Positions 1-64,000 of a stretch of 64,000 bases of DNA are shown in pieces. Each line of letters starts with the position of its first letter. The first letter of the stretch is position 1. Below the pieces are notes generated by a model. The model saw only the letters and a program-made list of their open reading frames with translations. It was not told the DNA's origin and ran no database searches. The DNA comes from Tangfeifania diversioriginum (GTDB lineage: Bacteria > Bacteroidota > Bacteroidia > Bacteroidales > Prolixibacteraceae), in NCBI GenBank assembly GCA_945873105.1, contig CAMCBW010000019.1, positions 1-64,000 of the forward strand. Reading direction: 5' to 3'. The translations under genes were made by a program, and so were the position numbers.

Positions 1-1
1 A

Positions 2-652
2 ATGTTGACGAAATATCCATGCGACACTACTGAGGTGATTAGATTATTACATAAAGGCGATACTATTGAAATAATATGGAGTCTAACCAACAGTATTAAA
101 GTAGCTTTCAGAGGCAGTGAGGGGTTTGTTGGTAAAGAACTTCTGACCAATAATAATTTCTATGTAATTAATGACAGTATTAAGTATTCCAAGAATTTAG
201 AACCTATTCTTGACACAATTTCATATACTAAAATGGACTCTTCCCTTCGCTCCGACTTGTCAAGATTGGATTCAGTAATGAAATCCGAGACAAATAGGAA
301 TATCGCATTGAGTGTCTTTTCAGATAGTGTAATTATGGCTAACAAATTGGCAATAGAAAAAAATAAATCGGAAAAAGTGAACGAGGAAGAGATGAATCGT
401 TTAAAATCGGAGAAAGAACCATTGGGATTTAAAAATGGGTTTTTATTTTTTTTTGGCAAATCATTCCTGCCAGTACTTATAATTGTAGCAATTCTTACTA
501 CAAAAAAGGGTGTAAAAGATGGTCGATATAAAAGTGGGTTTCGACCTGCTCAAACCGATGGCTTATTAGTAATTTTCTTAACAGGAATAATTTGTTCCTT
601 AATTGGATTGTGCGGCGGTATATTTTACTGGGGTTCACTATTTTTTAAATGA
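2..652 (+). CDS. Hypothetical membrane protein with possible SH3-like N-terminal part (possibly 5'-truncated)
   Basis: I do not recognise a family with certainty. The first 60 or so residues are rich in short beta-type segments and glycine (FRGSEGFVGKELL), which resembles a bacterial SH3-like fold. A charged, probably helical stretch follows (about 70-135). There are then two hydrophobic segments, at about residues 150-168 and 185-212, so the protein is likely anchored in the inner membrane by its C-terminal half. The ATG lies at the second base of the window, so the real start may be upstream. The low-GC sequence matches the next gene and differs from the general genes after 2.8 kb. Confidence 0.55.
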   Translation: MLTKYPCDTTEVIRLLHKGDTIEIIWSLTNSIKVAFRGSEGFVGKELLTNNNFYVINDSIKYSKNLEPILDTISYTKMDSSLRSDLSRLDSVMKSETNRNIALSVFSDSVIMANKLAIEKNKSEKVNEEEMNRLKSEKEPLGFKNGFLFFFGKSFLPVLIIVAILTTKKGVKDGRYKSGFRPAQTDGLLVIFLTGIICSLIGLCGGIFYWGSLFFK

Positions 653-797
653 CCATTCAATTTCTATTTAATCAACTTCTATAAATATCTCTCTGTTCAG
701 CATTAAATTCCAAGTAATTAAGTGTGAAAGGGAATTTTTTAAAATCTGTTTCTTCAAGTATTATTTTAGATTAGTTAATTCATTATAAATCTGATAA

Positions 798-1184
798 ATG
801 AAAACTATTTTCTGTTGGTTGATTGCCAATTTAGAGAGCCATTTGGGAATGATGGTTCTTTTCGTACTATTTTATCCACAATTTTCTGATAAAAATGAGA
901 TCTCGCAAAAAACCGAAAAACTTTCATCTGTCATTAAAGGTTCAGAAGACATTGCAATAAATTCCCTTATAGTATGCGTGATAGTTGCCTTTATTCTTGC
1001 AATTTTAACAGCAGTATTTACGTATAGAAACTTTGATGAAGTTATTTCTCGTCAATTCAAATGGAGAAATAGTAATGTTGAACGCTTTGAGGCGCGTCTA
1101 AACTATACATTGACAAGATTTATGTGGTCAATGATTGTTTATTGTATTTATTTACTGATACTTTCATACCAGCTATTTGTATAG
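798..1184 (+). CDS. Hypothetical small membrane protein
   Basis: A 128-residue protein without a family I can name. Three hydrophobic stretches are visible: about residues 8-27, 53-75 and 108-127. A basic, aromatic segment (SRQFKWRNSN) lies between the second and third. It is separated by about 145 bp from the membrane protein before it and shares its strand and low GC, so the two could be functionally linked, but nothing in the sequence proves this. The broken nucleotidyltransferase gene follows. Confidence 0.5.
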   Translation: MKTIFCWLIANLESHLGMMVLFVLFYPQFSDKNEISQKTEKLSSVIKGSEDIAINSLIVCVIVAFILAILTAVFTYRNFDEVISRQFKWRNSNVERFEARLNYTLTRFMWSMIVYCIYLLILSYQLFV

Positions 1185-1288
1185 ATTTCACCCCATTAAA
1201 AACAATATTGAATTTTGCGGATCGTCGAGATGCAACTAAACTGAAAATAGGCTTTGGTACATGGCAAAGAAATTTTTTATATTTGGGA

Positions 1289-1605
1289 ATGCTTAAGAAC
1301 AATGAAATATTGCTGAAAATAAAGCAGTTGATTAGTCTGACGGAACCATCCGCCACAGTTATCTTGTTTGGTTCCAATGCCAGAACCAAAGCACGAAGCA
1401 ATCTGATATTGATGTTCTTATCCTTGTTGATCAGGAAAGAATTTCCTATGCTGATGAGCAACGAATCAAATATCCGCTTTACGACTTAGAGTTTGAAACT
1501 GGCAAAATCATTAGTCCTTTTGTACTTAGCCGCAATGACTGGGAATCAAGACATACTGTTACCCCCTTTTACAGAAACATAAAGAGGGAAGGGATCTTGT
1601 TGTGA
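1289..1605 (+). pseudogene. Frameshifted MNT-type nucleotidyltransferase (minimal NTase, MNT/HEPN antitoxin-like)
   Basis: The frame opening at 1289 gives a short helix followed by LFGSNARTKARS, the classic GS motif of minimal nucleotidyltransferases. The expected next motif, SDIDVLILVD with its two metal-binding aspartates, is found only in the +1 frame from about 1402. It then runs to a stop at 1603-1605 through a strand-rich tail (DLEFETGKIISPFVL). One base therefore appears lost near 1395-1401, between the GS and DxD motifs. Such proteins normally pair with a HEPN-domain partner to form a toxin-antitoxin type module, and a HEPN-like remnant follows immediately. I read this as a decayed gene; a sequencing error is the alternative. 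Confidence 0.65.
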
Positions 1606-1689
1606 AAGCAGATTCAGAAAACCTGATCCAACAGTGGTTTTATTGAGCGCGCGATCCAATTGCTCAAACAAAATGAATTTCGGGATTAA
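1602..1689 (+). pseudogene. Remnant of HEPN-type partner gene
   Basis: A GTG at 1602 overlaps the stop of the nucleotidyltransferase frame and opens a reading frame with KADSENLIQQWF. This resembles the N-terminus of HEPN-domain partners of MNT proteins. It hits a stop at 1644-1646. An adjacent frame continues with ERAIQLLKQNEF and stops at 1687-1689. The rest of the gene is absent, because the opposite-strand FtsZ-like gene ends at 1686. The call rests on position and short similarity only. Confidence 0.4.
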
Positions 1690-2276
1690 CAGGTAGAGGT
1701 TATATTGAGCGTTGAAGACAATTTGTGGCAGAAATGCTCATCCGCTTTTTCAAGGGTTTCTATGACCGTCGTATTACCTCTAATTTCCATCAAATCATCC
1801 AGACGAAAACATTCAAAGAATGGCTGTCCATTGAATTTGTCGACCAATACTTCAGCAGTGTATGTCCTTCTCTCCCCTTCCCAATGCGATGGAAAGTTAC
1901 AAATGATATTAAAAGCAATCTTTTTCTCCAATAACCATGGAATCAGGGTATAAAGTAAAACTGTTCCGGTTCCTCCTAATCCCAGCAAAAAAATATAGAC
2001 ATGATCCTTTTTGAAAAGAGTAGTAATCTTTTTAGTTAGCCTTAGATTTTTGGATGTCCAGTTCTTTTTGCTGTAATGACCACATTTGGGAAGTGTAAAA
2101 TTGATGGGGTGAAATTTCTCCGGGTGAGTTCTTTCACTGTTTAGAATTACAGTGTATTGAGCTTTAACACCAGTGAGATACAAATGTTTTGTTAAGTTGC
2201 TACCACAGCTACCCATGCCGATAATGTGATATCGTTGGTTCGCACTTGGCTGGAGCATTTCAGGATTCAGTCCCAT
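1686..2276 (-). CDS. Short FtsZ/tubulin-like GTP-binding protein lacking the C-terminal domain
   Basis: A 196-residue protein that matches the nucleotide-binding half of FtsZ. Residues 18-27 (IIGMGSCGSN) correspond to the first glycine loop (GVGGxGSN). Residues 99-106 (GLGGTGTV) correspond to the tubulin signature GGGTGTG, with the last glycine replaced by valine. Residues 124-137 (IICNFPSHWEGERR) match the FtsZ segment VVTKPFxFEGxRR. The end, about residues 155-190, resembles the N/D-rich region and core helix H7. The T7 loop (NxDxxD), needed to hydrolyse GTP across a subunit interface, and the whole second domain are missing. The ATG at 2276 lies 2 nt after the exonuclease stop, so translation is probably coupled. 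Another frame start at 2318 would overlap the exonuclease. It is not the cell-division FtsZ. The alternative is a Rossmann/ThiF-like fold, which fits less well. Confidence 0.65.
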   Translation of the reverse strand: MGLNPEMLQPSANQRYHIIGMGSCGSNLTKHLYLTGVKAQYTVILNSERTHPEKFHPINFTLPKCGHYSKKNWTSKNLRLTKKITTLFKKDHVYIFLLGLGGTGTVLLYTLIPWLLEKKIAFNIICNFPSHWEGERRTYTAEVLVDKFNGQPFFECFRLDDLMEIRGNTTVIETLEKADEHFCHKLSSTLNITSTC

Positions 2277-2278
2277 AA

Positions 2279-2755
2279 TTATAAGGATTCCAGATGCATT
2301 TGGAATAGTCTTGCACATGCGCGTGCATCAGACAAGGCATCGTGGTGGTTCAGTTCAATCTTATGCCTACAGCACAAAGCCGCCAGATTGCTTCTGAAGA
2401 TTTTGTAGGTACAGTTTTTTTGATACTCGGGAGCAACCATCCCATAATAGCCAAGTGTCTTTTCCAATACCCTGAAATCAAAAGAGGGACCATTGTGGGC
2501 TACTACAACTTGGTTGAAAATGTAAGGGGCAATGATTGGCCATATCTGGTCGAAGGTGGGTGAATGAGCAGTTTTATTGGGACTTATTCCATGAATTTCT
2601 ACAAATCTTGTCCAATAATTGTTATTGGGTGGTTGAACCAACAGGCTAATTTCATATGAAATAATTCCCATTTCTACCCGTACAAGCCCTACCTGGCAAA
2701 TGCTCCAAGGATCAGGGTTGGCAGTTTCAAAGTCGATGGCGGTGAAAGTGTGCAT
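2279..2755 (-). CDS. DEDDh 3'-5' exonuclease (DnaQ/RNase T-like)
   Basis: A stand-alone DnaQ-type exonuclease of 158 residues from the ATG at 2755. All three exonuclease motifs are present. Exo I is AIDFETA, with D8 and E10. Exo II is HNGPSFDFRVL, with D93. Exo III is HHDALSDARA, with H138 and D143. The family removes nucleotides from 3' ends of DNA or RNA with two metal ions. An in-frame start at 2818 would add 21 residues before the first motif and is not needed for the fold. The gene is the first of a two-gene unit with the FtsZ-like gene, separated by 2 nt. No polymerase or UvrC-like domain is fused to it. Confidence 0.85.
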   Translation of the reverse strand: MHTFTAIDFETANPDPWSICQVGLVRVEMGIISYEISLLVQPPNNNYWTRFVEIHGISPNKTAHSPTFDQIWPIIAPYIFNQVVVAHNGPSFDFRVLEKTLGYYGMVAPEYQKNCTYKIFRSNLAALCCRHKIELNHHDALSDARACARLFQMHLESL

Positions 2756-2877
2756 AAGTGATTTTAAGGTAAAGGTAGCTATTGACTGCGCCAAATAATG
2801 TCGCAGCATAGGATCCAACTAAAAAAACCAAACAATGGACGCTGTTTAAGGGCTTTTTAACATAGCAAAAAAAGGGA

Positions 2878-3522
2878 TCAGGCCATTTTAAGAATCAATG
2901 AGTAGAAGATCTTGCCAACTTCATCGCATTTATCAATGGCCTTCTCCAGGGTAATCAGGATATCCCGCTTTTTGATCAGCTCGATGGCGTTGTCCTCTTC
3001 TTCGAACAATCTTGACAAATATCCCTGGTAAATATCATCCACCACCTCTTCAAATTCGCTGATTTTTTTGATGCTCTGGGTATGGTCTTTAAAGTCTCTA
3101 ACAGATTTTACACTCCGCAAGACATTTTGTATCTCCTTACTGGCGGCATGAATGTTGTCGGCAATTAGCACAAACTCCTCGGGGAAGGTTGCAACTTTAA
3201 AAAAATGAATGCGCTTGGAAGCAGAATAGATGTAGTCGACGATGTCGTCCATGCTACTGACGAGATGGTGGGTATCCTCACGGTCAAAGGGGGTGATGAA
3301 GGTGCTGTTAAGTTCGTTTCGCAGCCTTCGGGTAATATCGTCACCAATGTGTTCTACATGTCTGATCTGTTTGATGTATTCCAACCGGTTGGCCAAATCC
3401 CTCTCCCTGACGAGTTTAATCAAAAGTTCAGAGGCAAGCACAAGATTATCTGCTGCATCATTGAACAAGGGGAAGAAGGCCGAATTCCCCGGAAACAGAA
3501 AACTGAATAGTTTACCAAACAT
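2878..3522 (-). CDS. DUF47/PhoU-like protein
   Basis: A 214-residue all-helical protein of the DUF47 (TIGR00153) family, distantly related to PhoU. The opening FGKLFSFLFPGNSAFFPLFNDAADN and the later pattern GDDITRRLRNELNSTFITPFDREDTHHL are typical (the first is given in part: FFPLFNDAADN). Acidic helices such as HEVEHIGDD-type segments are expected to bind metal. Members usually accompany PiT-family phosphate permeases and tune phosphate uptake, but no permease gene follows here; the next gene downstream is the exonuclease 120 bp away. The ATG at 3522 is preferred to the GTG at 3525. No membrane segment is visible. Confidence 0.85.
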   Translation of the reverse strand: MFGKLFSFLFPGNSAFFPLFNDAADNLVLASELLIKLVRERDLANRLEYIKQIRHVEHIGDDITRRLRNELNSTFITPFDREDTHHLVSSMDDIVDYIYSASKRIHFFKVATFPEEFVLIADNIHAASKEIQNVLRSVKSVRDFKDHTQSIKKISEFEEVVDDIYQGYLSRLFEEEDNAIELIKKRDILITLEKAIDKCDEVGKIFYSLILKMA

Positions 3523-3728
3523 CACTGTGCTATATTAATTTTAGAAATTTCAAAACCAGGATATTGCACAAAAAGATTCGCGGCAGAATTTGACAGGGAT
3601 TCCATCCTCCTCATTTGATGGAAAATGGCTGGTCTGAATTTCTTCTAAAATTACACAAATAGCGGACAGTTGTAACATCCATCCTTGCCACAGAAAAAAT
3701 ATACTTTCAGTCGATGAATTTTGTCTGG

Positions 3729-5255
3729 TTAAGGCACTCTCCGTGCCTTCAGCTCCTCAAAGAAGATGTCATCGTTGGGGACATCAAAGTCGAGGCCGGT
3801 AATGGAAAGGTTATTGGTCATGTTGAATTGGACGGTACCGAAGCTGAACCAGGCCTGTTTCTTGTCCCAGTTGAGCTTCCAAACATCGTAGTGCCAGTGT
3901 TCAAGTGTTGCCGAAAGTTCGGGAGAGTGCTCAAAATAGATCCTCAACCGGTCATCCTTGCGGGTCACCCGGATGGTTCCGTAGATATCTGAAAAGTAAT
4001 TCCCGGTATATTTTTCAAGATCCAGCGAAGGCTTGGTCCCTTTTACCTGTTTGTCCATCCGGTCAGAAATCCGGGTATCCCGCTTCGCACCCGCCTTGAC
4101 TCTGGCCAGCATTTCTGTTGACCAGTCCTTTTCAGGCAGTCCGAGGTAGGCATCAAGGATCCAGTTGGTGATGGCAGCGGTGGGTGCCTGAAGTCCGTTG
4201 GTAAGCACCACGACCCCCAGTTTTTCATCCGGCACCATCGTCACCGAAGAGATCATGCCGTCGTAGGCGCCACCATGGCTCACCTTCATCCTACCCTGGA
4301 AATCACTCAATGCCCAGCCAAGACCGTATCCGCTAAAATGGGTTTTTGATTCATTCTTGCGGGTATAGTCCATCCCGTAGTTGTTGTGCATTCGCCAGAG
4401 GGTATTCCTGGAGCCGGGTGAAAGGAGGGTATCTGTTGCTGTGATCCCGTTGTTCAGGTTAAAAATCATCCACTGGCACATATCGTTTGCCGAAGAGATG
4501 ATTCCCCCCATGGCGGCCACCTCCTCCCAGTTGGTCCATGGGATCGGGATATTCAGTTCACTCTCCAGGGCATGGGGTGTGGCAAAATTACCCAGTTTTT
4601 CCATTCCCTTCAAGGAACAGGTGGTGCGGTTCATGGCCAGCGGTGTGAGAATTCTTTCCTGAACATTTTGGGCCCAGGATTTCCCGGTAATCTTGCTGAG
4701 TACCTCCCCGGCGGTAACAAACATCACATTGGAATAACCGTATCCGGATCTGAAGTCAAACTGTTTCGGCAGGCATTTCACCCGCTTGATAATCTCTTCA
4801 GCGGTCAGGTCCGATTTGTACCAGATTAGGTCCCCGCTGAAAGTTCCAAGTCCAACGCGGTGGCAAAGCAGGTCGCGGATGGTGGTTTCGCTGCTCACCC
4901 AGGGATCGTACAGTTCGAAATAGGGAAGGTACTTCTTCACCTTGTCATCCCATTTGAGTTTGCCCTCCTGCACCAGCATGGCCATCATGGTGGAGGTAAA
5001 AGCCTTGGAGTTGGAGGCTATGGCATAAAGTGTACTGCCATCCGGTTTGGCTGTTTTACCCGCTTCAAGCAGGCCATAGCCTTTGGCAAAAACGATCTTG
5101 CCATCCTTCACCACACCCACGCTGAAACCAGGAGTACCCCAGGCCGCTGCGGTCTTGGCCAGGTATTGATCCAGCTTTGCAAGGTCGGGCTGCTGGCCGA
5201 AGGCACCCGAAATGGTGGCGATGACACAAAATGTGAAGAGGAGTATGCTTCTCAT
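3729..5255 (-). CDS. Exported serine hydrolase, class C beta-lactamase family, with C-terminal DUF3471-like domain
   Basis: A 508-residue protein from the ATG at 5255, which begins with a clear signal peptide ending near FGQQ. An upstream in-frame start at 5309 would bury the signal. The catalytic domain has SxxK (S81-N-S-K84), the YxN motif (Y174-S-N176) and an HGG in place of KTG (residues 327-329). The roughly 100 residues at the C-terminus form a separate beta-rich unit like DUF3471 or lipocalin-type tails of this family. Such proteins act as esterases, D-aminopeptidases or peptidoglycan-processing enzymes in the periplasm; true beta-lactamase activity cannot be inferred. It is monocistronic as far as can be seen. 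Confidence 0.88.
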   Translation of the reverse strand: MRSILLFTFCVIATISGAFGQQPDLAKLDQYLAKTAAAWGTPGFSVGVVKDGKIVFAKGYGLLEAGKTAKPDGSTLYAIASNSKAFTSTMMAMLVQEGKLKWDDKVKKYLPYFELYDPWVSSETTIRDLLCHRVGLGTFSGDLIWYKSDLTAEEIIKRVKCLPKQFDFRSGYGYSNVMFVTAGEVLSKITGKSWAQNVQERILTPLAMNRTTCSLKGMEKLGNFATPHALESELNIPIPWTNWEEVAAMGGIISSANDMCQWMIFNLNNGITATDTLLSPGSRNTLWRMHNNYGMDYTRKNESKTHFSGYGLGWALSDFQGRMKVSHGGAYDGMISSVTMVPDEKLGVVVLTNGLQAPTAAITNWILDAYLGLPEKDWSTEMLARVKAGAKRDTRISDRMDKQVKGTKPSLDLEKYTGNYFSDIYGTIRVTRKDDRLRIYFEHSPELSATLEHWHYDVWKLNWDKKQAWFSFGTVQFNMTNNLSITGLDFDVPNDDIFFEELKARRVP

Positions 5256-5432
5256 GACAATAATGAATGGGGGTGGAACATACAGCAAAATTATGCGTAA
5301 ATTAAGCAAAAAGAATCATCTCCTGATAAGGAAAACATTAGATCCTTAAAAGTAAAAGTAGAACAGGAGAATGATCCTGATTTCAGCCACAAGGAGTTCC
5401 ATTCAACCTTTAAAAAAACATAAAATTATTGA

Positions 5433-6029
5433 ATGAAAAACATAAAACAAAATTCGCTCTTGTTGACAGCTTTGTTAATTACCCTTCAGTACTATACAGT
5501 TATGGCAGCAGAAAAAACCGAAACACAGTCCTATCGGGTTGTCAGGACAGAAACGGAGTTTGAAATCCGTCTTTATCCGCCCGCTATCCTTGCTACAGTT
5601 ACCTCTTCAGCGAAAAGCTACAAGGATTTGGCCAACCCGGGATTCAGAAAGCTTGCCACCTATATCTTTGGTGGCAACCAATCGAATCAATCCATTGCCA
5701 TGACTTCCCCTGTACACATGGATATCAACGATACCATCTCTTCCATGAGTTTTGTAATGCCCTCCAATTATACGAAAGAGAATTTACCAAAACCCAATAA
5801 TTCAGAGGTGCAGGTACACACCATGGATCAGGAATATGTGGCCGCTATTTCCTTTGGGGGATATGCCAACGATGACGACATTAAAACCTATTCAACCAAA
5901 CTGGAAAATGCCCTTAAAGCCAAGGCAATTTCCTACCAGGGCAATTTTAGGTTCCTTGGATACAACGCACCCTATCAGTTTTGGGGACGAAGAAATGAGA
6001 TCATTGTTGGCATCAGTTGGGTTGAGTAG
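5433..6029 (+). CDS. SOUL-family heme-binding-like protein
   Basis: A 198-residue protein with an N-terminal hydrophobic signal segment (about residues 8-24). It then carries the SOUL/HBP pattern: a start on YRVVRTETEFEIRLYPPAI, a central GNQSNQSIAMTSPV segment (the family usually has IAMTAPV) and a C-terminal GYNAPYQFWGRRNEI. SOUL proteins bind heme or related ligands, and the bacterial members are poorly characterised. It is probably exported. It is followed after 30 bp by the ACP phosphodiesterase gene and, 11 bp further, by PEP carboxylase, so the three could be co-transcribed. Confidence 0.88.
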   Translation: MKNIKQNSLLLTALLITLQYYTVMAAEKTETQSYRVVRTETEFEIRLYPPAILATVTSSAKSYKDLANPGFRKLATYIFGGNQSNQSIAMTSPVHMDINDTISSMSFVMPSNYTKENLPKPNNSEVQVHTMDQEYVAAISFGGYANDDDIKTYSTKLENALKAKAISYQGNFRFLGYNAPYQFWGRRNEIIVGISWVE

Positions 6030-6059
6030 CAAAATGCATCATGACAACTATTTTTCACC

Positions 6060-6689
6060 ATGAATTTCCTCGCGCATCTCTATTTGTCCGGTGAATCTGA
6101 CGAAATCAAGTTGGGCAACTTCATCGGTGATTATGTGAAAGGAAACAAACACCTGCACTTTCCCGATCAGGTGGCTTTTGGCATCCGGCTTCATAGAAGC
6201 ATTGATGCCTTTACCGACAGCCATCCGGATGTGAAAGCCAGTATGCAGTTGCTGAAACCCGGTTATGGAAGGTACTCAGGAGTCATTGTGGATGTTTTTT
6301 TCGACCATTTCCTTGCCTCCAACTGGCAGGATTACTCCTCCTATACCCTTCGGACATTTGCCTCAAAGGCCCACGCCATCTTTTTGTCCAACTTTCTGAT
6401 GTTGCCCACGAAGGTCAAGCAATTTCTCCCCTTCCTGATTCACCACAAACGGCTCGAATCCTATGCCCAGAGGGAGAGCCTGTACCACGTGCTGGAAATC
6501 ATGTCCAAACGCACCTCACTCCCTGCGAACAGTGAATGGGCCATGACTATTTTGCACCAGGAATATGACCAGTTTGAGTGGCTGTTCAGGAGATTCTTTG
6601 CTGAATTGACCGAATACGTAGAGATGGAGTTTTCCATTCAAATCGCCAAACCAGAACCTTGTGACCCTGGTCCTCTTATGCTACCCTAA
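6060..6689 (+). CDS. acpH: Acyl carrier protein phosphodiesterase (AcpH/DUF479 family)
   Basis: A 209-residue protein with the family opening MNFLAHLYLSG, then GNFIGDYVKG, IRLHRSIDAFTDSHP and YSGVIVDVFFDHFLA. The His and Asp residues in these segments form the HD-like metal site. The enzyme removes 4'-phosphopantetheine from holo-ACP, regenerating apo-ACP in the cytoplasm. Length and start agree with family members. It lies between the SOUL gene (30 bp upstream) and ppc (11 bp downstream), with no obvious functional tie to either. Confidence 0.9.
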   Translation: MNFLAHLYLSGESDEIKLGNFIGDYVKGNKHLHFPDQVAFGIRLHRSIDAFTDSHPDVKASMQLLKPGYGRYSGVIVDVFFDHFLASNWQDYSSYTLRTFASKAHAIFLSNFLMLPTKVKQFLPFLIHHKRLESYAQRESLYHVLEIMSKRTSLPANSEWAMTILHQEYDQFEWLFRRFFAELTEYVEMEFSIQIAKPEPCDPGPLMLP

Positions 6690-6700
6690 AAAATATAACC

Positions 6701-9469
6701 ATGCAAACTTTAGAACTGACCAAAAGCAAACTGGGAAAACCCTATGAAGATTTGGAATTTCTGCTGAACTGCCTGAAAGAGGTGCTGGTAGAATCGGGAG
6801 AGGGTGAACTTTCACAGGAAATACCCTGGATGAAACCAATGCCCGACTCGAATGTGAAGACATTTACGAACAAGCATTTGCACCTCTTCTCCATCTGTTT
6901 TCAATTGCTGAACATCGTTGAAGTAAATGGGGCCGTACAGCATCGCCGCCACAAAGAGGACCAGGATTCCCTGGCAGAGATCAATGGATTGTGGGCCTAC
7001 AACCTGAAGCAATTGAAGGAAGAGGGATTTTCCCAGGAAGAGATGGCAGCCAATCTCTCCGGAATTCATGTCGAACCGGTACTAACGGCACATCCCACCG
7101 AGGCCAAACGTACCGTCATGCTTGAACACCTTCGCAATCTCTACCTGCTGATGGTAAAACGGGAGAACAGCATGTACACCAAAATGGAGCAGCATGAGTT
7201 GCGAAACAACATCAAGATTGCCCTTCACCGAATCTGGCGAATCTCCGATGTTTACACCGAAAAACCCAATGTTGATTCGGAACTGGACAATATCATGCAC
7301 TATTTGACCCAGGTATTTCCGGAGGTGGTTGTCCAGCACGACAGACGCCTGGTACAGGCCTGGGAGGAGGCAGGCTTCGATCCTGCCCTGGTCAGAAGAG
7401 CTGAAAATTTCCCCCGAATAACTTTTGGAAACTGGGTAGGTGGGGACAGGGATGGTCATCCATTGATCACAGCGGAGGTTACGCACCACACGCTGCAAAA
7501 ACTTCGAATCGGGGCTTTCCTGAATATCCGGAAAGCGTTGGCTGAATTGGGGAAAAATCTGAGTTTCTACGTGGAACCAACCCAGCTTTCTGCCGAATTT
7601 CAGGAAAGATATGAAACGATCCATCGGGAGCTAAAGTCAGGTAATGAGTCCTACAAGCTCTCCTATTCCAACGAAGCGTTCAAGCAATTTGTCGATTTTC
7701 TAGCCGGTAAACTTCCGGGAGTCACCGTGGTGGAGCTCCACCAGGAGATCAGGGAAAGCTGGATCAGCTATTCGAACTCTTCCGAACTTTTGGCTGATTT
7801 GCATGTTTTGCAAGAGGGATTGATAGGTTATGGTGCGGCTTCGATTGCCTTTTCCGATGTCAATGAGCTCATCCGGCTCGTTGCTACTTTTGGATTTCAC
7901 CTGGCAAAACTCGACATCCGTCAAAACAGCCATTTCCACGAGTTGGCCCTGGCGCAACTGCTGGAGGCTGCCCGGTTGGATGGCGAAAAGTTCATCCATG
8001 CAGCACCTGGTGAAAGGATTCGCCTGGTGAATGCGGAGTTAAATTCGAACCGCCCTTTTACCCACCCCAGTATGACCCTGGGCGCTGAAGCCAGGGCTAC
8101 GGTAGATTCCTACCGGGTAATCAGCGAACATATCAACAAATACGGGCATTATGCCCTGGGTTCATTGATCGTGAGCATGACCCGAAATGTCTCTGACCTG
8201 CTGATTGTCTATCTGCTGGAAAGGGAGGCCGGACTGCTGGTGAACGGCTCGGAAGGGTTGGCATCCAGGCTGCCGGTTGTCCCACTTTTTGAGACCATTG
8301 AGGATCTGATGCACAGCCACGAAATCCTCGATCAGTTTCTTTCCCATCCGGTGACCAAAAATAGCCTGAGGTTGCAGCAACGGATGAATTCCTCGGCCAG
8401 GATGACACAGCAGGTCATGATCGGCTACAGCGACAGCAACAAGGACGGGGGCATTTTGGCCAGCCAATGGTATCTCTACGAGGCACAGGCCAAGATGGTG
8501 GAGATTGGGAAAAAGCACCAGGTCTCTGTCTGTTTTTTCCATGGGAAGGGTGGTTCCATCAGTCGTGGCGCAGGACCTACCCACTGGTTCCTCCGCGCAC
8601 TGCCTCCGGGTTCCTTGCAGGGTGAGATCCGCCTGACAGAACAAGGCGAAACCATCGAAAGAAAATATGCCAACAAGATCAACGCGGTGTACAACCTGGA
8701 ACTGTTAACCAGCGGGACACTTGCCGCCTCCATGCTCAGACCCAAAAATGAACATGCAGTCCATCATTTGTCCGAAGAACTCAATTATCTGGCTTTTAAA
8801 AGTATGTCGGTTTACAAGGAGTTGACACAAAAACCGGGATTTATCCAATTTTATGAAAAGGCAACCCCCATCGATGCCATTGAACGAAGCAAGATAGGAA
8901 GCCGCCCGGCACGCCGGACCGGCAAAAGGTCACTTGCCGACCTGAGGGCGATTCCCTGGGTTTTTAGCTGGAGTCAATGCCGCTTCAACATCACCAGTTG
9001 GTATGGGGTCGGAACCACCCTGGAGGAGATGTTCCTCCAGGATCCCGGTAAGTTTGATCGGCTCAAAATGGCTGCCCAATCCGATCCGTTTATCAGGTAC
9101 ATTCTCACCAATGTTGATTCGAGCCTGGCTTCGTCGGATGAAGATGTATTCAGAAAATACGCCGCACTTGCTTCAGAGGTGCCACAGTGTGACACTTTCC
9201 TATCCCTGCTGCTGGAAGAGCTTTCGCGAACCCGCCGGATGATTGACCAGCTTTTGGATGTGCCGATCGCCCAAAGAAGACAAAACCATTACTATTCGAC
9301 CCTCCTGAGGGCAGAAGCGATGAAACCGCTCCACGAATACCAGGTGAAAATTCTCAGCCTTTGGAGAAGCAAAACGGTACAGGGCAATACCCCGGAATCT
9401 GATCAACTACTTGCCGAATTGTTGCGCAGCATCAGTGCGATTGCCGGAGCGATCGGGTTTACGGGTTAA
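6701..9469 (+). CDS. ppc: Phosphoenolpyruvate carboxylase
   Basis: A full-length 922-residue PEP carboxylase that forms oxaloacetate from PEP and bicarbonate, an anaplerotic step. The conserved blocks are all present: VLTAHPTEAKR near residue 127 (catalytic His), GGDRDGHP near 247, GYSDSNKDGG near 575, and FFHGKGGSISRGAGP near 612, which is the mobile glycine loop (usually GRGGSxxRGGGP; here K and A replace R and G at two places). The protein ends in FTG, matching the family's invariant C-terminal glycine. The start 11 bp after acpH suggests co-transcription. Confidence 0.96.
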   Translation: MQTLELTKSKLGKPYEDLEFLLNCLKEVLVESGEGELSQEIPWMKPMPDSNVKTFTNKHLHLFSICFQLLNIVEVNGAVQHRRHKEDQDSLAEINGLWAYNLKQLKEEGFSQEEMAANLSGIHVEPVLTAHPTEAKRTVMLEHLRNLYLLMVKRENSMYTKMEQHELRNNIKIALHRIWRISDVYTEKPNVDSELDNIMHYLTQVFPEVVVQHDRRLVQAWEEAGFDPALVRRAENFPRITFGNWVGGDRDGHPLITAEVTHHTLQKLRIGAFLNIRKALAELGKNLSFYVEPTQLSAEFQERYETIHRELKSGNESYKLSYSNEAFKQFVDFLAGKLPGVTVVELHQEIRESWISYSNSSELLADLHVLQEGLIGYGAASIAFSDVNELIRLVATFGFHLAKLDIRQNSHFHELALAQLLEAARLDGEKFIHAAPGERIRLVNAELNSNRPFTHPSMTLGAEARATVDSYRVISEHINKYGHYALGSLIVSMTRNVSDLLIVYLLEREAGLLVNGSEGLASRLPVVPLFETIEDLMHSHEILDQFLSHPVTKNSLRLQQRMNSSARMTQQVMIGYSDSNKDGGILASQWYLYEAQAKMVEIGKKHQVSVCFFHGKGGSISRGAGPTHWFLRALPPGSLQGEIRLTEQGETIERKYANKINAVYNLELLTSGTLAASMLRPKNEHAVHHLSEELNYLAFKSMSVYKELTQKPGFIQFYEKATPIDAIERSKIGSRPARRTGKRSLADLRAIPWVFSWSQCRFNITSWYGVGTTLEEMFLQDPGKFDRLKMAAQSDPFIRYILTNVDSSLASSDEDVFRKYAALASEVPQCDTFLSLLLEELSRTRRMIDQLLDVPIAQRRQNHYYSTLLRAEAMKPLHEYQVKILSLWRSKTVQGNTPESDQLLAELLRSISAIAGAIGFTG

Positions 9470-9519
9470 ATACCTCTTCACCAGTTCAAGTGACCGCTTA
9501 AGCTTACAACACAGAGGAT

Positions 9520-9559
9520 AAATGTCTATTAATCAAAATTAATTGGTTTATAGACATTT
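9520..9559. repeat. Inverted repeat downstream of ppc
   Basis: Perfect 10-bp arms AAATGTCTAT and ATAGACATTT enclose a 20-nt AT-rich loop, starting 51 bp after the ppc stop. It could be a weak transcription terminator between two convergent genes, but no clear T-run follows on either strand. Confidence 0.5.
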
Positions 9560-9579
9560 CTACAATTTGGTATTTTCAC

Positions 9580-9634
9580 AAGAGGAACCCCGGAGTTACA
9601 CAGAGTTGGAAAATCGCATGCGATTTTCACTCTA
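9580..9634 (+). repeat. Dispersed intergenic repeat, copy 1 (palindromic core)
   Basis: This block, which contains ACCCCGGAGTTACACAGAG and the palindromic core GAAAATCGCATGCGATTTTC, recurs in inverted orientation at about 47896-47949 with only a handful of mismatches. Both copies lie between genes. The palindrome could form a strong hairpin. Confidence 0.7.
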
Positions 9635-9657
9635 TAAAAGAAATTCAAAATAGCTTC

Positions 9658-11271
9658 TTATTTTCTTTTCAGGACAATCAGCCGGTCTTCCTCAAAGTTG
9701 TGTTCAAACTCCAGTATCACTCCCTGTTTGATGGAGGCTTCCGAATAACTGTTCCGGATCGGGTCAAACCATTGGGCAGTATAGGTGAAGTGGTTTGGAT
9801 TAGCCATTTTTACATCCGCCTTGTGGGGGATATAAGCGACTATCCAGCCATCATCGGGTGATTTGGCCACAGAAATCCACTGATTGTAAGTAGTCTTCCC
9901 GGGTTGATTCAGGAGTATTTCATTGGCGGGTCTCAGCTCCCACCATGCCAATTTGGCAAAGAAACCGGCAAGGTACCCCATCTGCAGGCTCCCTGGAAAG
10001 TCAATGCTCTTGCGCCAGGTGGAGGTTCCAGGGGCATCGCGGTGGTTCAGTATCATTTCACCTTCCCGCAGCCAGGGCCAGATGCCGTTGGCGCCATAGG
10101 TTACCCCGGCAACTGGGGTGGCAAGGATGCTCCAGTAGGAGGCATTCCTGACATCTTTGGCTGTTATGGAGAAGTTGATCTCCTCGTAATTGGGTTCCAT
10201 GTTGATGTAGGGCATCGGTTTCAACTTGCGCCACATCCTGGCCATTGGTCCCTGGTTGATCCAGTTCACCACCTTTTCGCCATTGCTGTGCGAGGATTGG
10301 TAACCTGCCTGGTCGTACCACTCCTCCTGGCTGTACAACTCTCCCACCCAGGAACTTCCGTGCGGATGAAGCGTAACAGGGGCATGATCGATGTCGTTGA
10401 AGACCCGGCGGCCAATCTCCCGCCATTTTACCTCCTGGTCGTCATAGTATTTGCCGTCCCCGCCCAGTGTCCAAACCACCTGATTTCCCTGGTAACGTGC
10501 GACAATGTATTTGGCCAGTAGCACCGCTTCCTCGAGCGGAAGGGTATATCCCGGACTCAACTCTCTTCCCTGACCGGAAGGCAACGCCCATAAAATTACC
10601 GGGGAGACAACAAGACCCTTGGCATTGGCCTCCTCAATTCGTTGATCCATCCTTTTAAAAAATTCGGGATGGATTCGAATGTAGCCACTCCCTTCGATGG
10701 CGGTCAAACCTTCGGCATTCTTGTCCCCACCCCGCCATTCGGTGGTGACCAGCTGAATCACATTGTAATTGTTCTTCTTGCGTTGGTTCAGGTAGAGCTC
10801 CCACTCCGCATCGGTCGATTTCAGTGCCCCATTCCATGCCGTACAGGCCAGCCAAAAGAAGGGGGTGCCATCGTGGTGCGTAAGGTAATAATCACCGGGA
10901 CGGTGCCGGATGGCTCCACGCCGGAAAATGGCATTAGCCGATTGGTTGGCCACACAATCGAATTGGCCCGTTTTCGCATGTAATCCAGCATTGCTTTGGT
11001 CTGCACACTCGGACTTCCAATTCCAACTGCCGGTCTCGTCGGGAAGAAACCGGACTTTCCATTTTGTACCACCATCCCAGAAACCCCGTACCACCAGCAC
11101 GCGACCGGAAGGAGCAGTCAGTTTGACCTTAAAATCCTTTACCTCATAAAGCGGATTGTTGTACAATTTTGCACTCTCGAACCCGATTTCATGTCTGGTC
11201 CAGATGGCGGTTTGGGCGTAACCCTTGACCATTAACATAATGAAAAAAACTGGAAGTAAACTCTTTAACAT
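9658..11271 (-). CDS. Exported glycoside hydrolase with DUF5060, DUF4038 (GH140-like) and collagen-binding-like C-terminal domains
   Basis: A 537-residue protein from the ATG at 11271, which begins with a signal peptide ending at GYAQ; the longer frame from 11397 is unlikely. An N-terminal beta-sandwich of the DUF5060 type (about residues 20-115, with VRGFWDGGTKWKVRF) precedes a TIM-barrel DUF4038 domain (HRPGDYYLTHHDGTPFFWLACTAWN gives its start in part: GTPFFWLACTAW). The C-terminal 85 residues resemble the putative collagen-binding domain seen in this family. Characterised relatives include GH140 apiosidases; the substrate here is unknown. It is the last gene of the large minus-strand PUL. 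Confidence 0.82.
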   Translation of the reverse strand: MLKSLLPVFFIMLMVKGYAQTAIWTRHEIGFESAKLYNNPLYEVKDFKVKLTAPSGRVLVVRGFWDGGTKWKVRFLPDETGSWNWKSECADQSNAGLHAKTGQFDCVANQSANAIFRRGAIRHRPGDYYLTHHDGTPFFWLACTAWNGALKSTDAEWELYLNQRKKNNYNVIQLVTTEWRGGDKNAEGLTAIEGSGYIRIHPEFFKRMDQRIEEANAKGLVVSPVILWALPSGQGRELSPGYTLPLEEAVLLAKYIVARYQGNQVVWTLGGDGKYYDDQEVKWREIGRRVFNDIDHAPVTLHPHGSSWVGELYSQEEWYDQAGYQSSHSNGEKVVNWINQGPMARMWRKLKPMPYINMEPNYEEINFSITAKDVRNASYWSILATPVAGVTYGANGIWPWLREGEMILNHRDAPGTSTWRKSIDFPGSLQMGYLAGFFAKLAWWELRPANEILLNQPGKTTYNQWISVAKSPDDGWIVAYIPHKADVKMANPNHFTYTAQWFDPIRNSYSEASIKQGVILEFEHNFEEDRLIVLKRK

Positions 11272-11435
11272 TTCGGTGTATATTTTGATTGTAAAATATT
11301 CCTTTTCGTTTGGGGATATAAAGCTACTAAAAGTAAAGGAATTGGAATGGGGTATTCGAGAGATTAACCCAACCTTATCGTCCAAGCAGCGCAACATGCA
11401 GCCAATCCAGGGACATTCCAGGTCTCTCCAGTTTA

Positions 11436-12551
11436 TTAAAATTTTTGACCTTCATCAGGTCCAGGGTTGGAATAGTCAGGATCAATGGCTCGAATCAGGA
11501 GTTCGTTTTCTATCATTTTAACATCAAGCGGCACCATAGTAACTCCTTGTTCATTAATTGTTTGGGCATTCTGCGAAAGATCTCTGGATTGAATTCCCTC
11601 TTTGGAAAGTGGGGGAATATTGCCATTGAAGAAAGCAGTACACCACCATTTTCCCAAATTGTCCTGAAAAGGTGTTCCATGACCCAAAAAGCGACCAACA
11701 AATTTACGTTCACCATAGGGACCCGTAATCTTGTCGGCAACCGCATAATAAAGATTGTAACTACCCTTGCGCATTTTTCCTGTCGACCAGCCGGTGCCGA
11801 AGAGTACGTATTTCCCGTGGATTTTGCGGATAAGACATCCTTCATGCCCCATCTTGCTCATTTCACCTGCCGGACCAATATCGACAGCTTTTCCTGCAAA
11901 ATCTGAGAGATCTGATTTGAGTGGTGCAATCGAGGTAGCGCCCCAGATCATCCACCAGGTACCGTCATCATCCAGAAAGAGAGAGGGATCATGTCGTTTG
12001 GCTATTTTGACTCCCATTGGGTTGGCCCATGGAGCTTTTGGTTCCGTACTTGATGCAACGGATAAGTTAGCACCAGCCACCGGTGATGGGCTGGTATGTA
12101 TCAGCGCAAGCTTGTTGTTGATGAAATGAAATTCAGGAGCCCACAAGCGCCACTGGGATTCAGGTACATTTTTGAATTTCTCTGGATTTGCACCATACCA
12201 GATGGCGTCTTTGAGGGTATAGGGAACTCCCAAAGATACCCAGTTAACAAAGTCTTTGGTTTTCCAGGCACGGAGTTCATAGCCAACCAGACTTGAATCA
12301 CCCAATCCGGAGTTGTATTTGGTTTTTGGTGATTCCTTAAGCGAAGAGGGCTGTGTGGTGCCCGTCAGGTAAAAGAACTCATCCGGACCTTTGATGATAT
12401 AGGGATCCCGGATCCAGCCATCCTTGACATGAATGGCCCGATCGTGGGCAGTCATTGCCTTCCTAATTTCAGAAGGTTTTGAGACAGAACTGGTAACAAT
12501 TACCTCGTCAGGAAGAGAGACAAAGGCTAGTAAAAGTAAAATAAATATCAT
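11436..12551 (-). CDS. Exported GH43-like five-bladed beta-propeller glycosidase
   Basis: A 371-residue protein with a short hydrophobic leader, followed by a five-bladed propeller pattern. Candidate catalytic residues fit the clan F arrangement: Asp49 in WIRDPY, Asp188 in RHDPSLFLD and Glu237 in GHEGCL. Repeated WW/W-rich blade motifs such as DDDGTWWMIWG and NLGKWWCTAF support the propeller. Family 43 and 117 enzymes remove arabinose, xylose, galactose or anhydro-galactose residues; I cannot assign the sugar. It lies between a sulfatase and the DUF4038 enzyme, all in the same direction, so it is most likely part of the PUL operon. Confidence 0.75.
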   Translation of the reverse strand: MIFILLLLAFVSLPDEVIVTSSVSKPSEIRKAMTAHDRAIHVKDGWIRDPYIIKGPDEFFYLTGTTQPSSLKESPKTKYNSGLGDSSLVGYELRAWKTKDFVNWVSLGVPYTLKDAIWYGANPEKFKNVPESQWRLWAPEFHFINNKLALIHTSPSPVAGANLSVASSTEPKAPWANPMGVKIAKRHDPSLFLDDDGTWWMIWGATSIAPLKSDLSDFAGKAVDIGPAGEMSKMGHEGCLIRKIHGKYVLFGTGWSTGKMRKGSYNLYYAVADKITGPYGERKFVGRFLGHGTPFQDNLGKWWCTAFFNGNIPPLSKEGIQSRDLSQNAQTINEQGVTMVPLDVKMIENELLIRAIDPDYSNPGPDEGQKF

Positions 12552-12659
12552 ATGTATTTAGTTTTTAGTATGTTGTATTTAGTCAAATGACTATACCAAC
12601 ACCATTCCTGTTTCGGTGCAAATCAAATAAGCTTTTATATTTGTTCTCATCAGGGAAAA

Positions 12660-14243
12660 TCAATTGTAACTATTCTTTGTCTTTTGTCCCTTTGGAACAA
12701 CCTTGCATCGTACCGACCATTGATGCCAACTTGTTGCCAGGTCAACAGCAATTTCTGGATATTGAGAAGCGAGGTCGTTTAATTCAGTACGGTCTGTTTC
12801 CAAATTGAATAACTGCCATTTATCTGAACCAACCGTAGAGATGGCTTTCCATTTCCCTTTTCGTACTGCACAGTTGTTGGAATGTTCCCAAAACTGATAT
12901 TCGGGTTCCTTCTGTTTCCCTTTCAGAAATGTTGGAACCAGACTAATCCCTTCGAGTGGCAAAATTGCATTTCCACCATATATTTTGGGATAATTTGCCC
13001 CGGCAACTTCCAAAACAGTTGGCATCACATTCAAAATATGTCCTTGCGTGGCTGTAATTTTTCCACGTTGTGATTTTATGGCTGCCGGCCAGTGGGCAAT
13101 AAATGGGGTAGCAATGCCGCCCTCTTCGGCATTCACCTTGAAAGCACGAAAAGGAGTATTTGACAGATTGGCCCATCCAATTCCGTAGGAAACTGATCCT
13201 GCTTTATCCGGATCGTTAATGTCGGACTGCTCTCCGCCGCCAAATTCTTTGTAGGGCTCTGCACAAGCACCATTGTCGCTTAGAAACATAATCAAGGTAT
13301 TGTCGAGTTGATTGATTTGTTTCAGATAATCAACGAGTTTACCTATGTTATAATCGACACAATATACTTGTGCTGCATAGACTGCCATCCGGTAATCGCT
13401 TAGCTTCTTTTGCTCCTCAGAAACTTCATTCCAGTCCCTTACGCGTGAGTCGCGTGGTGAAAGTTTCGTATTTTTATCGAACAAACCCATCTTAAGTTGG
13501 CGTTCGAAGCGTTGCTTTCGCAGTTCGTCCCAGCCTTCCATGTATTTTCCTGTAAACTTCTGAATATCTTCCTGTTTTGCGTGAAGGGGCCAGTGTGGGG
13601 CATTGTAAGCCAAATAAAGGAAGAAGGGTTTATCATCTTTTTTTTCCTTAATAAACGCTATGGACTTATCGGTAAACGCATCGGTGCTGTAAAATCCTTT
13701 TGGCGCACGAATTGTGTCAGTTTCGTCAATGAGGCAACGCACTCCTTTGGGGTCGAAATAGCTGAACGCACCCTGGTAAGAACCGTAATAGTGTTCAAAC
13801 CCCCGTTGTAGCGGACGTTTGGAAAGCGCATCTGAACCCAAATGCCATTTCCCGGTCATGTAGGTATGGTAGCCGTTTTGTTTCAATACTTCGGCAATGG
13901 TCACGCACTTTTTATTCAGATAGCCACGGTAGCCCTCCACTCCGAAATCGAAATTATTCCCGGCTTCGGTGGTCATCTGTCCAATGCCGGTTTGATGCTG
14001 GTAAAGTCCGGTCAGCAACGAAGCACGTGTTGGGCAACAGCGGGCAGTATTGTGAAAATTACTGAACCGCAGGCCGTTCTGAGCCAGTTTGTCGATATTT
14101 GGCGTGGGTATCTCGCTGCCGTAACATCCAATATCAGAGAAGCCCATGTCGTCGGCCATTATCAGGACGATGTTTGGTTTTTGAGCCTGTGCAACATGGC
14201 AACAAAAAGCAAGGCCCAGGGTTATGACTGTCGGAATATTCAT
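12660..14243 (-). CDS. Exported S1 sulfatase (arylsulfatase type, CCPTR)
   Basis: A 527-residue formylglycine sulfatase from the ATG at 14243; the signal peptide ends at AQAQ near residue 21. Metal-binding aspartates are D31-D32 in MADDMG. The modification site is C69 in C69-C-P-T-R73, read by the formylglycine-generating machinery as CxPxR. LSDNGA supplies the later metal Asp/Asn pair. It is very similar in architecture to the sulfatase at 22.8-24.4 kb, including the doubled cysteine, which suggests a paralogue. It probably removes sulfate esters in the periplasm. It lies 26 codons or so from the next sulfatase, in the same direction. Confidence 0.92.
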   Translation of the reverse strand: MNIPTVITLGLAFCCHVAQAQKPNIVLIMADDMGFSDIGCYGSEIPTPNIDKLAQNGLRFSNFHNTARCCPTRASLLTGLYQHQTGIGQMTTEAGNNFDFGVEGYRGYLNKKCVTIAEVLKQNGYHTYMTGKWHLGSDALSKRPLQRGFEHYYGSYQGAFSYFDPKGVRCLIDETDTIRAPKGFYSTDAFTDKSIAFIKEKKDDKPFFLYLAYNAPHWPLHAKQEDIQKFTGKYMEGWDELRKQRFERQLKMGLFDKNTKLSPRDSRVRDWNEVSEEQKKLSDYRMAVYAAQVYCVDYNIGKLVDYLKQINQLDNTLIMFLSDNGACAEPYKEFGGGEQSDINDPDKAGSVSYGIGWANLSNTPFRAFKVNAEEGGIATPFIAHWPAAIKSQRGKITATQGHILNVMPTVLEVAGANYPKIYGGNAILPLEGISLVPTFLKGKQKEPEYQFWEHSNNCAVRKGKWKAISTVGSDKWQLFNLETDRTELNDLASQYPEIAVDLATSWHQWSVRCKVVPKGQKTKNSYN

Positions 14244-14334
14244 GTTACTTTTGATTGATTCTGTGTAAGTTATTACATTGAATTTCAATTCTCTGCAGTA
14301 AAAAATCAACTGGATATGATGTTGGTGGGGTCAT

Positions 14335-15741
14335 CTATTTTTCCCCTCCAACCGTTCCATCAGCATTTTTAAACTGATGGTCAAGCGCTTTCATTTCGGT
14401 AGCTTGTCCTTCATCTCCGCAGGAGGCCATCCATGCTTTCAAGGCACGATCCAGCCGCTCAACCACCGGTTTGTATGCAGCATTTCCGGCAAGGTCATGC
14501 ATACAATATTTATCCTTCTCCAGATCGTAAAGCTCAATAGCCGGACGGTGCTGATACTTATTGGTAATCCACCTTGCCAGACAATCCGTCAGCGCTTTTT
14601 GTTGCCATTTTTTGAAAAGCGGGGCCAGTACTTCAGTATTTTGAAAGGTGGCTTCAGGGGAAAGATTCAGCACGTAGCGATATTTCCTGTCAGCCACTGA
14701 GCGAATCCCGTAATATTCACTTCCACTGTAGATTCCGCGTGTCGTTTGTATCGAGAAGGTGTATTGCTTGTGAGCCTTTTCTTTACCGGTCAGCACCGGA
14801 ACAAAGCTTTTCCCATCGAGTGGAGTCAGAGGTTTTGTACCTGCAATTTCGAGGAAAGTCGGCAAAATATCCACATATTCAACAATTGCCTCCGATGTTG
14901 AACCAGGTTGGATCACTCCCGGCCAACGAACCAGACAGGCAGAGTGGACTCCTGCCTCGTAGCAGGTCCATTTGGCAAAAGGCAGGCTGTTGCCCTGTTC
15001 ACTCAGATAAACTACTACCGTTTTGTCATTGAGTTTGTGATCTTCCAACTTACCGAGTAAAGTTCCAAATTCCTTGTCCATGTAGTTGATTTCGGCCAGG
15101 TATTTGCAGAAGTTGGTCCTGGTTTCGGGAACGTCAACATAAAAAGGAGGCAATGCTATTCTTTCCGGATTAAACAAACTGGGATTCCCTTTATTCCATG
15201 GGGTGTGTGGCTGATTCGACGTTACAAACAGACAAAAAGGCTGATGGTTTGAAGTGCATACATTCATAAACGAATCGACTTCAGCAAAATTTATATCATT
15301 GCTTTTTGTTAGTGGCGAATATAGATCCCAAGGGAAGACCGATTCAGGTTGTACATGCGATTTGCCAATCAAAGCAACCTGATACCCTGCCGGTTTTAGG
15401 TGATGAATGATGCTCAGTGTACGATCTTTGGCAAATGTATGGTTTGGATAAGCTCCTGTTTTTACAGGCCACAAACCAGTATAAAGGTTGTGACGGGTAG
15501 GAGAACACATCGGAGCTGCCTGGTATGCCTTGGTAAAACGAATGCCCTGGGTAGCAAAATTGTCGATGTTGGGTGTTTTGGAATCAACACTGCCGTAACA
15601 TGCCAAGTCGTAATAAGAACAATCATCGGCCATGAATAGTACCAGATTGGGCTTTCCCTTTTGCGCCTCAGCACGTAACGGGTTAATAAACTGACCAACT
15701 ACAAGAAATGCCAGTGGCCATATTTGAAAAGGGTTCATCAT
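14335..15741 (-). CDS. Exported S1 sulfatase (heparan N-sulfatase-like, CSPTR)
   Basis: A 468-residue sulfatase with a signal peptide to about residue 26. D39-D40 (FMADDCS) bind the metal and C79 in C79-S-P-T-R is the formylglycine site. The block after it (HNLYTGLWPVKTGAYPNH) and the short C-terminal domain resemble the N-sulphoglucosamine sulphohydrolase branch, but this branch also contains O-sulfatases, so no substrate is claimed. Two ATG codons are adjacent at the start; the first is used. The gene starts 10 bp after the GH2 gene ends, so they are very likely in one transcript. Confidence 0.92.
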   Translation of the reverse strand: MMNPFQIWPLAFLVVGQFINPLRAEAQKGKPNLVLFMADDCSYYDLACYGSVDSKTPNIDNFATQGIRFTKAYQAAPMCSPTRHNLYTGLWPVKTGAYPNHTFAKDRTLSIIHHLKPAGYQVALIGKSHVQPESVFPWDLYSPLTKSNDINFAEVDSFMNVCTSNHQPFCLFVTSNQPHTPWNKGNPSLFNPERIALPPFYVDVPETRTNFCKYLAEINYMDKEFGTLLGKLEDHKLNDKTVVVYLSEQGNSLPFAKWTCYEAGVHSACLVRWPGVIQPGSTSEAIVEYVDILPTFLEIAGTKPLTPLDGKSFVPVLTGKEKAHKQYTFSIQTTRGIYSGSEYYGIRSVADRKYRYVLNLSPEATFQNTEVLAPLFKKWQQKALTDCLARWITNKYQHRPAIELYDLEKDKYCMHDLAGNAAYKPVVERLDRALKAWMASCGDEGQATEMKALDHQFKNADGTVGGEK

Positions 15742-15751
15742 TTCTTAAGAT

Positions 15752-18037
15752 TTAATAGGAAAATAGCGCTACATCAATCAATTCAATTTTAGATGGCTTT
15801 TCAGCATTGATAGTTATCGTATTGAGGCCACTTCTTAACATCTTTAACTCATCCTCATAAACAGGATAAAAATTTATCCCCGGTTCACCAAAACGTGCAT
15901 CCAATGTGGTTTTTCTGAAAACATCGCCATTTATTTTTATTTCACAATCGGTAAATCCTTTGAGGGCCACTGCTAATCTTTGAGGGATGTCCTTACATAT
16001 AAATTGTTTTGAAAAAGTAAAAGGTGCTTTTAGGTTGGTTTTGACTTGAATGAATTCATTTTGATCTCCTGACGGGAGTTTAACCTTTTGACCTTTGGTG
16101 TCAATCCAATCGGAACCAAAAGCAACGATGGGCTTCAGTTCTGGCTTGGTATAAAGGGTTTCATTAATCTTCCTCATCACTTCCGGTGCTATTTTAGAGA
16201 TTTTCCGGTCGTAGGTCAAATAGCCGTTAAGTTCGTGCTCAACGTCAGTTATTTGCGTATATACCAACGCATTGCATCCGCTCCCTGCATTAAGACAGCG
16301 TATGGATTCAATGAATTTGCCATAAGCGTTTTCAAAAACCTCAGGAGATCCATAGGTATGTCTTACTGACTCTTCCTTGAAATTGTATTTGTCGACCGGA
16401 TTATAATTATTATGTTCATTCTGTTTTGGTTTGTTTGTATCGGAATACCAGGTATGCCCAGGTATGGCGAGATTGATACCGGCGGCTTCACCAATAACCA
16501 ATGCCCGTTTCCCCTTTAGTTTATAGTCTGCCGCATTGTTCCTTGGATAAAAGGTGTAGTCATGCACATCCAAAATATCACCTGCGGGAAAATCAGTCCA
16601 ACCACTTGCGCAGTTGATCAATCTTGTCGAATCGTACTTCTCCATCCAATTCGTGTAATACACCGTATTATGCTGGCTCCAGCCTTCGTTGAAAACAATC
16701 CACATAACGATTGAAGGGTGGTTATGCAACCAATCAACCATCGACTTAAATTCGGTTTGCCATTGTTTTGCAGCAGCATCGTCCACTGTTTGACCGTATT
16801 TAGGCATGCAAACCATATCCTGCCAGACCAATAGTCCCAGTTTATCTGCCCAGTAATACCATCGGTCGGGATGGGTCTTAATATGTACCCTCACCATGTT
16901 GCAACCAATCTTTTTCAGGTATTCAAGGTCGTATTTGATAGCATCATCAGAGGGAGGAGTCAACACTCCATCCGGCCAGTATCCCTGGTCCAACGGACCA
17001 TACTGAAATATCTCTTCATTGTTAAGGAAAATTCGCTGAAATCCATCATCCGCTTTCTTTATTTCAATTTTTCGCATACCGAAATAACTGGCTACCTCAT
17101 CAAGAATTCTTTCACCATCCTTTAACCTAACTTTCAAGTCGTACAATACAGGACTATCTGGTGACCAGGCTTTAAATCCCTTAATGGGTATTTCAATCAC
17201 AGAACCTTTAAAACCAGAATTCTCATAGATCATTTTTCCACCTTCCCAGACCTGAGCCTCAATAGTACCTTTTGAATCACTGGTAGATACATTTATTCTA
17301 ACGATTGATTTGTCGTATTCAGGAATAATTTTCAAGTTTTTGATGGAGTTCTCAGGAACTGGTTCCATCCAAACGGTTTTCCATATTCCACCTGTTGGTT
17401 GATAACGAAAACCCTTTCTGTTTTCAGGCATTATTTGTTTGCCAATTGCCTGACTCTGCCCTTCAGTGGCATCCCAGACACAAACATGCAGCTGGTTGTT
17501 ACCACTTTTCAGATAGGGAGTTATATCAAAAGAAAACGGATCATATCCTCCGCGATGCTGACCAACTCTCTGTCCGTTGATATACACGCTGGATTCCCAA
17601 TCACTGGATTCGAAGTGCAAAAGCACATTTTTCCCTTTCCAGTCAGAAGGAACTTTAAACGAACGCTGGTACCATATTACTTCGTCCGGGCGTAATACCT
17701 GACCAACACCAGAAAGCGGAGCATCCACGGCAAAGGGAACCAGTATTTTTCCTATCCATTCATTGGGTATTTCACCGGATGTCCAGCTACTTTCACTGGT
17801 TAAACCCTGTATAGATTGGAATCCTATTGGTTGCAAAGCATAATCCCATAAACCATTCAGGTTCTGCCATTCCTCTCTCTCCATTTGGGGACGTGGATAT
17901 TCAGGTAACGGATTTTCGGGATCGACCCGGGCAGCAAAATCGGTCACCATAGGGCTTTGGGCTATTTTATAAGTAAACGACTTTGAACATCCCGAAAGGA
18001 GCAGAATGATCAGAAAAAAGAAAATGGGTAATCGCAT
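15752..18037 (-). CDS. GH2 family glycoside hydrolase, lipoprotein
   Basis: A 761-residue GH2 enzyme with a lipoprotein signal (LLLSGC, lipidation at Cys17). Domain order is a sugar-binding jelly roll (about 50-225, with ESSDWESSVYINGQRVG), an immunoglobulin-like sandwich (about 230-325), a TIM barrel (about 330-620) and a C-terminal beta domain. Glu451 in VFNEGW is the expected acid/base and Glu517 in VIGEAAG the expected nucleophile. Family activities include beta-galactosidase, beta-glucuronidase and beta-mannosidase, and the sequence alone does not decide. The lipobox suggests attachment to the outer membrane or periplasm. It sits between sulfatases and is in the same direction. Confidence 0.92.
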   Translation of the reverse strand: MRLPIFFFLIILLLSGCSKSFTYKIAQSPMVTDFAARVDPENPLPEYPRPQMEREEWQNLNGLWDYALQPIGFQSIQGLTSESSWTSGEIPNEWIGKILVPFAVDAPLSGVGQVLRPDEVIWYQRSFKVPSDWKGKNVLLHFESSDWESSVYINGQRVGQHRGGYDPFSFDITPYLKSGNNQLHVCVWDATEGQSQAIGKQIMPENRKGFRYQPTGGIWKTVWMEPVPENSIKNLKIIPEYDKSIVRINVSTSDSKGTIEAQVWEGGKMIYENSGFKGSVIEIPIKGFKAWSPDSPVLYDLKVRLKDGERILDEVASYFGMRKIEIKKADDGFQRIFLNNEEIFQYGPLDQGYWPDGVLTPPSDDAIKYDLEYLKKIGCNMVRVHIKTHPDRWYYWADKLGLLVWQDMVCMPKYGQTVDDAAAKQWQTEFKSMVDWLHNHPSIVMWIVFNEGWSQHNTVYYTNWMEKYDSTRLINCASGWTDFPAGDILDVHDYTFYPRNNAADYKLKGKRALVIGEAAGINLAIPGHTWYSDTNKPKQNEHNNYNPVDKYNFKEESVRHTYGSPEVFENAYGKFIESIRCLNAGSGCNALVYTQITDVEHELNGYLTYDRKISKIAPEVMRKINETLYTKPELKPIVAFGSDWIDTKGQKVKLPSGDQNEFIQVKTNLKAPFTFSKQFICKDIPQRLAVALKGFTDCEIKINGDVFRKTTLDARFGEPGINFYPVYEDELKMLRSGLNTITINAEKPSKIELIDVALFSY

Positions 18038-18085
18038 GGTAAAAATTTTTATTGATTACTAAAAAATTTGTGTCTGCTATTTTGA

Positions 18086-19462
18086 TTATTGAATTCCCAT
18101 ATCATGTGGTTTTGGTCCTGTGGCAGGATAAGGGATGTCGAATACTTTTTTCGTATCACCCTGAACATTCATCCAATCTTCGAGTAAATGCCGCATCTTA
18201 TTGATCTGCTTCTGGTTCGATTTGCTCTCAATGAGATTAATCTGCTCAAACGGATCATTCTGAATATCATAGAATTCCTCTGCCGGACGGACGAAATATT
18301 TTAGAATGATTGCAGTTGCAAGGGGACTGGATTGGGCAACTTCATCCCATGAATTCCAGTAGGCACCGGCATTTGGTTTTCTTAAAATATCAGAGTGGTT
18401 GGAATGATAATTTTCTGACCTTAAATTCACAATGTATTTATAGCGACTGTTACGGACACTTCGGATAGGATAAACATTCATTTTGCCATCGCCGCTGTGG
18501 GTGGTAAAAATGAATTCCCTGTGTTTATCTGCTTTTCCTGTCAATACCTTCAAGAAGGATTGACCATCCAGTTGCTGTGGCCATTTGCTTCCTGTCAAAT
18601 CTAAAAGTGTCGGAAGAATATCGATCCAGCTTACCATTGCATAAGTTATGGTATTGGGTTTGATATGACCTGGCCATACAATGATCAGCGGCACTTTGAT
18701 CCCTGCATCGTAGAGATTCCACTTGCCGAAAGGCCACTGAGCACCATTGTCGGCGGTATAAATGAAAATGAAATTGTCACCGAATTTTTCTTTTGCCAAC
18801 GAATAGACTTTACCCATCTCATCATCGAAAATGGTTATTTCAGTATAATATTTTGCCCAATGATTGCGGGTCTCTTTGGTGTCAATGAAATTGGGTGGAA
18901 GCTTTAAGGCAGAAGGATCGTAAATACTTTTAGCAGTCCATGGTACATGAGGACGCCGGTCACCGACCATCAGGCAAACCGGCTGGTTGGGTTGGTTGCT
19001 CCTGAAGTATTCAGCCACATGATCAAAAAGATTGATCCGTGGTTCCGAATAGAAATCGAAACCACACTCCATGTTCATCTTATCGTGGGCAACCTTTCCG
19101 AAACCGAGCACCTTGTATCCAGACTCCTGCAATTTTTTGGTCAAAACCAGCGTACCCGGCTTGGGATAGGTATGGTTGGCCTCTGCCCCGTTCCGTGAAG
19201 GCATCAAACCGGTTAGCAGGGCGGCCCGGCTTGGGGCACAAGCAGGTGAGGCAACGAAAGCGTTTGTAAATCTCATGCCTTCTTTGGCAAGCAATTCTGC
19301 AGTTGGAGTTTGCAAGCCTAAAGCGCCGTTGATTGATACGTCGGAGTAACTTTGGTCATCTGCAATATAGATGACAATATTAGGCTTCTGTGCCTGCAAC
19401 AGACTTCCTGATAAGAGAATGATCCCACAGCTTGCAGACCAGCATTCCAGGCAATTCTTCAT
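18086..19462 (-). CDS. Exported S1 sulfatase (CAPSR)
   Basis: A 458-residue sulfatase with a signal peptide ending near residue 25 (LLQAQ). Metal residues D35-D36 lie in IADDQS and the formylglycine site is C75 in C75-A-P-S-R. DNGA (TADNGAQWPFGKW) gives the later metal site, and the tail with YDIQNDPFEQINL is typical. The start ATG overlaps the stop of the DUF4965 gene by 4 bp (ATGA), showing translational coupling. It belongs to the heparan N-sulfatase-like branch by overall pattern; the substrate is unknown. Confidence 0.92.
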   Translation of the reverse strand: MKNCLECWSASCGIILLSGSLLQAQKPNIVIYIADDQSYSDVSINGALGLQTPTAELLAKEGMRFTNAFVASPACAPSRAALLTGLMPSRNGAEANHTYPKPGTLVLTKKLQESGYKVLGFGKVAHDKMNMECGFDFYSEPRINLFDHVAEYFRSNQPNQPVCLMVGDRRPHVPWTAKSIYDPSALKLPPNFIDTKETRNHWAKYYTEITIFDDEMGKVYSLAKEKFGDNFIFIYTADNGAQWPFGKWNLYDAGIKVPLIIVWPGHIKPNTITYAMVSWIDILPTLLDLTGSKWPQQLDGQSFLKVLTGKADKHREFIFTTHSGDGKMNVYPIRSVRNSRYKYIVNLRSENYHSNHSDILRKPNAGAYWNSWDEVAQSSPLATAIILKYFVRPAEEFYDIQNDPFEQINLIESKSNQKQINKMRHLLEDWMNVQGDTKKVFDIPYPATGPKPHDMGIQ

Positions 19463-21510
19463 TTTGCGCTCAATTTCTCTTTCAACAACTCCATGTAGAC
19501 ACCACCTACCACTGACCGGGCGATAAATCCGCGAAGTTCACCACTTTTGGTCCAATACCAGTCTGTCATAGGAACCCGGTCGGGTGTCTCATTCAGAAAG
19601 TTATAAACCGGACGGATCAGTTCTTTAAACTGCTGGTTGGAATCTGCCATGGAAGCGGACCAAAGTATCCAATCCAGTTTCGTATAACTCTCACGGTTGT
19701 CCAATGGCAATCCGTAACGATTCATACTCTTGAGATAAAACCGGATCTCCTTCTCCTTGACTGTTTTAGGGAATATATTAAATCCCAACACATTGTCCCA
19801 AACCATGTTGTACTTCTGAGACCAGGTTCCGGGTTTGTCGAATGCAAGTTTGTAGTGATCCCCATCATCGGCTGCTTCCGTCCATTTCTGGACCATCGCG
19901 GTAGCGATCTGTCTATATTTCGCGGCTTCTGCCGACAATCCCCGCATTTCACAGAGTGAAGCATAGGAGGCAAGTCCCATGATCGCTTTTACAGACAGAT
20001 TGGTATTGTGGGCCAGGTGACCAGCAAAATCATCCGTACACAGCTGATTTTCAGGATCGAACCCTTTGTCTCGCAGATATTCCGCCCATTTTGTGATGAT
20101 TTGCCAGTATTTTGCCGCATAGGCAGCATTGCCCTCTGTTTTGGCTATTGCAGCAGCAAGAATGACCATATTTCCACACTCTTCGACAGGCATTTGGCGG
20201 TCTTCCGTTTTTTCTCCACCACCATATTTTTGCCCATTTCCGAGTGGATACTTTCCTATGTCATGCGGAGCATAGGGCCATGGCCATCTGCCCGATTCAG
20301 CATAATCGAAAATTGGGGTGGTTTGGGCCTTCATCAGCTCCGGATTCAGGTACAAGAAGAAAGGGGAGGCAGGATAGAATACATCCACTGTTCCCATCGA
20401 TCCATTGCTGAAATTCTCTTTCGAGAAGCAAAGGACCAGACCATTTTCATCTTTTACAACTTTGTGGGCGGCCATACATTGGCGGTACGCCAAGGAGCAG
20501 ATGTATGCGTATTCTTTCCCACCAAGTTTTTCAGCTTTTGCTGCTAAATTCCTGTCAAAACTGTCACATCGGTTCTTTACCGCTGCATATTCCTTGTTGG
20601 CTGCAAGTAGTAAATCCTCAATTCCTGAAAATTTTTTCTTCCAGTATCCCTCCAACTTTTTCCCAAAATATTCAACTGAAAAAATATCGTCATAAGCCAG
20701 CATGATGTGCTTTTCCACCATACTTCCGGCAGAAATCTGAAAGGGAATTTGCAAGGCAAGAACCGGGTTTAGCTCTCCTACCCGTCTGCCTTGGTCTGCC
20801 TCATCCATTGCAGGGAAAGGGGTTCCGCTGGTAAATGAGCTAACCGCTTCATCCCGTCTTCCTGCATAAGAGGAAACTCCTTCCCCTTTTTCGGCTGCCG
20901 CATACAGGTAACCCCAGTCAATTCGCAGATCATCACCGCTCTTCTGAAGCACCGGCTGCTCTTTACTCCCCATTTTGAGCAGTTGCAAATTCTGAATAGT
21001 CTGACTTTCCCAAGTCACCTGCTGTGATTTGCTATCCACCGTAACCAAGCCGGAAATGGCAAAATAGATTTCGGCTGTGTGTGCCATCTTATCATTTGAG
21101 GAGAATTTCCAGGTAACGTAAGTCAGCGGTCGGGATACGAGATCTAGGTCCTCGGCCAGAAGTGGTGACAAAAAACATAAATCGATCGTTACCCCATCCT
21201 GAAGAAATGAGAATGTCGTCTGGGTGGGAGTAATCTGATTGCCTGTCGACTTAGCCGCAGGAATCCAGGCAGGAGATTTCCCCATCAAACGATATACCTT
21301 GCTGTCCAGTTTGACCATGATGTGGATGGGCATTGGCTTGTTTGTCCAGTGCGTCGTCTCGCAACGGGTCGGTTCCTCATCGGTCGCCCAGATGCTGAAA
21401 TAGGGGTCATGTGTTACCAGGGGGTAGGCGGGCGCCCTAAACCCAGCTACCTGGGCTGTCAGTGAAAATGAGCACATTAACCACAGGATAACAAAAAGCG
21501 ATGTTTTCAT
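19459..21510 (-). CDS. Exported DUF4965/GtaA-like protein (glutaminase-family domains)
   Basis: A 683-residue protein from the ATG at 21510, with a signal peptide ending at LTAQ. It carries the GtaA-like domain set: an N-terminal DUF4964/DUF5127 region (PAYPLVTHDPYFSIW, TRCETTHWTNKPMPI) and a C-terminal alpha/alpha barrel of the DUF4965/DUF1793 type (YAESGRWPWPYAPHDIGKYPLGNG, in part PYAPHDIGKYPLG). Fungal relatives are described as glutaminases, but in Bacteroidota these proteins are common in PULs and the barrel resembles glycosidases. A carbohydrate role is therefore plausible but unproven. It is coupled by a 4-bp overlap to the sulfatase after it. Confidence 0.82.
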   Translation of the reverse strand: MKTSLFVILWLMCSFSLTAQVAGFRAPAYPLVTHDPYFSIWATDEEPTRCETTHWTNKPMPIHIMVKLDSKVYRLMGKSPAWIPAAKSTGNQITPTQTTFSFLQDGVTIDLCFLSPLLAEDLDLVSRPLTYVTWKFSSNDKMAHTAEIYFAISGLVTVDSKSQQVTWESQTIQNLQLLKMGSKEQPVLQKSGDDLRIDWGYLYAAAEKGEGVSSYAGRRDEAVSSFTSGTPFPAMDEADQGRRVGELNPVLALQIPFQISAGSMVEKHIMLAYDDIFSVEYFGKKLEGYWKKKFSGIEDLLLAANKEYAAVKNRCDSFDRNLAAKAEKLGGKEYAYICSLAYRQCMAAHKVVKDENGLVLCFSKENFSNGSMGTVDVFYPASPFFLYLNPELMKAQTTPIFDYAESGRWPWPYAPHDIGKYPLGNGQKYGGGEKTEDRQMPVEECGNMVILAAAIAKTEGNAAYAAKYWQIITKWAEYLRDKGFDPENQLCTDDFAGHLAHNTNLSVKAIMGLASYASLCEMRGLSAEAAKYRQIATAMVQKWTEAADDGDHYKLAFDKPGTWSQKYNMVWDNVLGFNIFPKTVKEKEIRFYLKSMNRYGLPLDNRESYTKLDWILWSASMADSNQQFKELIRPVYNFLNETPDRVPMTDWYWTKSGELRGFIARSVVGGVYMELLKEKLSAK

Positions 21511-21613
21511 CTTTTGAATTTGGATTTTAGATATGTTTCCAGGCCTGTATTTCAGGAATAACAAAGTCAAATTGTATGAGATTACCTCCTTCAAAATAAA
21601 AAAGGGAGGATAG

Positions 21614-22669
21614 TTACTTTATACCAGTCAAACCTTTGATTAGTTCAACCTCCTCCAGTTTGTAGGGAGTTCCATCCGGACGAAAGATCTCGTGGAACCA
21701 CAGTTTGGGTTCCGATCCATCTTTGATTGGTTCGTCCCAGGCATATTTGGTGTTGGACTTTCCGGCTACGAGTCCCCAGTTGATGGCACTAATATTTTGC
21801 CTCTTCAGCATAGGCATGATGTTGGTGAAGAGGCTGTTGTTGCGGCGGGCCATGTATTCGGTACAGACAAGCGGTTTTTGGTATCTTTTCAAGGTATCAA
21901 TGGCAGCCTGGTGCTTCTCTGGTGACTCATAGTTGTGGTAGGTGATAATATCGGAATTCTCTGCCTGAAATTTGTTCAGTTCGCTGAGCGGCAGACTCCA
22001 CAATCCCGCAGAGAGGGGTTGGGAAGGGCGAATCTGCCATCCCCATTCAAATACTTTTTTCAGTAGAGGCAATGATTTGTTGCCATATCCCGAATTGCCC
22101 GGTTCATTGTAGAGATCCCACAGCGCAATCCGTTTATCCTCTTTAAAAGTGGTAAGGATATCCTTTACGTAGGCTTCCAGCACCTTGATGAGGGCTGCGT
22201 CCTGAAAGTACAAATCTCCCGGGTCTCTTACCCATCCTGAATTGTGGACCCCAATTTTTGGTTCCGGTTGTTTGCCTGCCTTGTAGGTTGGGTTCCAGCA
22301 GTCGTCGAAGAAGACAAAGATGGTTTTAATCCCGTGTTTGGTAGAAATGGTGAGGTAATCTTCCATTCTCTTTTTAAATCCCTCCTTATCAACCTGCCAG
22401 GCCACATGGTGAAGATAGACCCGCATCACATTCATGCCGATTCCCTCTGCCCAACCTAGTTCCCGATCGATTGTCCTGGCGTCAAAGCTCTCTGCCTGCC
22501 AGGTTTCCAACTGATTGATGGCTGTACTTGGGTTGAAATTACAGCCACGGAGCCATCCGTTTTCGGCAGCCCATCTGTTGGCTTGTTCCATGTTCCATTG
22601 AGTTTTCTGGCCGAAAACAGTGATACAACTTGTAAAAAAAAGAATAGCTAAGATTACCTTGATTTTCAT
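21614..22669 (-). CDS. Exported GH5-like (clan GH-A) glycoside hydrolase
   Basis: A 351-residue TIM-barrel enzyme from the ATG at 22669, with a signal peptide ending at VFGQ. The clan GH-A residues are visible: Glu189 in WDLYNEPGN is the expected acid/base and Glu271 in VCTEYMARR the expected nucleophile. RVYLHHVAW and TYHNYESP are the usual strand-end motifs. The closest annotated relatives are described as 1,4-beta-xylanase or cellulase-like proteins, often without biochemical support. The frame opening at 22774 has no reason to be used. It lies between a sulfatase and the DUF4965 gene. Confidence 0.85.
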   Translation of the reverse strand: MKIKVILAILFFTSCITVFGQKTQWNMEQANRWAAENGWLRGCNFNPSTAINQLETWQAESFDARTIDRELGWAEGIGMNVMRVYLHHVAWQVDKEGFKKRMEDYLTISTKHGIKTIFVFFDDCWNPTYKAGKQPEPKIGVHNSGWVRDPGDLYFQDAALIKVLEAYVKDILTTFKEDKRIALWDLYNEPGNSGYGNKSLPLLKKVFEWGWQIRPSQPLSAGLWSLPLSELNKFQAENSDIITYHNYESPEKHQAAIDTLKRYQKPLVCTEYMARRNNSLFTNIMPMLKRQNISAINWGLVAGKSNTKYAWDEPIKDGSEPKLWFHEIFRPDGTPYKLEEVELIKGLTGIK

Positions 22670-22812
22670 ACTATAATAATTTGTTTTTAAAGGAAGTATG
22701 GAACTCCATGTTGATGAAATTATTATCATTCTCCTAAACGTCGTGAAGCAACATGTTCGTTTCATAAAATCCATGTCAAATTATGATTTTCTGTTAGTTA
22801 TAATTCAATTTT

Positions 22813-24423
22813 CTATTGATTTACACGTTTCATCCAGACCTGCCACATTTCATCCATTTTCTTCACCCTATCGGGAAATTGGTTTGCCAGGTTTTTTGTT
22901 TCTGTCTGATCTTCTGCCAAATTGAAAAGTTCCCACTCTTTTCCCTTCAAGGAGGCAATTTTCCAGTCTCCTAACCTGGCAGCACGACCACCTTCGTGTT
23001 CCCAGAAAAGCGTGTCATGGATAGCGGTTGATTTCCCCAGGAGCAATGGCATTAAATCTTTCCCGTCAGGATTATGTGTTGTTAGACCGTTTATACTGGC
23101 AGGATATTCCGCTCCTGCTAGTTCCAGACAGGTTGGCAGAATATCAATCACATGCCCCACCCCCCTGTTGATGGTGTTCTCCTGCTTGCTCAACCGGGCA
23201 GGCCAGCTTACGATGAAAGGCGTTTTTGTCCCGCCCTCATAGCTTTCCTTCTTCCAGTACCGGTAGGGAGTGTTCACCGCACTTGCCCAGGCATTGCCGA
23301 GGTAATTCCAGGTCGTCTGTGCACCCGGATGTTCTGCATTGTAAACAATCCTGGTTGAGTCTCTGGTAAATCCGGGTCGATCAAAGCCCGGAGGATATCC
23401 CCGTTCGTAAGAGGCTCCGTTATCGGACAGAAAAAAGATGATCGTGTTTTCATACTCCTTCTTGTCCTTTAACCGCTGTACAATCATGCCAACCCCCTGG
23501 TCCAACCTATCTATCATAGCCGCATGAACGGCCATATTCTCAGCCTCCTGTGCCTGTTCTTTACAATCGGCCCATGCTTTTTCTGATGAATTGAGCGGCA
23601 AAACAGAGGTTGCAGGATCAATCAGCTTTAAATCAATCATCCGCTGGTATCTTTTACTTCGAAGTACCTCCCACCCCTCTTTGTAAACATTTTTGTATTT
23701 GGCAATATCTTCGGCCCTTGCATGAAGCGGCCAGTGCGGGGCAGTATGCGCCACATATAGAAAAAATGGCTTGTTATCCGAACTAAACTGGTCAATTAAA
23801 TCCAGCGATTTCTGGGTAATATAGTCTGTCATGTAAAAATCCGCGGGTACTTTTTTGATCTGTTTCTCATTGTGTACCAGACTGAACGGATCAAAAAAGT
23901 TGACTACCCCCCAAATTATTCCGTAGTGTTCCTCAAATCCTCTGTTACAAGGATAGTTCTCAAGCGGAGAAAATGGGCCATTGTCTGTTTGATGCGCCAA
24001 CCATCTCAGATGCTCCTCTTTGTTTTCGAGCGGTTTGGTCAGAGACAGGTGCCACTTCCCGGTCATCCCGGTATGATAACCTTCTGACTTTAAGACCTCA
24101 GCAATGGTAGCTGCATTCCTGTTCAGGTTCACCCCCATTCCCCTGATCCCTACACTTTGCGGATATTGTCCGGTTAAAAGTGAAGCCCTTGTAGGACAGC
24201 ACCTGGCACAATTATAAAACTGGGTAAATCTTACTCCGGTGGCAGCAAGTTTGTCAAGATTTGGCGTCAGAATTTCACTGCCATAACAGCCCAGATCTGA
24301 ATAACCCATATCATCGGCCATGATAATAATAATGTTGGGCTTTTGTACTTTCTGAGCATCGGCAGTTTTAAACGGTACGAAACCCAGGATACTCAATGCC
24401 AAAGACTTATTTATAAGATCCAT
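22813..24423 (-). CDS. Exported S1 sulfatase (arylsulfatase type, CCPTR)
   Basis: A 536-residue sulfatase from the ATG at 24423, with a signal peptide ending near ADAQ (residue 24). D37-D38 in MADDMG bind the metal; the formylglycine site is C75 in C75-C-P-T-R79. LSDNGASYERGYPPG holds the later metal Asp/Asn. It shares the doubled cysteine, the GKWHL motif and overall layout with the sulfatase at 12.7-14.2 kb, so the two look like paralogues that diverged to different sulfate positions. About 70 bp separate its start from the stop of the next upstream sulfatase. Confidence 0.92.
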   Translation of the reverse strand: MDLINKSLALSILGFVPFKTADAQKVQKPNIIIIMADDMGYSDLGCYGSEILTPNLDKLAATGVRFTQFYNCARCCPTRASLLTGQYPQSVGIRGMGVNLNRNAATIAEVLKSEGYHTGMTGKWHLSLTKPLENKEEHLRWLAHQTDNGPFSPLENYPCNRGFEEHYGIIWGVVNFFDPFSLVHNEKQIKKVPADFYMTDYITQKSLDLIDQFSSDNKPFFLYVAHTAPHWPLHARAEDIAKYKNVYKEGWEVLRSKRYQRMIDLKLIDPATSVLPLNSSEKAWADCKEQAQEAENMAVHAAMIDRLDQGVGMIVQRLKDKKEYENTIIFFLSDNGASYERGYPPGFDRPGFTRDSTRIVYNAEHPGAQTTWNYLGNAWASAVNTPYRYWKKESYEGGTKTPFIVSWPARLSKQENTINRGVGHVIDILPTCLELAGAEYPASINGLTTHNPDGKDLMPLLLGKSTAIHDTLFWEHEGGRAARLGDWKIASLKGKEWELFNLAEDQTETKNLANQFPDRVKKMDEMWQVWMKRVNQ

Positions 24424-24495
24424 ATTGAATGGTTTAATGAAACAATTAAACATAGTGGTGATGGTACAACAAAGTGGGAAAAATATCCAGTCTTT

Positions 24496-25878
24496 TTAGT
24501 TTGAATGCTCGGTAGTCCTGGGCAAGGAATTTCGCCATTTAAGTAATTTTGTTTTCAGTTTTTCAGCCATATTCGGGTTTTCTGAAACTAAATTTGTCAT
24601 TTCATTGCAATCGGTTTTCAAATTGTAGAGTTCAGCATCGGTACCATCAAAATTGATCAGAAATTTCCAATCCCCTTCGCGAATGGCAAGATTAGGACTG
24701 CGGTCACGCTCTTTCGGAAATACGAAAGAGCTATTGTTGCGACCATATTCCCAATACAAAGTTCTTGTTTCATTGGTAGGTCTGCCCATCAATACCTGAC
24801 TTTTGTCTTTGCCATCGAAAGCGAATCCTCCCGGCAACTTTGCACCAGCCATTTTACAGAGGCTAGGCAATAAATCGTTGGCTGAAATAACAGATTGCTG
24901 GTCGGTTTTTTCTGCCGGAACATGCCCCGGCCATCGGACAATAAACGGCATCCGGGTACCACCTTCATACAAGGATAGTTTGGATCCTCTGAAATTCCCG
25001 GAGCGCGATCCTTTGAAACTTGGCAATGGGCCATTATCACTGGTGAAAATAACTAGCGTGTTTTCATCAATTCCCAATTTTTTCAGACCCTCGAACAATC
25101 TTCCAATTTGACGGTCGTATTCATCCAAAACGGCCCTGAACTTGCGTTCTTCCTCCGGCCCATTGGGGTAGGCGCCAAATCTCTCCTGACTGGGAACCCA
25201 GGGTGTGTGCACATCGTCAGGCCAAAGGTTGATAAAACAAGGCTGATCTTTGTGCCGTTTCAGAAAGTTGAGTGTTCTGTCAACGAAATAGGCAGTGCGG
25301 TCCCAACGCTTGATGCTGTCTTTTGCAGACCATATCCAGTTTGTAGCGGTCAGGAGAGGATCCGGATCGGGGCTTTCCCAGGTGCTTGAATGTTCGTCAA
25401 ATCCATAAGCTCCGAAACCCGGCGCTTCAGTGACATCACGCCCGCCACCCATATGCCATTTGCCAAAATGGCCGGTGGCATAGCCAGCAGTTTTAAGAAT
25501 TCTGGCCATAGACGGAGCCGAAGCACTCAGAAAATCGGCTTGTTCACATTTCCTGTTTCCATCTCTTGTTTGCAAATAACTGGTAATATTCCATCTGGCC
25601 GGAGCCATTCCGGTCAGAATTCCGGTCCGGGATGGAGAACAAATTGGTGAAGCGCTATAATATTTGGTGAACCGAATTCCCTCTTTGGCCATTCGATCCA
25701 GGTTAGGCGTTGGCGCAAAGTTGCCACCATAACAGCCTACATCGCCAAAGCCCATGTCATCGGTGAGGATGATTAAAATATTGGGCTTATTGGTTTTTAA
25801 TTTCTCTTTTGCCTGAGCAAAAAATGTTGGTCCCAAAACTAATAAGACAACAAATATTATAAATCTTCTGATTGCCAT
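24496..25878 (-). CDS. Exported S1 sulfatase (CSPSR)
   Basis: A 460-residue sulfatase with a signal peptide to about residue 23. Metal residues D40-D41 lie in LTDDMG; the formylglycine site is C80 in C80-S-P-S-R84. GKWHMGGGRD and FTSDNGPLPSF supply other active-site residues. It is the first gene after SusD in the direction of transcription, but a strong hairpin at 25961-26014 lies between them, so the enzyme genes may be expressed at a lower level than SusCD or from their own promoter. The substrate is not assignable. Confidence 0.92.
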   Translation of the reverse strand: MAIRRFIIFVVLLVLGPTFFAQAKEKLKTNKPNILIILTDDMGFGDVGCYGGNFAPTPNLDRMAKEGIRFTKYYSASPICSPSRTGILTGMAPARWNITSYLQTRDGNRKCEQADFLSASAPSMARILKTAGYATGHFGKWHMGGGRDVTEAPGFGAYGFDEHSSTWESPDPDPLLTATNWIWSAKDSIKRWDRTAYFVDRTLNFLKRHKDQPCFINLWPDDVHTPWVPSQERFGAYPNGPEEERKFRAVLDEYDRQIGRLFEGLKKLGIDENTLVIFTSDNGPLPSFKGSRSGNFRGSKLSLYEGGTRMPFIVRWPGHVPAEKTDQQSVISANDLLPSLCKMAGAKLPGGFAFDGKDKSQVLMGRPTNETRTLYWEYGRNNSSFVFPKERDRSPNLAIREGDWKFLINFDGTDAELYNLKTDCNEMTNLVSENPNMAEKLKTKLLKWRNSLPRTTEHSN

Positions 25879-25960
25879 ATTTTTAAAATATTATGATGAC
25901 TATTTATGACACTTGTTTATCTCATTTGTATTTCTTGAACCGAAGATACTCATGACTTTA

Positions 25961-26014
25961 AAACAGGCAGCATTCACCGGCAGTAATTTCTCCTACTGCC
26001 GGTAATGCCTGTTT
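25961..26014 (-). terminator. Long hairpin between SusD and the first sulfatase
   Basis: Outer arms AAACAGGCA/TGCCTGTTT and inner arms CCGGCAGTA/TACTGCCGG form one long interrupted hairpin 28 bp after the SusD stop. A T-rich run follows on both strands. It probably ends or attenuates SusCD transcripts before the enzyme genes. Confidence 0.7.
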
Positions 26015-26041
26015 TTCAGTCTATTCCCTTTTTCTAAACGC

Positions 26042-27511
26042 TTAATATCCCGGGTTCTGTTTACAAAGCGGATTGGCATTGATTTCCGGTTGGGGAATGG
26101 GGAAGAGCTTGCGGTAATCCTGGGCATTAGCGATACCCCTGGATTTGGCATAAGAGATAAACTTATCCTGACGCAGTAAATCCTGTCTCCTCATTTTTTC
26201 ACCATAGAGTTCCCATCCTCTTTCCTGGAGAATTCGGTCACGTAAGCTCTCTTTGGTGAAAGAGGATAGTACCAATGGCGTTTTTAGCCCTGCCCTGTCT
26301 CTTACCTGTTGAATGAGATTCAAGGCCTCCTGGGTTGGACCGCCTATTTCGTTCAAGGCTTCAGCCCTGGCAAGTAAAATATCGGAGTACCGAATAACCG
26401 GGATATCGTTGCCATGGCTATTTGCATTGGCGTTGATATCAGGAACAAATTTGAATGCCCGGGTATTGTTTTGATTCAGCAGGGATACTTTCTGCCCGGA
26501 ACTGTTGATGTATTCGGTTATGATCAAATTTCTGCGTGTATCTGCGGGATCAAAAGAGTTATAGAACAAATCCATAAGACGGTCCATCCTTGCCCAATTT
26601 CGCATATTGGAGGTAAAGACGATCTTACCGTCAACTGTTTTGGCAAATGCAGCGGGGAAAGCGCCATTCATAAACTCGTTGCCAGGGCCCAATGGGCTGC
26701 AAGGATATACCCATACAAACTCTTTGTTTTTCTCTTCGTTATCCACTGTGAACAGCGTCGTATAGTCCGGCCACAAAGCGTATTTATTCAAATCCATCAG
26801 CTGTTTCGCAGCATCGGCACTTTTCTGCCACTGCCGGTTATTCAGGTAGAATTTCGTCAAATAGCCCAACGCAGCACCCTTCGTAGCTCTTCCATAACCG
26901 TAACCACTCACCTCTCCATTGTTAGGCAGCACTTTCGCTACATCAGCGAACTCCTTTTCAAAATAGGTCTGCATCTCTGCATCGGTTGCCCGTGCCATGG
27001 ACAGATCGCCAACGGTGGTTAAACGCAAGGGGACAGGTCCAAAAAAGGTATAGAGAATATAGTAGGCTGATGCCCTGACAAAACGGGCCTCCGCCTTTGA
27101 CCTCTCTTTGATTGTAGCCTCCACAGGTGAATTGTCAATATTCTCCAAAACAAGGTTGCAATTTCTGACAGATGCATAGCAATTGTTCCAAAGGTTAGTA
27201 AATTGTGTTGGGTAAGATGCATCCCAGGTAAAGTTTAACATGACTACTGCCTGAAGGTTCACTGCACCCCCCGTTTCCCAGAACTGGTCGCAGGTCCACT
27301 CTTCCTGGAACCAAATGTTTCCACCAAAATTGTCTGTAATCTGTGCATCGCGGTAAGCGTTGAATAGCACCCTTTCAACACCATTGGCTGACTGCATTAA
27401 AGCAGCCGGATCAAGCTGTGAATAAACATCTTCCTGCAGTTGGTTTTCACAGCCGGAGAACAACAAGAGCGTTCCCAGTAATGCGGATGAAATATAATTC
27501 TGAATTTTCAT
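26042..27511 (-). CDS. SusD/RagB-family outer-membrane glycan-binding lipoprotein
   Basis: A 489-residue SusD-like protein with a lipoprotein signal (LLFSGC, lipidation at Cys21). It holds the typical tetratricopeptide-type helices, the segment ARFVRASAYYILYTFFGPVPL (in part FVRASAYYILYTFFG), PVIRYSDILLARAEALNE and the closing FPIPQPEINANP. The protein caps SusC at the cell surface and captures oligosaccharides. It starts 18 bp after the SusC stop, the usual arrangement. A long hairpin follows its stop. Confidence 0.95.
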   Translation of the reverse strand: MKIQNYISSALLGTLLLFSGCENQLQEDVYSQLDPAALMQSANGVERVLFNAYRDAQITDNFGGNIWFQEEWTCDQFWETGGAVNLQAVVMLNFTWDASYPTQFTNLWNNCYASVRNCNLVLENIDNSPVEATIKERSKAEARFVRASAYYILYTFFGPVPLRLTTVGDLSMARATDAEMQTYFEKEFADVAKVLPNNGEVSGYGYGRATKGAALGYLTKFYLNNRQWQKSADAAKQLMDLNKYALWPDYTTLFTVDNEEKNKEFVWVYPCSPLGPGNEFMNGAFPAAFAKTVDGKIVFTSNMRNWARMDRLMDLFYNSFDPADTRRNLIITEYINSSGQKVSLLNQNNTRAFKFVPDINANANSHGNDIPVIRYSDILLARAEALNEIGGPTQEALNLIQQVRDRAGLKTPLVLSSFTKESLRDRILQERGWELYGEKMRRQDLLRQDKFISYAKSRGIANAQDYRKLFPIPQPEINANPLCKQNPGY

Positions 27512-27529
27512 AATGCTGATTTGTTTAAA

Positions 27530-30500
27530 TTAAAAACCTAGTTCCACACCAAAAATAAATGTTCGGGCAACAGGATATGAGTTGAAGTCAATCTTCAAAG
27601 TGCTGCTACCATTGGAGTTCGTTGTTGGATCCTGACCTGTGTAATTGGTCCAGGTATGAAGATTTTGTCCACTAACATAAAAAGCAACATTTTCAAATAT
27701 CTTCTTGTTTTTGAGTGGAAGTCTGTAAGTTAATTGCATGGATTGCAGGCGGATATAAGAGGCATCCTCAACTGTTAAGTCGCTTACTGCCTTGTTGCCC
27801 TGGCCTGCAGGATTGACAAATGAGGGAAATTCAGTAGAAGGATTAGTGGAAGTCCAGCGGTTAAGGTAAGGTTCTGCTATCCTGTTTCTCCGGTGACTTA
27901 CAGGGAAGTAGGTTTCAACCTTCGAATTGTTCAGCATGCTCACTCCTGAAAGTGCATCAATAAAGAAGTTAAGCTCAAAATTCCTGAAAGACAGATTATT
28001 GGTTAAACCTAATGTTAATGAAGGAATTGACTTCCCAAGAATTACACGATCAGAGGTATTAACCACCTTATCCCCGTTCTGATCCACATATTTTATATCA
28101 CCAGGTTTAACAGGGTCTTTGGTTCCAGAGGCGGAAATATCTGCTTGGGTCTGCCAGATACCATTGGTCTGGTATCCATAAAAAGAGTTGAGCGTTTCAC
28201 CAACCCTGATGATGGCAATTTGTGTGGTCGTCTGGCCTGCTCCAGTGTGTATAATTTCAGAAATAGTTCCAATATCGGTTACCTCGTTTTTCAAAGTGCT
28301 CAGGTTGAAACTGGTATTCCATTGGAATTTCCCCTCCAGATTCCTGGAATCAATGGTCAGTTCAAAGCCGTTATTTTTCAAACTGCCAATATTCTGCATA
28401 ACAGAACTATAACCTGTCGATGCAGGAATCGGCAATGCAAACAACATATCATAGGTATTTTTCTGGTAATAGTCTACCGATGCCATAATCCGGTTGTTGA
28501 AGAATCCCATGTCGAATCCAATATCAAACTGCTGTGTTGTTTCCCATTTCAAATCAGGATTGGCAATTCGCAACGGAACTAGACCAACATATTGCTGTCC
28601 ACCGATTATTACATTTGATCCCCTTCCAAAGGTAGTGATGGAAAGGAAATTGGAGATATTCTGGTTTCCAGTCTGGCCAATACTTGACCTGAATTTCAAG
28701 GAGCTAATTGCTTTAAAATTTTTAATAAACTGATAATCTGTCATCTTCCACGCGAAAGCTGCAGATGGGAAGTAGGCAAATTTATTGTTCTCGCCAAATT
28801 TCGAAGAACCATCCGCCCTGATGGTGGCAGTAAATAGGAACTTATTGTTCAGATTATAATTTGCCCTGCCAATGTAAGAGAGCAATTTATTGTTGCTTTT
28901 AGAGCTGTTCATGGTGTAGTAGGCTGAATTGGCTAGTCCCATGTTGTTGGTCATTGTTTCATCCACAGGGAAACCTTTTCCCGTACCCGAGAAGTCACTG
29001 TTGGTAAACTTTTGGTAGGTAATACCACCCATTACGGTAAAATTGCTGTTGTTTTGCAATTCCTTATTGTAGGTCGTCGTGAATTCTCCCAGATAATTAT
29101 TTTTTGACCCTGTTAAAATAGTACCTACTCCACCATTGGCCAATCCATCCTTTGTAATTCTTAAAACATAATCATCCCGGCGACTGTTTCTCATGTCAAA
29201 TCCAATATTGACCTTGGCGGTCCACCCTTTCAAAATAGTATATTCTCCAAAAATGGTTCCAAGCGTTCGGTAGTTGGCTGCCTGGCTTCTTTCTCCATTA
29301 GCCAGTGCAACAGGGTTGTCGATGTTCAGAAGCGGAGAAATCTGATAGGTTCCATCCGCATTAAAGACACTTAAGGTTGGGTCGAAACCCCTGGCTGCGT
29401 ATAGTGGATCACCCTGCTCGTTGGTATCGAACCCCCCCTGAAGCAGGTCATCGTAAGTATAGGCGGTTGAAAAATTGATGCCAAAAAGCATTTTCTCGGC
29501 CCTGTGCTCCATATTAAAACGTGTATCATACCGCTGAAAACCTGAATTTATCATGATTCCCTCCTGGTTGAAATAATTGAGGGAGGCAAAATATTTGGTG
29601 GTGTTATTCCCTCCGTTGAAGGACAAACTGTGGCTCTGAACCTTTGCATCCCGAATCAACTCATCCTGCCAGACTGTACCGGCTCCATTGTTCTGAATGT
29701 CTCCCACTAGCTCCGTTTGTGACACGTTGGAACCGGGAGTAGCCAAAATTTCATTTAATACCCGTTTGTACTCAGAGGCATTGAGCACACCGATCATGTT
29801 AATTGGTTTCTGCATACCACCATAACCGCTATAATTGACTTTCATTGCGCCTGAGGCACCCTTTTTGGTCGTTACAAGAATTACCCCATTGGCTCCCCTG
29901 GCGCCATAAATGGCAGTAGCTGAAGCATCTTTTAATATTTCTATTGATTGAATATCAGCAGTATTGATGTTGCTTATGGGGCTTCGCGGAACCCTTGCAT
30001 CGGTTATATTTTCTCCAACGCCTGAAATAACCTGACCAATTTCAATAGGTAATCCATCCACCACATAAAGCGGCTCAGAACCAGCATTAACAGAACCCGC
30101 TCCACGGATTTGAATGGTAATGCCACCACCGGGTTCTGCACTTCCCTGAGTGATCTGAACCCCGGCAGCTTTTCCTTGCAAAAGTCCCGACATGGAGGTA
30201 ACTACCCCCTTGTTCATGTCATCTTTCTTCAAGGATGCAACCGCACCGGTGACGTCACTTTTCTTGACTGTCCCATATCCGATAGCTACAACCTCTTCGA
30301 TTCCAACCGTCTCTTCAGCTAATACAATATTGATATTGGTTTTACCATTGGTTGCAATCTCCTGCATCTGCATTCCCACAAAGGAAAACTGTAAAGTAGC
30401 ATTTTCAGAGATATTTTGAATGGAATAACTTCCGTTGGCATCCGTCACTACACCGATGGTGGTACCTTTGACTACAATTGAAACACCCGGAAGTGTCTGT

Positions 30501-30925
30501 CCCTTTTCATCATTTACCTTACCGGAAACTGATTTTTTCTGTTGTAATGCGACTGCATCTGACTCAGCTTTTCGGATCACAATTTGCCGGTCGTAGACTT
30601 CATAAGTAACTTTTTCATCCTTTAGCACCTTGGCAAGTATCTGGTCGATATTGGCTCCTGTTAGCTGAACATCAATCCTTTTACTCAAATTGATGTCCTC
30701 TTTTTTGTAAAGGAAAACGAAATCGCTGTGCTCTTCCACATATCCAATCGCTTCATGGATGGTGGCATTGCTTAACTTAACATCCATCAGTTTCGTCTGG
30801 GAATAGCTTTTGGCTACAACCGAAAAGCATAATCCAAATACAAGGAGTAGTGTTAATCTCATGATTCGCTGTAGTTTTTTAAGACTTTCCCATTCGGAAA
30901 AATCCGGTTGCCATTTTTTTTTCAT
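27530..30925 (-). CDS. SusC/RagA-family TonB-dependent transporter with N-terminal STN signalling domain
   Basis: A protein of 1131 residues from the ATG at 30925 (MKKKWQPDF); an ATG at 30940 would add five residues. Order: signal segment (MRLTLLLVFGLCFSVVAK), STN domain (about 45-105, for contact with the FecR anti-sigma factor), CarboxypepD_reg-like beta-sandwich (about 125-205), TonB-dependent plug with PLYVVDGLPI (about 215-330), and a long beta-barrel ending in the aromatic FGVELGF. It imports oligosaccharides across the outer membrane. The STN domain fits the neighbouring sigma/anti-sigma pair: substrate binding would release the sigma factor and induce the PUL. Confidence 0.95.
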   Translation of the reverse strand: MKKKWQPDFSEWESLKKLQRIMRLTLLLVFGLCFSVVAKSYSQTKLMDVKLSNATIHEAIGYVEEHSDFVFLYKKEDINLSKRIDVQLTGANIDQILAKVLKDEKVTYEVYDRQIVIRKAESDAVALQQKKSVSGKVNDEKGQTLPGVSIVVKGTTIGVVTDANGSYSIQNISENATLQFSFVGMQMQEIATNGKTNINIVLAEETVGIEEVVAIGYGTVKKSDVTGAVASLKKDDMNKGVVTSMSGLLQGKAAGVQITQGSAEPGGGITIQIRGAGSVNAGSEPLYVVDGLPIEIGQVISGVGENITDARVPRSPISNINTADIQSIEILKDASATAIYGARGANGVILVTTKKGASGAMKVNYSGYGGMQKPINMIGVLNASEYKRVLNEILATPGSNVSQTELVGDIQNNGAGTVWQDELIRDAKVQSHSLSFNGGNNTTKYFASLNYFNQEGIMINSGFQRYDTRFNMEHRAEKMLFGINFSTAYTYDDLLQGGFDTNEQGDPLYAARGFDPTLSVFNADGTYQISPLLNIDNPVALANGERSQAANYRTLGTIFGEYTILKGWTAKVNIGFDMRNSRRDDYVLRITKDGLANGGVGTILTGSKNNYLGEFTTTYNKELQNNSNFTVMGGITYQKFTNSDFSGTGKGFPVDETMTNNMGLANSAYYTMNSSKSNNKLLSYIGRANYNLNNKFLFTATIRADGSSKFGENNKFAYFPSAAFAWKMTDYQFIKNFKAISSLKFRSSIGQTGNQNISNFLSITTFGRGSNVIIGGQQYVGLVPLRIANPDLKWETTQQFDIGFDMGFFNNRIMASVDYYQKNTYDMLFALPIPASTGYSSVMQNIGSLKNNGFELTIDSRNLEGKFQWNTSFNLSTLKNEVTDIGTISEIIHTGAGQTTTQIAIIRVGETLNSFYGYQTNGIWQTQADISASGTKDPVKPGDIKYVDQNGDKVVNTSDRVILGKSIPSLTLGLTNNLSFRNFELNFFIDALSGVSMLNNSKVETYFPVSHRRNRIAEPYLNRWTSTNPSTEFPSFVNPAGQGNKAVSDLTVEDASYIRLQSMQLTYRLPLKNKKIFENVAFYVSGQNLHTWTNYTGQDPTTNSNGSSTLKIDFNSYPVARTFIFGVELGF

Positions 30926-30982
30926 AAATTTGCTGTGCATTAAATGAATACTGAAAAATTGATTTTAATTGGTGTTTATTGT

Positions 30983-31014
30983 AAACCGGTCAATGTTCCC
31001 GCATTTTCCGGTTT
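30983..31014 (-). repeat. Inverted repeat between FecR and SusC genes
   Basis: Arms AAACCGG and CCGGTTT, 18 nt apart, lie in the short gap between the anti-sigma stop and the SusC start, touching the stop codon. This may be a partial terminator or mRNA-processing hairpin that lets SusC be expressed at a different level from the regulators. Confidence 0.4.
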
Positions 31015-32200
31015 ATTTTATTTGATAGTTGTTCTCGTCTATTTTGGTAAATCTCACGGAAGACACTTTGGTGATGTATTCAAATACCTGCTCTACCTCC
31101 TTGTTCAAATCAAGTTTCCCGGTAATCCGTTGAGATCCTACCATCGGATCAGCATATTGAATGTGAATATTGTAATAGCGCTCAACACTTTTCAGAATCC
31201 GGCACATCTCCAGATCATCGAAACAGAGTAGCCCTTGTGTCCATATGGTACACGCCCCAGCATCGACCAATGAAACTTTGGAATCCTGGGTTGTCTTGTC
31301 AAAAGAGGCCATTTGGTTCGGAGTAAGTACGAGGTCCTGCTCAAAGAGGCCGGAACCATTCCTGCGGATTGAAACACTTCCCTCTTTCAGAACAGTCTGA
31401 ATTACATTGTCTTCAGGGTAGGCGGAGATGTTGAATTTTGTTCCCAGGACGGTAACTTCCAAAGAAGAGGTCTTCACGATGAATGGATTTTTCTCATCCC
31501 TTGAAACTTCGAAAAAAGCCTCCCCAAATAATAGAACCTCTCTCGCACTTCCTGAAAATCTGGAAGGATAAATAAGCCGGCTACCTGCGTTCAGCCAGAC
31601 CACCGAGCCATCGCTAAGTGTGAGCCTGGAGCGGTTCCCGAAAGGGATAATCAACTGATTGGTCGTAATCTGATCTGCATTTTTCCGGGAGTGGATGACT
31701 GAGTCATTGTTGAGCACAACTTCTTCCGGATTCGTATAGTCCAATGATGAGGTACTCTTTTTCAGCGGAACACTCGTCCCCTCGGGTAAAATCAATACCG
31801 GCCCCTGAAGTTGTTGGGGAATACGGGTATCAGCCACCATCCAGGCTGCACTTTTCTTATCCATTCGCAGGTAAACGAGCACACTGCCAATCGAAAAGAA
31901 CAATATTGCAATCGCTGCATACCTGGCTAAACCAAGGAGGAATCTTCGTTGTTCTCTCTTCTTGTCGATGGATTCCAGGCCCTGCATGATCCGATTGGCC
32001 AGCTGCTTCTTTTCCAGTGAACTCATTGATTCCACCGAATAGCCCAGGGCGCTGAACCGCTGCTTCAGGAGAAGAATTTGGGGTGCATCAGCCGGGTTTA
32101 ACTCCATATAAGTTTCCCACCATGAATTGATCTCAGGACCAGGATGGTAGATCCATTTGAAAAAGAGGGGATTCTCAACAAGTTTTTCGTAGTTATCCAT
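31013..32200 (-). CDS. FecR-family anti-sigma factor
   Basis: A 395-residue single-pass membrane protein. The first 86 residues are cytoplasmic and should hold the ECF sigma factor. One membrane segment lies at about residues 87-111. The periplasmic part has the FecR domain (NQLIIPFGNRSRLTLSDGSVVWLNAGSRL in part: LTLSDGSVVWLNAGS; then FEVSRDEKNPFIVKTSSLEVTVLGT in part: FIVKTSSLEVTVLGTKFN) and a C-terminal domain that contacts the STN domain of SusC. It lies between the sigma gene and SusC, all in one direction, so it is the regulator of this PUL. Confidence 0.95.
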   Translation of the reverse strand: MDNYEKLVENPLFFKWIYHPGPEINSWWETYMELNPADAPQILLLKQRFSALGYSVESMSSLEKKQLANRIMQGLESIDKKREQRRFLLGLARYAAIAILFFSIGSVLVYLRMDKKSAAWMVADTRIPQQLQGPVLILPEGTSVPLKKSTSSLDYTNPEEVVLNNDSVIHSRKNADQITTNQLIIPFGNRSRLTLSDGSVVWLNAGSRLIYPSRFSGSAREVLLFGEAFFEVSRDEKNPFIVKTSSLEVTVLGTKFNISAYPEDNVIQTVLKEGSVSIRRNGSGLFEQDLVLTPNQMASFDKTTQDSKVSLVDAGACTIWTQGLLCFDDLEMCRILKSVERYYNIHIQYADPMVGSQRITGKLDLNKEVEQVFEYITKVSSVRFTKIDENNYQIK

Positions 32201-32268
32201 AAATGAGAATGAATTTCCACTAAGAGCAGATAACTCCGAAAAAGGGACACCCGAAATGGGGTAAAATT

Positions 32269-32907
32269 TTATGTTTTACAACATAGAAGAAAAAGTTCAA
32301 GGATTTTAGCGCCTACGGAGTCGTGCAAGTGTTGAATAATCCGGTAGACCTGTTTTTTTACCGTGTCTGGTTTTAGATTGAGTAATTCACCTATTTCGCT
32401 GTATGTCAAACCACTATCAAATTTTAAAAACAGCAACTCTCTCTTTTGTTGGTCAAGCCCCTTAAGTGCCTTTTGCAGAGAATCCAGCTGCCGGCTCTTA
32501 GAATCATCCTGAAAATCTTCCGTTTCGGCATAGAAGGCGAGTTCAAATGAGTTAAAGTCGGGCTGAATGCTCTGCAACCGGTTCTCCTTCTGTAGCTTTT
32601 TGATGATGGCATGCTTCAGGGATTTGTAGAGGTAGAACTCCAGTAATTCAGGATTCTTGATCGTTGGATGGTACTTGTACAAATCGATGAAGAGATCCTG
32701 GATAGCATCCTTGACCAACTCCTTGTCAGTGGTTATCTTGTTGCCATACACAAACAGCCGGTCCGTAAATTCATTGTAAATTTCTTCAAATGAGCTACGG
32801 TCGCCCGACCTGAATTTGGACCAAACAAATTGCCAGTAATCTCTATTTCTTGGTTCTCTGGTCAATGTTCCTTTTTTCAATAAGATTAGTGACCACAAAA
32901 CTAACAA
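32269..32907 (-). CDS. ECF RNA polymerase sigma factor
   Basis: An ECF sigma factor of about 200 residues with region 2 (FTDRLFVYGNKIT, VKDAIQDLFIDLYKY) and region 4 (LTYSEIGELLNLKPDTVKKQV). The start is uncertain. The longest frame opens at a TTG (32907), while a TTG at 32865 is preceded by AAAAAAGGA five bases upstream and removes a hydrophobic, atypical N-terminus. No ATG precedes region 2. It starts the regulator-SusCD unit and should recognise promoters of this PUL, with activity held in check by the FecR protein. Confidence 0.9.
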   Translation of the reverse strand: MLVLWSLILLKKGTLTREPRNRDYWQFVWSKFRSGDRSSFEEIYNEFTDRLFVYGNKITTDKELVKDAIQDLFIDLYKYHPTIKNPELLEFYLYKSLKHAIIKKLQKENRLQSIQPDFNSFELAFYAETEDFQDDSKSRQLDSLQKALKGLDQQKRELLFLKFDSGLTYSEIGELLNLKPDTVKKQVYRIIQHLHDSVGAKILELFLLCCKT

Positions 32908-33045
32908 GGAATTTAATGCAGCAACCAGGCCGGGGATTTAATTTTCGCTTCATTCAAAACCCGGGATGCAACGATCTTTCCTGAAGGCAATCCTCCCCCT
33001 TCGTCCTACTAATCCAATTGATTCAATATGGATGCTGCAATTGCC

Positions 33046-35100
33046 TCAGCACGCCCTTTTCCCGTCAATATCCTTAAAATCGACCTCAAATTCTTCCCCA
33101 TTGTGCAGGGTGATTTTTGCTCCCAATGCCGACCAATTCGCAGTAACTTCACTGATTTTCAGCTCCCTGATAGGCGACAACTCCTCCTGAGTCCACTCAC
33201 TGTCGTCCATTTTGTGCAGCATCACGGTAACCATCAGCTCCATGGCAGGGTTCTTGGCGGTACGTTTCTTGTGCGCATAAACCACCGTACTCTCGTCCGC
33301 CTCTGCATTCCGGTTGGAGTGCACCAACGTCTCGAGGCTATCCCACCCATGGTAGGTAATCAAGGCAACGCTCCTGCCGGGAATGGAAGCCGTGATGACC
33401 CGCTTGGTACCGTCCTCAAACTGATGGACTACTGCCTTGACTCCCTTGATATGCGGCAACCCGAAATGGCCCAGGGTCAACTCATACTCAAAAGCCAGGC
33501 GCGTGCGGTCGATCCTGATCACTCCGCCGGGAATGGTGATTTCAGCCAGGTCGATGATGTAGCCAACCCCATTGTTCGGAGGTTTCCGCATGATGGCCTG
33601 CCGGTACAAAACCTCGTTCCTGACCCCATTGTAAAGCATGCTTTGGGAGGTGGTATAGGATCTGTTTTTGTCTGAATCGTTGCTGACAGTCTGACCTGTC
33701 AGGTAGAAATTTACGTCGTCTCCCCTTAGATCCCTCGGATCCAGGCTGCGGAAACTGTACTCCATGGAGGTTCCACCCTGCGGATTCTGATCCTCCCAGG
33801 GGAAATGGGTGTTGTAGACCAGTTTGGAATAGTTGGGATCGTCGTAATAGACCTTACCAGGAATGATCTCCGAGGTACCGGTCTTGCCATGGTTAACCAA
33901 AACAAGCCCCGGATTTTCCAATATAATTTTGTTGGAATTGTTCCCAAGTTTTTCCCAATCCCCTTCGTTCTCTTTGGCGGTCCAGAAGGGTGAGTCATCA
34001 GGCAAAGCGAGGCAAATAAATGGCAGGAACATCAGGAATGGACTGCCGGCACAGCTGTAATTCTGTACCATGTAGCCTTTCGTTCCGTAGAATCCCAGAC
34101 TGGGAATATCGTTGTGGAAAAACTCCTCCCGGGTGACAAATTGAAGCAGGGAACCCGAGCAGAGCCGCCTTGCCCATCCGGCATCCAGCGTCGTAGGTTC
34201 TTTCAGCATAAAGGCAACCGGAAAGGCACCCGATACCCAGGTACGGTAACAAATACTCCTCGACCACATGTTGATGTAGCCATCCCGGGCAAAAAACCCG
34301 GTAACCGACTCCATCAGTTTGACGGCAGATTTCTCGATGATGGCCGAAATCTCAGGATAGTAATCGTCACCAAAAGTCCTGTTCCAAATGGTGGTATAGA
34401 CAATAAACAGGCTGATGGAGTAGTAATTGTAGGTTTGCTCGAGGTACCAACCGTCGCCCGAGTGGTAGGAAACGACCCATAGCAGGTGGCTCTTCAGCAG
34501 TTCCTCATCAATCGGGTAGCCGTTCTTCTGGAGGAAGGAGAGTGCCATAATATTGAATATCCGCCAGTTGTTCTGGGTGGTGCGGTGATGCGCCCATTTG
34601 GAGATGGTAACCACCATCTCCTCCTTTTGTGGTTCCGAATATTGCGACCAGATGGTGTCGGGCATTAAAAGCAGGGTCTTGAACAATCCCCCAAACTCGC
34701 AGGTAAACTGGTAATTAGAATCGGGCAACGCTTCGGGCAGTGGCAATGAATTGGGATGACCCGGTGTGAAAGTCCGGTATATCTGAAGGGTGTAGTAATC
34801 CCTCAGATTGATGTTGCGGATCGTGGTATCAGGATCCAGATGGATCAGTGGGGCGGCCAGGGTAAAGGTCCGTTCCAGTGCCTCAAACTCGGCGGAACGG
34901 TAACGCCAATCCGGAGCACCGGGCTGGGGATAGGTGTTTCCGGGTACGGTGGGAAAAACCAGTGGGGAATTGATGGAATCAATATGAACAAAAGCCCTGT
35001 CCAAAAGATACTTAGCCATCTCAACATAGTGTTTCTTTGACATTCCGGTATACGGACTCAGCGCAAGATCCGGGTTTTTAACTTCAAATGCGTTTCCCAT
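33046..35100 (-). CDS. DUF2264-family protein
   Basis: A 684-residue protein with no signal peptide. The N-terminal ~350 residues match the DUF2264 pattern (CEFGGLFKTLLLMPD, NNWRIFNIMALSFLQKNGYP in part: WRIFNIMALSFLQKNG, then WVVSYHSGDGWYLEQTYNYY), an alpha/alpha-barrel likely to act on sugars. The remaining ~300 residues form a beta-rich domain with repeated short motifs (ITYHGWDSLETLVHSNRN in part: TYHGWDSLETLV). Overall this is reminiscent of the barrel-plus-sandwich build of some lyases and unsaturated hydrolases. The true activity is unknown. It lies just upstream of the sigma gene, in the same direction, and may belong to the PUL. Confidence 0.75.
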   Translation of the reverse strand: MGNAFEVKNPDLALSPYTGMSKKHYVEMAKYLLDRAFVHIDSINSPLVFPTVPGNTYPQPGAPDWRYRSAEFEALERTFTLAAPLIHLDPDTTIRNINLRDYYTLQIYRTFTPGHPNSLPLPEALPDSNYQFTCEFGGLFKTLLLMPDTIWSQYSEPQKEEMVVTISKWAHHRTTQNNWRIFNIMALSFLQKNGYPIDEELLKSHLLWVVSYHSGDGWYLEQTYNYYSISLFIVYTTIWNRTFGDDYYPEISAIIEKSAVKLMESVTGFFARDGYINMWSRSICYRTWVSGAFPVAFMLKEPTTLDAGWARRLCSGSLLQFVTREEFFHNDIPSLGFYGTKGYMVQNYSCAGSPFLMFLPFICLALPDDSPFWTAKENEGDWEKLGNNSNKIILENPGLVLVNHGKTGTSEIIPGKVYYDDPNYSKLVYNTHFPWEDQNPQGGTSMEYSFRSLDPRDLRGDDVNFYLTGQTVSNDSDKNRSYTTSQSMLYNGVRNEVLYRQAIMRKPPNNGVGYIIDLAEITIPGGVIRIDRTRLAFEYELTLGHFGLPHIKGVKAVVHQFEDGTKRVITASIPGRSVALITYHGWDSLETLVHSNRNAEADESTVVYAHKKRTAKNPAMELMVTVMLHKMDDSEWTQEELSPIRELKISEVTANWSALGAKITLHNGEEFEVDFKDIDGKRAC

Positions 35101-35244
35101 TGGGTAGGATCGATATTAAATAAATATTTTTTTTGATAGCATTTACCCGAAGGGGAATCGATTCGGACGACAGAGCAAGGCATTTGCCTGGTGGTCGTTT
35201 CCGGAAAGTTCAGTTCCCGGATTCCCGTTCAGTTTGCGATTAAT

Positions 35245-36162
35245 TCATCTTTTTACAGGAGAGTCGTCACACTTCAAATCACCCAAAACATACTGGGTCC
35301 CGTCAAGGTAAAATTTCAAGAGGCGGCTATCCTCAAAGCTTTGGGCATTGTGTGACGGAGAAACATAGAAAACTCTTCCTTTCCCAAATCTTTTGATCCA
35401 GGACACATATTTGATTTGCTCATCAATATCTTTGCTCTTCTTGATCAACTTAGAGGTGTCCATGAACAACAAAGGTCTGAAATTCTTTTGGGAATATGCT
35501 CCGTTGAACAAATAAGGTTCATCGGTATGCACAAAAGCCTTTCCGCCAAATGCCTTGACCAAAGGATGATCCGGCTCGCACAGTTCAACAGTGACCTCCT
35601 GCTGGACAGGGTGATAATCAAAACTTCCACCAACCATCTCACTGAAAGCCATAGAATTGTTCTGCATCACAATGGCCCCGTGAACGACCATCAGTCCACC
35701 TCCCTTTTTTACATAGGCTATCAGGTTGGATTCCAGCTCCGCTGCCTTCTCTTTTCGCTGTGCCTCTGTTAAATTTTTATCCTTGTCGAGTACATCCATC
35801 AACAGATCCCGCCTTGGACCAACCGAACAGTTGTTGTTCAACACAACGGCATCATACTTCTCCAGATTCTTTTTTTCGAACTTGTATATATCATTGCTTT
35901 GTTCAACCTCAAAAGCACCGGTCTTTTCGGCCAACACTTTCATTACGGCATCGGTATGGGGCACCACCCAATGGTCAAATCCTGTAAACAAACTAAATAA
36001 CAGCACTTTATGGTGCTTTTTTGAATTCACTTCGGCTTTCGCAGGAGCCAATTTCTCAATTTTTTGAACCCATTCATCCGTCAGGGTAAATTGCTTCAAT
36101 TGTGCTTTCACCGTACCAAAAGCAAGCAAAATTGAAAAGGTAATGGTAATTTTTTTGAACAT
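35245..36162 (-). CDS. Exported ThuA-like domain protein
   Basis: A 305-residue protein with a signal peptide (to about residue 20) and a ThuA-like domain of the class I glutamine amidotransferase fold. Visible markers are KVLLFSLFTGFDHWVVPHTDAV (in part LLFSLFTGFDHWVVPH), YDAVVLNNNCSVG, YVKKGGGLMVVHGAI and HPLVKAFGGKAFVHTDEPYLF (in part FVHTDEPYLF). ThuA is linked to trehalose and other disaccharide use, but the chemical role is unclear. It is divergent from the AraC-type regulator across about 170 bp. Confidence 0.85.
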   Translation of the reverse strand: MFKKITITFSILLAFGTVKAQLKQFTLTDEWVQKIEKLAPAKAEVNSKKHHKVLLFSLFTGFDHWVVPHTDAVMKVLAEKTGAFEVEQSNDIYKFEKKNLEKYDAVVLNNNCSVGPRRDLLMDVLDKDKNLTEAQRKEKAAELESNLIAYVKKGGGLMVVHGAIVMQNNSMAFSEMVGGSFDYHPVQQEVTVELCEPDHPLVKAFGGKAFVHTDEPYLFNGAYSQKNFRPLLFMDTSKLIKKSKDIDEQIKYVSWIKRFGKGRVFYVSPSHNAQSFEDSRLLKFYLDGTQYVLGDLKCDDSPVKR

Positions 36163-36332
36163 AGCTTTGTTTTCAATTATTGGTTAAATTCTTTGGCTCA
36201 ACTTTAAACTGAACAGATACACACGATTGGCATGAAGTGTGCGAATCAAAAGTAACAAATGTACAACAGAATATCCAGTACTATATTGACAGGCATTTGT
36301 ATTATTTTTGCAACTATCAAACCGCGATTCCC

Positions 36333-37211
36333 ATGAAAATTATGCACGAGCAGGTGAGCTTTTCCCCGCGCACATTGCTGAAAGTCAAGTATGACGACTT
36401 TCCCCATTTTACCTATCCCTGGCATTTTCACAGCGAACTGGAGATTGTCTATGTCCTCAAAAGTTCAGGCAAAAGATTCGTAGCAGATAGCATTGAATCT
36501 TTCCAGGAGGGAGACATCACCCTCATGGGTAGCAACCTTCCCCACTTTTGGAAGAGTGACAACACGGATGAATCGAATGGAACATCCAGGGTCAATGCCA
36601 TTGTTGTACAGTTTCACCAGGATTTTTTCAGGGAGGAGATTCAATCCTACCCTGAGTTTCATGCCATCCATGAACTGCTGAAACGGGCGGCAAAGGGGAT
36701 TCATTTCACCCATCCTGCCTGTCAAAAGATCGGTAAAATGCTGATAAAACTTTTAAAAACCAGCGGATTGGAAAGAACACTCTATTTTATCAGGATTTTG
36801 GATGTGATGGCGCATACAGAGAACTACCGTCTTCTTGCGAGCAAGGCATACCATTTGGAGGATTACAAGGAACTAAGCAAGAGAATCGATAAAATCATGC
36901 ATTTCATCACCACCAATTACCAGCGTAAGATGACACAGGAGGAGGTCGCCAGCAAGATTGGGATGAACCCAGCTGCGTTTTGCCGCTATTTCAAGGAGAA
37001 AACAGGGAAAGGATTCAGCTACTTTGTGAATGAGATGCGGGTAGGATTTGCCTGCAAACTATTGATTGAAAATCATCTTTCAATCACCCAGATCTGTTTT
37101 GAATGCGGATTCAACAATATCTCCAACTTTAACCGGATGTTCAAACGACAGACCGGTTGCTCTCCGGGTGCTTACCAGCGACAATTTATCAGGGCCAATG
37201 TTGTTGGATGA
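36333..37211 (+). CDS. AraC-family transcriptional regulator with cupin-type sensor domain
   Basis: A 292-residue regulator from the ATG at 36333. The N-terminal half is an AraC-type cupin (HFTYPWHFHSELEIVYVLKSSGKRFV in part: YPWHFHSELEIVYVL; SFQEGDITLMGSNLPHFW in part: GDITLMGSNLPHFW), which should bind a sugar. The C-terminal ~100 residues hold two helix-turn-helix units (MTQEEVASKIGMNPAAFCRYF; ITQICFECGFNNISNFNRMF). A frame opening at 36237 would add 32 residues without homology. It is divergent from the ThuA-like gene, a typical target position. Confidence 0.92.
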   Translation: MKIMHEQVSFSPRTLLKVKYDDFPHFTYPWHFHSELEIVYVLKSSGKRFVADSIESFQEGDITLMGSNLPHFWKSDNTDESNGTSRVNAIVVQFHQDFFREEIQSYPEFHAIHELLKRAAKGIHFTHPACQKIGKMLIKLLKTSGLERTLYFIRILDVMAHTENYRLLASKAYHLEDYKELSKRIDKIMHFITTNYQRKMTQEEVASKIGMNPAAFCRYFKEKTGKGFSYFVNEMRVGFACKLLIENHLSITQICFECGFNNISNFNRMFKRQTGCSPGAYQRQFIRANVVG

Positions 37212-37253
37212 TTGCGAGCATCTTCCGGTTATAAAATGACTCCAGTATAAAAA

Positions 37254-37281
37254 AAGGAAGGCCCCATTCGGTGCCTTCCTT
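37254..37281 (-). terminator. Rho-independent terminator of the small exported protein gene
   Basis: Arms AAGGAAGGC and GCCTTCCTT with a 10-nt loop. On the minus strand the hairpin is followed at once by seven Ts. It lies between the convergent AraC gene and the 37.3-37.8 kb gene. Confidence 0.85.
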
Positions 37282-37338
37282 GTGCGTAGTGAGTCAGCTT
37301 CTGGCAGACCCAAAGCCCACCGGATCAGTAACTCGCTG

Positions 37339-37800
37339 CTATATATTGAGTAAACCAGGATAATAGGCGGCAATCAGGTGCAACTGCTTATTGCTATCGG
37401 TAGACTCGCTGGTCAATACTTTTTGGTGGAAATACTCGCCCCTGTTGGCATTTTCAAAGGTGGTACTAAACCCTTGGGAAGCAAAAGCCTTGTCGAGCAC
37501 CTTTATGCCAAAATGAGTCCCGTTGCGCTCATATTGAACTGGAAATTTTTCATTCAGCACATAATACTTCTCCCCTTTCTTCAGTTTGTCAACAGCGACA
37601 ATTACCTTCAAGTCAGAGTTGGCATAGGTAATCTGGTATTTGTCAAGCTGCTTGTCCATAAAGAGCATCTTGTCTTTCAATGCTTCAATCTTGTACGCTC
37701 CAAACTCAGAATTCGAATCTCCCTGGGCTACTATGGTATTGCCAATAGAAGCCAGACATACTGTCAGGATTACAGCGGCGGTTAAAAAAAAACGTTTCAT
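37339..37800 (-). CDS. Hypothetical exported protein
   Basis: A 153-residue protein from the ATG at 37800 with a clear signal peptide (MKRFFLTAAVILTVCLASIG, cleavage near VAQG). The mature part is about 125 residues, charged and lysine-rich (KGEKYYVLNEKFPVQYERNG). I do not recognise a family. A strong terminator 58 bp after its stop and about 195 bp of free upstream sequence suggest a single-gene transcript. Confidence 0.6.
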   Translation of the reverse strand: MKRFFLTAAVILTVCLASIGNTIVAQGDSNSEFGAYKIEALKDKMLFMDKQLDKYQITYANSDLKVIVAVDKLKKGEKYYVLNEKFPVQYERNGTHFGIKVLDKAFASQGFSTTFENANRGEYFHQKVLTSESTDSNKQLHLIAAYYPGLLNI

Positions 37801-37995
37801 GGTATTATTTTTTAAATTAAACAAAGTTGGCTTGAACATCGATTTGCGTCCATTTCGAAATTCAACTATAAGACGTCGGACCTACGTTTCTGTTACAGCT
37901 TACGGAAGGGAGATCCGGCACTTTAACAAAACATTAACTTATTATTTACTACCGCCAGTTCTTTTTTAACTTTACACGTTTTAGCACCATCCAAA

Positions 37996-38868
37996 ATGAA
38001 CAGACTACTTCTTTCCTTCCTCATTTTCGCAACGATGATCACGGGTTGCAAGGCAGATCCAAACAAGCAGAATGAGACATCCGCCTTGAACATCATGACC
38101 TTCAACATCCGGTACGACAACCCTGCCGATAACGCCAACAACTGGAAATACCGGAGAGATTATGTTTACAGCATGATCCTTCAGAACGACATCGACGTGA
38201 TGGGAACCCAGGAGGTGCTCTCGACCCAGCTGACCGACCTGCTCGGAGGCCTTCCCCAGTTTGGCTATGCAGGCGTTGGGCGGAAAGATGGCATTGCTGC
38301 AGGAGAATACAGTGCGGTATTTTACAAAAAAAGTCGGTTCGAACTGCTCAAAAGCGGTACATTCTGGCTAAGTGAAAACCCTTCCGCTGTTGGCGTAAAA
38401 GGATGGGATGCCGCCATCGAACGCATTGTTACCTGGGTGATCCTGAAGGAGCGTTCCACAGGCAAGGAGTTTGCCTTCATCAATACCCACTTCGACCACA
38501 TGGGGCAGGTGGCACGAAGGGAAAGTGCCAAACTGCTGCTCAACAAAGTAACCGAGATCGGCAAAGAGCTACCCGTCCTTGTGACCGGCGATTTCAACGC
38601 CACACCCGACTCGGAAGTCATCCAGCTATTGGTTGACACGAACAACCCCAACCGTCTGACTGACTCCCGGTCTCTGGCTCCCATGGTGCTTGGACCCGCC
38701 TGGACATTTCACGGATTCGGCTCTGTACCGCTTGAAAGCAGAACAATCATTGATTACATCTTTATCAAAAACAAAGTAACCTTACAACAGTTGAAAGTCA
38801 TTTCAGAAATGAAAGACCAGATCTATCTGTCAGATCACAATCCCATTATGATCAAGGCAACATTTTAA
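37996..38868 (+). CDS. Endonuclease/exonuclease/phosphatase (EEP) family lipoprotein
   Basis: A 290-residue protein with a lipoprotein signal (FATMITGC). All EEP motifs are in order: MTFNIRYDN, MGTQEVL, INTHFDHMG, VTGDFNATPDS, DYIFI and LSDHNPI. Such enzymes cleave phosphodiesters; the extracytoplasmic branch in Bacteroidota may act on phospholipids, sugar phosphates or nucleic acids. With a lipobox it should sit in the envelope. It starts about 195 bp from the divergent small exported protein gene. Confidence 0.93.
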   Translation: MNRLLLSFLIFATMITGCKADPNKQNETSALNIMTFNIRYDNPADNANNWKYRRDYVYSMILQNDIDVMGTQEVLSTQLTDLLGGLPQFGYAGVGRKDGIAAGEYSAVFYKKSRFELLKSGTFWLSENPSAVGVKGWDAAIERIVTWVILKERSTGKEFAFINTHFDHMGQVARRESAKLLLNKVTEIGKELPVLVTGDFNATPDSEVIQLLVDTNNPNRLTDSRSLAPMVLGPAWTFHGFGSVPLESRTIIDYIFIKNKVTLQQLKVISEMKDQIYLSDHNPIMIKATF

Positions 38869-38910
38869 ATAATGCAGTCAATAACTCATAACTTATAACT
38901 CCTATCTCTC

Positions 38911-39816
38911 TCAATAACCCCACTTCCTCATAATCTCGAAATCTTCCGCTAAACAAGCCAGCGGCGCCTTCCCCTGGTAGGACTCCTGCTCAACAATGTA
39001 GACTTTGGTTCCGCCGGTTTTGCGGCAAATGTCCAAAACCTCCTTCACCGGGATGATCCCCTTCCCCAGGATGGCACTTTCATATTTTTCTTTGGTATCG
39101 ACAGCGATCTCGTCCTTGACATGGATCAGCTCAAACTTACCAGGATACTGTCCAATGACATCCAGTGCCTTGGCCCCGCCGATGTACATGTTGCCAATAT
39201 CCAGCTGCATGACCACTTTGTTGACATCCAGATTCTTCATCATGATATCGAAAAGCTTCTCCCCGTTCAGTTTTTCCACAAATTCCGCCCAATGGTTGTG
39301 GTACCCAAACTTCATCCCGTATTTCTGGCACAAATCACCGCATTTGTTGAAAACTTCGAGGTAGCCCAACAAGTCATCGTAGGTTTTCCGCATGGATTCG
39401 TCCATCCAGGGAGAGATCACATATTGCTGGCCCATATAGGCTGCATCCTCGACTGTGTACTTCCAGCTGTCAGAAAAATCCTTTTTGGCACCATCCCAAT
39501 GGTTCTTGCCCATCACCGTATGGCCACAAGGCATCTTTAGGCCCAGGTCATCCAAAACCTTTTTGAACTCTGCTGCCGTGTAACCATAAAATTTCCGGTC
39601 GACATAATTGGCATGTTCCACGTGCTTGTACCCAATTTTAGCCACCTGTTTCAGGGTGCCAAGGGGGTCCTTTTTCATATCATCCCTGACGGAATAGAGT
39701 TGAATACCCACTATTTCCCCTGCTTTGGGCCGAGAAAAGGCGGTGTTTGTCAAAAGGGTTGTTCCAGCCAGCAGAACTGCGCTGTTTTGTAGAAATTTCC
39801 TGCGAGAAGTATCCAT
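38911..39816 (-). CDS. Tat-exported sugar phosphate isomerase/epimerase-like TIM barrel
   Basis: A 301-residue protein of the AP endonuclease 2 (xylose isomerase-like) barrel family. It starts with a twin-arginine signal (SRRKFLQNSAVLLAGTTLL). Motifs such as GIQLYSVRDDM, IGYKHVEHANY, FGYHNHWAEF, MQLDIGNMYIGG and YIVEQESYQG hold the likely metal-binding Glu, His and Asp residues. Members isomerise or epimerise sugars, inositols or keto sugars. Export by Tat suggests a cofactor or metal is loaded in the cytoplasm. It lies about 57 bp downstream of the esterase gene in the same direction. Confidence 0.9.
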   Translation of the reverse strand: MDTSRRKFLQNSAVLLAGTTLLTNTAFSRPKAGEIVGIQLYSVRDDMKKDPLGTLKQVAKIGYKHVEHANYVDRKFYGYTAAEFKKVLDDLGLKMPCGHTVMGKNHWDGAKKDFSDSWKYTVEDAAYMGQQYVISPWMDESMRKTYDDLLGYLEVFNKCGDLCQKYGMKFGYHNHWAEFVEKLNGEKLFDIMMKNLDVNKVVMQLDIGNMYIGGAKALDVIGQYPGKFELIHVKDEIAVDTKEKYESAILGKGIIPVKEVLDICRKTGGTKVYIVEQESYQGKAPLACLAEDFEIMRKWGY

Positions 39817-39873
39817 ACTATTTGATCCTATTTTTTAGTGAATGATTCATTTTGATGGTCATTTGTTATTGGC

Positions 39874-40743
39874 TTAATACTGATGAAAGCCCATCGATAC
39901 AAATTCCAGTACCGTTGGCAGTGCCTGGCGCCAGTAACTCCAGGTATGCCCTCCGTTGTGGATTCTGAATTCATGGGGAATCTCTTTTTTGCGCATGGCG
40001 ATGTGAACCAGACTATTCCCTTCGAAAAGAAAATCGTCATCCCCGCAGTCAATGTACCACCTGACTGCTTTTTTCTGTTCATCGGCCATGTTTTTGACCA
40101 GCTCAAGGGCACTGTGCCTGGAGAAATAGGTGGTAAGCGACTCTTTGGAGATCCCGGGATACTGCTTCTCCCAACGGGTGGAAGCCTCCTCCAGGGAGAT
40201 TGGTCCGACGGAGGCGCTCAGCGGACAGGCTGCTGAAAATAGCTCGGGATGGTGCAGGGCATACATGAAAGAGCCGCCTCCCCCCATGGAGAGTCCGGCA
40301 ATGGCCCTGTATCTCTTGTCCGTACGAATACGGTAGGTTTTCTCCACATAGGGCATCAACTCCTGGAAGAAGAAATCCTCGTAATTCCAGTCACCCTTCG
40401 GACTGTTAAAGTAGCCGCGCTGCCCTGTATTGCCATCTGGCATAACAATAATCATGGAGGTACATTTCCCCTCACGGATTGCCCTGTCCGCAATGTTCTT
40501 CACCTCGCCGAACTGAATCCAGCCACTCTGGTCATCTCCCGAGCCATGCAACAGGTAGAGAACAGGATAACTTCGCTGGGAAGTCTCGTAATCAGCAGGA
40601 AGGTAAATGGCATATTTCCGTTCCATCTTGAGGATCTTGCTGGACATGGCGAGGTTATCGAAGACTTTCCCCTCTGTTTGGGAAAAGAGGAATACCGGGA
40701 AACCTGCGACAAGCAGAAAAAGAAGCAGTTGAAATTTTCTCAT
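39874..40743 (-). CDS. Exported CE1/esterase D-like alpha/beta hydrolase
   Basis: A 289-residue protein from the ATG at 40743, with a signal peptide ending near FLFSQ. A longer frame (from 40824) overlaps a repeat and is unlikely. The nucleophile is Ser152 in AGLSMGGGGS. The acid and base are likely in YIDCGDDDFL and NGGHTWSYWR. The architecture matches esterase D/feruloyl esterase-like enzymes of carbohydrate esterase family 1, which remove acyl groups from plant-type or algal polysaccharides. It is followed by the isomerase-like gene in the same direction. Confidence 0.88.
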   Translation of the reverse strand: MRKFQLLLFLLVAGFPVFLFSQTEGKVFDNLAMSSKILKMERKYAIYLPADYETSQRSYPVLYLLHGSGDDQSGWIQFGEVKNIADRAIREGKCTSMIIVMPDGNTGQRGYFNSPKGDWNYEDFFFQELMPYVEKTYRIRTDKRYRAIAGLSMGGGGSFMYALHHPELFSAACPLSASVGPISLEEASTRWEKQYPGISKESLTTYFSRHSALELVKNMADEQKKAVRWYIDCGDDDFLFEGNSLVHIAMRKKEIPHEFRIHNGGHTWSYWRQALPTVLEFVSMGFHQY

Positions 40744-40796
40744 CATTGTTGGCTTAAGTATGTTATAAATAAAAATGTCAATTTTCTCTGCGATCC

Positions 40797-40840
40797 TTTC
40801 GGCTTTGCGCAATACGACTGGCAAGCAGGCAGGAAACCAA
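40797..40840 (+). repeat. Dispersed repeat containing TGGCAAGCAGGCAGGAAA, copy 1
   Basis: An 18-bp block (40819-40836) is identical to 41754-41771. Both are preceded at a similar distance by TTTGCG and ATAC. Both copies are intergenic. Confidence 0.65.
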
Positions 40841-41043
40841 GATTTGTAACTTCAACATTAAAGCATTATTGGAACTTAGCGGGATTTTGGGGGTTGCTCA
40901 AAAAAATTTGTTCTGCTATAAAAGTAAAAAAAAATGGCTTGTGAAGCCACTAACCCAGGTTGGATTGCAATCATTTCGTCAGGAACATCTATATTTAATC
41001 CATCCAATGTTCCATTATGAGCAAATAAGGTAAAATAAGAGCC

Positions 41044-41472
41044 ATGCAACGACGAAACTTTTTTAAAAATTTATCTGCAGGAGCCCTGTTGTCGGGGATT
41101 ACTTTCCCGCTATGGGCAACACCAGCAAAGGATTACCCGGATCTGGCCAACACTTCCGGTACCATCCAGCACATGGTGATTTTTGATTTGAAACACGAAA
41201 AGGGATCTGTGGCCGAGGGCAAATTCCTGGCAGACGCAAAATCAATTCTTACCAGGATTCCTGTGGTGGGCGACTTCAGGGTACTGGATCAGGTGAGTCC
41301 CAAGAACGACTACGATTTTGGATTCTCCATGGTCTTCACCAACCGGTCTGATTTTGAGACCTACAACAACCATCCGGACCATGTGGCCTTCGTGGAGAAC
41401 AGGTGGAAAAAAGAGGTTGCCAGATTCCTGGAAATCGATTTCCAGGCACACCAACAAGGGCCAAAGACATGA
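41044..41472 (+). CDS. Tat-exported Dabb-domain protein (stress-responsive alpha-beta barrel)
   Basis: A 142-residue protein with a twin-arginine-like signal (MQRRNFFKNLSAGALLSG) and a ~100-residue Dabb domain: IQHMVIFDLKHEKG, ILTRIPVVGDFRVLD, YDFGFSMVFTNRSDFETYNNHP (in part MVFTNRSDFETYNNHP). Dabb domains form dimeric ferredoxin-like barrels with various roles, including small-molecule binding. A strong terminator follows about 90 bp after the stop, so it is probably a single-gene unit. The function is unknown. Confidence 0.85.
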   Translation: MQRRNFFKNLSAGALLSGITFPLWATPAKDYPDLANTSGTIQHMVIFDLKHEKGSVAEGKFLADAKSILTRIPVVGDFRVLDQVSPKNDYDFGFSMVFTNRSDFETYNNHPDHVAFVENRWKKEVARFLEIDFQAHQQGPKT

Positions 41473-41537
41473 TGAATATCATTCATTTTGATCATCTGGA
41501 AAGTTAAATTTGTGCTTTGACTTTCCGTCAAAAATTT

Positions 41538-41559
41538 AGGTTAGGTTTAGGTTAGGTTT
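41538..41559 (+). repeat. Perfect tandem repeat, 2 x AGGTTAGGTTT
   Basis: Two exact 11-bp units stand directly before the terminator hairpin. The 402-bp gap between the genes at 41472 and 41876 holds this repeat, the terminator, a copy of the GGCAAGCAGGCAGG repeat and a promoter-like site. Confidence 0.8.
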
Positions 41560-41560
41560 T

Positions 41561-41596
41561 CCCTGTCAGCTCTCAAAGCTGACAGGGATTTTTTTT
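41561..41596 (+). terminator. Rho-independent terminator after the Dabb gene
   Basis: Arms CCCTGTCAGC and GCTGACAGGG (10 bp, perfect) with a 7-nt loop are followed by A and eight Ts on the plus strand. Confidence 0.9.
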
Positions 41597-41729
41597 GGTA
41601 CTTTTCAAGGTCATATCACCTGTCTAAGGCCAACCTGCCTGCATTTTCAGGGTAGACAAAGACAAAAGGTAAACCTATTGCAAGAGGCTCTGGTTGTTGG
41701 ATTACACAATATTAATGTTCTGCTCTTTC

Positions 41730-41775
41730 CTTGCGTCATTTGCGTGATACCCTTGGCAAGCAGGCAGGAAAATGA
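41730..41775 (+). repeat. Dispersed repeat containing TGGCAAGCAGGCAGGAAA, copy 2
   Basis: It shares 18 identical bases (41754-41771) with the copy near 40.82 kb. The preceding CCTTGCGTCATTTGCGTGATAC also resembles the stretch at about 55013-55038. Confidence 0.65.
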
Positions 41776-41826
41776 GATGGGAACTACCACTTTGTATTGT
41801 TCTTTGAACTTTGAAGGCCAATGACA

Positions 41827-41858
41827 TTTGCACAATTGAAATAAAATTGCTACTTTGG
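41827..41858 (+). promoter_or_regulatory. Bacteroidota-type promoter candidate
   Basis: TTTG (41827-41830), a 20-bp spacer and TACTTTGG (41851-41858) resemble the -33 TTTG / -7 TAnnTTTG pattern. It lies just upstream of the ATG at 41876. Confidence 0.4.
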
Positions 41859-41875
41859 TACACCAACCTATAGCC

Positions 41876-42307
41876 ATGGAAACATCTAAATCGTACAAGA
41901 TTTTGCCCGAGTTAAAAATTGTACTCGATGTATTCTCCGGAGTAACCCGTCTCGGAGAGATGATAGAAAAATTCACTGCCATTACCAGCGATCCCGGCTA
42001 TGATCCAACATTTCATTACATCGGCGATCTTCGGGAGACCTATGTCGACATTTCTCCTGCAGAGCTGAAGAGCTACGTTGAAATTTTGAGCAATACTGCC
42101 ATCGCTTTTGGGGAACAGCGCGCCGCAATTTTGGTCAGCAACCCGAGAGATACTGCTTTGTCCTACCTGCTGATGAACCATACGCAAAGACTTCCATTCA
42201 ATATATCCGTCTATTCAGGGATAAAGGATGCCATGTTCTTTGTTCAAGTTGACAGTGTCCACCAGGAACTGATTGAAGCTACCCTGCGCGAACTCAAGGC
42301 TCTCTGA
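41876..42307 (+). CDS. Hypothetical cytoplasmic protein, possibly SpoIIAA-like fold
   Basis: A 143-residue protein from the ATG at 41876; the longer frame at 41855 overlaps the promoter candidate. No signal peptide or membrane segment is seen. The alternating strand/helix pattern (ILPELKIVLDVFSGVTRLGE, then YIGDLRETYVDIS, then RAAILVSNPRDTALSYLL) resembles the SpoIIAA/STAS-like domain of small hypothetical proteins, but I cannot be certain. It has a promoter-like site upstream and is followed after about 75 bp by the YncE/phosphoesterase gene. Confidence 0.6.
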   Translation: METSKSYKILPELKIVLDVFSGVTRLGEMIEKFTAITSDPGYDPTFHYIGDLRETYVDISPAELKSYVEILSNTAIAFGEQRAAILVSNPRDTALSYLLMNHTQRLPFNISVYSGIKDAMFFVQVDSVHQELIEATLRELKAL

Positions 42308-42382
42308 AATTGCCTCCGTTGTATTTCCGCATCCATGGAAATTAAATATCTTTCGGGTCGATTCAAAATTACACTGCCTGCT

Positions 42383-45142
42383 ATGAATATGGTTAAACTT
42401 ATTTTGGTCTGGGGCCTCCTGGTATCCGGTATCAACACCGTTGTTGCACAAAAAAAAGTCGATGTACTAACGGTTCCTTCCGGGAATGCATTTACCCGGA
42501 TCGACCCTCAGGGAACCACCATCCTTCCCTCCGGAAGACTTCTAACCCCAGCCGGTAAGCTGGTCCGGATCACCAATGATCCATTTGGATTGTCTATTTC
42601 ACCGGACGGGACAAAGGCAGTTACCTTGCACAACGGGGTGTTTTCGATCATCCACCTTCCATCCGTGGAGGTGGTCCGGGTTCCCAGCTACGACAAAAAG
42701 ATAAAATCCCCGCTCTCCAGGGGATCCTTTTTGGGGGTCGCATTTTCCGGGGACTCCAGGGCCGTCTACCTGAGCGGAGGTGACAATGGTGCTGTAATCA
42801 AATATGACATCGAAAAGCTGACACGGCTCGATTCCATCTCACTCAACGGAAAGGTTGAAGGGGTAGACTATGGCGACAGCTTTACCTCCGACCTTGTAAT
42901 GAATGAAGCCAACAATGAACTCCTGGTTTTGGACAGGGCCAACTTCAGGATGGTGCGTATCGATTTGGCCTCCCGCAAAATTACCGCTTCCATCACGGTG
43001 GGAAGATTACCATTTGGATTGACCTTGAGTCCGGACAAAAAAACTGTTCTCGTTGCCAATGTGGGGATGTATGAGTATCCGCTGATTACTGGTGCTACCC
43101 CCGAAAATATTGATTCTTTGATGATTTCGCACCATCCATATGGTGACAATACCAGGGAGTCCATCCGGGGAACGGTGGTAGAAGGGCGAAAAGTACCGGG
43201 TGTAGGCAGTCCGCTTCATCCCGATGCCATGAGTGTCTTTAGCATCGATCTGGCCTCCAACAGAGTGATCGACAAATTCAAGACCGGCCACCAGATCGGC
43301 CAGATGATTGAAGATGCCGAGGTGGTGGGTGGTGCCAGTCCCAATTCCATCGCCGTAGGCCAACAATTTGCCTATGTATCCAATGCCACCAACGACAATA
43401 TATCGGTCATTGATTACAAAAACCACAAGTTATTGGGCCATATTCCCATTTTGGTGGATCCAAAAATCGACAAATTCCGTGGATTGTTGCCCTTTGGCAT
43501 TACCCTGAGCAAAGACGAGAAAACCCTCTATGTTGCGCTGCTTGGTTTCAACGCAGTGGCTGTCATCGATGTGGTCACCAGGAAGACACGGGGGATCATC
43601 CCATCCGCCTGGGGCCCAACCCGTGTAAGGTTATCCCGGGATGAACAGGAGCTTTACATCACTACCTGCAGGGGTTTGGGCGCCGGTCCCAATGGGGGGA
43701 AAGGCTTCGTCTCTCCCGTACAGGGTTACTATGTCGGGGATATCCAGCTGGGCAGTTTTCAGAAAGTGCCCATGCCGGATGCAGTTCAACTGGCATCCTA
43801 TACCAGGCAGTCGATAGACAATACCTTCAGGAGTGTCACTGTTTCGGACGACGGGAAAAACCCGCTGCCCCCACTCCCCGGTTTGAGGAAATCGCCCATC
43901 AAATACATCGTCTACATTACCAAGGAGAACAGAACTTATGATGAAATTTTCGGGCAACTGAAGAATGCCAGTGGCGACAGTTCCCTGGCACGATTTGGGG
44001 TAAACAATGAATATACGCTGCCAGACTCACTGCGCAGGAAATTGCCGAATCTGAGGGTCAGTCCCAACCACATCAAGGCCGCTACGCAGTTCTCCTTTTC
44101 CGACAATTACTATTGCGACAGCGATGCCTCCATCCATGGCCACCACTGGATGATGGGGGTAATTCCCAACGAATGGGTAGAGGCAAATTCCAGCGTTTCC
44201 AAAGAGGCCAAGGTGTTCTCAAAGGCTCCCGGCAGACGCTTCCCAGGTTCTACCGGAAGCATGGATCCCGAAGATTATGCTGAAATTGGAGGGCTTTGGG
44301 AGGCACTCGACCGCAAAAAAGTCTCCTTCTACAACTTCGGAGAGGCCAACGAGACCGCACATGTACGCGAGGAGTGGTCAGATACCAATACCGGGGCGGC
44401 ACACGGTGTGATGGTACCCATGCAGAAGGCGCTTTTCACCCGAACCAGCCATGATTATGCAGGATACAATATGAACATCCCGGATCAGTACCGGATGGAT
44501 CAGTTTGAAAAGGAGTTTACCAACCGGTGGATCCAGGGTAAAGAGCAATTGCCCTCCCTGATCACCATGCAGGTTCCCAACGACCACGGGGCAAAAGTCA
44601 GGCCGGAAGATGGCTACTTCTATCCGCACTCCTTCATGGCAGACAACGACCTGGCCGTTGGCCGAATCCTCCATTTCCTCTCCCGTACAAAATATTGGAA
44701 GGAGATGCTGGTCATCATTACCGAGGACGATCCGCAAGGCGGTGTCGATCACATCGATGGCCACCGTTCGGTCTTGATGATGGCCGGTCCTTATGTGAAA
44801 AAAGGGTATGTTTCCCACAACCATGCCAATTTCGGATCCATCCTGAAAACCATCTACAACATTCTGAATGTACCCTACGTCAACCAGTTTGATGTCACTG
44901 CCTCGCTGCTGCAGGATTTCTTCACGGCCGCACCTGATTATACCCCTTATACCCTTGAAAAGCATGATCCCCGGGTGTTTGATGCAGAGAAAGCCATGAA
45001 GAAATACAACAAAACCATCGACTGGCGCAAAATTGAACAAGGACCCGAAATCGACAATGCAGAAGAGGAGCGAAAGGTGCTTTACCGAAATCAATACGAC
45101 AACGAAGAACAACAACGAAAAGCACTCTACAAGAATAAATAG
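42383..45142 (+). CDS. Exported YncE-like beta-propeller fused to an alkaline-phosphatase-like phosphoesterase
   Basis: A 919-residue protein from the ATG at 42383 (or 42389), with a signal peptide ending at VVAQ. The first ~470 residues form a YVTN-type beta-propeller, with repeats such as SPDGTKAVTLHNG, SPDKKTVLVANVG and SKDEKTLYVALLGFNAVAVID. The second part is a phosphoesterase of the alkaline phosphatase superfamily: YITKENRTYDEIFGQ holds the expected metal-binding Asn and nucleophilic Thr, and ITEDDPQGGVDHIDGHR holds the later metal ligands. The fusion is common in Bacteroidota, with unknown substrate. It is probably periplasmic or surface-exposed. Confidence 0.9.
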   Translation: MNMVKLILVWGLLVSGINTVVAQKKVDVLTVPSGNAFTRIDPQGTTILPSGRLLTPAGKLVRITNDPFGLSISPDGTKAVTLHNGVFSIIHLPSVEVVRVPSYDKKIKSPLSRGSFLGVAFSGDSRAVYLSGGDNGAVIKYDIEKLTRLDSISLNGKVEGVDYGDSFTSDLVMNEANNELLVLDRANFRMVRIDLASRKITASITVGRLPFGLTLSPDKKTVLVANVGMYEYPLITGATPENIDSLMISHHPYGDNTRESIRGTVVEGRKVPGVGSPLHPDAMSVFSIDLASNRVIDKFKTGHQIGQMIEDAEVVGGASPNSIAVGQQFAYVSNATNDNISVIDYKNHKLLGHIPILVDPKIDKFRGLLPFGITLSKDEKTLYVALLGFNAVAVIDVVTRKTRGIIPSAWGPTRVRLSRDEQELYITTCRGLGAGPNGGKGFVSPVQGYYVGDIQLGSFQKVPMPDAVQLASYTRQSIDNTFRSVTVSDDGKNPLPPLPGLRKSPIKYIVYITKENRTYDEIFGQLKNASGDSSLARFGVNNEYTLPDSLRRKLPNLRVSPNHIKAATQFSFSDNYYCDSDASIHGHHWMMGVIPNEWVEANSSVSKEAKVFSKAPGRRFPGSTGSMDPEDYAEIGGLWEALDRKKVSFYNFGEANETAHVREEWSDTNTGAAHGVMVPMQKALFTRTSHDYAGYNMNIPDQYRMDQFEKEFTNRWIQGKEQLPSLITMQVPNDHGAKVRPEDGYFYPHSFMADNDLAVGRILHFLSRTKYWKEMLVIITEDDPQGGVDHIDGHRSVLMMAGPYVKKGYVSHNHANFGSILKTIYNILNVPYVNQFDVTASLLQDFFTAAPDYTPYTLEKHDPRVFDAEKAMKKYNKTIDWRKIEQGPEIDNAEEERKVLYRNQYDNEEQQRKALYKNK

Positions 45143-45239
45143 TATACCAATAAGGTAATTGTCGCACCAGCTGAAAATGAATAAATGGGAATGGGCTTCT
45201 CCTTTATGTAGTTCCATAGGGCCTTAAAAAAAATAGTAT

Positions 45240-46601
45240 ATGAAAAGACGCAATTTCATCGGATCAGCCTTAATAGGTTCTGCCGGCATTTCACTGGCTG
45301 CATCAAATGTGCCATTTACCTCCTCTGTGATTGGAGCAAATGACAAAATTGTCCTCGCCTTGATCGGTTCCGGAAGCAGGGGACTAGGTACCATTATCAA
45401 TACCTGCAAGATCAACGCCAATGTGGTGATCAAAACGGTTTGCGATGTGAACGACTGGAAGGCAGAGAAAGCCATGGCTGCCATCGAAAAACAGCTGGGA
45501 TACAAAACACAGCGATCCAGGAACATGAAAGAGGTGTTCAACGACAAGGAGGTAGATGCAGTCTGGATTTCGACCCCTGAACACTGGCACTCCCTCGCGA
45601 CAGTATGGGCTTGCCAGGCCGGCAAGGATGTTTATGTGGAGAAAAATCCCTCGGTAAGTATCTGGGAAGGACGCAAAATGGTAGAGGCTGCCGAAAAATA
45701 CAAACGGATCGTTCAGATTGGCTTCGAAAACAGAAGTGCACCCTATGCCTTTTCAGCCCGTGAATACATCAAAAGTGGCAAACTTGGCCAAATTGTAACG
45801 GTAAAATGCTACAACATGTTGGGCGGCAGGAAATGGATGCCAAAACCCAACACCGAAGTGCCCAAGGGATTGGATTGGGATGCCTGGCTCGGGCCTGCAC
45901 CCTTTGTTCCCTACAATCCAAACATTCACGACATGGAAGACCGTGGTGGATGGGGAAACTACTGGGCTTACAGCGGAGGTGTACTTGCCGATGATGCGAG
46001 CCATGTAATGGATTTGGCACGTCTGGTGCTCGGCGATCCCGGCCATCCGAAGTCTGTTTATGGATGGGGTGGAAACAATGCCTGGAATTCCCAAAAAGAG
46101 ACCCCTGAATTCCAGACTATTACCTATGATTACGGCAAATTCACGCTGACCTGCGACAATGGCAATGCCACCAACTACATGAAGAAAACCCCCAACAACA
46201 TCCGGATGGATCCCAAACTCTTTCCCGATTGGCGCACCAATGCCACCAGGACCGAGATCTATGGGACCGAAGGGTTGATGTACCTTGGCAGACACGGAGG
46301 TGGATGGCAGGTAAAAGGCGAAGACTCCGTCATCATCGCCCAGGATGGAGGCGTTTTCCCGGATCCGGATCACCAAAAGGACTTCATCGAATCGCTCAGG
46401 GCACGCAGACAGCCAAATGGGGCAGTGGAGCAGGGACAGCTGAGTGCCTCACTGGTCCACCTGGGCAACATCTGCTACCGGGTCGGAAACAAGCAACTCT
46501 ACTTCGATGGGCAAACCGAGCGGTTTATCGGCAACGAGGAGGCCAACAAATTGCTCAAGACATCCTACCGGGATAACTACAGAATGCCGGAGAAGGTATA
46601 A
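45240..46601 (+). CDS. Tat-exported Gfo/Idh/MocA oxidoreductase
   Basis: A 453-residue oxidoreductase with a twin-arginine signal (MKRRNFIGSALIGSAG). The nucleotide-binding motif is LALIGSGSRGLG, the EKNPS segment replaces the usual EKP, and GGVLADDASHVMDLARL holds the likely catalytic His. The C-terminal NQG-like part ends with KQLYFDGQTERF. Such enzymes oxidise or epimerise sugars with tightly bound NAD(P), which explains folding before Tat export. It is the head of the plus-strand sugar-oxidation region, with a collapsed paralogue directly after it. Confidence 0.92.
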   Translation: MKRRNFIGSALIGSAGISLAASNVPFTSSVIGANDKIVLALIGSGSRGLGTIINTCKINANVVIKTVCDVNDWKAEKAMAAIEKQLGYKTQRSRNMKEVFNDKEVDAVWISTPEHWHSLATVWACQAGKDVYVEKNPSVSIWEGRKMVEAAEKYKRIVQIGFENRSAPYAFSAREYIKSGKLGQIVTVKCYNMLGGRKWMPKPNTEVPKGLDWDAWLGPAPFVPYNPNIHDMEDRGGWGNYWAYSGGVLADDASHVMDLARLVLGDPGHPKSVYGWGGNNAWNSQKETPEFQTITYDYGKFTLTCDNGNATNYMKKTPNNIRMDPKLFPDWRTNATRTEIYGTEGLMYLGRHGGGWQVKGEDSVIIAQDGGVFPDPDHQKDFIESLRARRQPNGAVEQGQLSASLVHLGNICYRVGNKQLYFDGQTERFIGNEEANKLLKTSYRDNYRMPEKV

Positions 46602-46652
46602 CGAAACTAACCATTTGTAATTTAGTATTTTAACATGGTGAGGTGCAGCTCC

Positions 46653-47029
46653 AAAAGGCTGCTCCCTCCCATTGTTACGCCAATTTTTAAAGCAGTCAAA
46701 AAAAATAAGACCATGAACGGTGCAAACGATAAAGTAGTTTTGGCTTTGATTGGTGCCGGAAATCGCGGAACACAAATCATACTGGGGATGCAGAAATGCA
46801 CCAGCAGAATTTCATTGAATGCATCCGTAGCCGGAAAACGCCCAATGGCAACATTGAGCAGGGCCACAAAAGCGCCATCCTGGTCCATTTGGCCAATCTT
46901 TCCTACAGGGCCGGGAAAAAACAGCTCTACTTTGATGGAAACAAAGAACTGATAACCAATTCAGAAGAGGCAAATTTGCTCGACAAGCGTGTCTATAGAA
47001 GCGGCTATCAAATGCCTGATAAGCTATGA
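46653..47029 (+). pseudogene. Collapsed Gfo/Idh/MocA gene (large internal deletion)
   Basis: Only the two ends of an oxidoreductase remain. The first piece has the post-signal start and nucleotide-binding motif (NDKVVLALIGAGNRGTQIILG) and reads in one frame to about 46795. The second piece, in another frame from 46796, matches the last ~75 residues of the neighbour: FIECIRSRKTPNG, SAILVHLANLSYRAG, KKQLYFDG, then QMPDKL before the stop. About 320 codons are missing compared with the intact gene upstream. Residues before the first piece (PPIVTPIFKAVKK) look like the rest of a Tat signal. It may derive from a tandem duplicate. Confidence 0.85.
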
Positions 47030-47784
47030 GCCGAAGTTTTAAGGAAATTTACGCCAGGTACAAGTTTGGGATCATCGTTCTTTGTTGTATTTTAGTGTTG
47101 CTTCTCTCCATTGCTTTCATCACCGTCTACAGCACTTTTGGGAGGACACTCATCGAATTTAAGATTCACCAGAACAAGGAGATCATTCGTCTTTCCTCTT
47201 TTGCCGAACCTCCCCAGTTTGCCATCTGGCTGGAAGACCCGGAGAGCCACCGGGTAAAAACAGTCTTCGTTACAAGCCGGGTCGGGAAAGGGGACTGGGA
47301 AGGGAAAGCCAATGTTCCGGTGGCGTTGCCCAAATGGTTCGAAATATTCAGAGGGGAAAACAGCGCTTACGAAGTAGTAGAGGACGAAGCGTTTTCTGCC
47401 GTGACTGGTGCTACGCCCAAAGATGACTATTTCACAGTCAGGGTAGAGGTAAAACCGGGATCAACCTGGAACTGCTGGATCGAGATGAACCTGGCTGGGG
47501 ATTTTAACGATTCCTATCCTGAATTTAACAGGGAGACCCTCGAAGAGGACGAATTTAGCTGCGGTCAGCCGGCGCTGCTTTTCAAGGCAACTGTAAATGC
47601 AGTGGAAGGGGTGAAGGCAGTACCGGTATTGGAAGCACAATCGGTCTGGGCAGATGGCCACAACAGCGTGGTGCCTGCCGACGGCACCATCACAACTGCC
47701 ATAAGGGTTTTTGACGACATGCAGATCACGGTAGTCAGGCCCAAACCAAAATTGATAGACAAAACTAAAATTTCGGAACAATAA
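47026..47784 (+). CDS. Hypothetical membrane-anchored protein, possibly DUF2271-like
   Basis: A 252-residue protein with one N-terminal membrane segment (about 14-36) and an extracytoplasmic domain. The pattern FAIWLEDPESHRVKTVFVTSRVGKGDW (in part VKTVFVTSRVGKGDW), then VALPKWFE and AVTGATPKDDYFTVRVEV (in part AVTGATPKDDY), resembles DUF2271-type periplasmic proteins, but this is tentative. Its ATG overlaps the stop of the collapsed oxidoreductase gene (ATGA), so it was probably translationally coupled to the intact ancestor. Confidence 0.65.
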   Translation: MSRSFKEIYARYKFGIIVLCCILVLLLSIAFITVYSTFGRTLIEFKIHQNKEIIRLSSFAEPPQFAIWLEDPESHRVKTVFVTSRVGKGDWEGKANVPVALPKWFEIFRGENSAYEVVEDEAFSAVTGATPKDDYFTVRVEVKPGSTWNCWIEMNLAGDFNDSYPEFNRETLEEDEFSCGQPALLFKATVNAVEGVKAVPVLEAQSVWADGHNSVVPADGTITTAIRVFDDMQITVVRPKPKLIDKTKISEQ

Positions 47785-47986
47785 GAAGCTGTTTAAAATC
47801 TTACACAGAGAATTTATAACTCTTTAATGAAATTCATGATGGCTTTGAAATTGTCGCTGGAAGTAAAATTTACTGGAGGAAAGAATGAGATACACAGAGA
47901 GAAAATCGCTTGCGATTTTCCAACTCTGTGAAAATCCGGGGTTTCTCTTATAAAAATATAAAATAGCGATAATTTTTAAACACCTT
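47783..47986. repeat. Intergenic element with inverted ends (AAGAAGCTGTTTAAAATCT ... AATTTTTAAACACCTT)
   Basis: The gap after the membrane-anchored protein begins with AAGAAGCTGTTTAAAA and contains the inverted, imperfect counterpart near 47971-47986. ATAAGAARCTGTTTAA recurs at about 63312-63327, again with an inverted partner some 160 bp away. This may be a small non-autonomous mobile element or REP-type unit. It encloses copy 2 of the ACACAGAG/CGATTTTC repeat. Confidence 0.5.
47896..47949 (-). repeat. Dispersed intergenic repeat, copy 2 (palindromic core)
   Basis: Read on the minus strand, this contains AACCCCGGATTTTCACAGAG and GAAAATCGCAAGCGATTTTC. It matches copy 1 at 9580-9634 with few differences and in the opposite orientation. 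More ACTCTGTGTTATAAATT-type sequence lies at 48010-48030. Confidence 0.7.
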
Positions 47987-48055
47987 TATTCTTTGATTAA
48001 TAGAAAATAATACTCTGTGTTATAAATTTATACAGCCCTAAAAAGTAATACAAAA

Positions 48056-49102
48056 ATGGAAAAAAGACTTTGCAAAAACTCCGGACTCGAATTGTCTGTA
48101 CTGGGAACCGGCTGCTGGACCTTCGGTGGAGGTGAATACTGGGGCGACCAGAACCAGAAGGATGTAAACAGCGTCGTTCATGAATCGGTCAACCTGGGAA
48201 TCAACTATTTTGACACAGCGGAGGCCTACAATGAAGGGAGAAGTGAATCTTCGCTGGGTGAAGCGATGAGAGGCATCCCGAGGGACAAAATGCTGATCGG
48301 GACGAAGGTGAGCCCATCCAACTGCTACAAGCCTACCCTGATCGAACATTGCGAGGCATCCCTCCGGCGGCTCGGCACAGATTACATCGATCTCTACATG
48401 ATCCACTGGCCCATCCACCCCCATTCCATCAAACATTTTACAGCGGATACCCGCATCATACAAAATCCGCCTGAAATAGGAGAAGCCTTCGAAACCCTGC
48501 GCCTGTTGAAGCAGAGCGGGAAAATCAGGCATTACGGGGTCAGCAATTTCAGCAACAACCGACTGGAGCATCTGCCAATGGCCGAAATTGCCGTCAACGA
48601 ACTCCCCTACAACCTGCTCTGCAGGGCCATCGAGTACGATACGCTTCCTGTTTGCCAGGACAATGGCATCGGAGTGATCGGCTACATGGCACTGTTGCAG
48701 GGAATACTGGCCGACATCTATCCCACCCTGATGGAGGTACCGGTTTGGCAGCGCCGCACCCGTCACTTCAACTGCCAAAGCACGAAAGAGTGCAGGCATG
48801 GGGAGGTTGGAGCGGAAGCAGAGACCAACGAGGTCCTGAATGGGATCAGGAAGATCTGCAAGGAATCCGGGCTGACCATGGCAGAAATTGCCGTCAAATG
48901 GATCCTGGAAAATCCTGCCATCACCTGTACCCTCGTGGGATCCCGGAATACCAGGGAGCTGGAGGCCAACGTAAAGGCGGTCCAAACCCCGCTCGACAAA
49001 GAGGTCAAAGCCCAACTCGACAAGGTTTCACTGCCGGTGATGGAGAAACTGGGCAACCATTTCGACTATTACGAGAGCGCCGAAAACGACCGGACGAAAT
49101 AA
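48056..49102 (+). CDS. Aldo/keto reductase
   Basis: A 348-residue cytoplasmic aldo/keto reductase. The catalytic tetrad is in place: Asp53 and Tyr58 in YFDTAEAYNEG, Lys84 in IGTKVS and His117 in YMIHWPI. The NADP-binding end carries LVGSRNTRELEANV. Family members reduce aldoses and ketones with NADPH. It is the first gene of a tight cluster: 53 bp to the zinc-type dehydrogenase, then 12 bp to the next oxidoreductase, which suggests one operon for redox conversion of a sugar. Confidence 0.93.
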   Translation: MEKRLCKNSGLELSVLGTGCWTFGGGEYWGDQNQKDVNSVVHESVNLGINYFDTAEAYNEGRSESSLGEAMRGIPRDKMLIGTKVSPSNCYKPTLIEHCEASLRRLGTDYIDLYMIHWPIHPHSIKHFTADTRIIQNPPEIGEAFETLRLLKQSGKIRHYGVSNFSNNRLEHLPMAEIAVNELPYNLLCRAIEYDTLPVCQDNGIGVIGYMALLQGILADIYPTLMEVPVWQRRTRHFNCQSTKECRHGEVGAEAETNEVLNGIRKICKESGLTMAEIAVKWILENPAITCTLVGSRNTRELEANVKAVQTPLDKEVKAQLDKVSLPVMEKLGNHFDYYESAENDRTK

Positions 49103-49155
49103 GTAGTTACCTTAGATGTCACAAAATACTTCACACAAAACAAAAAGATAAAAAA

Positions 49156-50184
49156 ATGCAAGCACTTGTCCTGGAAGAATACAACAAACTGGTTTACAAA
49201 GAGGTTGAAAAACCCACGCCGGCAGCCGGCGAGGTACTGGTGGAGATCAAGGCCGTCGGCATATGCGGAAGTGATGTTCACGGAATGGACGGAAGTACCG
49301 GACGAAGGATCCCACCCATCATCATGGGCCATGAGGCCTCCGGTGTCATAGTCGAAACCGGCCAGGGGATTACCGGCTGGGAAATTGGCGACAGGGTCAC
49401 CTTCGATTCGACGATCTACAGGCTGGACGACTGGTACACCCGAAGCGGTCATTACAACCTGAGCGACAACCGGATGGTGCTGGGGGTCTCCTGCGGCGAT
49501 TTCAAAAGGGACGGGGCCTTTGCCCAATATGTCACCATTCCTGCCCATATTCTCTACAAAATCCCCGGCAATGTTACCTTCGAACAGGCCGCCATGGTCG
49601 AGCCGGTAGCGGTGGCCCTCCATTCGATCAACCTTTCAGGGGCCAAAATCAACGAGTCAGCCGTGGTATTCGGCTCCGGCATGATCGGGCTTTTTATCAT
49701 CCAGTTGCTCAAACAGGCTGGTTGCCGGGTCATTGCCGTCGACATGCTCCAGGAGAAACTCGAGATGGCCAAACAGGCAGGAGCTGACCATGTTTTCAAT
49801 GCATCCTCCGGCAATGTAGCCACCGAAATCAGGAACCTTACCGGCAACAGGGGCGCCGATCTGGCCTTCGAGGCAGTCGGTATCACCCCTACCATTCAGA
49901 CAGCCGTCGAGAGCTTGCGCAAGGGAGGGACCCTGGTATTGGTCGGAAACCTGTCACCCATGATTGAACTCCCACTACAGAAGGTGGTCACCAAAGAGCT
50001 GACCGTCAAAGGATCCTGTGCCATCAATGGGGAATATCCCGCTGTGCTTGATCTTATTGCGAGTGGCAAAGTAAACGTGAACGATATGATGAGCGCCGTG
50101 GCTCCACTGTCTGAAGGAGCCTCCTGGTTCGACAGGCTGTACAACAAGGAGAAAGGTCTGCTTAAAGTGATACTCAAACCATAA
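49156..50184 (+). CDS. Medium-chain zinc-type sugar/threonine dehydrogenase lacking the structural-zinc cysteines
   Basis: A 342-residue medium-chain dehydrogenase from the ATG at 49156; the longer frame from 48652 overlaps the aldo/keto reductase and is spurious. Catalytic zinc ligands are present: Cys37 in GICGSDVHG, His59 and Glu60 in MGHEASG, and Glu149 in MVEP. The nucleotide fold has VVFGSGMIGLFIIQLLKQAG (in part GSGMIGLF). In the lobe where the structural zinc normally sits (about 83-105), the four cysteines are absent (TIYRLDDWYTRSGHYNLSDN). Likely substrates are polyols, such as sorbitol or galactitol types. It is in an operon with the genes on either side. Confidence 0.93.
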   Translation: MQALVLEEYNKLVYKEVEKPTPAAGEVLVEIKAVGICGSDVHGMDGSTGRRIPPIIMGHEASGVIVETGQGITGWEIGDRVTFDSTIYRLDDWYTRSGHYNLSDNRMVLGVSCGDFKRDGAFAQYVTIPAHILYKIPGNVTFEQAAMVEPVAVALHSINLSGAKINESAVVFGSGMIGLFIIQLLKQAGCRVIAVDMLQEKLEMAKQAGADHVFNASSGNVATEIRNLTGNRGADLAFEAVGITPTIQTAVESLRKGGTLVLVGNLSPMIELPLQKVVTKELTVKGSCAINGEYPAVLDLIASGKVNVNDMMSAVAPLSEGASWFDRLYNKEKGLLKVILKP

Positions 50185-50196
50185 AATATCCTAATC

Positions 50197-51321
50197 ATGA
50201 AGCGCATTTTAAAAACAGGGATCATCGGATGCGGCAAGGTTACCGGCATACATGCCGCCGCATTGAAAGCCATTGCGGATGCTTCCTTTACAGCCATATA
50301 CAGCCGGGACGCGAAAAAAGCCGCGGAATATGCTTCCAGGTATGGGGTAAAACCCTACACCAGCATCACGGAAATGATCCAAAGCGAACAGCTCGATATG
50401 GTCACCATCTGCACCCCCCACCCTGCCCATGCGGGACCAACGATAGAGGCGCTCAGGGCCGGCGCCAATGTGCTGATCGAGAAACCGCTCGCCTCCTCCC
50501 TCGAAGATTGTGACGCCATGCTGGCAGTGGCCAAGGAGACCGGCAAAAAGATCGGGATCATCTCCCAGCGCAGGTTCTACGCCCCCTGCCAGCGGCTAAA
50601 GGCGGCCATCGATGCCGGTAAAATCGGGAAACCTGCCCTTGGAACCGTCGCCATGTTTGGCTGGCGCAACGAAGATTATTACAAGAGCGATCCCTGGCGG
50701 GGAAAATGGAAAGAGGAGGGCGGAGGAGTACTGGTCAACCAGGCCCCGCACCAGCTCGATCTCCTTCAGTGGTTCATGGGCAGCGAGATCGAAGAGGTCT
50801 ACGGTACCTGGAAAAACCTGAACCATCCCTACATCGAAGTGGAGGACACCGCCCTGGCTATCCTGAAATTTAAAAACGGAGCGGTAGCCAACATCGTGGT
50901 GAGTAATTCCCAAAAACCGGGAATCTACGGGAAGGTGCACATACACGGCAGCAACGGCGCCTCCGTGGGTGTCCAGACCGATGGCGGAGCGATGTTCATT
51001 GCCGGGATGACCAGTATCCTGGAACCACCTGTCAATGATCTCTGGACTGTTCCCGGCGAAGAGCACCTGCTGAAGGAGTGGGTGAAGGAAGATTCCGACT
51101 ACTTCAACAGCGTCGATTCGGCGAATTACTTCTTTCAGTTGCAGTTCGAAGACTTTATCAACGCCATCCACGAAGACAGGAAACCGATGGTATCCGGGAA
51201 GGACGGACGCGTTACAGTGGAGATCTTCACGGCGATTTACCGCTCCCAAAGAGACGGGAAACCGGTCAAATTCCCTTTGCTTCCCGAATACGACCGACAG
51301 GATTTTGACGGAAGGTGCTGA
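50197..51321 (+). CDS. Gfo/Idh/MocA oxidoreductase (cytoplasmic)
   Basis: A 374-residue oxidoreductase without a signal peptide. The nucleotide-binding loop is TGIIGCGKVTGIHA, the EKP motif is NVLIEKPLASS, and the catalytic region is GGGVLVNQAPHQLDLLQWF (in part VLVNQAPHQLDLL), with the expected His. It starts 12 bp after the zinc-type dehydrogenase and is followed about 62 bp later by another member of the same family. The sequential presence suggests an oxidation/epimerisation route via a keto-sugar intermediate. Confidence 0.92.
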   Translation: MKRILKTGIIGCGKVTGIHAAALKAIADASFTAIYSRDAKKAAEYASRYGVKPYTSITEMIQSEQLDMVTICTPHPAHAGPTIEALRAGANVLIEKPLASSLEDCDAMLAVAKETGKKIGIISQRRFYAPCQRLKAAIDAGKIGKPALGTVAMFGWRNEDYYKSDPWRGKWKEEGGGVLVNQAPHQLDLLQWFMGSEIEEVYGTWKNLNHPYIEVEDTALAILKFKNGAVANIVVSNSQKPGIYGKVHIHGSNGASVGVQTDGGAMFIAGMTSILEPPVNDLWTVPGEEHLLKEWVKEDSDYFNSVDSANYFFQLQFEDFINAIHEDRKPMVSGKDGRVTVEIFTAIYRSQRDGKPVKFPLLPEYDRQDFDGRC

Positions 51322-51383
51322 TCCGGTTACCCACTTCCGATATCGGAATTCAGAAAACAAAAGTGAATCAAAACCATTGACAG

Positions 51384-52376
51384 ATGCAAAAAGTGGCAAG
51401 AATTTGTGTGATCGGGAATGGCCATTTTGCCAACATTTTCCACTACCCGTCGCTGGCGGCCATGAAAGAGGTGGAGATCGTGGGTATTTGTGCCTTCGAC
51501 GAAGAAAAGCTCCAACTCACTGCAGCAAAATACCAGCTCCCTCCCGAAGCCATCTTTGTCTCAAAGAGACCGGATGATTACCGCAAAATGCTGACCGACC
51601 TTCGACCGGATGGGGTCTATGCCATCGGCACACCCGACAGGATGTTCAGCATCTGGTGCTGGTGCCTGGAGAATGGCTTTCACCTTTTCATCGAAAAGCC
51701 AATGGGGATGACCCTGCACCAATCCCGGCTACTGGATTACCTCGCCAGGAAAAACAGTTGCATCACGCAGGTCTGCCACCAGCGCAGATCCTCCCCCCTG
51801 TTGGGCAAGATGCGGGAAGCCTGCCTGGCCAGGGGACCTATCACCCATGCGGTGGTGGAGTTCTACAAATGTGACATCCGTCCCATGTTGGATGCCCGTG
51901 ACAGGTTGCTCGACGACTACACCCATGCCATCGACACGGCCCGGTGGGTTTGTGGTGGCGAGGTGGTGAAAGTGGAGTCGCATTGCAGACGGATCCAGGT
52001 ACCTGACATCAACTGGATCGGTTCGACCCTCCATTTTGACAATGGAGCCACCTGCTTCGTGGTAGGCAACTGGGCCTCCGGACGGCGCATCTTCCGCGTG
52101 GGCATCCATGCCCCGGCCATCTGTGCCGAAGTGGATCCTGAAACGGAGGCCTTCCTTTACGCGGATGGCCAGACCACCGGCGAGCACTACGATGCAAAAG
52201 AGGTTGCCGGTCATACAGAATTGTATGTTTACGGCGGGTTTCAGCAGAAGAGCATGGAATTTATCCAAGCCATTTTAACGGGGGAGACAAGTACCTCCTC
52301 CCCCTTCAGCGATGTACTTAAAACGATGGAGGTCTGTGAAACCATACTGGCACAGGCGGTGATTGCAGGAGTGTAA
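51384..52376 (+). CDS. Gfo/Idh/MocA-like oxidoreductase (divergent)
   Basis: A 330-residue relative of the Gfo/Idh/MocA family with a less usual nucleotide loop (CVIGNGHFANIFHYPS) and LFIEKPMGMT as the EKP motif. The catalytic His lies in DDYTHAIDTARWVCGG. The C-terminal half is shorter than that of the two other oxidoreductases. It lies between the 374-residue oxidoreductase and the MFS permease (41 bp gap), in the same direction, so it is very likely co-expressed. The substrate is unknown. Confidence 0.88.
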   Translation: MQKVARICVIGNGHFANIFHYPSLAAMKEVEIVGICAFDEEKLQLTAAKYQLPPEAIFVSKRPDDYRKMLTDLRPDGVYAIGTPDRMFSIWCWCLENGFHLFIEKPMGMTLHQSRLLDYLARKNSCITQVCHQRRSSPLLGKMREACLARGPITHAVVEFYKCDIRPMLDARDRLLDDYTHAIDTARWVCGGEVVKVESHCRRIQVPDINWIGSTLHFDNGATCFVVGNWASGRRIFRVGIHAPAICAEVDPETEAFLYADGQTTGEHYDAKEVAGHTELYVYGGFQQKSMEFIQAILTGETSTSSPFSDVLKTMEVCETILAQAVIAGV

Positions 52377-52417
52377 CACCCAAACCACGGATTGTTTAAT
52401 TTTTATGAACCCGGCTT

Positions 52418-53719
52418 ATGAGCAAAAATGTGATCAATGAGGAGTACCTGGCCCAGAACAAACCATTGAAGATGCGATGGATCATGATCTCCTTCGCCTT
52501 CGTGGCTACCGTGCTGAACTATGTACACCGGCTATCCTTCAACTACCTTACCGCCAAAGGTCCCCTTCACGACATGATACCCGACGATGCCTTCGGGTAC
52601 ATCGCCTCTGCCTTCTTCATCGCCTACATGATCTCCAATGCTTTTTCAGGCTTTGCCATCGACAAACTGGGAACCCGGCTGGGCTATTCGCTCAGCATGG
52701 CCTTCTGGACCACGGCGGGAATCCTCCATGCACTCGCGATGACCCCTTTCCAGTTTGGCATTTTCAGGTTTTTACTAGGCATTGGCGAGGCCGGCAACTG
52801 GCCCGCGGCCATCAAGCTCACCTCCGAATGGTTTCCCCCGAAGGAAAGATCCACGGCCTCGGGCATTTTCAACAGCGGAGCCGCGGTGGGTGCCGTGGTG
52901 GCTCCTCCCCTCATCGCCTGGTTGGGCATTAACTTTGGATGGCAGATCACCTTTGTGGTGATCGGATCGCTTAGCTATTTGTGGCTGGCAGCCTTCTGGT
53001 TCACCTACTATACCCCCGCAATAGCCGTAAAAGAGTCCAAAGCAAGAATCATTCCGCCCGCAAGGCTGTTAAAGTCTCGCTTTGTCACCTGCCTCACCCT
53101 CTCCAAGGTATTTATGGATCCGGTTTGGTATTTCATCACCTTCTGGATCGGGAGATACCTGGCCGATGTCTATGGCTGGAACCTGGCGCAGATCGGCTGG
53201 TTTGCCATGTTCCCCTTTATCGTGGCCGACTTCGGGAACATCCTGGGAGGAATATTCACCCAATTTATCATCAGCAAGGGAGTCGCCATTCCCAAAGCTA
53301 GGAAGATCGCAGTGGGAATCTTCGGATTGACCATGGCCCTCTCCCTCATCCTGGGACCCTTCCTCATCAGCGGACCCATGGGTGCGCTGGTCGTTTTGGC
53401 CGTAGCCGGATTCTCCTATGCAGCCTATACCGCCAATACCATGGCCTTTCCGGCAGATGTAGTTCCCGCCAGTGCTACCGCCTCGGTGTGGGGAATCGCC
53501 AGCGTGGGATCCGGACTCGGAGGGTTTATCTTCCAGTCGGTCTCGGGCGTCGCCATCAAGAACCTTTCGGGACAGTTCAACTATACCATCGCCTATGGTT
53601 CGGTCTTTATTGGCTATGGAATATTGGCCCTGATCGGGTTATCCATCATCCTCTTCGCCCTGGGACCCTTGGTCAAGGACCAGGAGCTGCAACGTTATGC
53701 CGACCAGCAAAACGAGTAA
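52418..53719 (+). CDS. MFS permease, anion:cation symporter type (hexuronate-like)
   Basis: A 433-residue major facilitator with about twelve membrane segments. The loop 2-3 motif is AIDKLGTRLGYSL, and FLLGIGEAGNWPAAIKLTSEWFPPKER (in part GIGEAGNWPAAIKLTSEWFP) is the signature of the ACS family, which includes hexuronate, galactonate and related sugar-acid transporters. The RERS-type stretch KERSTASGIFNSG follows. It should import a sugar or sugar acid for the preceding oxidoreductases. A GC-rich hairpin follows at 53789-53808. Confidence 0.92.
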   Translation: MSKNVINEEYLAQNKPLKMRWIMISFAFVATVLNYVHRLSFNYLTAKGPLHDMIPDDAFGYIASAFFIAYMISNAFSGFAIDKLGTRLGYSLSMAFWTTAGILHALAMTPFQFGIFRFLLGIGEAGNWPAAIKLTSEWFPPKERSTASGIFNSGAAVGAVVAPPLIAWLGINFGWQITFVVIGSLSYLWLAAFWFTYYTPAIAVKESKARIIPPARLLKSRFVTCLTLSKVFMDPVWYFITFWIGRYLADVYGWNLAQIGWFAMFPFIVADFGNILGGIFTQFIISKGVAIPKARKIAVGIFGLTMALSLILGPFLISGPMGALVVLAVAGFSYAAYTANTMAFPADVVPASATASVWGIASVGSGLGGFIFQSVSGVAIKNLSGQFNYTIAYGSVFIGYGILALIGLSIILFALGPLVKDQELQRYADQQNE

Positions 53720-53788
53720 TTACTAAATCTAAATAATCAATTCATTCACCACCGATCCAATAACTCTGAAAGGGTTTCCCCCCAATAA

Positions 53789-53808
53789 CCCCCGGTTTCA
53801 ACCGGGGG
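53789..53808 (+). terminator. GC-rich hairpin after the MFS gene
   Basis: CCCCCGG and CCGGGGG arms with a 6-nt loop (TTTCAA). No T-run follows, so it could be a weak terminator or an mRNA-stabilising hairpin. Confidence 0.5.
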
Positions 53809-53841
53809 GGGAAGTAAGGATCGGACAAGCAACTCTACTCC

Positions 53842-54258
53842 ATGCTAAAAACCCAGTTACTCCACCCCGAAATCCTCTCCATCCTGGGGAGCAATGGCCA
53901 CGGTGCCAAAATCCTGATCGCCGATGGAAATTTCCCCTTCTCTACCTGCCCGCCCCCATCGGCCCGTAAGGTATTCCTCAACCTGGCTCCCGGACTGCTT
54001 GGTGTCACAGCGGTGCTGAATGTGCTGAAATCTTATGTCCCGATTGAATCGGCAGTGGTCATGACGCCTCCCGACGGAAGCCCGCAGGAGATCCATGCTG
54101 AATTCGAACAGTTGCTGGGGCCCGATCTCCCCCTCCGGAGTGTGAAACGTTTCGAGTTTTACGAGGAGGCAAAATCACCCGACACCTGTCTGGTCATCGC
54201 CACCGGCGAAACCCGGAGGTTTGCCAACATCCTTTTGACCATTGGGGTTATCAAGTAG
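53842..54258 (+). CDS. RbsD/FucU-family sugar mutarotase
   Basis: A 138-residue protein of the RbsD/FucU family. His20 in SNGHGAKILIADGNFP is the conserved catalytic residue, and the end VIATGETRRFANILLTIGVIK (in part TGETRRFANILLTIGV) matches the family's closing motif. These enzymes convert anomers of sugars such as L-fucose or D-ribose; the FucU branch has this general length. It is the last gene of the plus-strand oxidation cassette, which suggests the imported sugar is a reducing monosaccharide. Confidence 0.9.
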   Translation: MLKTQLLHPEILSILGSNGHGAKILIADGNFPFSTCPPPSARKVFLNLAPGLLGVTAVLNVLKSYVPIESAVVMTPPDGSPQEIHAEFEQLLGPDLPLRSVKRFEFYEEAKSPDTCLVIATGETRRFANILLTIGVIK

Positions 54259-54305
54259 AGACGAAGCATGGTTTGACCGGAGACCCAACCCGGGAACGGC
54301 AAGCC

Positions 54306-54506
54306 TCACTCCTCCTCTTCAAAGACAAACAGCTCTTCGATCGGTACCGAAAAGAGCCGCGCCAGGTCGTAGGCCAGCTTTAGGGAGGGATTGTATTTGT
54401 TCTTTTCCAGGAAGACGATCGTCTCCCGCCGAACCTTGACCTTTTGGGCCAAATCCTCCTGCGTGAGGTTGTACTTGGCCCTGTACTCCCTGATTTTGTT
54501 AGTCAT
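54306..54506 (-). CDS. Small XRE-family helix-turn-helix regulator
   Basis: A 66-residue protein from the ATG at 54506: a Cro/CI-type HTH with [21 protein letters not shown] and [14 protein letters not shown] (first given in part: [15 protein letters not shown]), and an acidic end FVFEEEE. Its start overlaps the end of the membrane protein gene by 8 bp, so the two form one operon. Such pairs are common, the regulator controlling its own operon. Repeated operator-like sequences lie upstream of the first gene. Confidence 0.9.
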
Positions 54507-54897
54507 TGCCAAGCCCCCTGAAGTTAAAATAGAGCCAGCTAAGAACAAAAATAACTGCCATACCCAATAAGCCGGTTCCCACCAGACTTTGACCCTCCAT
54601 CGATATTTTGTCGCCGAAATACATCACGGCCAGCCAAAAGTAAAGCGAGATATAATACGAAACAGAGGAACTCTTGACCAAAATTTTCTTCGACAGCTCA
54701 TCCTCGGCAGGTTCACCGCGATGCAGACTGGATAACCGCCTGAACCCAATAAAAAGGGCGAGTCCCACCACAATTATAACGACCACAATAGGGAGCAATT
54801 CCGCGTGACCAAATCCTCCCTCTTCGTTGCCAAACCAAAGAAGACAACCCAGGAAAACTGAGGCCACAAGAACGAAAAGCAAAATGGTTTTTTTCAT
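54499..54897 (-). CDS. Small membrane protein (DUF2178-like) paired with XRE regulator
   Basis: A 132-residue protein from the ATG at 54897 (a TTG at 54903 is also in frame). Four hydrophobic segments are visible, at about 4-21, 32-50, 78-95 and 105-122. The central polar loop ([20 protein letters not shown], in part [17 protein letters not shown]) is typical of the DUF2178-type proteins that accompany small XRE regulators. Function unknown. The coding end overlaps the regulator's start. Confidence 0.8.
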
Positions 54898-54911
54898 GAC
54901 CAAAATTTTAT

Positions 54912-54948
54912 GTTAGAAATAACTAACACAAAGTTAGAAATAAATAAC
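54912..54948 (-). promoter_or_regulatory. Operator/promoter region of the membrane protein-XRE operon
   Basis: Two near-identical 16-bp units, GTTAGAAATAACTAAC (54912-54927) and GTTAGAAATAAATAAC (54933-54948), have a spacing of 21 bp, two helical turns. Between them on the minus strand is TAACTTTG (54936-54929), a perfect TAnnTTTG -7 element about 32 bp before the ATG. This strongly suggests binding by the XRE protein and autoregulation. Confidence 0.65.
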
Positions 54949-55042
54949 ATTGTAATCCGAATTTTTTCAAAGAAAAAAATAAATAAAAAGCGAATTACCT
55001 GTTTTTTCTTTGCGTTCATTGCGTCTTTGCGTGATACTTTTG

Positions 55043-55174
55043 GAGCTAAAAGCAAAAATTGATGAAGATAAAATGGGACAAGTTTCCCTCTTAATGGTAA
55101 TAACCGGAGGTCAATATGCTTATCGTCGCAAGGATGGTGTTTTGGTAGTCCCTATCGGATGCCTGAAGAATTAG
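55043..55174 (+). pseudogene. C-terminal remnant, probably of an AAA/DUF4143-type ATPase
   Basis: The frame reads ELKAKIDEDKMGQVSLLMVI then AYRRKDGVLVVPIGCLKN and stops at 55172-55174. An ending of this kind (Y-x-R-x-D-G-V-x-V-V-P-I-G-C-L-K) occurs at the C-terminus of archaeal/bacterial-type ATPases with DUF4143. No upstream coding sequence remains; a repeat-like TTTGCGT stretch precedes it. Confidence 0.35.
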
Positions 55175-55254
55175 AAAAAAACCGCCAGGGAATCCGCCGG
55201 GTTTTCCGTCAACCAGTATCAACCAGTGGAAAATGGAAATAGTTCAGACCTCCC

Positions 55255-55277
55255 ACTCATAATCAGGGGGTCGTAGG
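55255..55277 (+). other. tRNA-Met(CAT)-like fragment
   Basis: ACTCATAATCAGGGGGTCGT plus AGG matches the anticodon loop (CTCATAA), variable region and T-stem start of an elongator tRNA-Met. The 5' half and the T-loop are absent, so it is not a functional tRNA. It may mark a former integration or recombination site. Confidence 0.4.
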
Positions 55278-55307
55278 AGTTTACCCTATTATGGCTACCC
55301 TCAAAAT

Positions 55308-55347
55308 CAAACACTTACAAGGTAGTCTTGTAGGTGTTTTGTTTTTT
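55308..55347 (+). terminator. Rho-independent terminator downstream of the tRNA-like fragment
   Basis: CAAACACTTACAAG and CTTGTAGGTGTTTTG form a long stem with one G:U pair and a short loop, followed by TTTTTT on the plus strand. It could be the original terminator of the tRNA gene. From here to 55581 I see nothing that supports a gene. Confidence 0.75.
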
Positions 55348-55581
55348 ACGCCAGGATTATGCCAGGATTTGGGGGATTTTGAATCTTTTGAGCTGAATAT
55401 ATCTGCGACAAGTTCGTTTATTTTTAAACGAATTAATAGGTTTTTGATTTTCATAAGAAGCCATGACTTCTACATCATGACTTTAACCATCAACCAATTT
55501 GGTTTAATATTGGGGAGTATCCTAGTCATAAATTTCATAATTATATCAATCTGATTTAATTTTTTCATTAATTCTGTAAGG

Positions 55582-56742
55582 TTAGTAATTGCCATACTTT
55601 TGCAAGGTTTCCCACCAGGCCATGATGTTTTCGGGAGGGACACCTGCCTGAATGACATGTATCGGGGCAAATACAAATCCTCCTCCCGGAGCCAGGTCTT
55701 CAATTCTTCGGCGGGTTTCATCGCGCACCTGTTGCGGTGTACCGAAAGGCATGACTTGCTGGTTGTCGCAGCTTCCGCCCCAAATGGTGAGCTCTTTACC
55801 AAATTCTTTCTTGAATTTTTTGGTATCCATACCGTCACAGTTTACCTGAAAGGGATTCATGATGTCTACTCCAGCCTCAATGAGCAGCGGAAATGTTTCC
55901 ATTACTGCGCCATCGTTGTGAAAGAAAATATAGACTTTTGATTTGGCCTTTGCTTTGATAAAATCGAACAATCGTTTGTGGAAAGGCCAGATCTGTTCTT
56001 TGTAATCCTGCAAATCGACCAGGAGACTATTCTGAGAGCCCAGATCGTCGGCCATTGAAACAACCAGAAGATTATCTCCAACAGCTTCAATGGCCCGTTC
56101 CCAGTATTGCATGTTGATTTCTAGTATTTTCTCCATGATAGCCTGTACCAATCCGGGATTAGTCATCATATCCATGAAGAATTGCTCGTAACCGCGCATC
56201 CACATGGCATGTTCCCACATTCCGGAACTCATGCGCTCTAGGAAAAATCCCATTTTCTCTGTTTTCACTATTCGGTCAGCCTCCACTTTCATATCAGCAT
56301 AGCGGGCCATGTCCAGGGCATCCGGCCACGGGTAGTTTTCCACCTCTTTAATCGTTTCAAGACCAGCCAACGGACTTTTGAACAAATCGTAATAATGGCC
56401 TCCCTTTTGTGGCATTCTCCATCCCATGCCCCATTCGTCAACAATCCGGTCGTAGCCATCCTCTAGACCCAGATCACGCTCGAGGCCTCTGATGCGGGAA
56501 GCTTTCGGACAGGCGCTTTTTACATCAATTTTAAGTGCATCAATCATATCCTGCTCAACATGTGCTATTTGGGTTATTCGATCCCGAAGCTTCACATCAC
56601 CCGGCAAACCCAGGTATTTTTTAAGTGCACGGAGGGAATTGATATTGATACTGGTCACCGCAGCTGCCCCTAAATCAAAAGGAATCCGGTCTGGTTCCCT
56701 GTGCTCCAGGGCTGCCTTCAATCTTTCATGGCTTGTCATCAT
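55582..56742 (-). CDS. Uroporphyrinogen decarboxylase/MtaA-family protein
   Basis: A 386-residue UroD-superfamily barrel from the ATG at 56742 (a TTG at 56751 is also in frame). The opening SHERLKAALEHREPDRIPFDLG (in part RLKAALEHREPDRIP) and FHNDGAVMETFPLLIEAGVD (in part FHNDGAVME) are typical. Candidate metal ligands are His in FHNDG, Cys in QVNCDGMD and Cys in GGSCDNQ, as in corrinoid methyltransferases (MtaA type). It is not the heme-biosynthetic HemE, since the HemE start motif is missing. It follows an MFS permease in a sulfatase locus. A role in demethylation of a sugar or other methylated compound is a guess. Confidence 0.85.
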   Translation of the reverse strand: MMTSHERLKAALEHREPDRIPFDLGAAAVTSININSLRALKKYLGLPGDVKLRDRITQIAHVEQDMIDALKIDVKSACPKASRIRGLERDLGLEDGYDRIVDEWGMGWRMPQKGGHYYDLFKSPLAGLETIKEVENYPWPDALDMARYADMKVEADRIVKTEKMGFFLERMSSGMWEHAMWMRGYEQFFMDMMTNPGLVQAIMEKILEINMQYWERAIEAVGDNLLVVSMADDLGSQNSLLVDLQDYKEQIWPFHKRLFDFIKAKAKSKVYIFFHNDGAVMETFPLLIEAGVDIMNPFQVNCDGMDTKKFKKEFGKELTIWGGSCDNQQVMPFGTPQQVRDETRRRIEDLAPGGGFVFAPIHVIQAGVPPENIMAWWETLQKYGNY

Positions 56743-56833
56743 ATCACTCAATGCGTTTAAAAATTATTTCTTTCCATTCGTTTCTATATGCTCGTTGCTG
56801 TATAATCTTGTTTACCAGGTGATATCTCCGGCA

Positions 56834-58102
56834 TTACAATTTGTGAACTGTTCCAAGCTTGCCAATTAAAAGATGGACCAATAAAAAGGTGACCAAATAG
56901 GCTAATCCAACAAAAATAAATATCGGCAAATAGGTGTGGTTGCCCACTGAAACACCGATCAGCTTCTGAGTTACAACACTTGTAAGCCCCCCTAAAGTGC
57001 CACCGATACCGGTAATTGTTGCCTGAACATTTTTAGGGTATATCTCGGTTGGCAAAGTGATGTTGGACCATAATCCATGAGAAAACATAATGGCAGAAAT
57101 CAGCATAAGGGCTATCGCCGGACTAATCTTCACCGACAAAAAAAAGCAAAAAACCGGAATGGCCAGTGAAGCCGACAGCATCACCACCTTCCTGGCACGG
57201 TTCAGGCTCCAATTCCTTTTTTCGATCAATAGCTTGGGGAGCCATCCCCCCAGGATGGTTCCTACGCCCATGGCAGCATAGGGCAACCATGCCGACATCC
57301 CAATCTCCGACAGCGTAAAGCCATGGATATCATGCAAGTACTTTGGAATCCAGAAGATAAGAAAGTAAACCACCGGATCGATAAAAATGCGGGCAGAAAA
57401 GCAGCCCCAACTCTCTTTTTTCTTCAACAGTTTTAATATACTAACAGACTTTGAATCAGTTTGATCAACATCAGCATATTGATCTTCTTCCAATATGAGT
57501 TTCCTTTCTTCTTCAGTTATCCTAGCATGCTTCCCGGGCAAATAATAATATCTTAACCACGCCACCAGCCAAACAAACCCCAACAGGCCTGTCACCACAA
57601 ATGCCATGCGCCAGCCCCAGATTAAAGCAACAAATGAGACAATTGGTACCGCAAATGCTGCTCCGATAGATGAACCTGCAGTAAAAATACCTATTGCCAA
57701 AGCCCTCTCCTTCATTGGAAACCATTCGGAAATGGCCTTAACTCCCGCCGGAAAGTTCCCAGATTCTGTAGCACCCAGGAATAAGCGGGCAACCGAAAAT
57801 TGTCCAATGGTACTTGCCGCGGCGTGCAACGTACTAACCAGGGACCATGTTCCAACAGACCATGCAAGTCCCTTGCGCGTCCCAATCCTATCTATGATGC
57901 GGCCGCTTACAGCATACATAATCGTATAGCTCAATACAAAAAGGGCTGTAATATTGGCATAATCCACATCAGACCAGTTCAATTCCTTTTGTATGGTAGG
58001 CGCCAGGATCGCCAGCGTATTCCTGTCGATATAACTCAATGCAGAAGCCAGGCAAAGCAATATTGCTATTTTCCACCTGATGGTTTTATTGTTAAATGAC
58101 AT
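56834..58102 (-). CDS. MFS permease, ACS type
   Basis: A 422-residue major facilitator with twelve expected membrane segments. GRIIDRIGTRKGL is the loop 2-3 motif and FLGATESGNFPAGVKAISEWFP with MKERALAIGIFTAGS (first given in part: GATESGNFPAGVKAISEW) is the ACS family signature. It is a paralogue of the permease at 52.4-53.7 kb. It lies between a sulfatase (22 bp from its stop) and the UroD-like gene, so it most likely imports a desulfated sugar or sugar acid of the second PUL. Confidence 0.92.
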   Translation of the reverse strand: MSFNNKTIRWKIAILLCLASALSYIDRNTLAILAPTIQKELNWSDVDYANITALFVLSYTIMYAVSGRIIDRIGTRKGLAWSVGTWSLVSTLHAAASTIGQFSVARLFLGATESGNFPAGVKAISEWFPMKERALAIGIFTAGSSIGAAFAVPIVSFVALIWGWRMAFVVTGLLGFVWLVAWLRYYYLPGKHARITEEERKLILEEDQYADVDQTDSKSVSILKLLKKKESWGCFSARIFIDPVVYFLIFWIPKYLHDIHGFTLSEIGMSAWLPYAAMGVGTILGGWLPKLLIEKRNWSLNRARKVVMLSASLAIPVFCFFLSVKISPAIALMLISAIMFSHGLWSNITLPTEIYPKNVQATITGIGGTLGGLTSVVTQKLIGVSVGNHTYLPIFIFVGLAYLVTFLLVHLLIGKLGTVHKL

Positions 58103-58123
58103 TAGGTTGTCTGTTTGATTTAA

Positions 58124-59476
58124 TCATTTTTTATCCAGAGAATCGAATACACCCTGCAGATACTTTCGGGCAATCTGTTCTTTATCAGGATATTTGTTTT
58201 GATTGGGCTTGGCCGGATCTTCCCACATTTCGACAACCGGCCGGAGTTCGTTCTTGTTGTTAAGTATGTATTCGCTGTTTCTTATGTGTCTGTCTTCCTT
58301 GTCCTGAACATGTACCCATTCTCTCGGGTTACCTGGTTTTCCGAGGAGTTGGGGCAGAAAGCTCCGGCCGTGGAGGTCCTCTTTGGGGAGTGGCGCCCCA
58401 GCCAATTCACATAGGGTAGGAAAAATGTCAGAGAAATCAATCAGGTCGTTGCAGGTTGATCCTGCTTTAATATGATTCGGCCATCTTATCATCATGGGTA
58501 CATGAGTCCCCCGATCAGTCATGGTTCCTTTGCCCCCCTGGATTGTCTTCCCATCACCCCAGTTGTTGCATAAATCACTATCCGTCCCGTTGTCCGCCAA
58601 AAAGATGAGCACGGTATTGTCCGCAATTCCCAGACTGTCGATAGTTTCCATTATTTTTCCCATACACTTGTCGAAGTATTTCAACATGTCAGTGAAATAC
58701 TTAGGATCACCTTTGTGCTCAGAATTAGGTGTCCTGTAACCTTGTTCTTTACTGTCAGGTGTCGGTTCCCAAGGGAAATGTGGCAGACAAGTTGTATAGT
58801 ACGCCAAAAAAGGCTGTTCCTTCTTCGCATTGTCTGAGATAAAGTCTAGAAGAAACTCCATGTTAACGTCCGGACCATAGCGGTCTTTTATTTGATCTGA
58901 GATTAACAGTCCATTTTGGTTAAAATGTGGGGTCCAGTTCCTTCGTCTTTTATTCCCTTCTTTGTCAAAAATCTGCCAGACCTGGTATTGGTCAAATCCA
59001 AAATCAGGGATGGTATTATGCTTGTGCAGAAGCGATACATGCCATTTCCCAACAATAGCCGTTGCATACCCTGCCGATTTGAGTTGCCGTGCAAAGCTGG
59101 GTTGTTCAGGTGACAAATAAATATCTTCCTGAGTGCGGCTGTGTAATACCTCTTTGAGCCCATTTTTGAATGGATAACGACCTGTCAACAGGCTTGCCCG
59201 GGAGGGGGAACAAAATGGATTTGAGAAACAGTTTTCAAATTTCATCCCTTGCGTTGCTAACCTATCGATATTAGGAGTTTTATGGGATGTTCCGCCGTAG
59301 GCTGACAGGCATTCAATGCCAAGATCATCTGCGAGAATAAAAACAATATTTGGACTTTTGGTTTGAAAGGTTGGTTTAGCGAAGCAAAAAGTATTTGCCC
59401 AAGGGACCATTCCAATCCCAATTGTTAATAAAGCTGTTCTCGCTATTAATGAATGTTTTGTGCTAAAATATTTCAT
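58124..59476 (-). CDS. Exported S1 sulfatase (CSPSR)
   Basis: A 450-residue sulfatase with a hydrophobic leader (about residues 11-33). D50-D51 in LADDLG bind the metal and C89 in C89-S-P-S-R93 is the formylglycine site. LADNGTDSDLCNNWGDGK (in part LADNGTDSD) holds the later metal pair. It resembles N-acetylglucosamine- and galactosamine-type arylsulfatases; the exact group is unclear. It is separated by about 32 bp from the sulfatase upstream, and by 22 bp from the MFS permease downstream. Confidence 0.92.
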   Translation of the reverse strand: MKYFSTKHSLIARTALLTIGIGMVPWANTFCFAKPTFQTKSPNIVFILADDLGIECLSAYGGTSHKTPNIDRLATQGMKFENCFSNPFCSPSRASLLTGRYPFKNGLKEVLHSRTQEDIYLSPEQPSFARQLKSAGYATAIVGKWHVSLLHKHNTIPDFGFDQYQVWQIFDKEGNKRRRNWTPHFNQNGLLISDQIKDRYGPDVNMEFLLDFISDNAKKEQPFLAYYTTCLPHFPWEPTPDSKEQGYRTPNSEHKGDPKYFTDMLKYFDKCMGKIMETIDSLGIADNTVLIFLADNGTDSDLCNNWGDGKTIQGGKGTMTDRGTHVPMMIRWPNHIKAGSTCNDLIDFSDIFPTLCELAGAPLPKEDLHGRSFLPQLLGKPGNPREWVHVQDKEDRHIRNSEYILNNKNELRPVVEMWEDPAKPNQNKYPDKEQIARKYLQGVFDSLDKK

Positions 59477-59507
59477 GATTTAACCATCTTTTTCAGATAA
59501 AAATCCA

Positions 59508-60971
59508 CTAGTTTATAGATTTAATGTGCTCTTTTAATTTTGTACTTAATTCTTCCACAATGGAAGAATAGGCCAAATCATCAACTACATTTATATTCTC
59601 GAGTGGATCCAGTTCGAGGTCATATAACATTCGAGATTGAAGCTTGTCTCCCATATTATTGTAATACTCTGTATAAACATACTTTTGTGTAACCACAGTC
59701 TCCCCGTTTGGAAAACGGCAAAAAACCATCCCTGTCTTTTTTTCCGGATTTTCCAGTATTTCAGTTAGACTATTTCCCTGCAGATGCAGAGGCCTTGGTA
59801 AACCTGCCAATTCACATAAAGTAGGATAAACATCAACAAAAGAGACTAAGGCATTTGTTTTTGCGGGTTTAATACCGGGTGCCTTAATTATCAATGGAAC
59901 TTGAAGTGAATTATGAAAACAGGTATGTTTGCACCAATGAGTATGCTCTCCTAAGCTATAACCATGGTCACCCCAGAGTACGATAATTGTGTTTTTATCA
60001 AGTCCGGTTTCTTTTAGTGTTTCAAGAACATCACCTATCAGTTCATCGATATATGTGATGCACGCAAAATAGCCATGTTTCAACCATAATGCCGTATCAT
60101 TATCAATAGGCTCCCTTCCGCCTGGGATATTTATATAGGCACGTAATTCGTCATAATTATACCTAACTGCCTCAAATGGTGCATTTTGCGGGAAGAATGA
60201 ATTTGGAGCAAGCTTAATTTCCCGTCTTGAATATAATTCCCAAAATTTCGATGGAGCATTAAAAGGCAAATGAGGTTTTATCATTCCCATGGCCAAAAAA
60301 AAAGGCTTTTTATATTTCGAAAGCTCATGCAGTTTAGCAATCGTTTTTTCTGCAGTTTTGCCATCTAAATAAACATTATTTGCAACATCTGCTTTTTCCC
60401 ATGCCGGACCTGATTTAAAAGCTTGATTTCTCCATTGGTGCTCTATACTTTGATAATCTCGAGCAGAAAATTCCTGTTTATGAATATCGTTTGGATGTGT
60501 TCCTCGCCATGATTCCGTCCATCCCTGCAAATCATCATCTGGATCGTGAAACACTTTACCGAAACTAAATGTATCATATCCATTATTTTTAAAATGTCTT
60601 GGCAAAGTTATTACCTCAACTGCATCTTTATCAGCTCTTGCTGTGTAACTTACAAACCGAGAACGGTTTGGGTAAATTCCCGTCATAAGACTTGCCCGAG
60701 AAGCACCACACACTGGTATATTACAATAAGCACGATCAAATAATACTCCATTTGAAGCAAGGTTATCAATATTTGGAGATAAAATGTGGGTTTTACCATA
60801 GCAACCTAATTCGGGCCGTAGGTCATCAACTACAATAAAAAGTACATTTGGTTGGCTATCCGAGGAAGAATCTTGTTGAGAATTGGAAGAACTAACAGCT
60901 TTTAAACCGATTCCGTTTGTCAACAAAAGAGCCCCTCCAATCAATGTGTATTTTACATTAGGATAGATCAT
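59508..60971 (-). CDS. Exported S1 sulfatase (iduronate-2-sulfatase-like, CGASR)
   Basis: A 487-residue sulfatase with a signal-like leader and a Ser/Gln-rich linker (SSSNSQQDSSSDSQ). D49-D50 in VVDDLRPELGCYG is the typical iduronate-2-sulfatase-like start. The formylglycine site is C88 in C88-G-A-S-R92; the usual proline is alanine, as known for many iduronate-2-sulfatase-like members. WGDHGYSLGEHTHWCKHT (in part WGDHGYSLGEH) gives the second metal site. The sequence is richer in AT than neighbouring genes. It should act on 2-sulfated uronic or other sugar units, tentatively. Confidence 0.92.
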   Translation of the reverse strand: MIYPNVKYTLIGGALLLTNGIGLKAVSSSNSQQDSSSDSQPNVLFIVVDDLRPELGCYGKTHILSPNIDNLASNGVLFDRAYCNIPVCGASRASLMTGIYPNRSRFVSYTARADKDAVEVITLPRHFKNNGYDTFSFGKVFHDPDDDLQGWTESWRGTHPNDIHKQEFSARDYQSIEHQWRNQAFKSGPAWEKADVANNVYLDGKTAEKTIAKLHELSKYKKPFFLAMGMIKPHLPFNAPSKFWELYSRREIKLAPNSFFPQNAPFEAVRYNYDELRAYINIPGGREPIDNDTALWLKHGYFACITYIDELIGDVLETLKETGLDKNTIIVLWGDHGYSLGEHTHWCKHTCFHNSLQVPLIIKAPGIKPAKTNALVSFVDVYPTLCELAGLPRPLHLQGNSLTEILENPEKKTGMVFCRFPNGETVVTQKYVYTEYYNNMGDKLQSRMLYDLELDPLENINVVDDLAYSSIVEELSTKLKEHIKSIN

Positions 60972-61008
60972 GATTTAACATTTTAATGAAATGAGAATCA
61001 TTCTGTAC

Positions 61009-63273
61009 TTAGTTTTTAACTTTTAGAAATCCTACTCCATCTGCAACTATAAAACCGTCAGCGTTTGTATTTGATATCGTTAATGAAGCGGGCTTATCTT
61101 TATCCAAATAATACTCTCCGACAATTACAGCAAAACCCAATTTATCTCCGCTTTTGAAATTCCAGTTAACAACATCTTCTCCCTGAGCATGTTTTACTGT
61201 TATTTTTGCGTTTGATGCATTTTTCTCATTTGGGAAATACATCAAACAAACTTTGTAAGTTCCTGACTCTTTGACAGGAAGTTGATAGGTGCAATGAGCT
61301 GCTTTTTCAGAACCTGCATGGAAATAATTGGCCACAAATAATCCCCACATACCAGTCACACTAGTTCTTGTCCAGTCTCCGGAATATTGAACTAACTCTT
61401 TATCGGATGACAAAATAACACCGCCTGTATTTTTGAGATTTTCAGGATTAATAAAGCTTAATGCGGTACCTTTTGGCCCAATTTCGTGTGTCAGAAATGG
61501 TTCGATTCGCGTTTTGGAGACCAGGTTATTTTCGATAGCCAGGTTCCAGTTGCCCATGATGTTTTTTATTTCCTCTCCTGCTGTATTGTAGATTACATTG
61601 TTTTTTACCGCTGTTTGGCTTGTTGCCCAGTCAAGAAACACTGCATTTCCCAGCCTTCGGATGGGTTTTCCATCCGGTTTTTGTTCAAATCCCCAGATGT
61701 CGTACAGATAGTTGTTCAGAATATAATTGGGTGCATTAAAACGGTTCATGGAAGCAAAATGAATAGACGCCCCGTCAATGGTTGTCTGCATGCAGTCGTG
61801 TATTTCATTGAATTCAATGACATTGCCCCCCTGGTTCCGGAAAGTGAACACCCCATTCCTGGAAAGGTCCTGAAAGTGGTTGTGAGCAATATGATTTCCG
61901 GGCAACATGGCCATGGAAGCCGGGCGTGAATCAATGTGTACCCCACCGCCATAGTAGCGGATTTGCCCGCAATGTTTAACTGTATTATTTGTGATCTCTA
62001 TTAGGTAGGGTGCTACTTTTGCAGCAGCCTCACCAGGTGTAAATATTTTGGTATCATCCATGTAGGAAAGTCTTGATCCGGTGAGTAAAACCCCTCCACC
62101 GCCTGAATTCAGCACTGTATTCCGGCAAAATGCATTGTTCCTGCTATCCAGATGCAGCCACAAGGCGTAGCCACCAATATTCTCAAAAGTGCAATCTTCA
62201 ATGCTGCAATATTGCGCATTTTCAAACATCGCCGCTCCATCGGTATGCACCCTGGCCTCTATCTGTCCCAATGTAAAGGTTGTATGTTGGAACTCCAATC
62301 CTTTGAAATTAACATAGGCTACATGCGTCCCCTTTTCAACATCTCCCTTTAAATAAACAATTCGGTTAAGATAAGGCGCAATAATTTTCTGCTTGTTGGG
62401 ATTCTGCCCTGGTTTCGGCAAATAATAAAGACGTCCGATTTTTGGATCCAAATACCATTCTCCCGGCTGATCCAATTCCGATTTTACGCCTTCAATCCAA
62501 AACCAGCTTCCTGTGTCCATCAATGCATGCCGTTCCCTCGGACCAATGGTAATTGTTGATTCTTTTATATCTACTTTAGCCACATCATTCCATTGGTTGA
62601 AAAAACGCCATTGTGGAACAATATTGATTTGTGCATCAGTTTCATCTCCCCAACTTGCCTTTACCTGACCATTTGGCAGTTTAACATATTCTTTTGTTCC
62701 ATCGACAGAGTAAAGAAATGGATTTTTATCGCTTTTATTGGGGAAACGTGCCCTGATCGCGCTTTTGCCATCCACATACAGTTGTCGGAAATGCCAGGGA
62801 CCAACAGGCTGTTTTTGGTATAATTCAGGATTATTCATATCCCTTCCCCAACCTTTGGTTTGAGGAAGATCTACAAACCACGTTTTGCCATCTGAATCTT
62901 TCTTCCATAATCCGCCAATGGTTCTGCCCCCGCTTAGGATAACCTTTTCATTTTCAGCTGCACGCCAGGTAATCGGCGCCTCTTTGGTGCCCGAATCTTC
63001 GGGTTTAAGTTCGATTGTTTGCCGGAGATAATAGACTCCCTCCCTGATGATCACTTCAACGGGTCGGTTGGCCTCACTCCTTTTGGCCTCCCTGACCGCA
63101 TTTTGCGCTGCCTCCAGTGTCGAAAAAGGCCGATCGGCCGACCCGTTGCCGGAGTCGTGTCCCTTCAAGGAAACATAAAATCTGATGGGTTCGGTGGCAC
63201 GAACCTCACAACACCAAGAGCCAACAATGGTTGTGGATAGAAAAATGATAAAGGTTATTCTCACCGATGTCAT
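61009..63273 (-). CDS. Exported parallel beta-helix protein with golvesin/xanthan-lyase-like C-terminal domain
   Basis: A 754-residue exported protein. The signal peptide is followed by FYVSLKGHDSGNGSADRPFSTLEAAQ (in part GHDSGNGSADRPFSTLE), the usual opening of pectate-lyase-like beta-helix proteins. The central part (about 330-580) carries Asn- and Gly-rich turns with SIEDCTFENIGGYALWL, NNTVKHCG and ENNLVSK repeats. The last ~125 residues (SGTYKVCLMYFP, then FIVADGVGFLKV) resemble golvesin/xanthan-lyase CBM domains. Members include lyases and glycosidases; the catalytic residues are not certain. It starts 5' of two sulfatases in the second PUL. Confidence 0.85.
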   Translation of the reverse strand: MTSVRITFIIFLSTTIVGSWCCEVRATEPIRFYVSLKGHDSGNGSADRPFSTLEAAQNAVREAKRSEANRPVEVIIREGVYYLRQTIELKPEDSGTKEAPITWRAAENEKVILSGGRTIGGLWKKDSDGKTWFVDLPQTKGWGRDMNNPELYQKQPVGPWHFRQLYVDGKSAIRARFPNKSDKNPFLYSVDGTKEYVKLPNGQVKASWGDETDAQINIVPQWRFFNQWNDVAKVDIKESTITIGPRERHALMDTGSWFWIEGVKSELDQPGEWYLDPKIGRLYYLPKPGQNPNKQKIIAPYLNRIVYLKGDVEKGTHVAYVNFKGLEFQHTTFTLGQIEARVHTDGAAMFENAQYCSIEDCTFENIGGYALWLHLDSRNNAFCRNTVLNSGGGGVLLTGSRLSYMDDTKIFTPGEAAAKVAPYLIEITNNTVKHCGQIRYYGGGVHIDSRPASMAMLPGNHIAHNHFQDLSRNGVFTFRNQGGNVIEFNEIHDCMQTTIDGASIHFASMNRFNAPNYILNNYLYDIWGFEQKPDGKPIRRLGNAVFLDWATSQTAVKNNVIYNTAGEEIKNIMGNWNLAIENNLVSKTRIEPFLTHEIGPKGTALSFINPENLKNTGGVILSSDKELVQYSGDWTRTSVTGMWGLFVANYFHAGSEKAAHCTYQLPVKESGTYKVCLMYFPNEKNASNAKITVKHAQGEDVVNWNFKSGDKLGFAVIVGEYYLDKDKPASLTISNTNADGFIVADGVGFLKVKN

Positions 63274-63311
63274 AAGTTGCAGATTAATGATGGTTTGCTA
63301 TTAGCCTTAAA

Positions 63312-63490
63312 ATAAGAAACTGTTTAATTTTGGAAAATCAATATAGCGGCCTTATTCTACGTGGGTAGAAAGCAAATTATTAATAGTTCATTTCGTCCTG
63401 AACGGGACGAGATAATCACTATTTGTCGATTTTGTACCCACATTAAATCCCCAACGGGATTAAAAAATCTAAATTTAAACAGTCTCTTCT
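63312..63490. repeat. Intergenic element with inverted ends and two internal palindromes
   Basis: Ends AGAAACTGTTTAATTT (63315-63330) and AAATTTAAACAGTCTCTT (63471-63488) are inverted copies. Inside are TCGTCCTGAACGGGACGA (63393-63410) and AATCCCCAACGGGATT (63446-63461), two short hairpins with similar ACGGGA halves. The left end matches that of the element near 47.8 kb. No ORF is supported. Confidence 0.55.
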
Positions 63491-63493
63491 ATG

Positions 63494-63536
63494 TTTGTAA
63501 AAAAACCGGCCAAATTTCTGCCGGTTTTTTTACAAA
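63494..63536 (-). terminator. Strong bidirectional hairpin after SusD
   Basis: TTTGTAAAAAAACCGGC and GCCGGTTTTTTTACAAA form a perfect 17-bp stem with a 9-nt loop; the T-run is part of the stem on both strands. It lies 11 bp from the SusD stop. Confidence 0.9.
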
Positions 63537-63546
63537 TCATCAGATA

Positions 63547-64000
63547 TCAATATCCAGGATTTTGCGTTAATTGCGGCATAATATCCCTTTCTGGGTTGGG
63601 GATAGGCAGCAAATATGCTTTTTTATCAAATTTCATTGTTGTAAGAACTCTCGAGAGACCGGCATTATACAGGTTGTCTAAATTAGGCAACCCATCATCA
63701 CCGATTGTCGGAGTTAATCCCCAGAACCATAATCCTGGTTTCACCAATATATCCATTATCGGTCCCGTTGGAGGCACAGCAGTATTGGCATTGGCCACTA
63801 CATCCAACATGCCGTAAATATTTCCTGTTAATGCTTTTTCCGCCAGACGCCATCTTACTAAATCAAACCAACGCAATCCCTCGTGCGGAAATTCAACACG
63901 TCTTTCGTACCTAACTTCCTTGCGAAGTTGAGCCTGGTTTAATGTTGTGATTTTAGGGTAGGCAGCACTGCTATAAGCTCTTGCCCGAACAAGGTTCATG
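63547..64000 (-). CDS. SusD/RagB-family protein, C-terminal part (runs off the window)
   Basis: The last 150 residues of a SusD-like protein. ELRKEVRYERRVEFPHEGLRWFDLVRW-type sequence (in part RRVEFPHEGLRWFDLVRW) and the closing AYLLPIPNPERDIMPQLTQNPGY (in part AYLLPIPNPERDIMPQ) are the usual C-terminal marks. The start lies beyond the window end. It heads the second PUL; a SusC gene is expected upstream, outside the window. The strong hairpin after it separates it from the beta-helix gene. Confidence 0.92.
   Translation of the reverse strand, partial: MNLVRARAYSSAAYPKITTLNQAQLRKEVRYERRVEFPHEGLRWFDLVRWRLAEKALTGNIYGMLDVVANANTAVPPTGPIMDILVKPGLWFWGLTPTIGDDGLPNLDNLYNAGLSRVLTTMKFDKKAYLLPIPNPERDIMPQLTQNPGY

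Follow-up and report, generated by a model that had tools for sequence, protein, structure and literature searches.

A mosaic, sulfatase-rich polysaccharide utilization locus in Prolixibacteraceae and its probable furanose-bearing target glycan

The window (the whole stretch of 64,000 nucleotides of DNA that was analyzed), from a genome placed in Prolixibacteraceae, carries what is, judged by its gene content, a complete polysaccharide utilization locus (PUL) on one strand, in which five sulfatases stand beside glycosidases of several types. By the same evidence it is a PUL of ordinary type whose particular enzyme set recurs in relatives, a variant on the known sulfatase-type PUL, and it points to a sulfated target glycan, probably one bearing arabinose or galactofuranose. 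The sequence itself shows the gene set, the enzyme families, conserved motifs, a core of SusCD and sulfatases that recurs in other loci, and the mosaic composition of the locus.

Gene content and layout

ORF prediction and Pfam searches placed 14 genes on the minus strand, from position 32907 down to 9658, in the order ECF sigma factor, FecR, SusC, SusD and ten enzymes, five of which are Cys-type sulfatases; the coordinates and the single strand given in the original prediction were right for 14 of 14 genes, and the intergenic spacing ranges from -4 to 164 bp. SusC and SusD lie next to each other, and with a regulator and exported carbohydrate-active enzymes reading in one direction they give the make-up of a SusCD-type PUL. 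The locus opens with an ECF sigma factor with a TTG start (32269..32907; Sigma70_r4_2, 3.4e-10) and a FecR-type anti-sigma factor (31013..32200; FecR, 2.5e-17), followed by a SusC-like TonB-dependent transporter (27530..30940, likely start 30862; CarbopepD_reg_2 and Plug), whose STN domain scored 26.3 bits, just below the cut-off of 28.4, and a SusD-like lipoprotein (26042..27511; SusD_RagB, 6.7e-32). Besides the sulfatases, Pfam recognized a GH2, a GH43, a DUF5060 plus Apiosidase (DUF4038/GH140-like) protein and a GtaA/DUF4965 protein, while a GH5-like enzyme was identified by its fold, in agreement with the several glycosidase types that had been predicted. For none of the ten enzymes did an NCBIfam family exceed its cut-off. 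A simple script, run with start codons chosen in this analysis, saw a hydrophobic, signal-peptide-like N-terminus in all ten enzymes, as expected from the claim that nearly all are exported, and a lipobox-like motif in the GH2, the GH5-like protein and SusD. Several listed ORF starts were too early, the likely starts being 14243 for sulfatase E, 24423 for sulfatase B, 21510 for GtaA, 11271 for the GH140-like protein and 22669, not 22774, for the GH5-like enzyme. Neither a lyase nor GH88 or GH105 was found by Pfam among the 14 genes, just as had been stated; GH88/GH105 is likewise missing from the 92-kb contig, and all 11 matches to PF07470 in the genome lie on other contigs. Two further genes of the same strand adjoin the locus upstream (33046-36162), beyond the coordinates of the original prediction; they encode a DUF2264 (GH154-type) protein (33046..35100; DUF2264, 3.7e-65) and a ThuA-domain protein (35245..36162; ThuA, 8.4e-32). 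A GH141-like gene sits in a separate cluster at 61009-63273.

Recurrence in relatives and mosaic make-up

Orthologues of the SusD were found in 12 of the 139 other genomes of the family. Across 14 comparable loci sulfatase D was present in all, sulfatase E in 13 and the GH43 in seven, while sulfatases A, C and D and the GH43 occurred in none of 19 comparison loci. The latter are a selected, non-random set, 18 chosen for their GH5-like gene and one (G121) for having the closest GH2, and G121 does carry sulfatase E. These patterns of presence and absence indicate, at the level of gene content, a recurring PUL type of sediment isolates and of a metagenome-assembled genome (MAG) that belongs to the genus of the window genome and takes its name from a freshwater lake; much of the cassette is present in this MAG. 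In line with this, the GH43 occurs in 12 and the SusD in 13 of 140 genomes and both in nine (Fisher p 3e-9, a value that ignores kinship); seven of the 13 GH43 matches lie within SusD loci, and the match in G111 sits on contig number two of the locus there. The presence table left out G001, G011 and G065 (contigs of at most 6.2 kb) as well as L109 and L117 (contigs ending at SusD); L119 and L120 (33-35% SusD) were not used, and a second SusD of G111 (49%, contig C64) was excluded from the count. Four loci from Echinicola and Parapedobacter (SusD 46-48%, 21 kb each) were tabulated outside the 14, one carrying sulfatases C and E and the GH43, two carrying sulfatase A and one none. Absences in G003, L110 and G029 are weak because their contigs end early, G003 having no sequence upstream of SusD, and G153 holds a piece of sulfatase C and a 140-residue piece of the GH43, both below the length threshold. 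In G127 and G147, GtaA is encoded ahead of the regulators and outside the operon. In the SusD tree the window falls into a 100/100 clade of ten, where it has no firm closest partner, and the lake MAG groups with nzgw134, a record name in which 'nzgw' may stand for groundwater, and with Mariniphaga MAGs, a placement that, in this one gene tree, fits transfer.

Seven PULs with orthologous SusCD in Prolixibacteraceae, themselves uncharacterised, belong to Gaoshiqia sediminis, Sunxiuqinia dokdonensis, Maribellus sediminis, Draconibacterium mangrovi, D. sediminis, D. aestuarii and a Mariniphaga MAG. They resemble the window locus in SusC (54-72%), SusD (55-77%) and the presence of sulfatases D and E in every one; the GH43 is found in four of them, besides a fragment in Mariniphaga, and the GH5-like enzyme in five. 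However, they have other regulators, their GH2, if any, reaches just 35-42%, the GH140-like gene was not found in the fetched sequence, and the Mariniphaga locus has extra genes, e.g. an aldose epimerase, GH9 and GH106. Two PULs of other family members (G033 and G044) share with the window locus the ECF sigma factor (50-51%), FecR (48-50%), GtaA (47-48%), the GH5-like enzyme (70-71%), sulfatase B (67%) and, at 40-41%, the GH2, whereas their SusCD is different and sulfatase B is the sole one of the window's five. No match of at least 45% to either regulator was found in the 12 SusD-sister loci having upstream sequence. By Pfam, the G044 PUL combines its GH5-like enzyme and an S1_4-like sulfatase with a GH127, a GH2, GtaA and two GH43 other than that of the window locus, and gene sizes and order in G033 are nearly the same; GH127 is absent from the 14 genes of the window locus. 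The regulators thus find their closest matches in another PUL, one that has GH127 and GH43, which makes the locus a mosaic whose enzymes need not all share one substrate. Taken further, this would mean two targets: one glycan for SusCD, the GH43 and sulfatases A, C, D and E, and a second for ECF/FecR, sulfatase B, the GH5-like enzyme and GtaA, which would have come from a different PUL. Such a division, which we judge unlikely though deserving some weight, agrees with the joint occurrence of the latter genes beside a different SusCD in G033/G044 and with the lack of the GH140-like gene and of the window's form of GH2 in the fetched sister loci, but sulfatase B and the GH5-like enzyme also stand together in the SusD-sister loci G003, G111 and G153, suggesting a stable combination, and the genes are spaced as in a single operon.

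Enzymes and target glycan

All five predicted sulfatases were recovered above the Pfam cut-off with the C-x-P-S/T-R formylglycine motif of type I (S1) sulfatases. Their subfamilies were judged by the nearest PDB sequences rather than by SulfAtlas, which put B and E clearly nearest to S1_4 and C nearest to S1_8, with A and D ambiguous. Sulfatase B (CCPTR; 22813..24423; Sulfatase, 1e-58) and sulfatase E (CCPTR; 12660..14243; 4.1e-70), 41% identical to each other, both best match 7all (1.4e-105 and 8.1e-120, respectively), which is BT4683, an S1_4 enzyme for 3S-Gal. Sulfatase C (CAPSR; 18086..19462; 2.4e-37) matches 9bb9 (S1_8A) best, at 1.9e-42 over residues 20-443 of 458. The type I sulfatase A (CSPSR; 24496..25878; 4.2e-53) is ambiguously S1_16-like, its best PDB match being 9fo1 (1.8e-64), labelled k-carrageenan sulfatase S1_16, and for sulfatase D (CSPTR; 14335..15741; 1.4e-37), 35% identical to C, the PDB matches are divided between S1_16 and S1_8. 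Sulfatase-rich loci are common in this genome, since it has 87 sulfatase-domain matches, some of which are pieces of one gene; 11 FGE-domain matches are a possible source of sulfatase maturation.

The GH2 lipoprotein (15752..18037; Glyco_hydro_2_N, 2.3e-21) has as its top four PDB sequences 7sf2, 9j6n, 9j6m and 7xyr (5e-143 to 4e-87), the next best reaching 3.5e-33, and two of them are assigned to subfamilies, 9J6M to GH2_18 and 7XYR to GH2_19 (PMC12243196). It is thus nearest to the known GH2 group III (GH2_18/GH2_19) furanosidases, and its predicted activity is that of the alpha-L-arabinofuranosidase/beta-D-galactofuranosidase branch. The predicted mix of GH2, GH43, GH140-like and GH5-like enzymes was borne out, the GH2 belonging to the furanosidase branch and not being a plain beta-galactosidase. 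The distant GH43 (11436..12551; Glyco_hydro_43, 5.4e-21) had no good match among PDB sequences; four related loci, of which three come from Maribellus or Draconibacterium, have a GH43 of 55-58% identity fused behind a GH5-like domain in one frame of 748-750 aa. A 61% relative lies in a locus of G021 with GH106 and no SusD orthologue, and no sulfatase was found in the ten proteins scanned there, which argues that this GH43 does not require a sulfated substrate. The GtaA/DUF4965-DUF5127-DUF4964 protein (19459..21510; GtaA_6_Hairpin, 6.5e-145) belongs to Pfam's 'glutaminase A' family; its structure model, from a 6-sequence alignment with pLDDT 57, was too poor for a fold search. No relative of the DUF5060 plus Apiosidase protein (9658..11271; Apiosidase 3.6e-76, DUF5060 5.3e-19) was found in the sequence fetched for 13 sister loci, some of whose contigs end early, which makes the protein weak evidence on the target.

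The GH5-like enzyme (21614..22669) had no Pfam or PDB sequence match at 1e-3 and is recognized by no Pfam or NCBIfam model: the GH5 (Cellulase) profile is not listed at E <= 0.1, and a GH2 TIM-barrel match of 18.6 bits remains below the cut-off of 21. Its AF2 model (pLDDT 78) has as fold neighbours GH5 mannanases/mannosidases, GH164 and beta-galactosidases (Z 20-23, 10-20% identity), i.e. hexosidases, mostly mannan-active, with many GH5 enzymes among them, so that it may be a distant member of GH5. E189 (NEP) and E271 (CTEYMAR), invariant in 17 aligned sequences, are likely the catalytic pair, and the modelled (beta/alpha)8 fold together with this pair of Glu places the enzyme in clan GH-A. 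A repeat ahead of the gene was rejected as part of the enzyme. Around the GH5-like genes of 15 other loci, among the best 25 of 76 families, 19 of 105 ORFs (200 to 950 aa, at most 6 kb away) were GH43 and three GH127.

Taken together, these data suggest, tentatively and at close to an even chance, a PUL directed at a single family of sulfated glycans in which a hexose chain carries furanoses, namely alpha-L-arabinofuranose and/or beta-D-galactofuranose. The position of the GH2 in the furanosidase branch, the GH43/GH127 neighbourhoods of the GH5-like enzyme and its fusion to GH43 in four loci support such a target, which is weakened by the 35-42% identity of the GH2 to the GH2s of nine sister loci, by the frequency of its type (75 of 140 family genomes), by the absence of GH127, by the hexosidase fold neighbours of the GH5-like enzyme and by the GH140-like gene having no sister counterpart. 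Glycan bound at SusC/SusD would signal via the STN domain to FecR, which would free the ECF sigma factor and switch the operon on, and SusCD would import oligosaccharides. Sulfate esters would be removed first, perhaps at 3-O or 6-O of galactose by the S1_4-like B and E, at 2-O by the S1_8-like C and at 4-O by sulfatase A, and sugars would then be released by the GH2, the GH43 and the GH5-like enzyme, the sole candidate endo-enzyme, with GtaA and the GH140-like protein as accessories. Cleavage would be mainly exo-hydrolytic, because there is no endo-lyase. Sulfated, arabinosylated matrix glycoproteins occur in volvocine algae. A more specific proposal, which we consider rather improbable, is a PUL type passed between Bacteroidota for a sulfated arabinofuranose-rich glycan of both fresh water and marine sediment, e.g. 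a sulfated, arabinosylated green-algal wall or matrix glycoprotein, with the GH5-like enzyme as a new family beside an S1_4-like sulfatase.

Characterised S1_4-, S1_8- and S1_16-type sulfatases act on sulfated galactose, and this, with the label of the best match of sulfatase A, favors a sulfated galactopyranan (carrageenan-like, other red-algal or animal galactan), from which these enzymes would remove 3-, 2- and 4-sulfates and the GH2 would act as a beta-galactosidase. This possibility appears improbable to us: the GH2 sits in the furanosidase branch, 13 of the 14 genes belong to families other than carrageenases/agarases and the 14th folds as clan GH-A, and much of the cassette is found in the lake-named MAG. 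The DUF2264 protein could, against the furanose reading, mean uronates. Its gene lies 138 bp upstream of the locus, its best PDB matches, 9o4u (2e-15) and 9nwf (1.4e-14), are a glucuronate dehydratase, as were the two GH154 members tested (PMC12269599), and its domain and similarity to BcGDH make it a putative uronate dehydratase relative, which would dehydrate terminal uronates of an ulvan- or glycosaminoglycan-like sulfated glycan. However, GH154 enzymes often co-localise with GH88/GH105 (PMC12269599), none of which is on the contig. Moreover, there is no lyase, the simple script saw no signal peptide on the protein, and no 45% relative was found in the fetched stretches of sister loci, all of which make a uronate-containing target very unlikely.

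Comparison with characterised systems and significance

The ulvan PUL of Formosa agariphila reportedly has GH2/GH43-type enzymes, as here, and also lyases, which the window locus lacks. The two are alike in their several sulfatases, but the Formosa locus has a GH105/GH88 context, with a dehydratase that is not related to GH154 (PMC8511951), and the difference from ulvan loci that had been claimed holds: ulvan lyase and GH88/GH105 are lacking among the 14 genes, and PF07470 across the contig. Similarly, the lambda-carrageenan PUL of Pseudoalteromonas distincta U2A shares S1_8 sulfatases and a GH2, which there is a beta-galactopyranosidase, but has GH150, GH110 and S1_15, which the window locus has not (PMC12549532). 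Neither an endo-carrageenase or agarase (GH16, GH82, GH150 etc.) nor a fucosidase/fucanase (GH29, GH95, GH107, GH141 etc.), as in carrageenan/agar and fucoidan PULs, respectively, was found among the 14 genes. Diatom sulfated mannan was rejected as the target, its pathway using GH195, GH92 and two sulfatases (PMC13063451), neither GH family being among the 14 genes. No characterised PUL of matching make-up was found in the open-licence PMC literature, among the matches listed, in a search by protein family and at the level of Prolixibacteraceae. This is compatible with the undescribed target that had been predicted.

Sulfated glycans are slow-turning carbon, and to our knowledge many sulfatase-rich PULs have no known substrate. 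The cultured sediment isolates that carry the recurring cassette offer a direct route to the glycan it targets. The GH5-like enzyme may be the first member of a new glycoside hydrolase family. Finally, given the presence of the cassette in a congeneric MAG named for a freshwater lake, sulfated glycans of such a type would not be solely marine.

Organization of the sulfatase-rich PUL

PULs are a well-known kind of locus, and the one in the window (contig C19, 1-64000, of a 5.36 Mb genome in 99 contigs) comprises 14 genes from 32907 down to 9658, all 14 of which lie on the minus strand, as expected from the original prediction of a block of genes read in one direction. In the order of transcription these genes encode an ECF sigma factor, FecR, SusC, SusD, sulfatase A, sulfatase B, a GH5-like enzyme, GtaA (DUF4965), sulfatase C, a GH2 enzyme, sulfatase D, sulfatase E, a GH43 enzyme and a GH140-like DUF5060+Apiosidase protein, with intergenic gaps of -4 to 164 bp. 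According to a simple script, applied with start codons that we picked ourselves, the N-termini of 10/10 PUL enzymes are signal-peptide-like. The earlier count of five sulfatases was borne out, each containing the motif C-x-P-S/T-R, and across the entire genome there are 87 sulfatase-domain and 11 FGE-domain matches.

Conserved core and mosaic composition

SusD was matched at E <= 1e-120 in 13/140 genomes of the Prolixibacteraceae, the family in which the window genome falls, and was also matched in 2/395 genomes drawn from the class, the own genome being counted both times. The name-resolved relatives, which derive from 18 loci out of 35 candidate stretches and represent close relatives, were found in Gaoshiqia, Maribellus, Draconibacterium and Sunxiuqinia, all members of the Prolixibacteraceae, and in a MAG labelled Mariniphaga. 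SusD relatives at 71% occur in MAGs labelled Tannerella and Paludibacter, and more distant ones (46-48%) in Echinicola and Parapedobacter. A MAG from the window's own genus (G003) carries in its name 'Loclat', given as a Swiss lake included in a freshwater metagenome set (PMC8121793).

Gene presence, called at 45% identity across 60% of the length, was determined in 14 loci, including the window, with a SusD of at least 54% identity and sequence behind SusD; genome G111 was tallied over two contigs (C50 and C91). All of these loci have sulfatase D (14/14) and nearly all have sulfatase E (13/14), followed by the GH5-like enzyme (9/14; in Gaoshiqia placed in an adjacent upstream cluster), GH43 and sulfatase B (7/14 each), sulfatase C (5/14), GtaA (4/14) and sulfatase A (3/14), and a GH2 at 35-42% identity was detected in 9/13 of the other loci. 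The GH140-like protein, ECF and FecR were found among the 14 loci in the window only, G003 having no upstream sequence and some contigs ending early. Among 19 comparison loci, which do not have that SusD, sulfatases A, C and D and GH43 were found in none, sulfatase E in one, sulfatase B in five and GtaA in three. GH43, matched at E <= 1e-60 in 12/140 genomes, co-occurs with SusD in nine genomes (Fisher p 3e-9, uncorrected for kinship), and in Maribellus sediminis, Draconibacterium mangrovi, D. sediminis and genome G149 the GH5-like and GH43 enzymes are fused into proteins of 748-750 aa.

No match to ECF or FecR at 45% was obtained in the 12 sister loci that have upstream sequence; matches at 48-51% were located in PULs of two genomes, G033 and G044, whose SusCD differs from that of the window. 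These two PULs, similar in gene order and nearly equal in gene sizes, share GtaA (47-48%), the GH5-like enzyme (70-71%) and sulfatase B (67%) with the window, and by Pfam the G044 PUL also contains GH127, two GH43 and GH2. Moreover, sulfatase B lies at most 147 bp from the GH5-like gene in 6/9 loci having both. Since the regulators, GtaA, GH5-like enzyme and sulfatase B thus have matches alongside another SusCD, and the latter two genes lie close together, the window locus looks as if joined from two parts, a SusCD/sulfatase core and a regulator/sulfatase B/GH5-like/GtaA module. The 105 ORFs examined near the GH5-like gene in 15 loci included 19 GH43, seven sulfatases, three GH127 and three GtaA.

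A locus in another genome (G121:C1:7235000-7294999, L160-L162) carries, within about 22 kb, seven genes that resemble the window GH2, among them its closest relative (67%, full length), as well as GH5-like, sulfatase B-like and sulfatase E-like genes.

Repeats and neighbouring gene clusters

A repeat about 104 bp long, running from TATGAAACGA to TATAGTATGAAAA, is dispersed in the genome and lies in the window at 22663-22766 (-), where it opens the GH5-like gene, and as a partial copy at 5365-5439 (+), where it opens a SOUL gene at 5433. It has 26 matches in the genome, many of them partial, is matched in 6/8 genomes of the genus, and occurs in G003 as two tandem copies with a 7-bp overlap. In 15/24 full-length copies among the matches listed, counted without a shuffled control, the ATG ending its 3' side starts a frame of at least 100 codons, and the gene that follows therefore seems to take its start codon from the repeat. 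It may represent a small mobile element that targets start codons, or else a common leader.

An inverted repeat pair of 132 bp (9504-9633 and 47896-48025) is 80% identical, and its first copy separates the PUL end from a convergent PEP carboxylase gene. Between the PUL and a second one, the region 36237-53719 encodes an AraC regulator, an esterase, a xylose-isomerase-like TIM barrel, three GFO/IDH/MocA oxidoreductases, an aldo-keto reductase, a zinc dehydrogenase and an MFS transporter, which perhaps serve oxidative sugar catabolism. The second sulfatase cluster (55582-63273, minus strand) contains two sulfatases, an MFS transporter, a URO-D-type protein and a GH141-like beta-helix protein, and beside it SusC/SusD-like matches lie on C19 just past 64000.

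Enzyme relationships and the putative target glycan

Sulfatases B and E, which are 41% identical, have the same closest solved sequence, PDB 7ALL. This is BT4683, an S1_4 enzyme reported to act on 3-sulfated galactose, and 6S-Gal is given in the same source for a different S1_4 enzyme (PMC10154620). The closest PDB sequence to sulfatase C is an S1_8A enzyme from the lambda-carrageenan pathway, whose S1_8 enzymes are described as 2-O-sulfohydrolases (PMC12549532). The top PDB match of sulfatase A is labelled S1_16 with no clear margin over the next, and the PDB neighbours of sulfatase D are ambiguous.

For the window GH2, of a type common in the family (75/140 genomes), the top four solved relatives are 7SF2, 9J6N, 9J6M and 7XYR, after which the E-value rises by more than 50 orders of magnitude to the next PDB sequence. 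The window GH43 is remote from every solved structure; a relative at 61% lies in a G021 locus together with GH106, where no SusD orthologue was found, nor any sulfatase among ten proteins scanned. The GH5-like enzyme had no Pfam match at 1e-3 and no PDB match by sequence. Its AlphaFold2 model (pLDDT 78) places it in clan GH-A, with fold neighbours at Z 20-23 and 10-20% identity that are mostly GH5 mannanases/mannosidases and also include GH164 and beta-galactosidases. Two Glu residues invariant in 17 sequences, E189 (in NEP) and E271 (in CTEYMAR), are likely the catalytic pair.

Lyases and GH88/GH105 are absent from the locus, in agreement with the original prediction. A DUF2264 gene is located 138 bp upstream of the PUL, likewise on the minus strand, and glucuronate dehydratase activity is reported for two DUF2264 (GH154) members (PMC12269599); its product has no close relative in the fetched sequence of the sister loci. 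The wide spread of this GH2 type, and the setting of the GH43 relative in G021 with no sulfatase seen, weigh against reading too much into these enzymes. As judged from sequence relationships and gene neighbourhoods, the combined lines point to a sulfated glycan with arabinofuranose or galactofuranose residues as the putative target.
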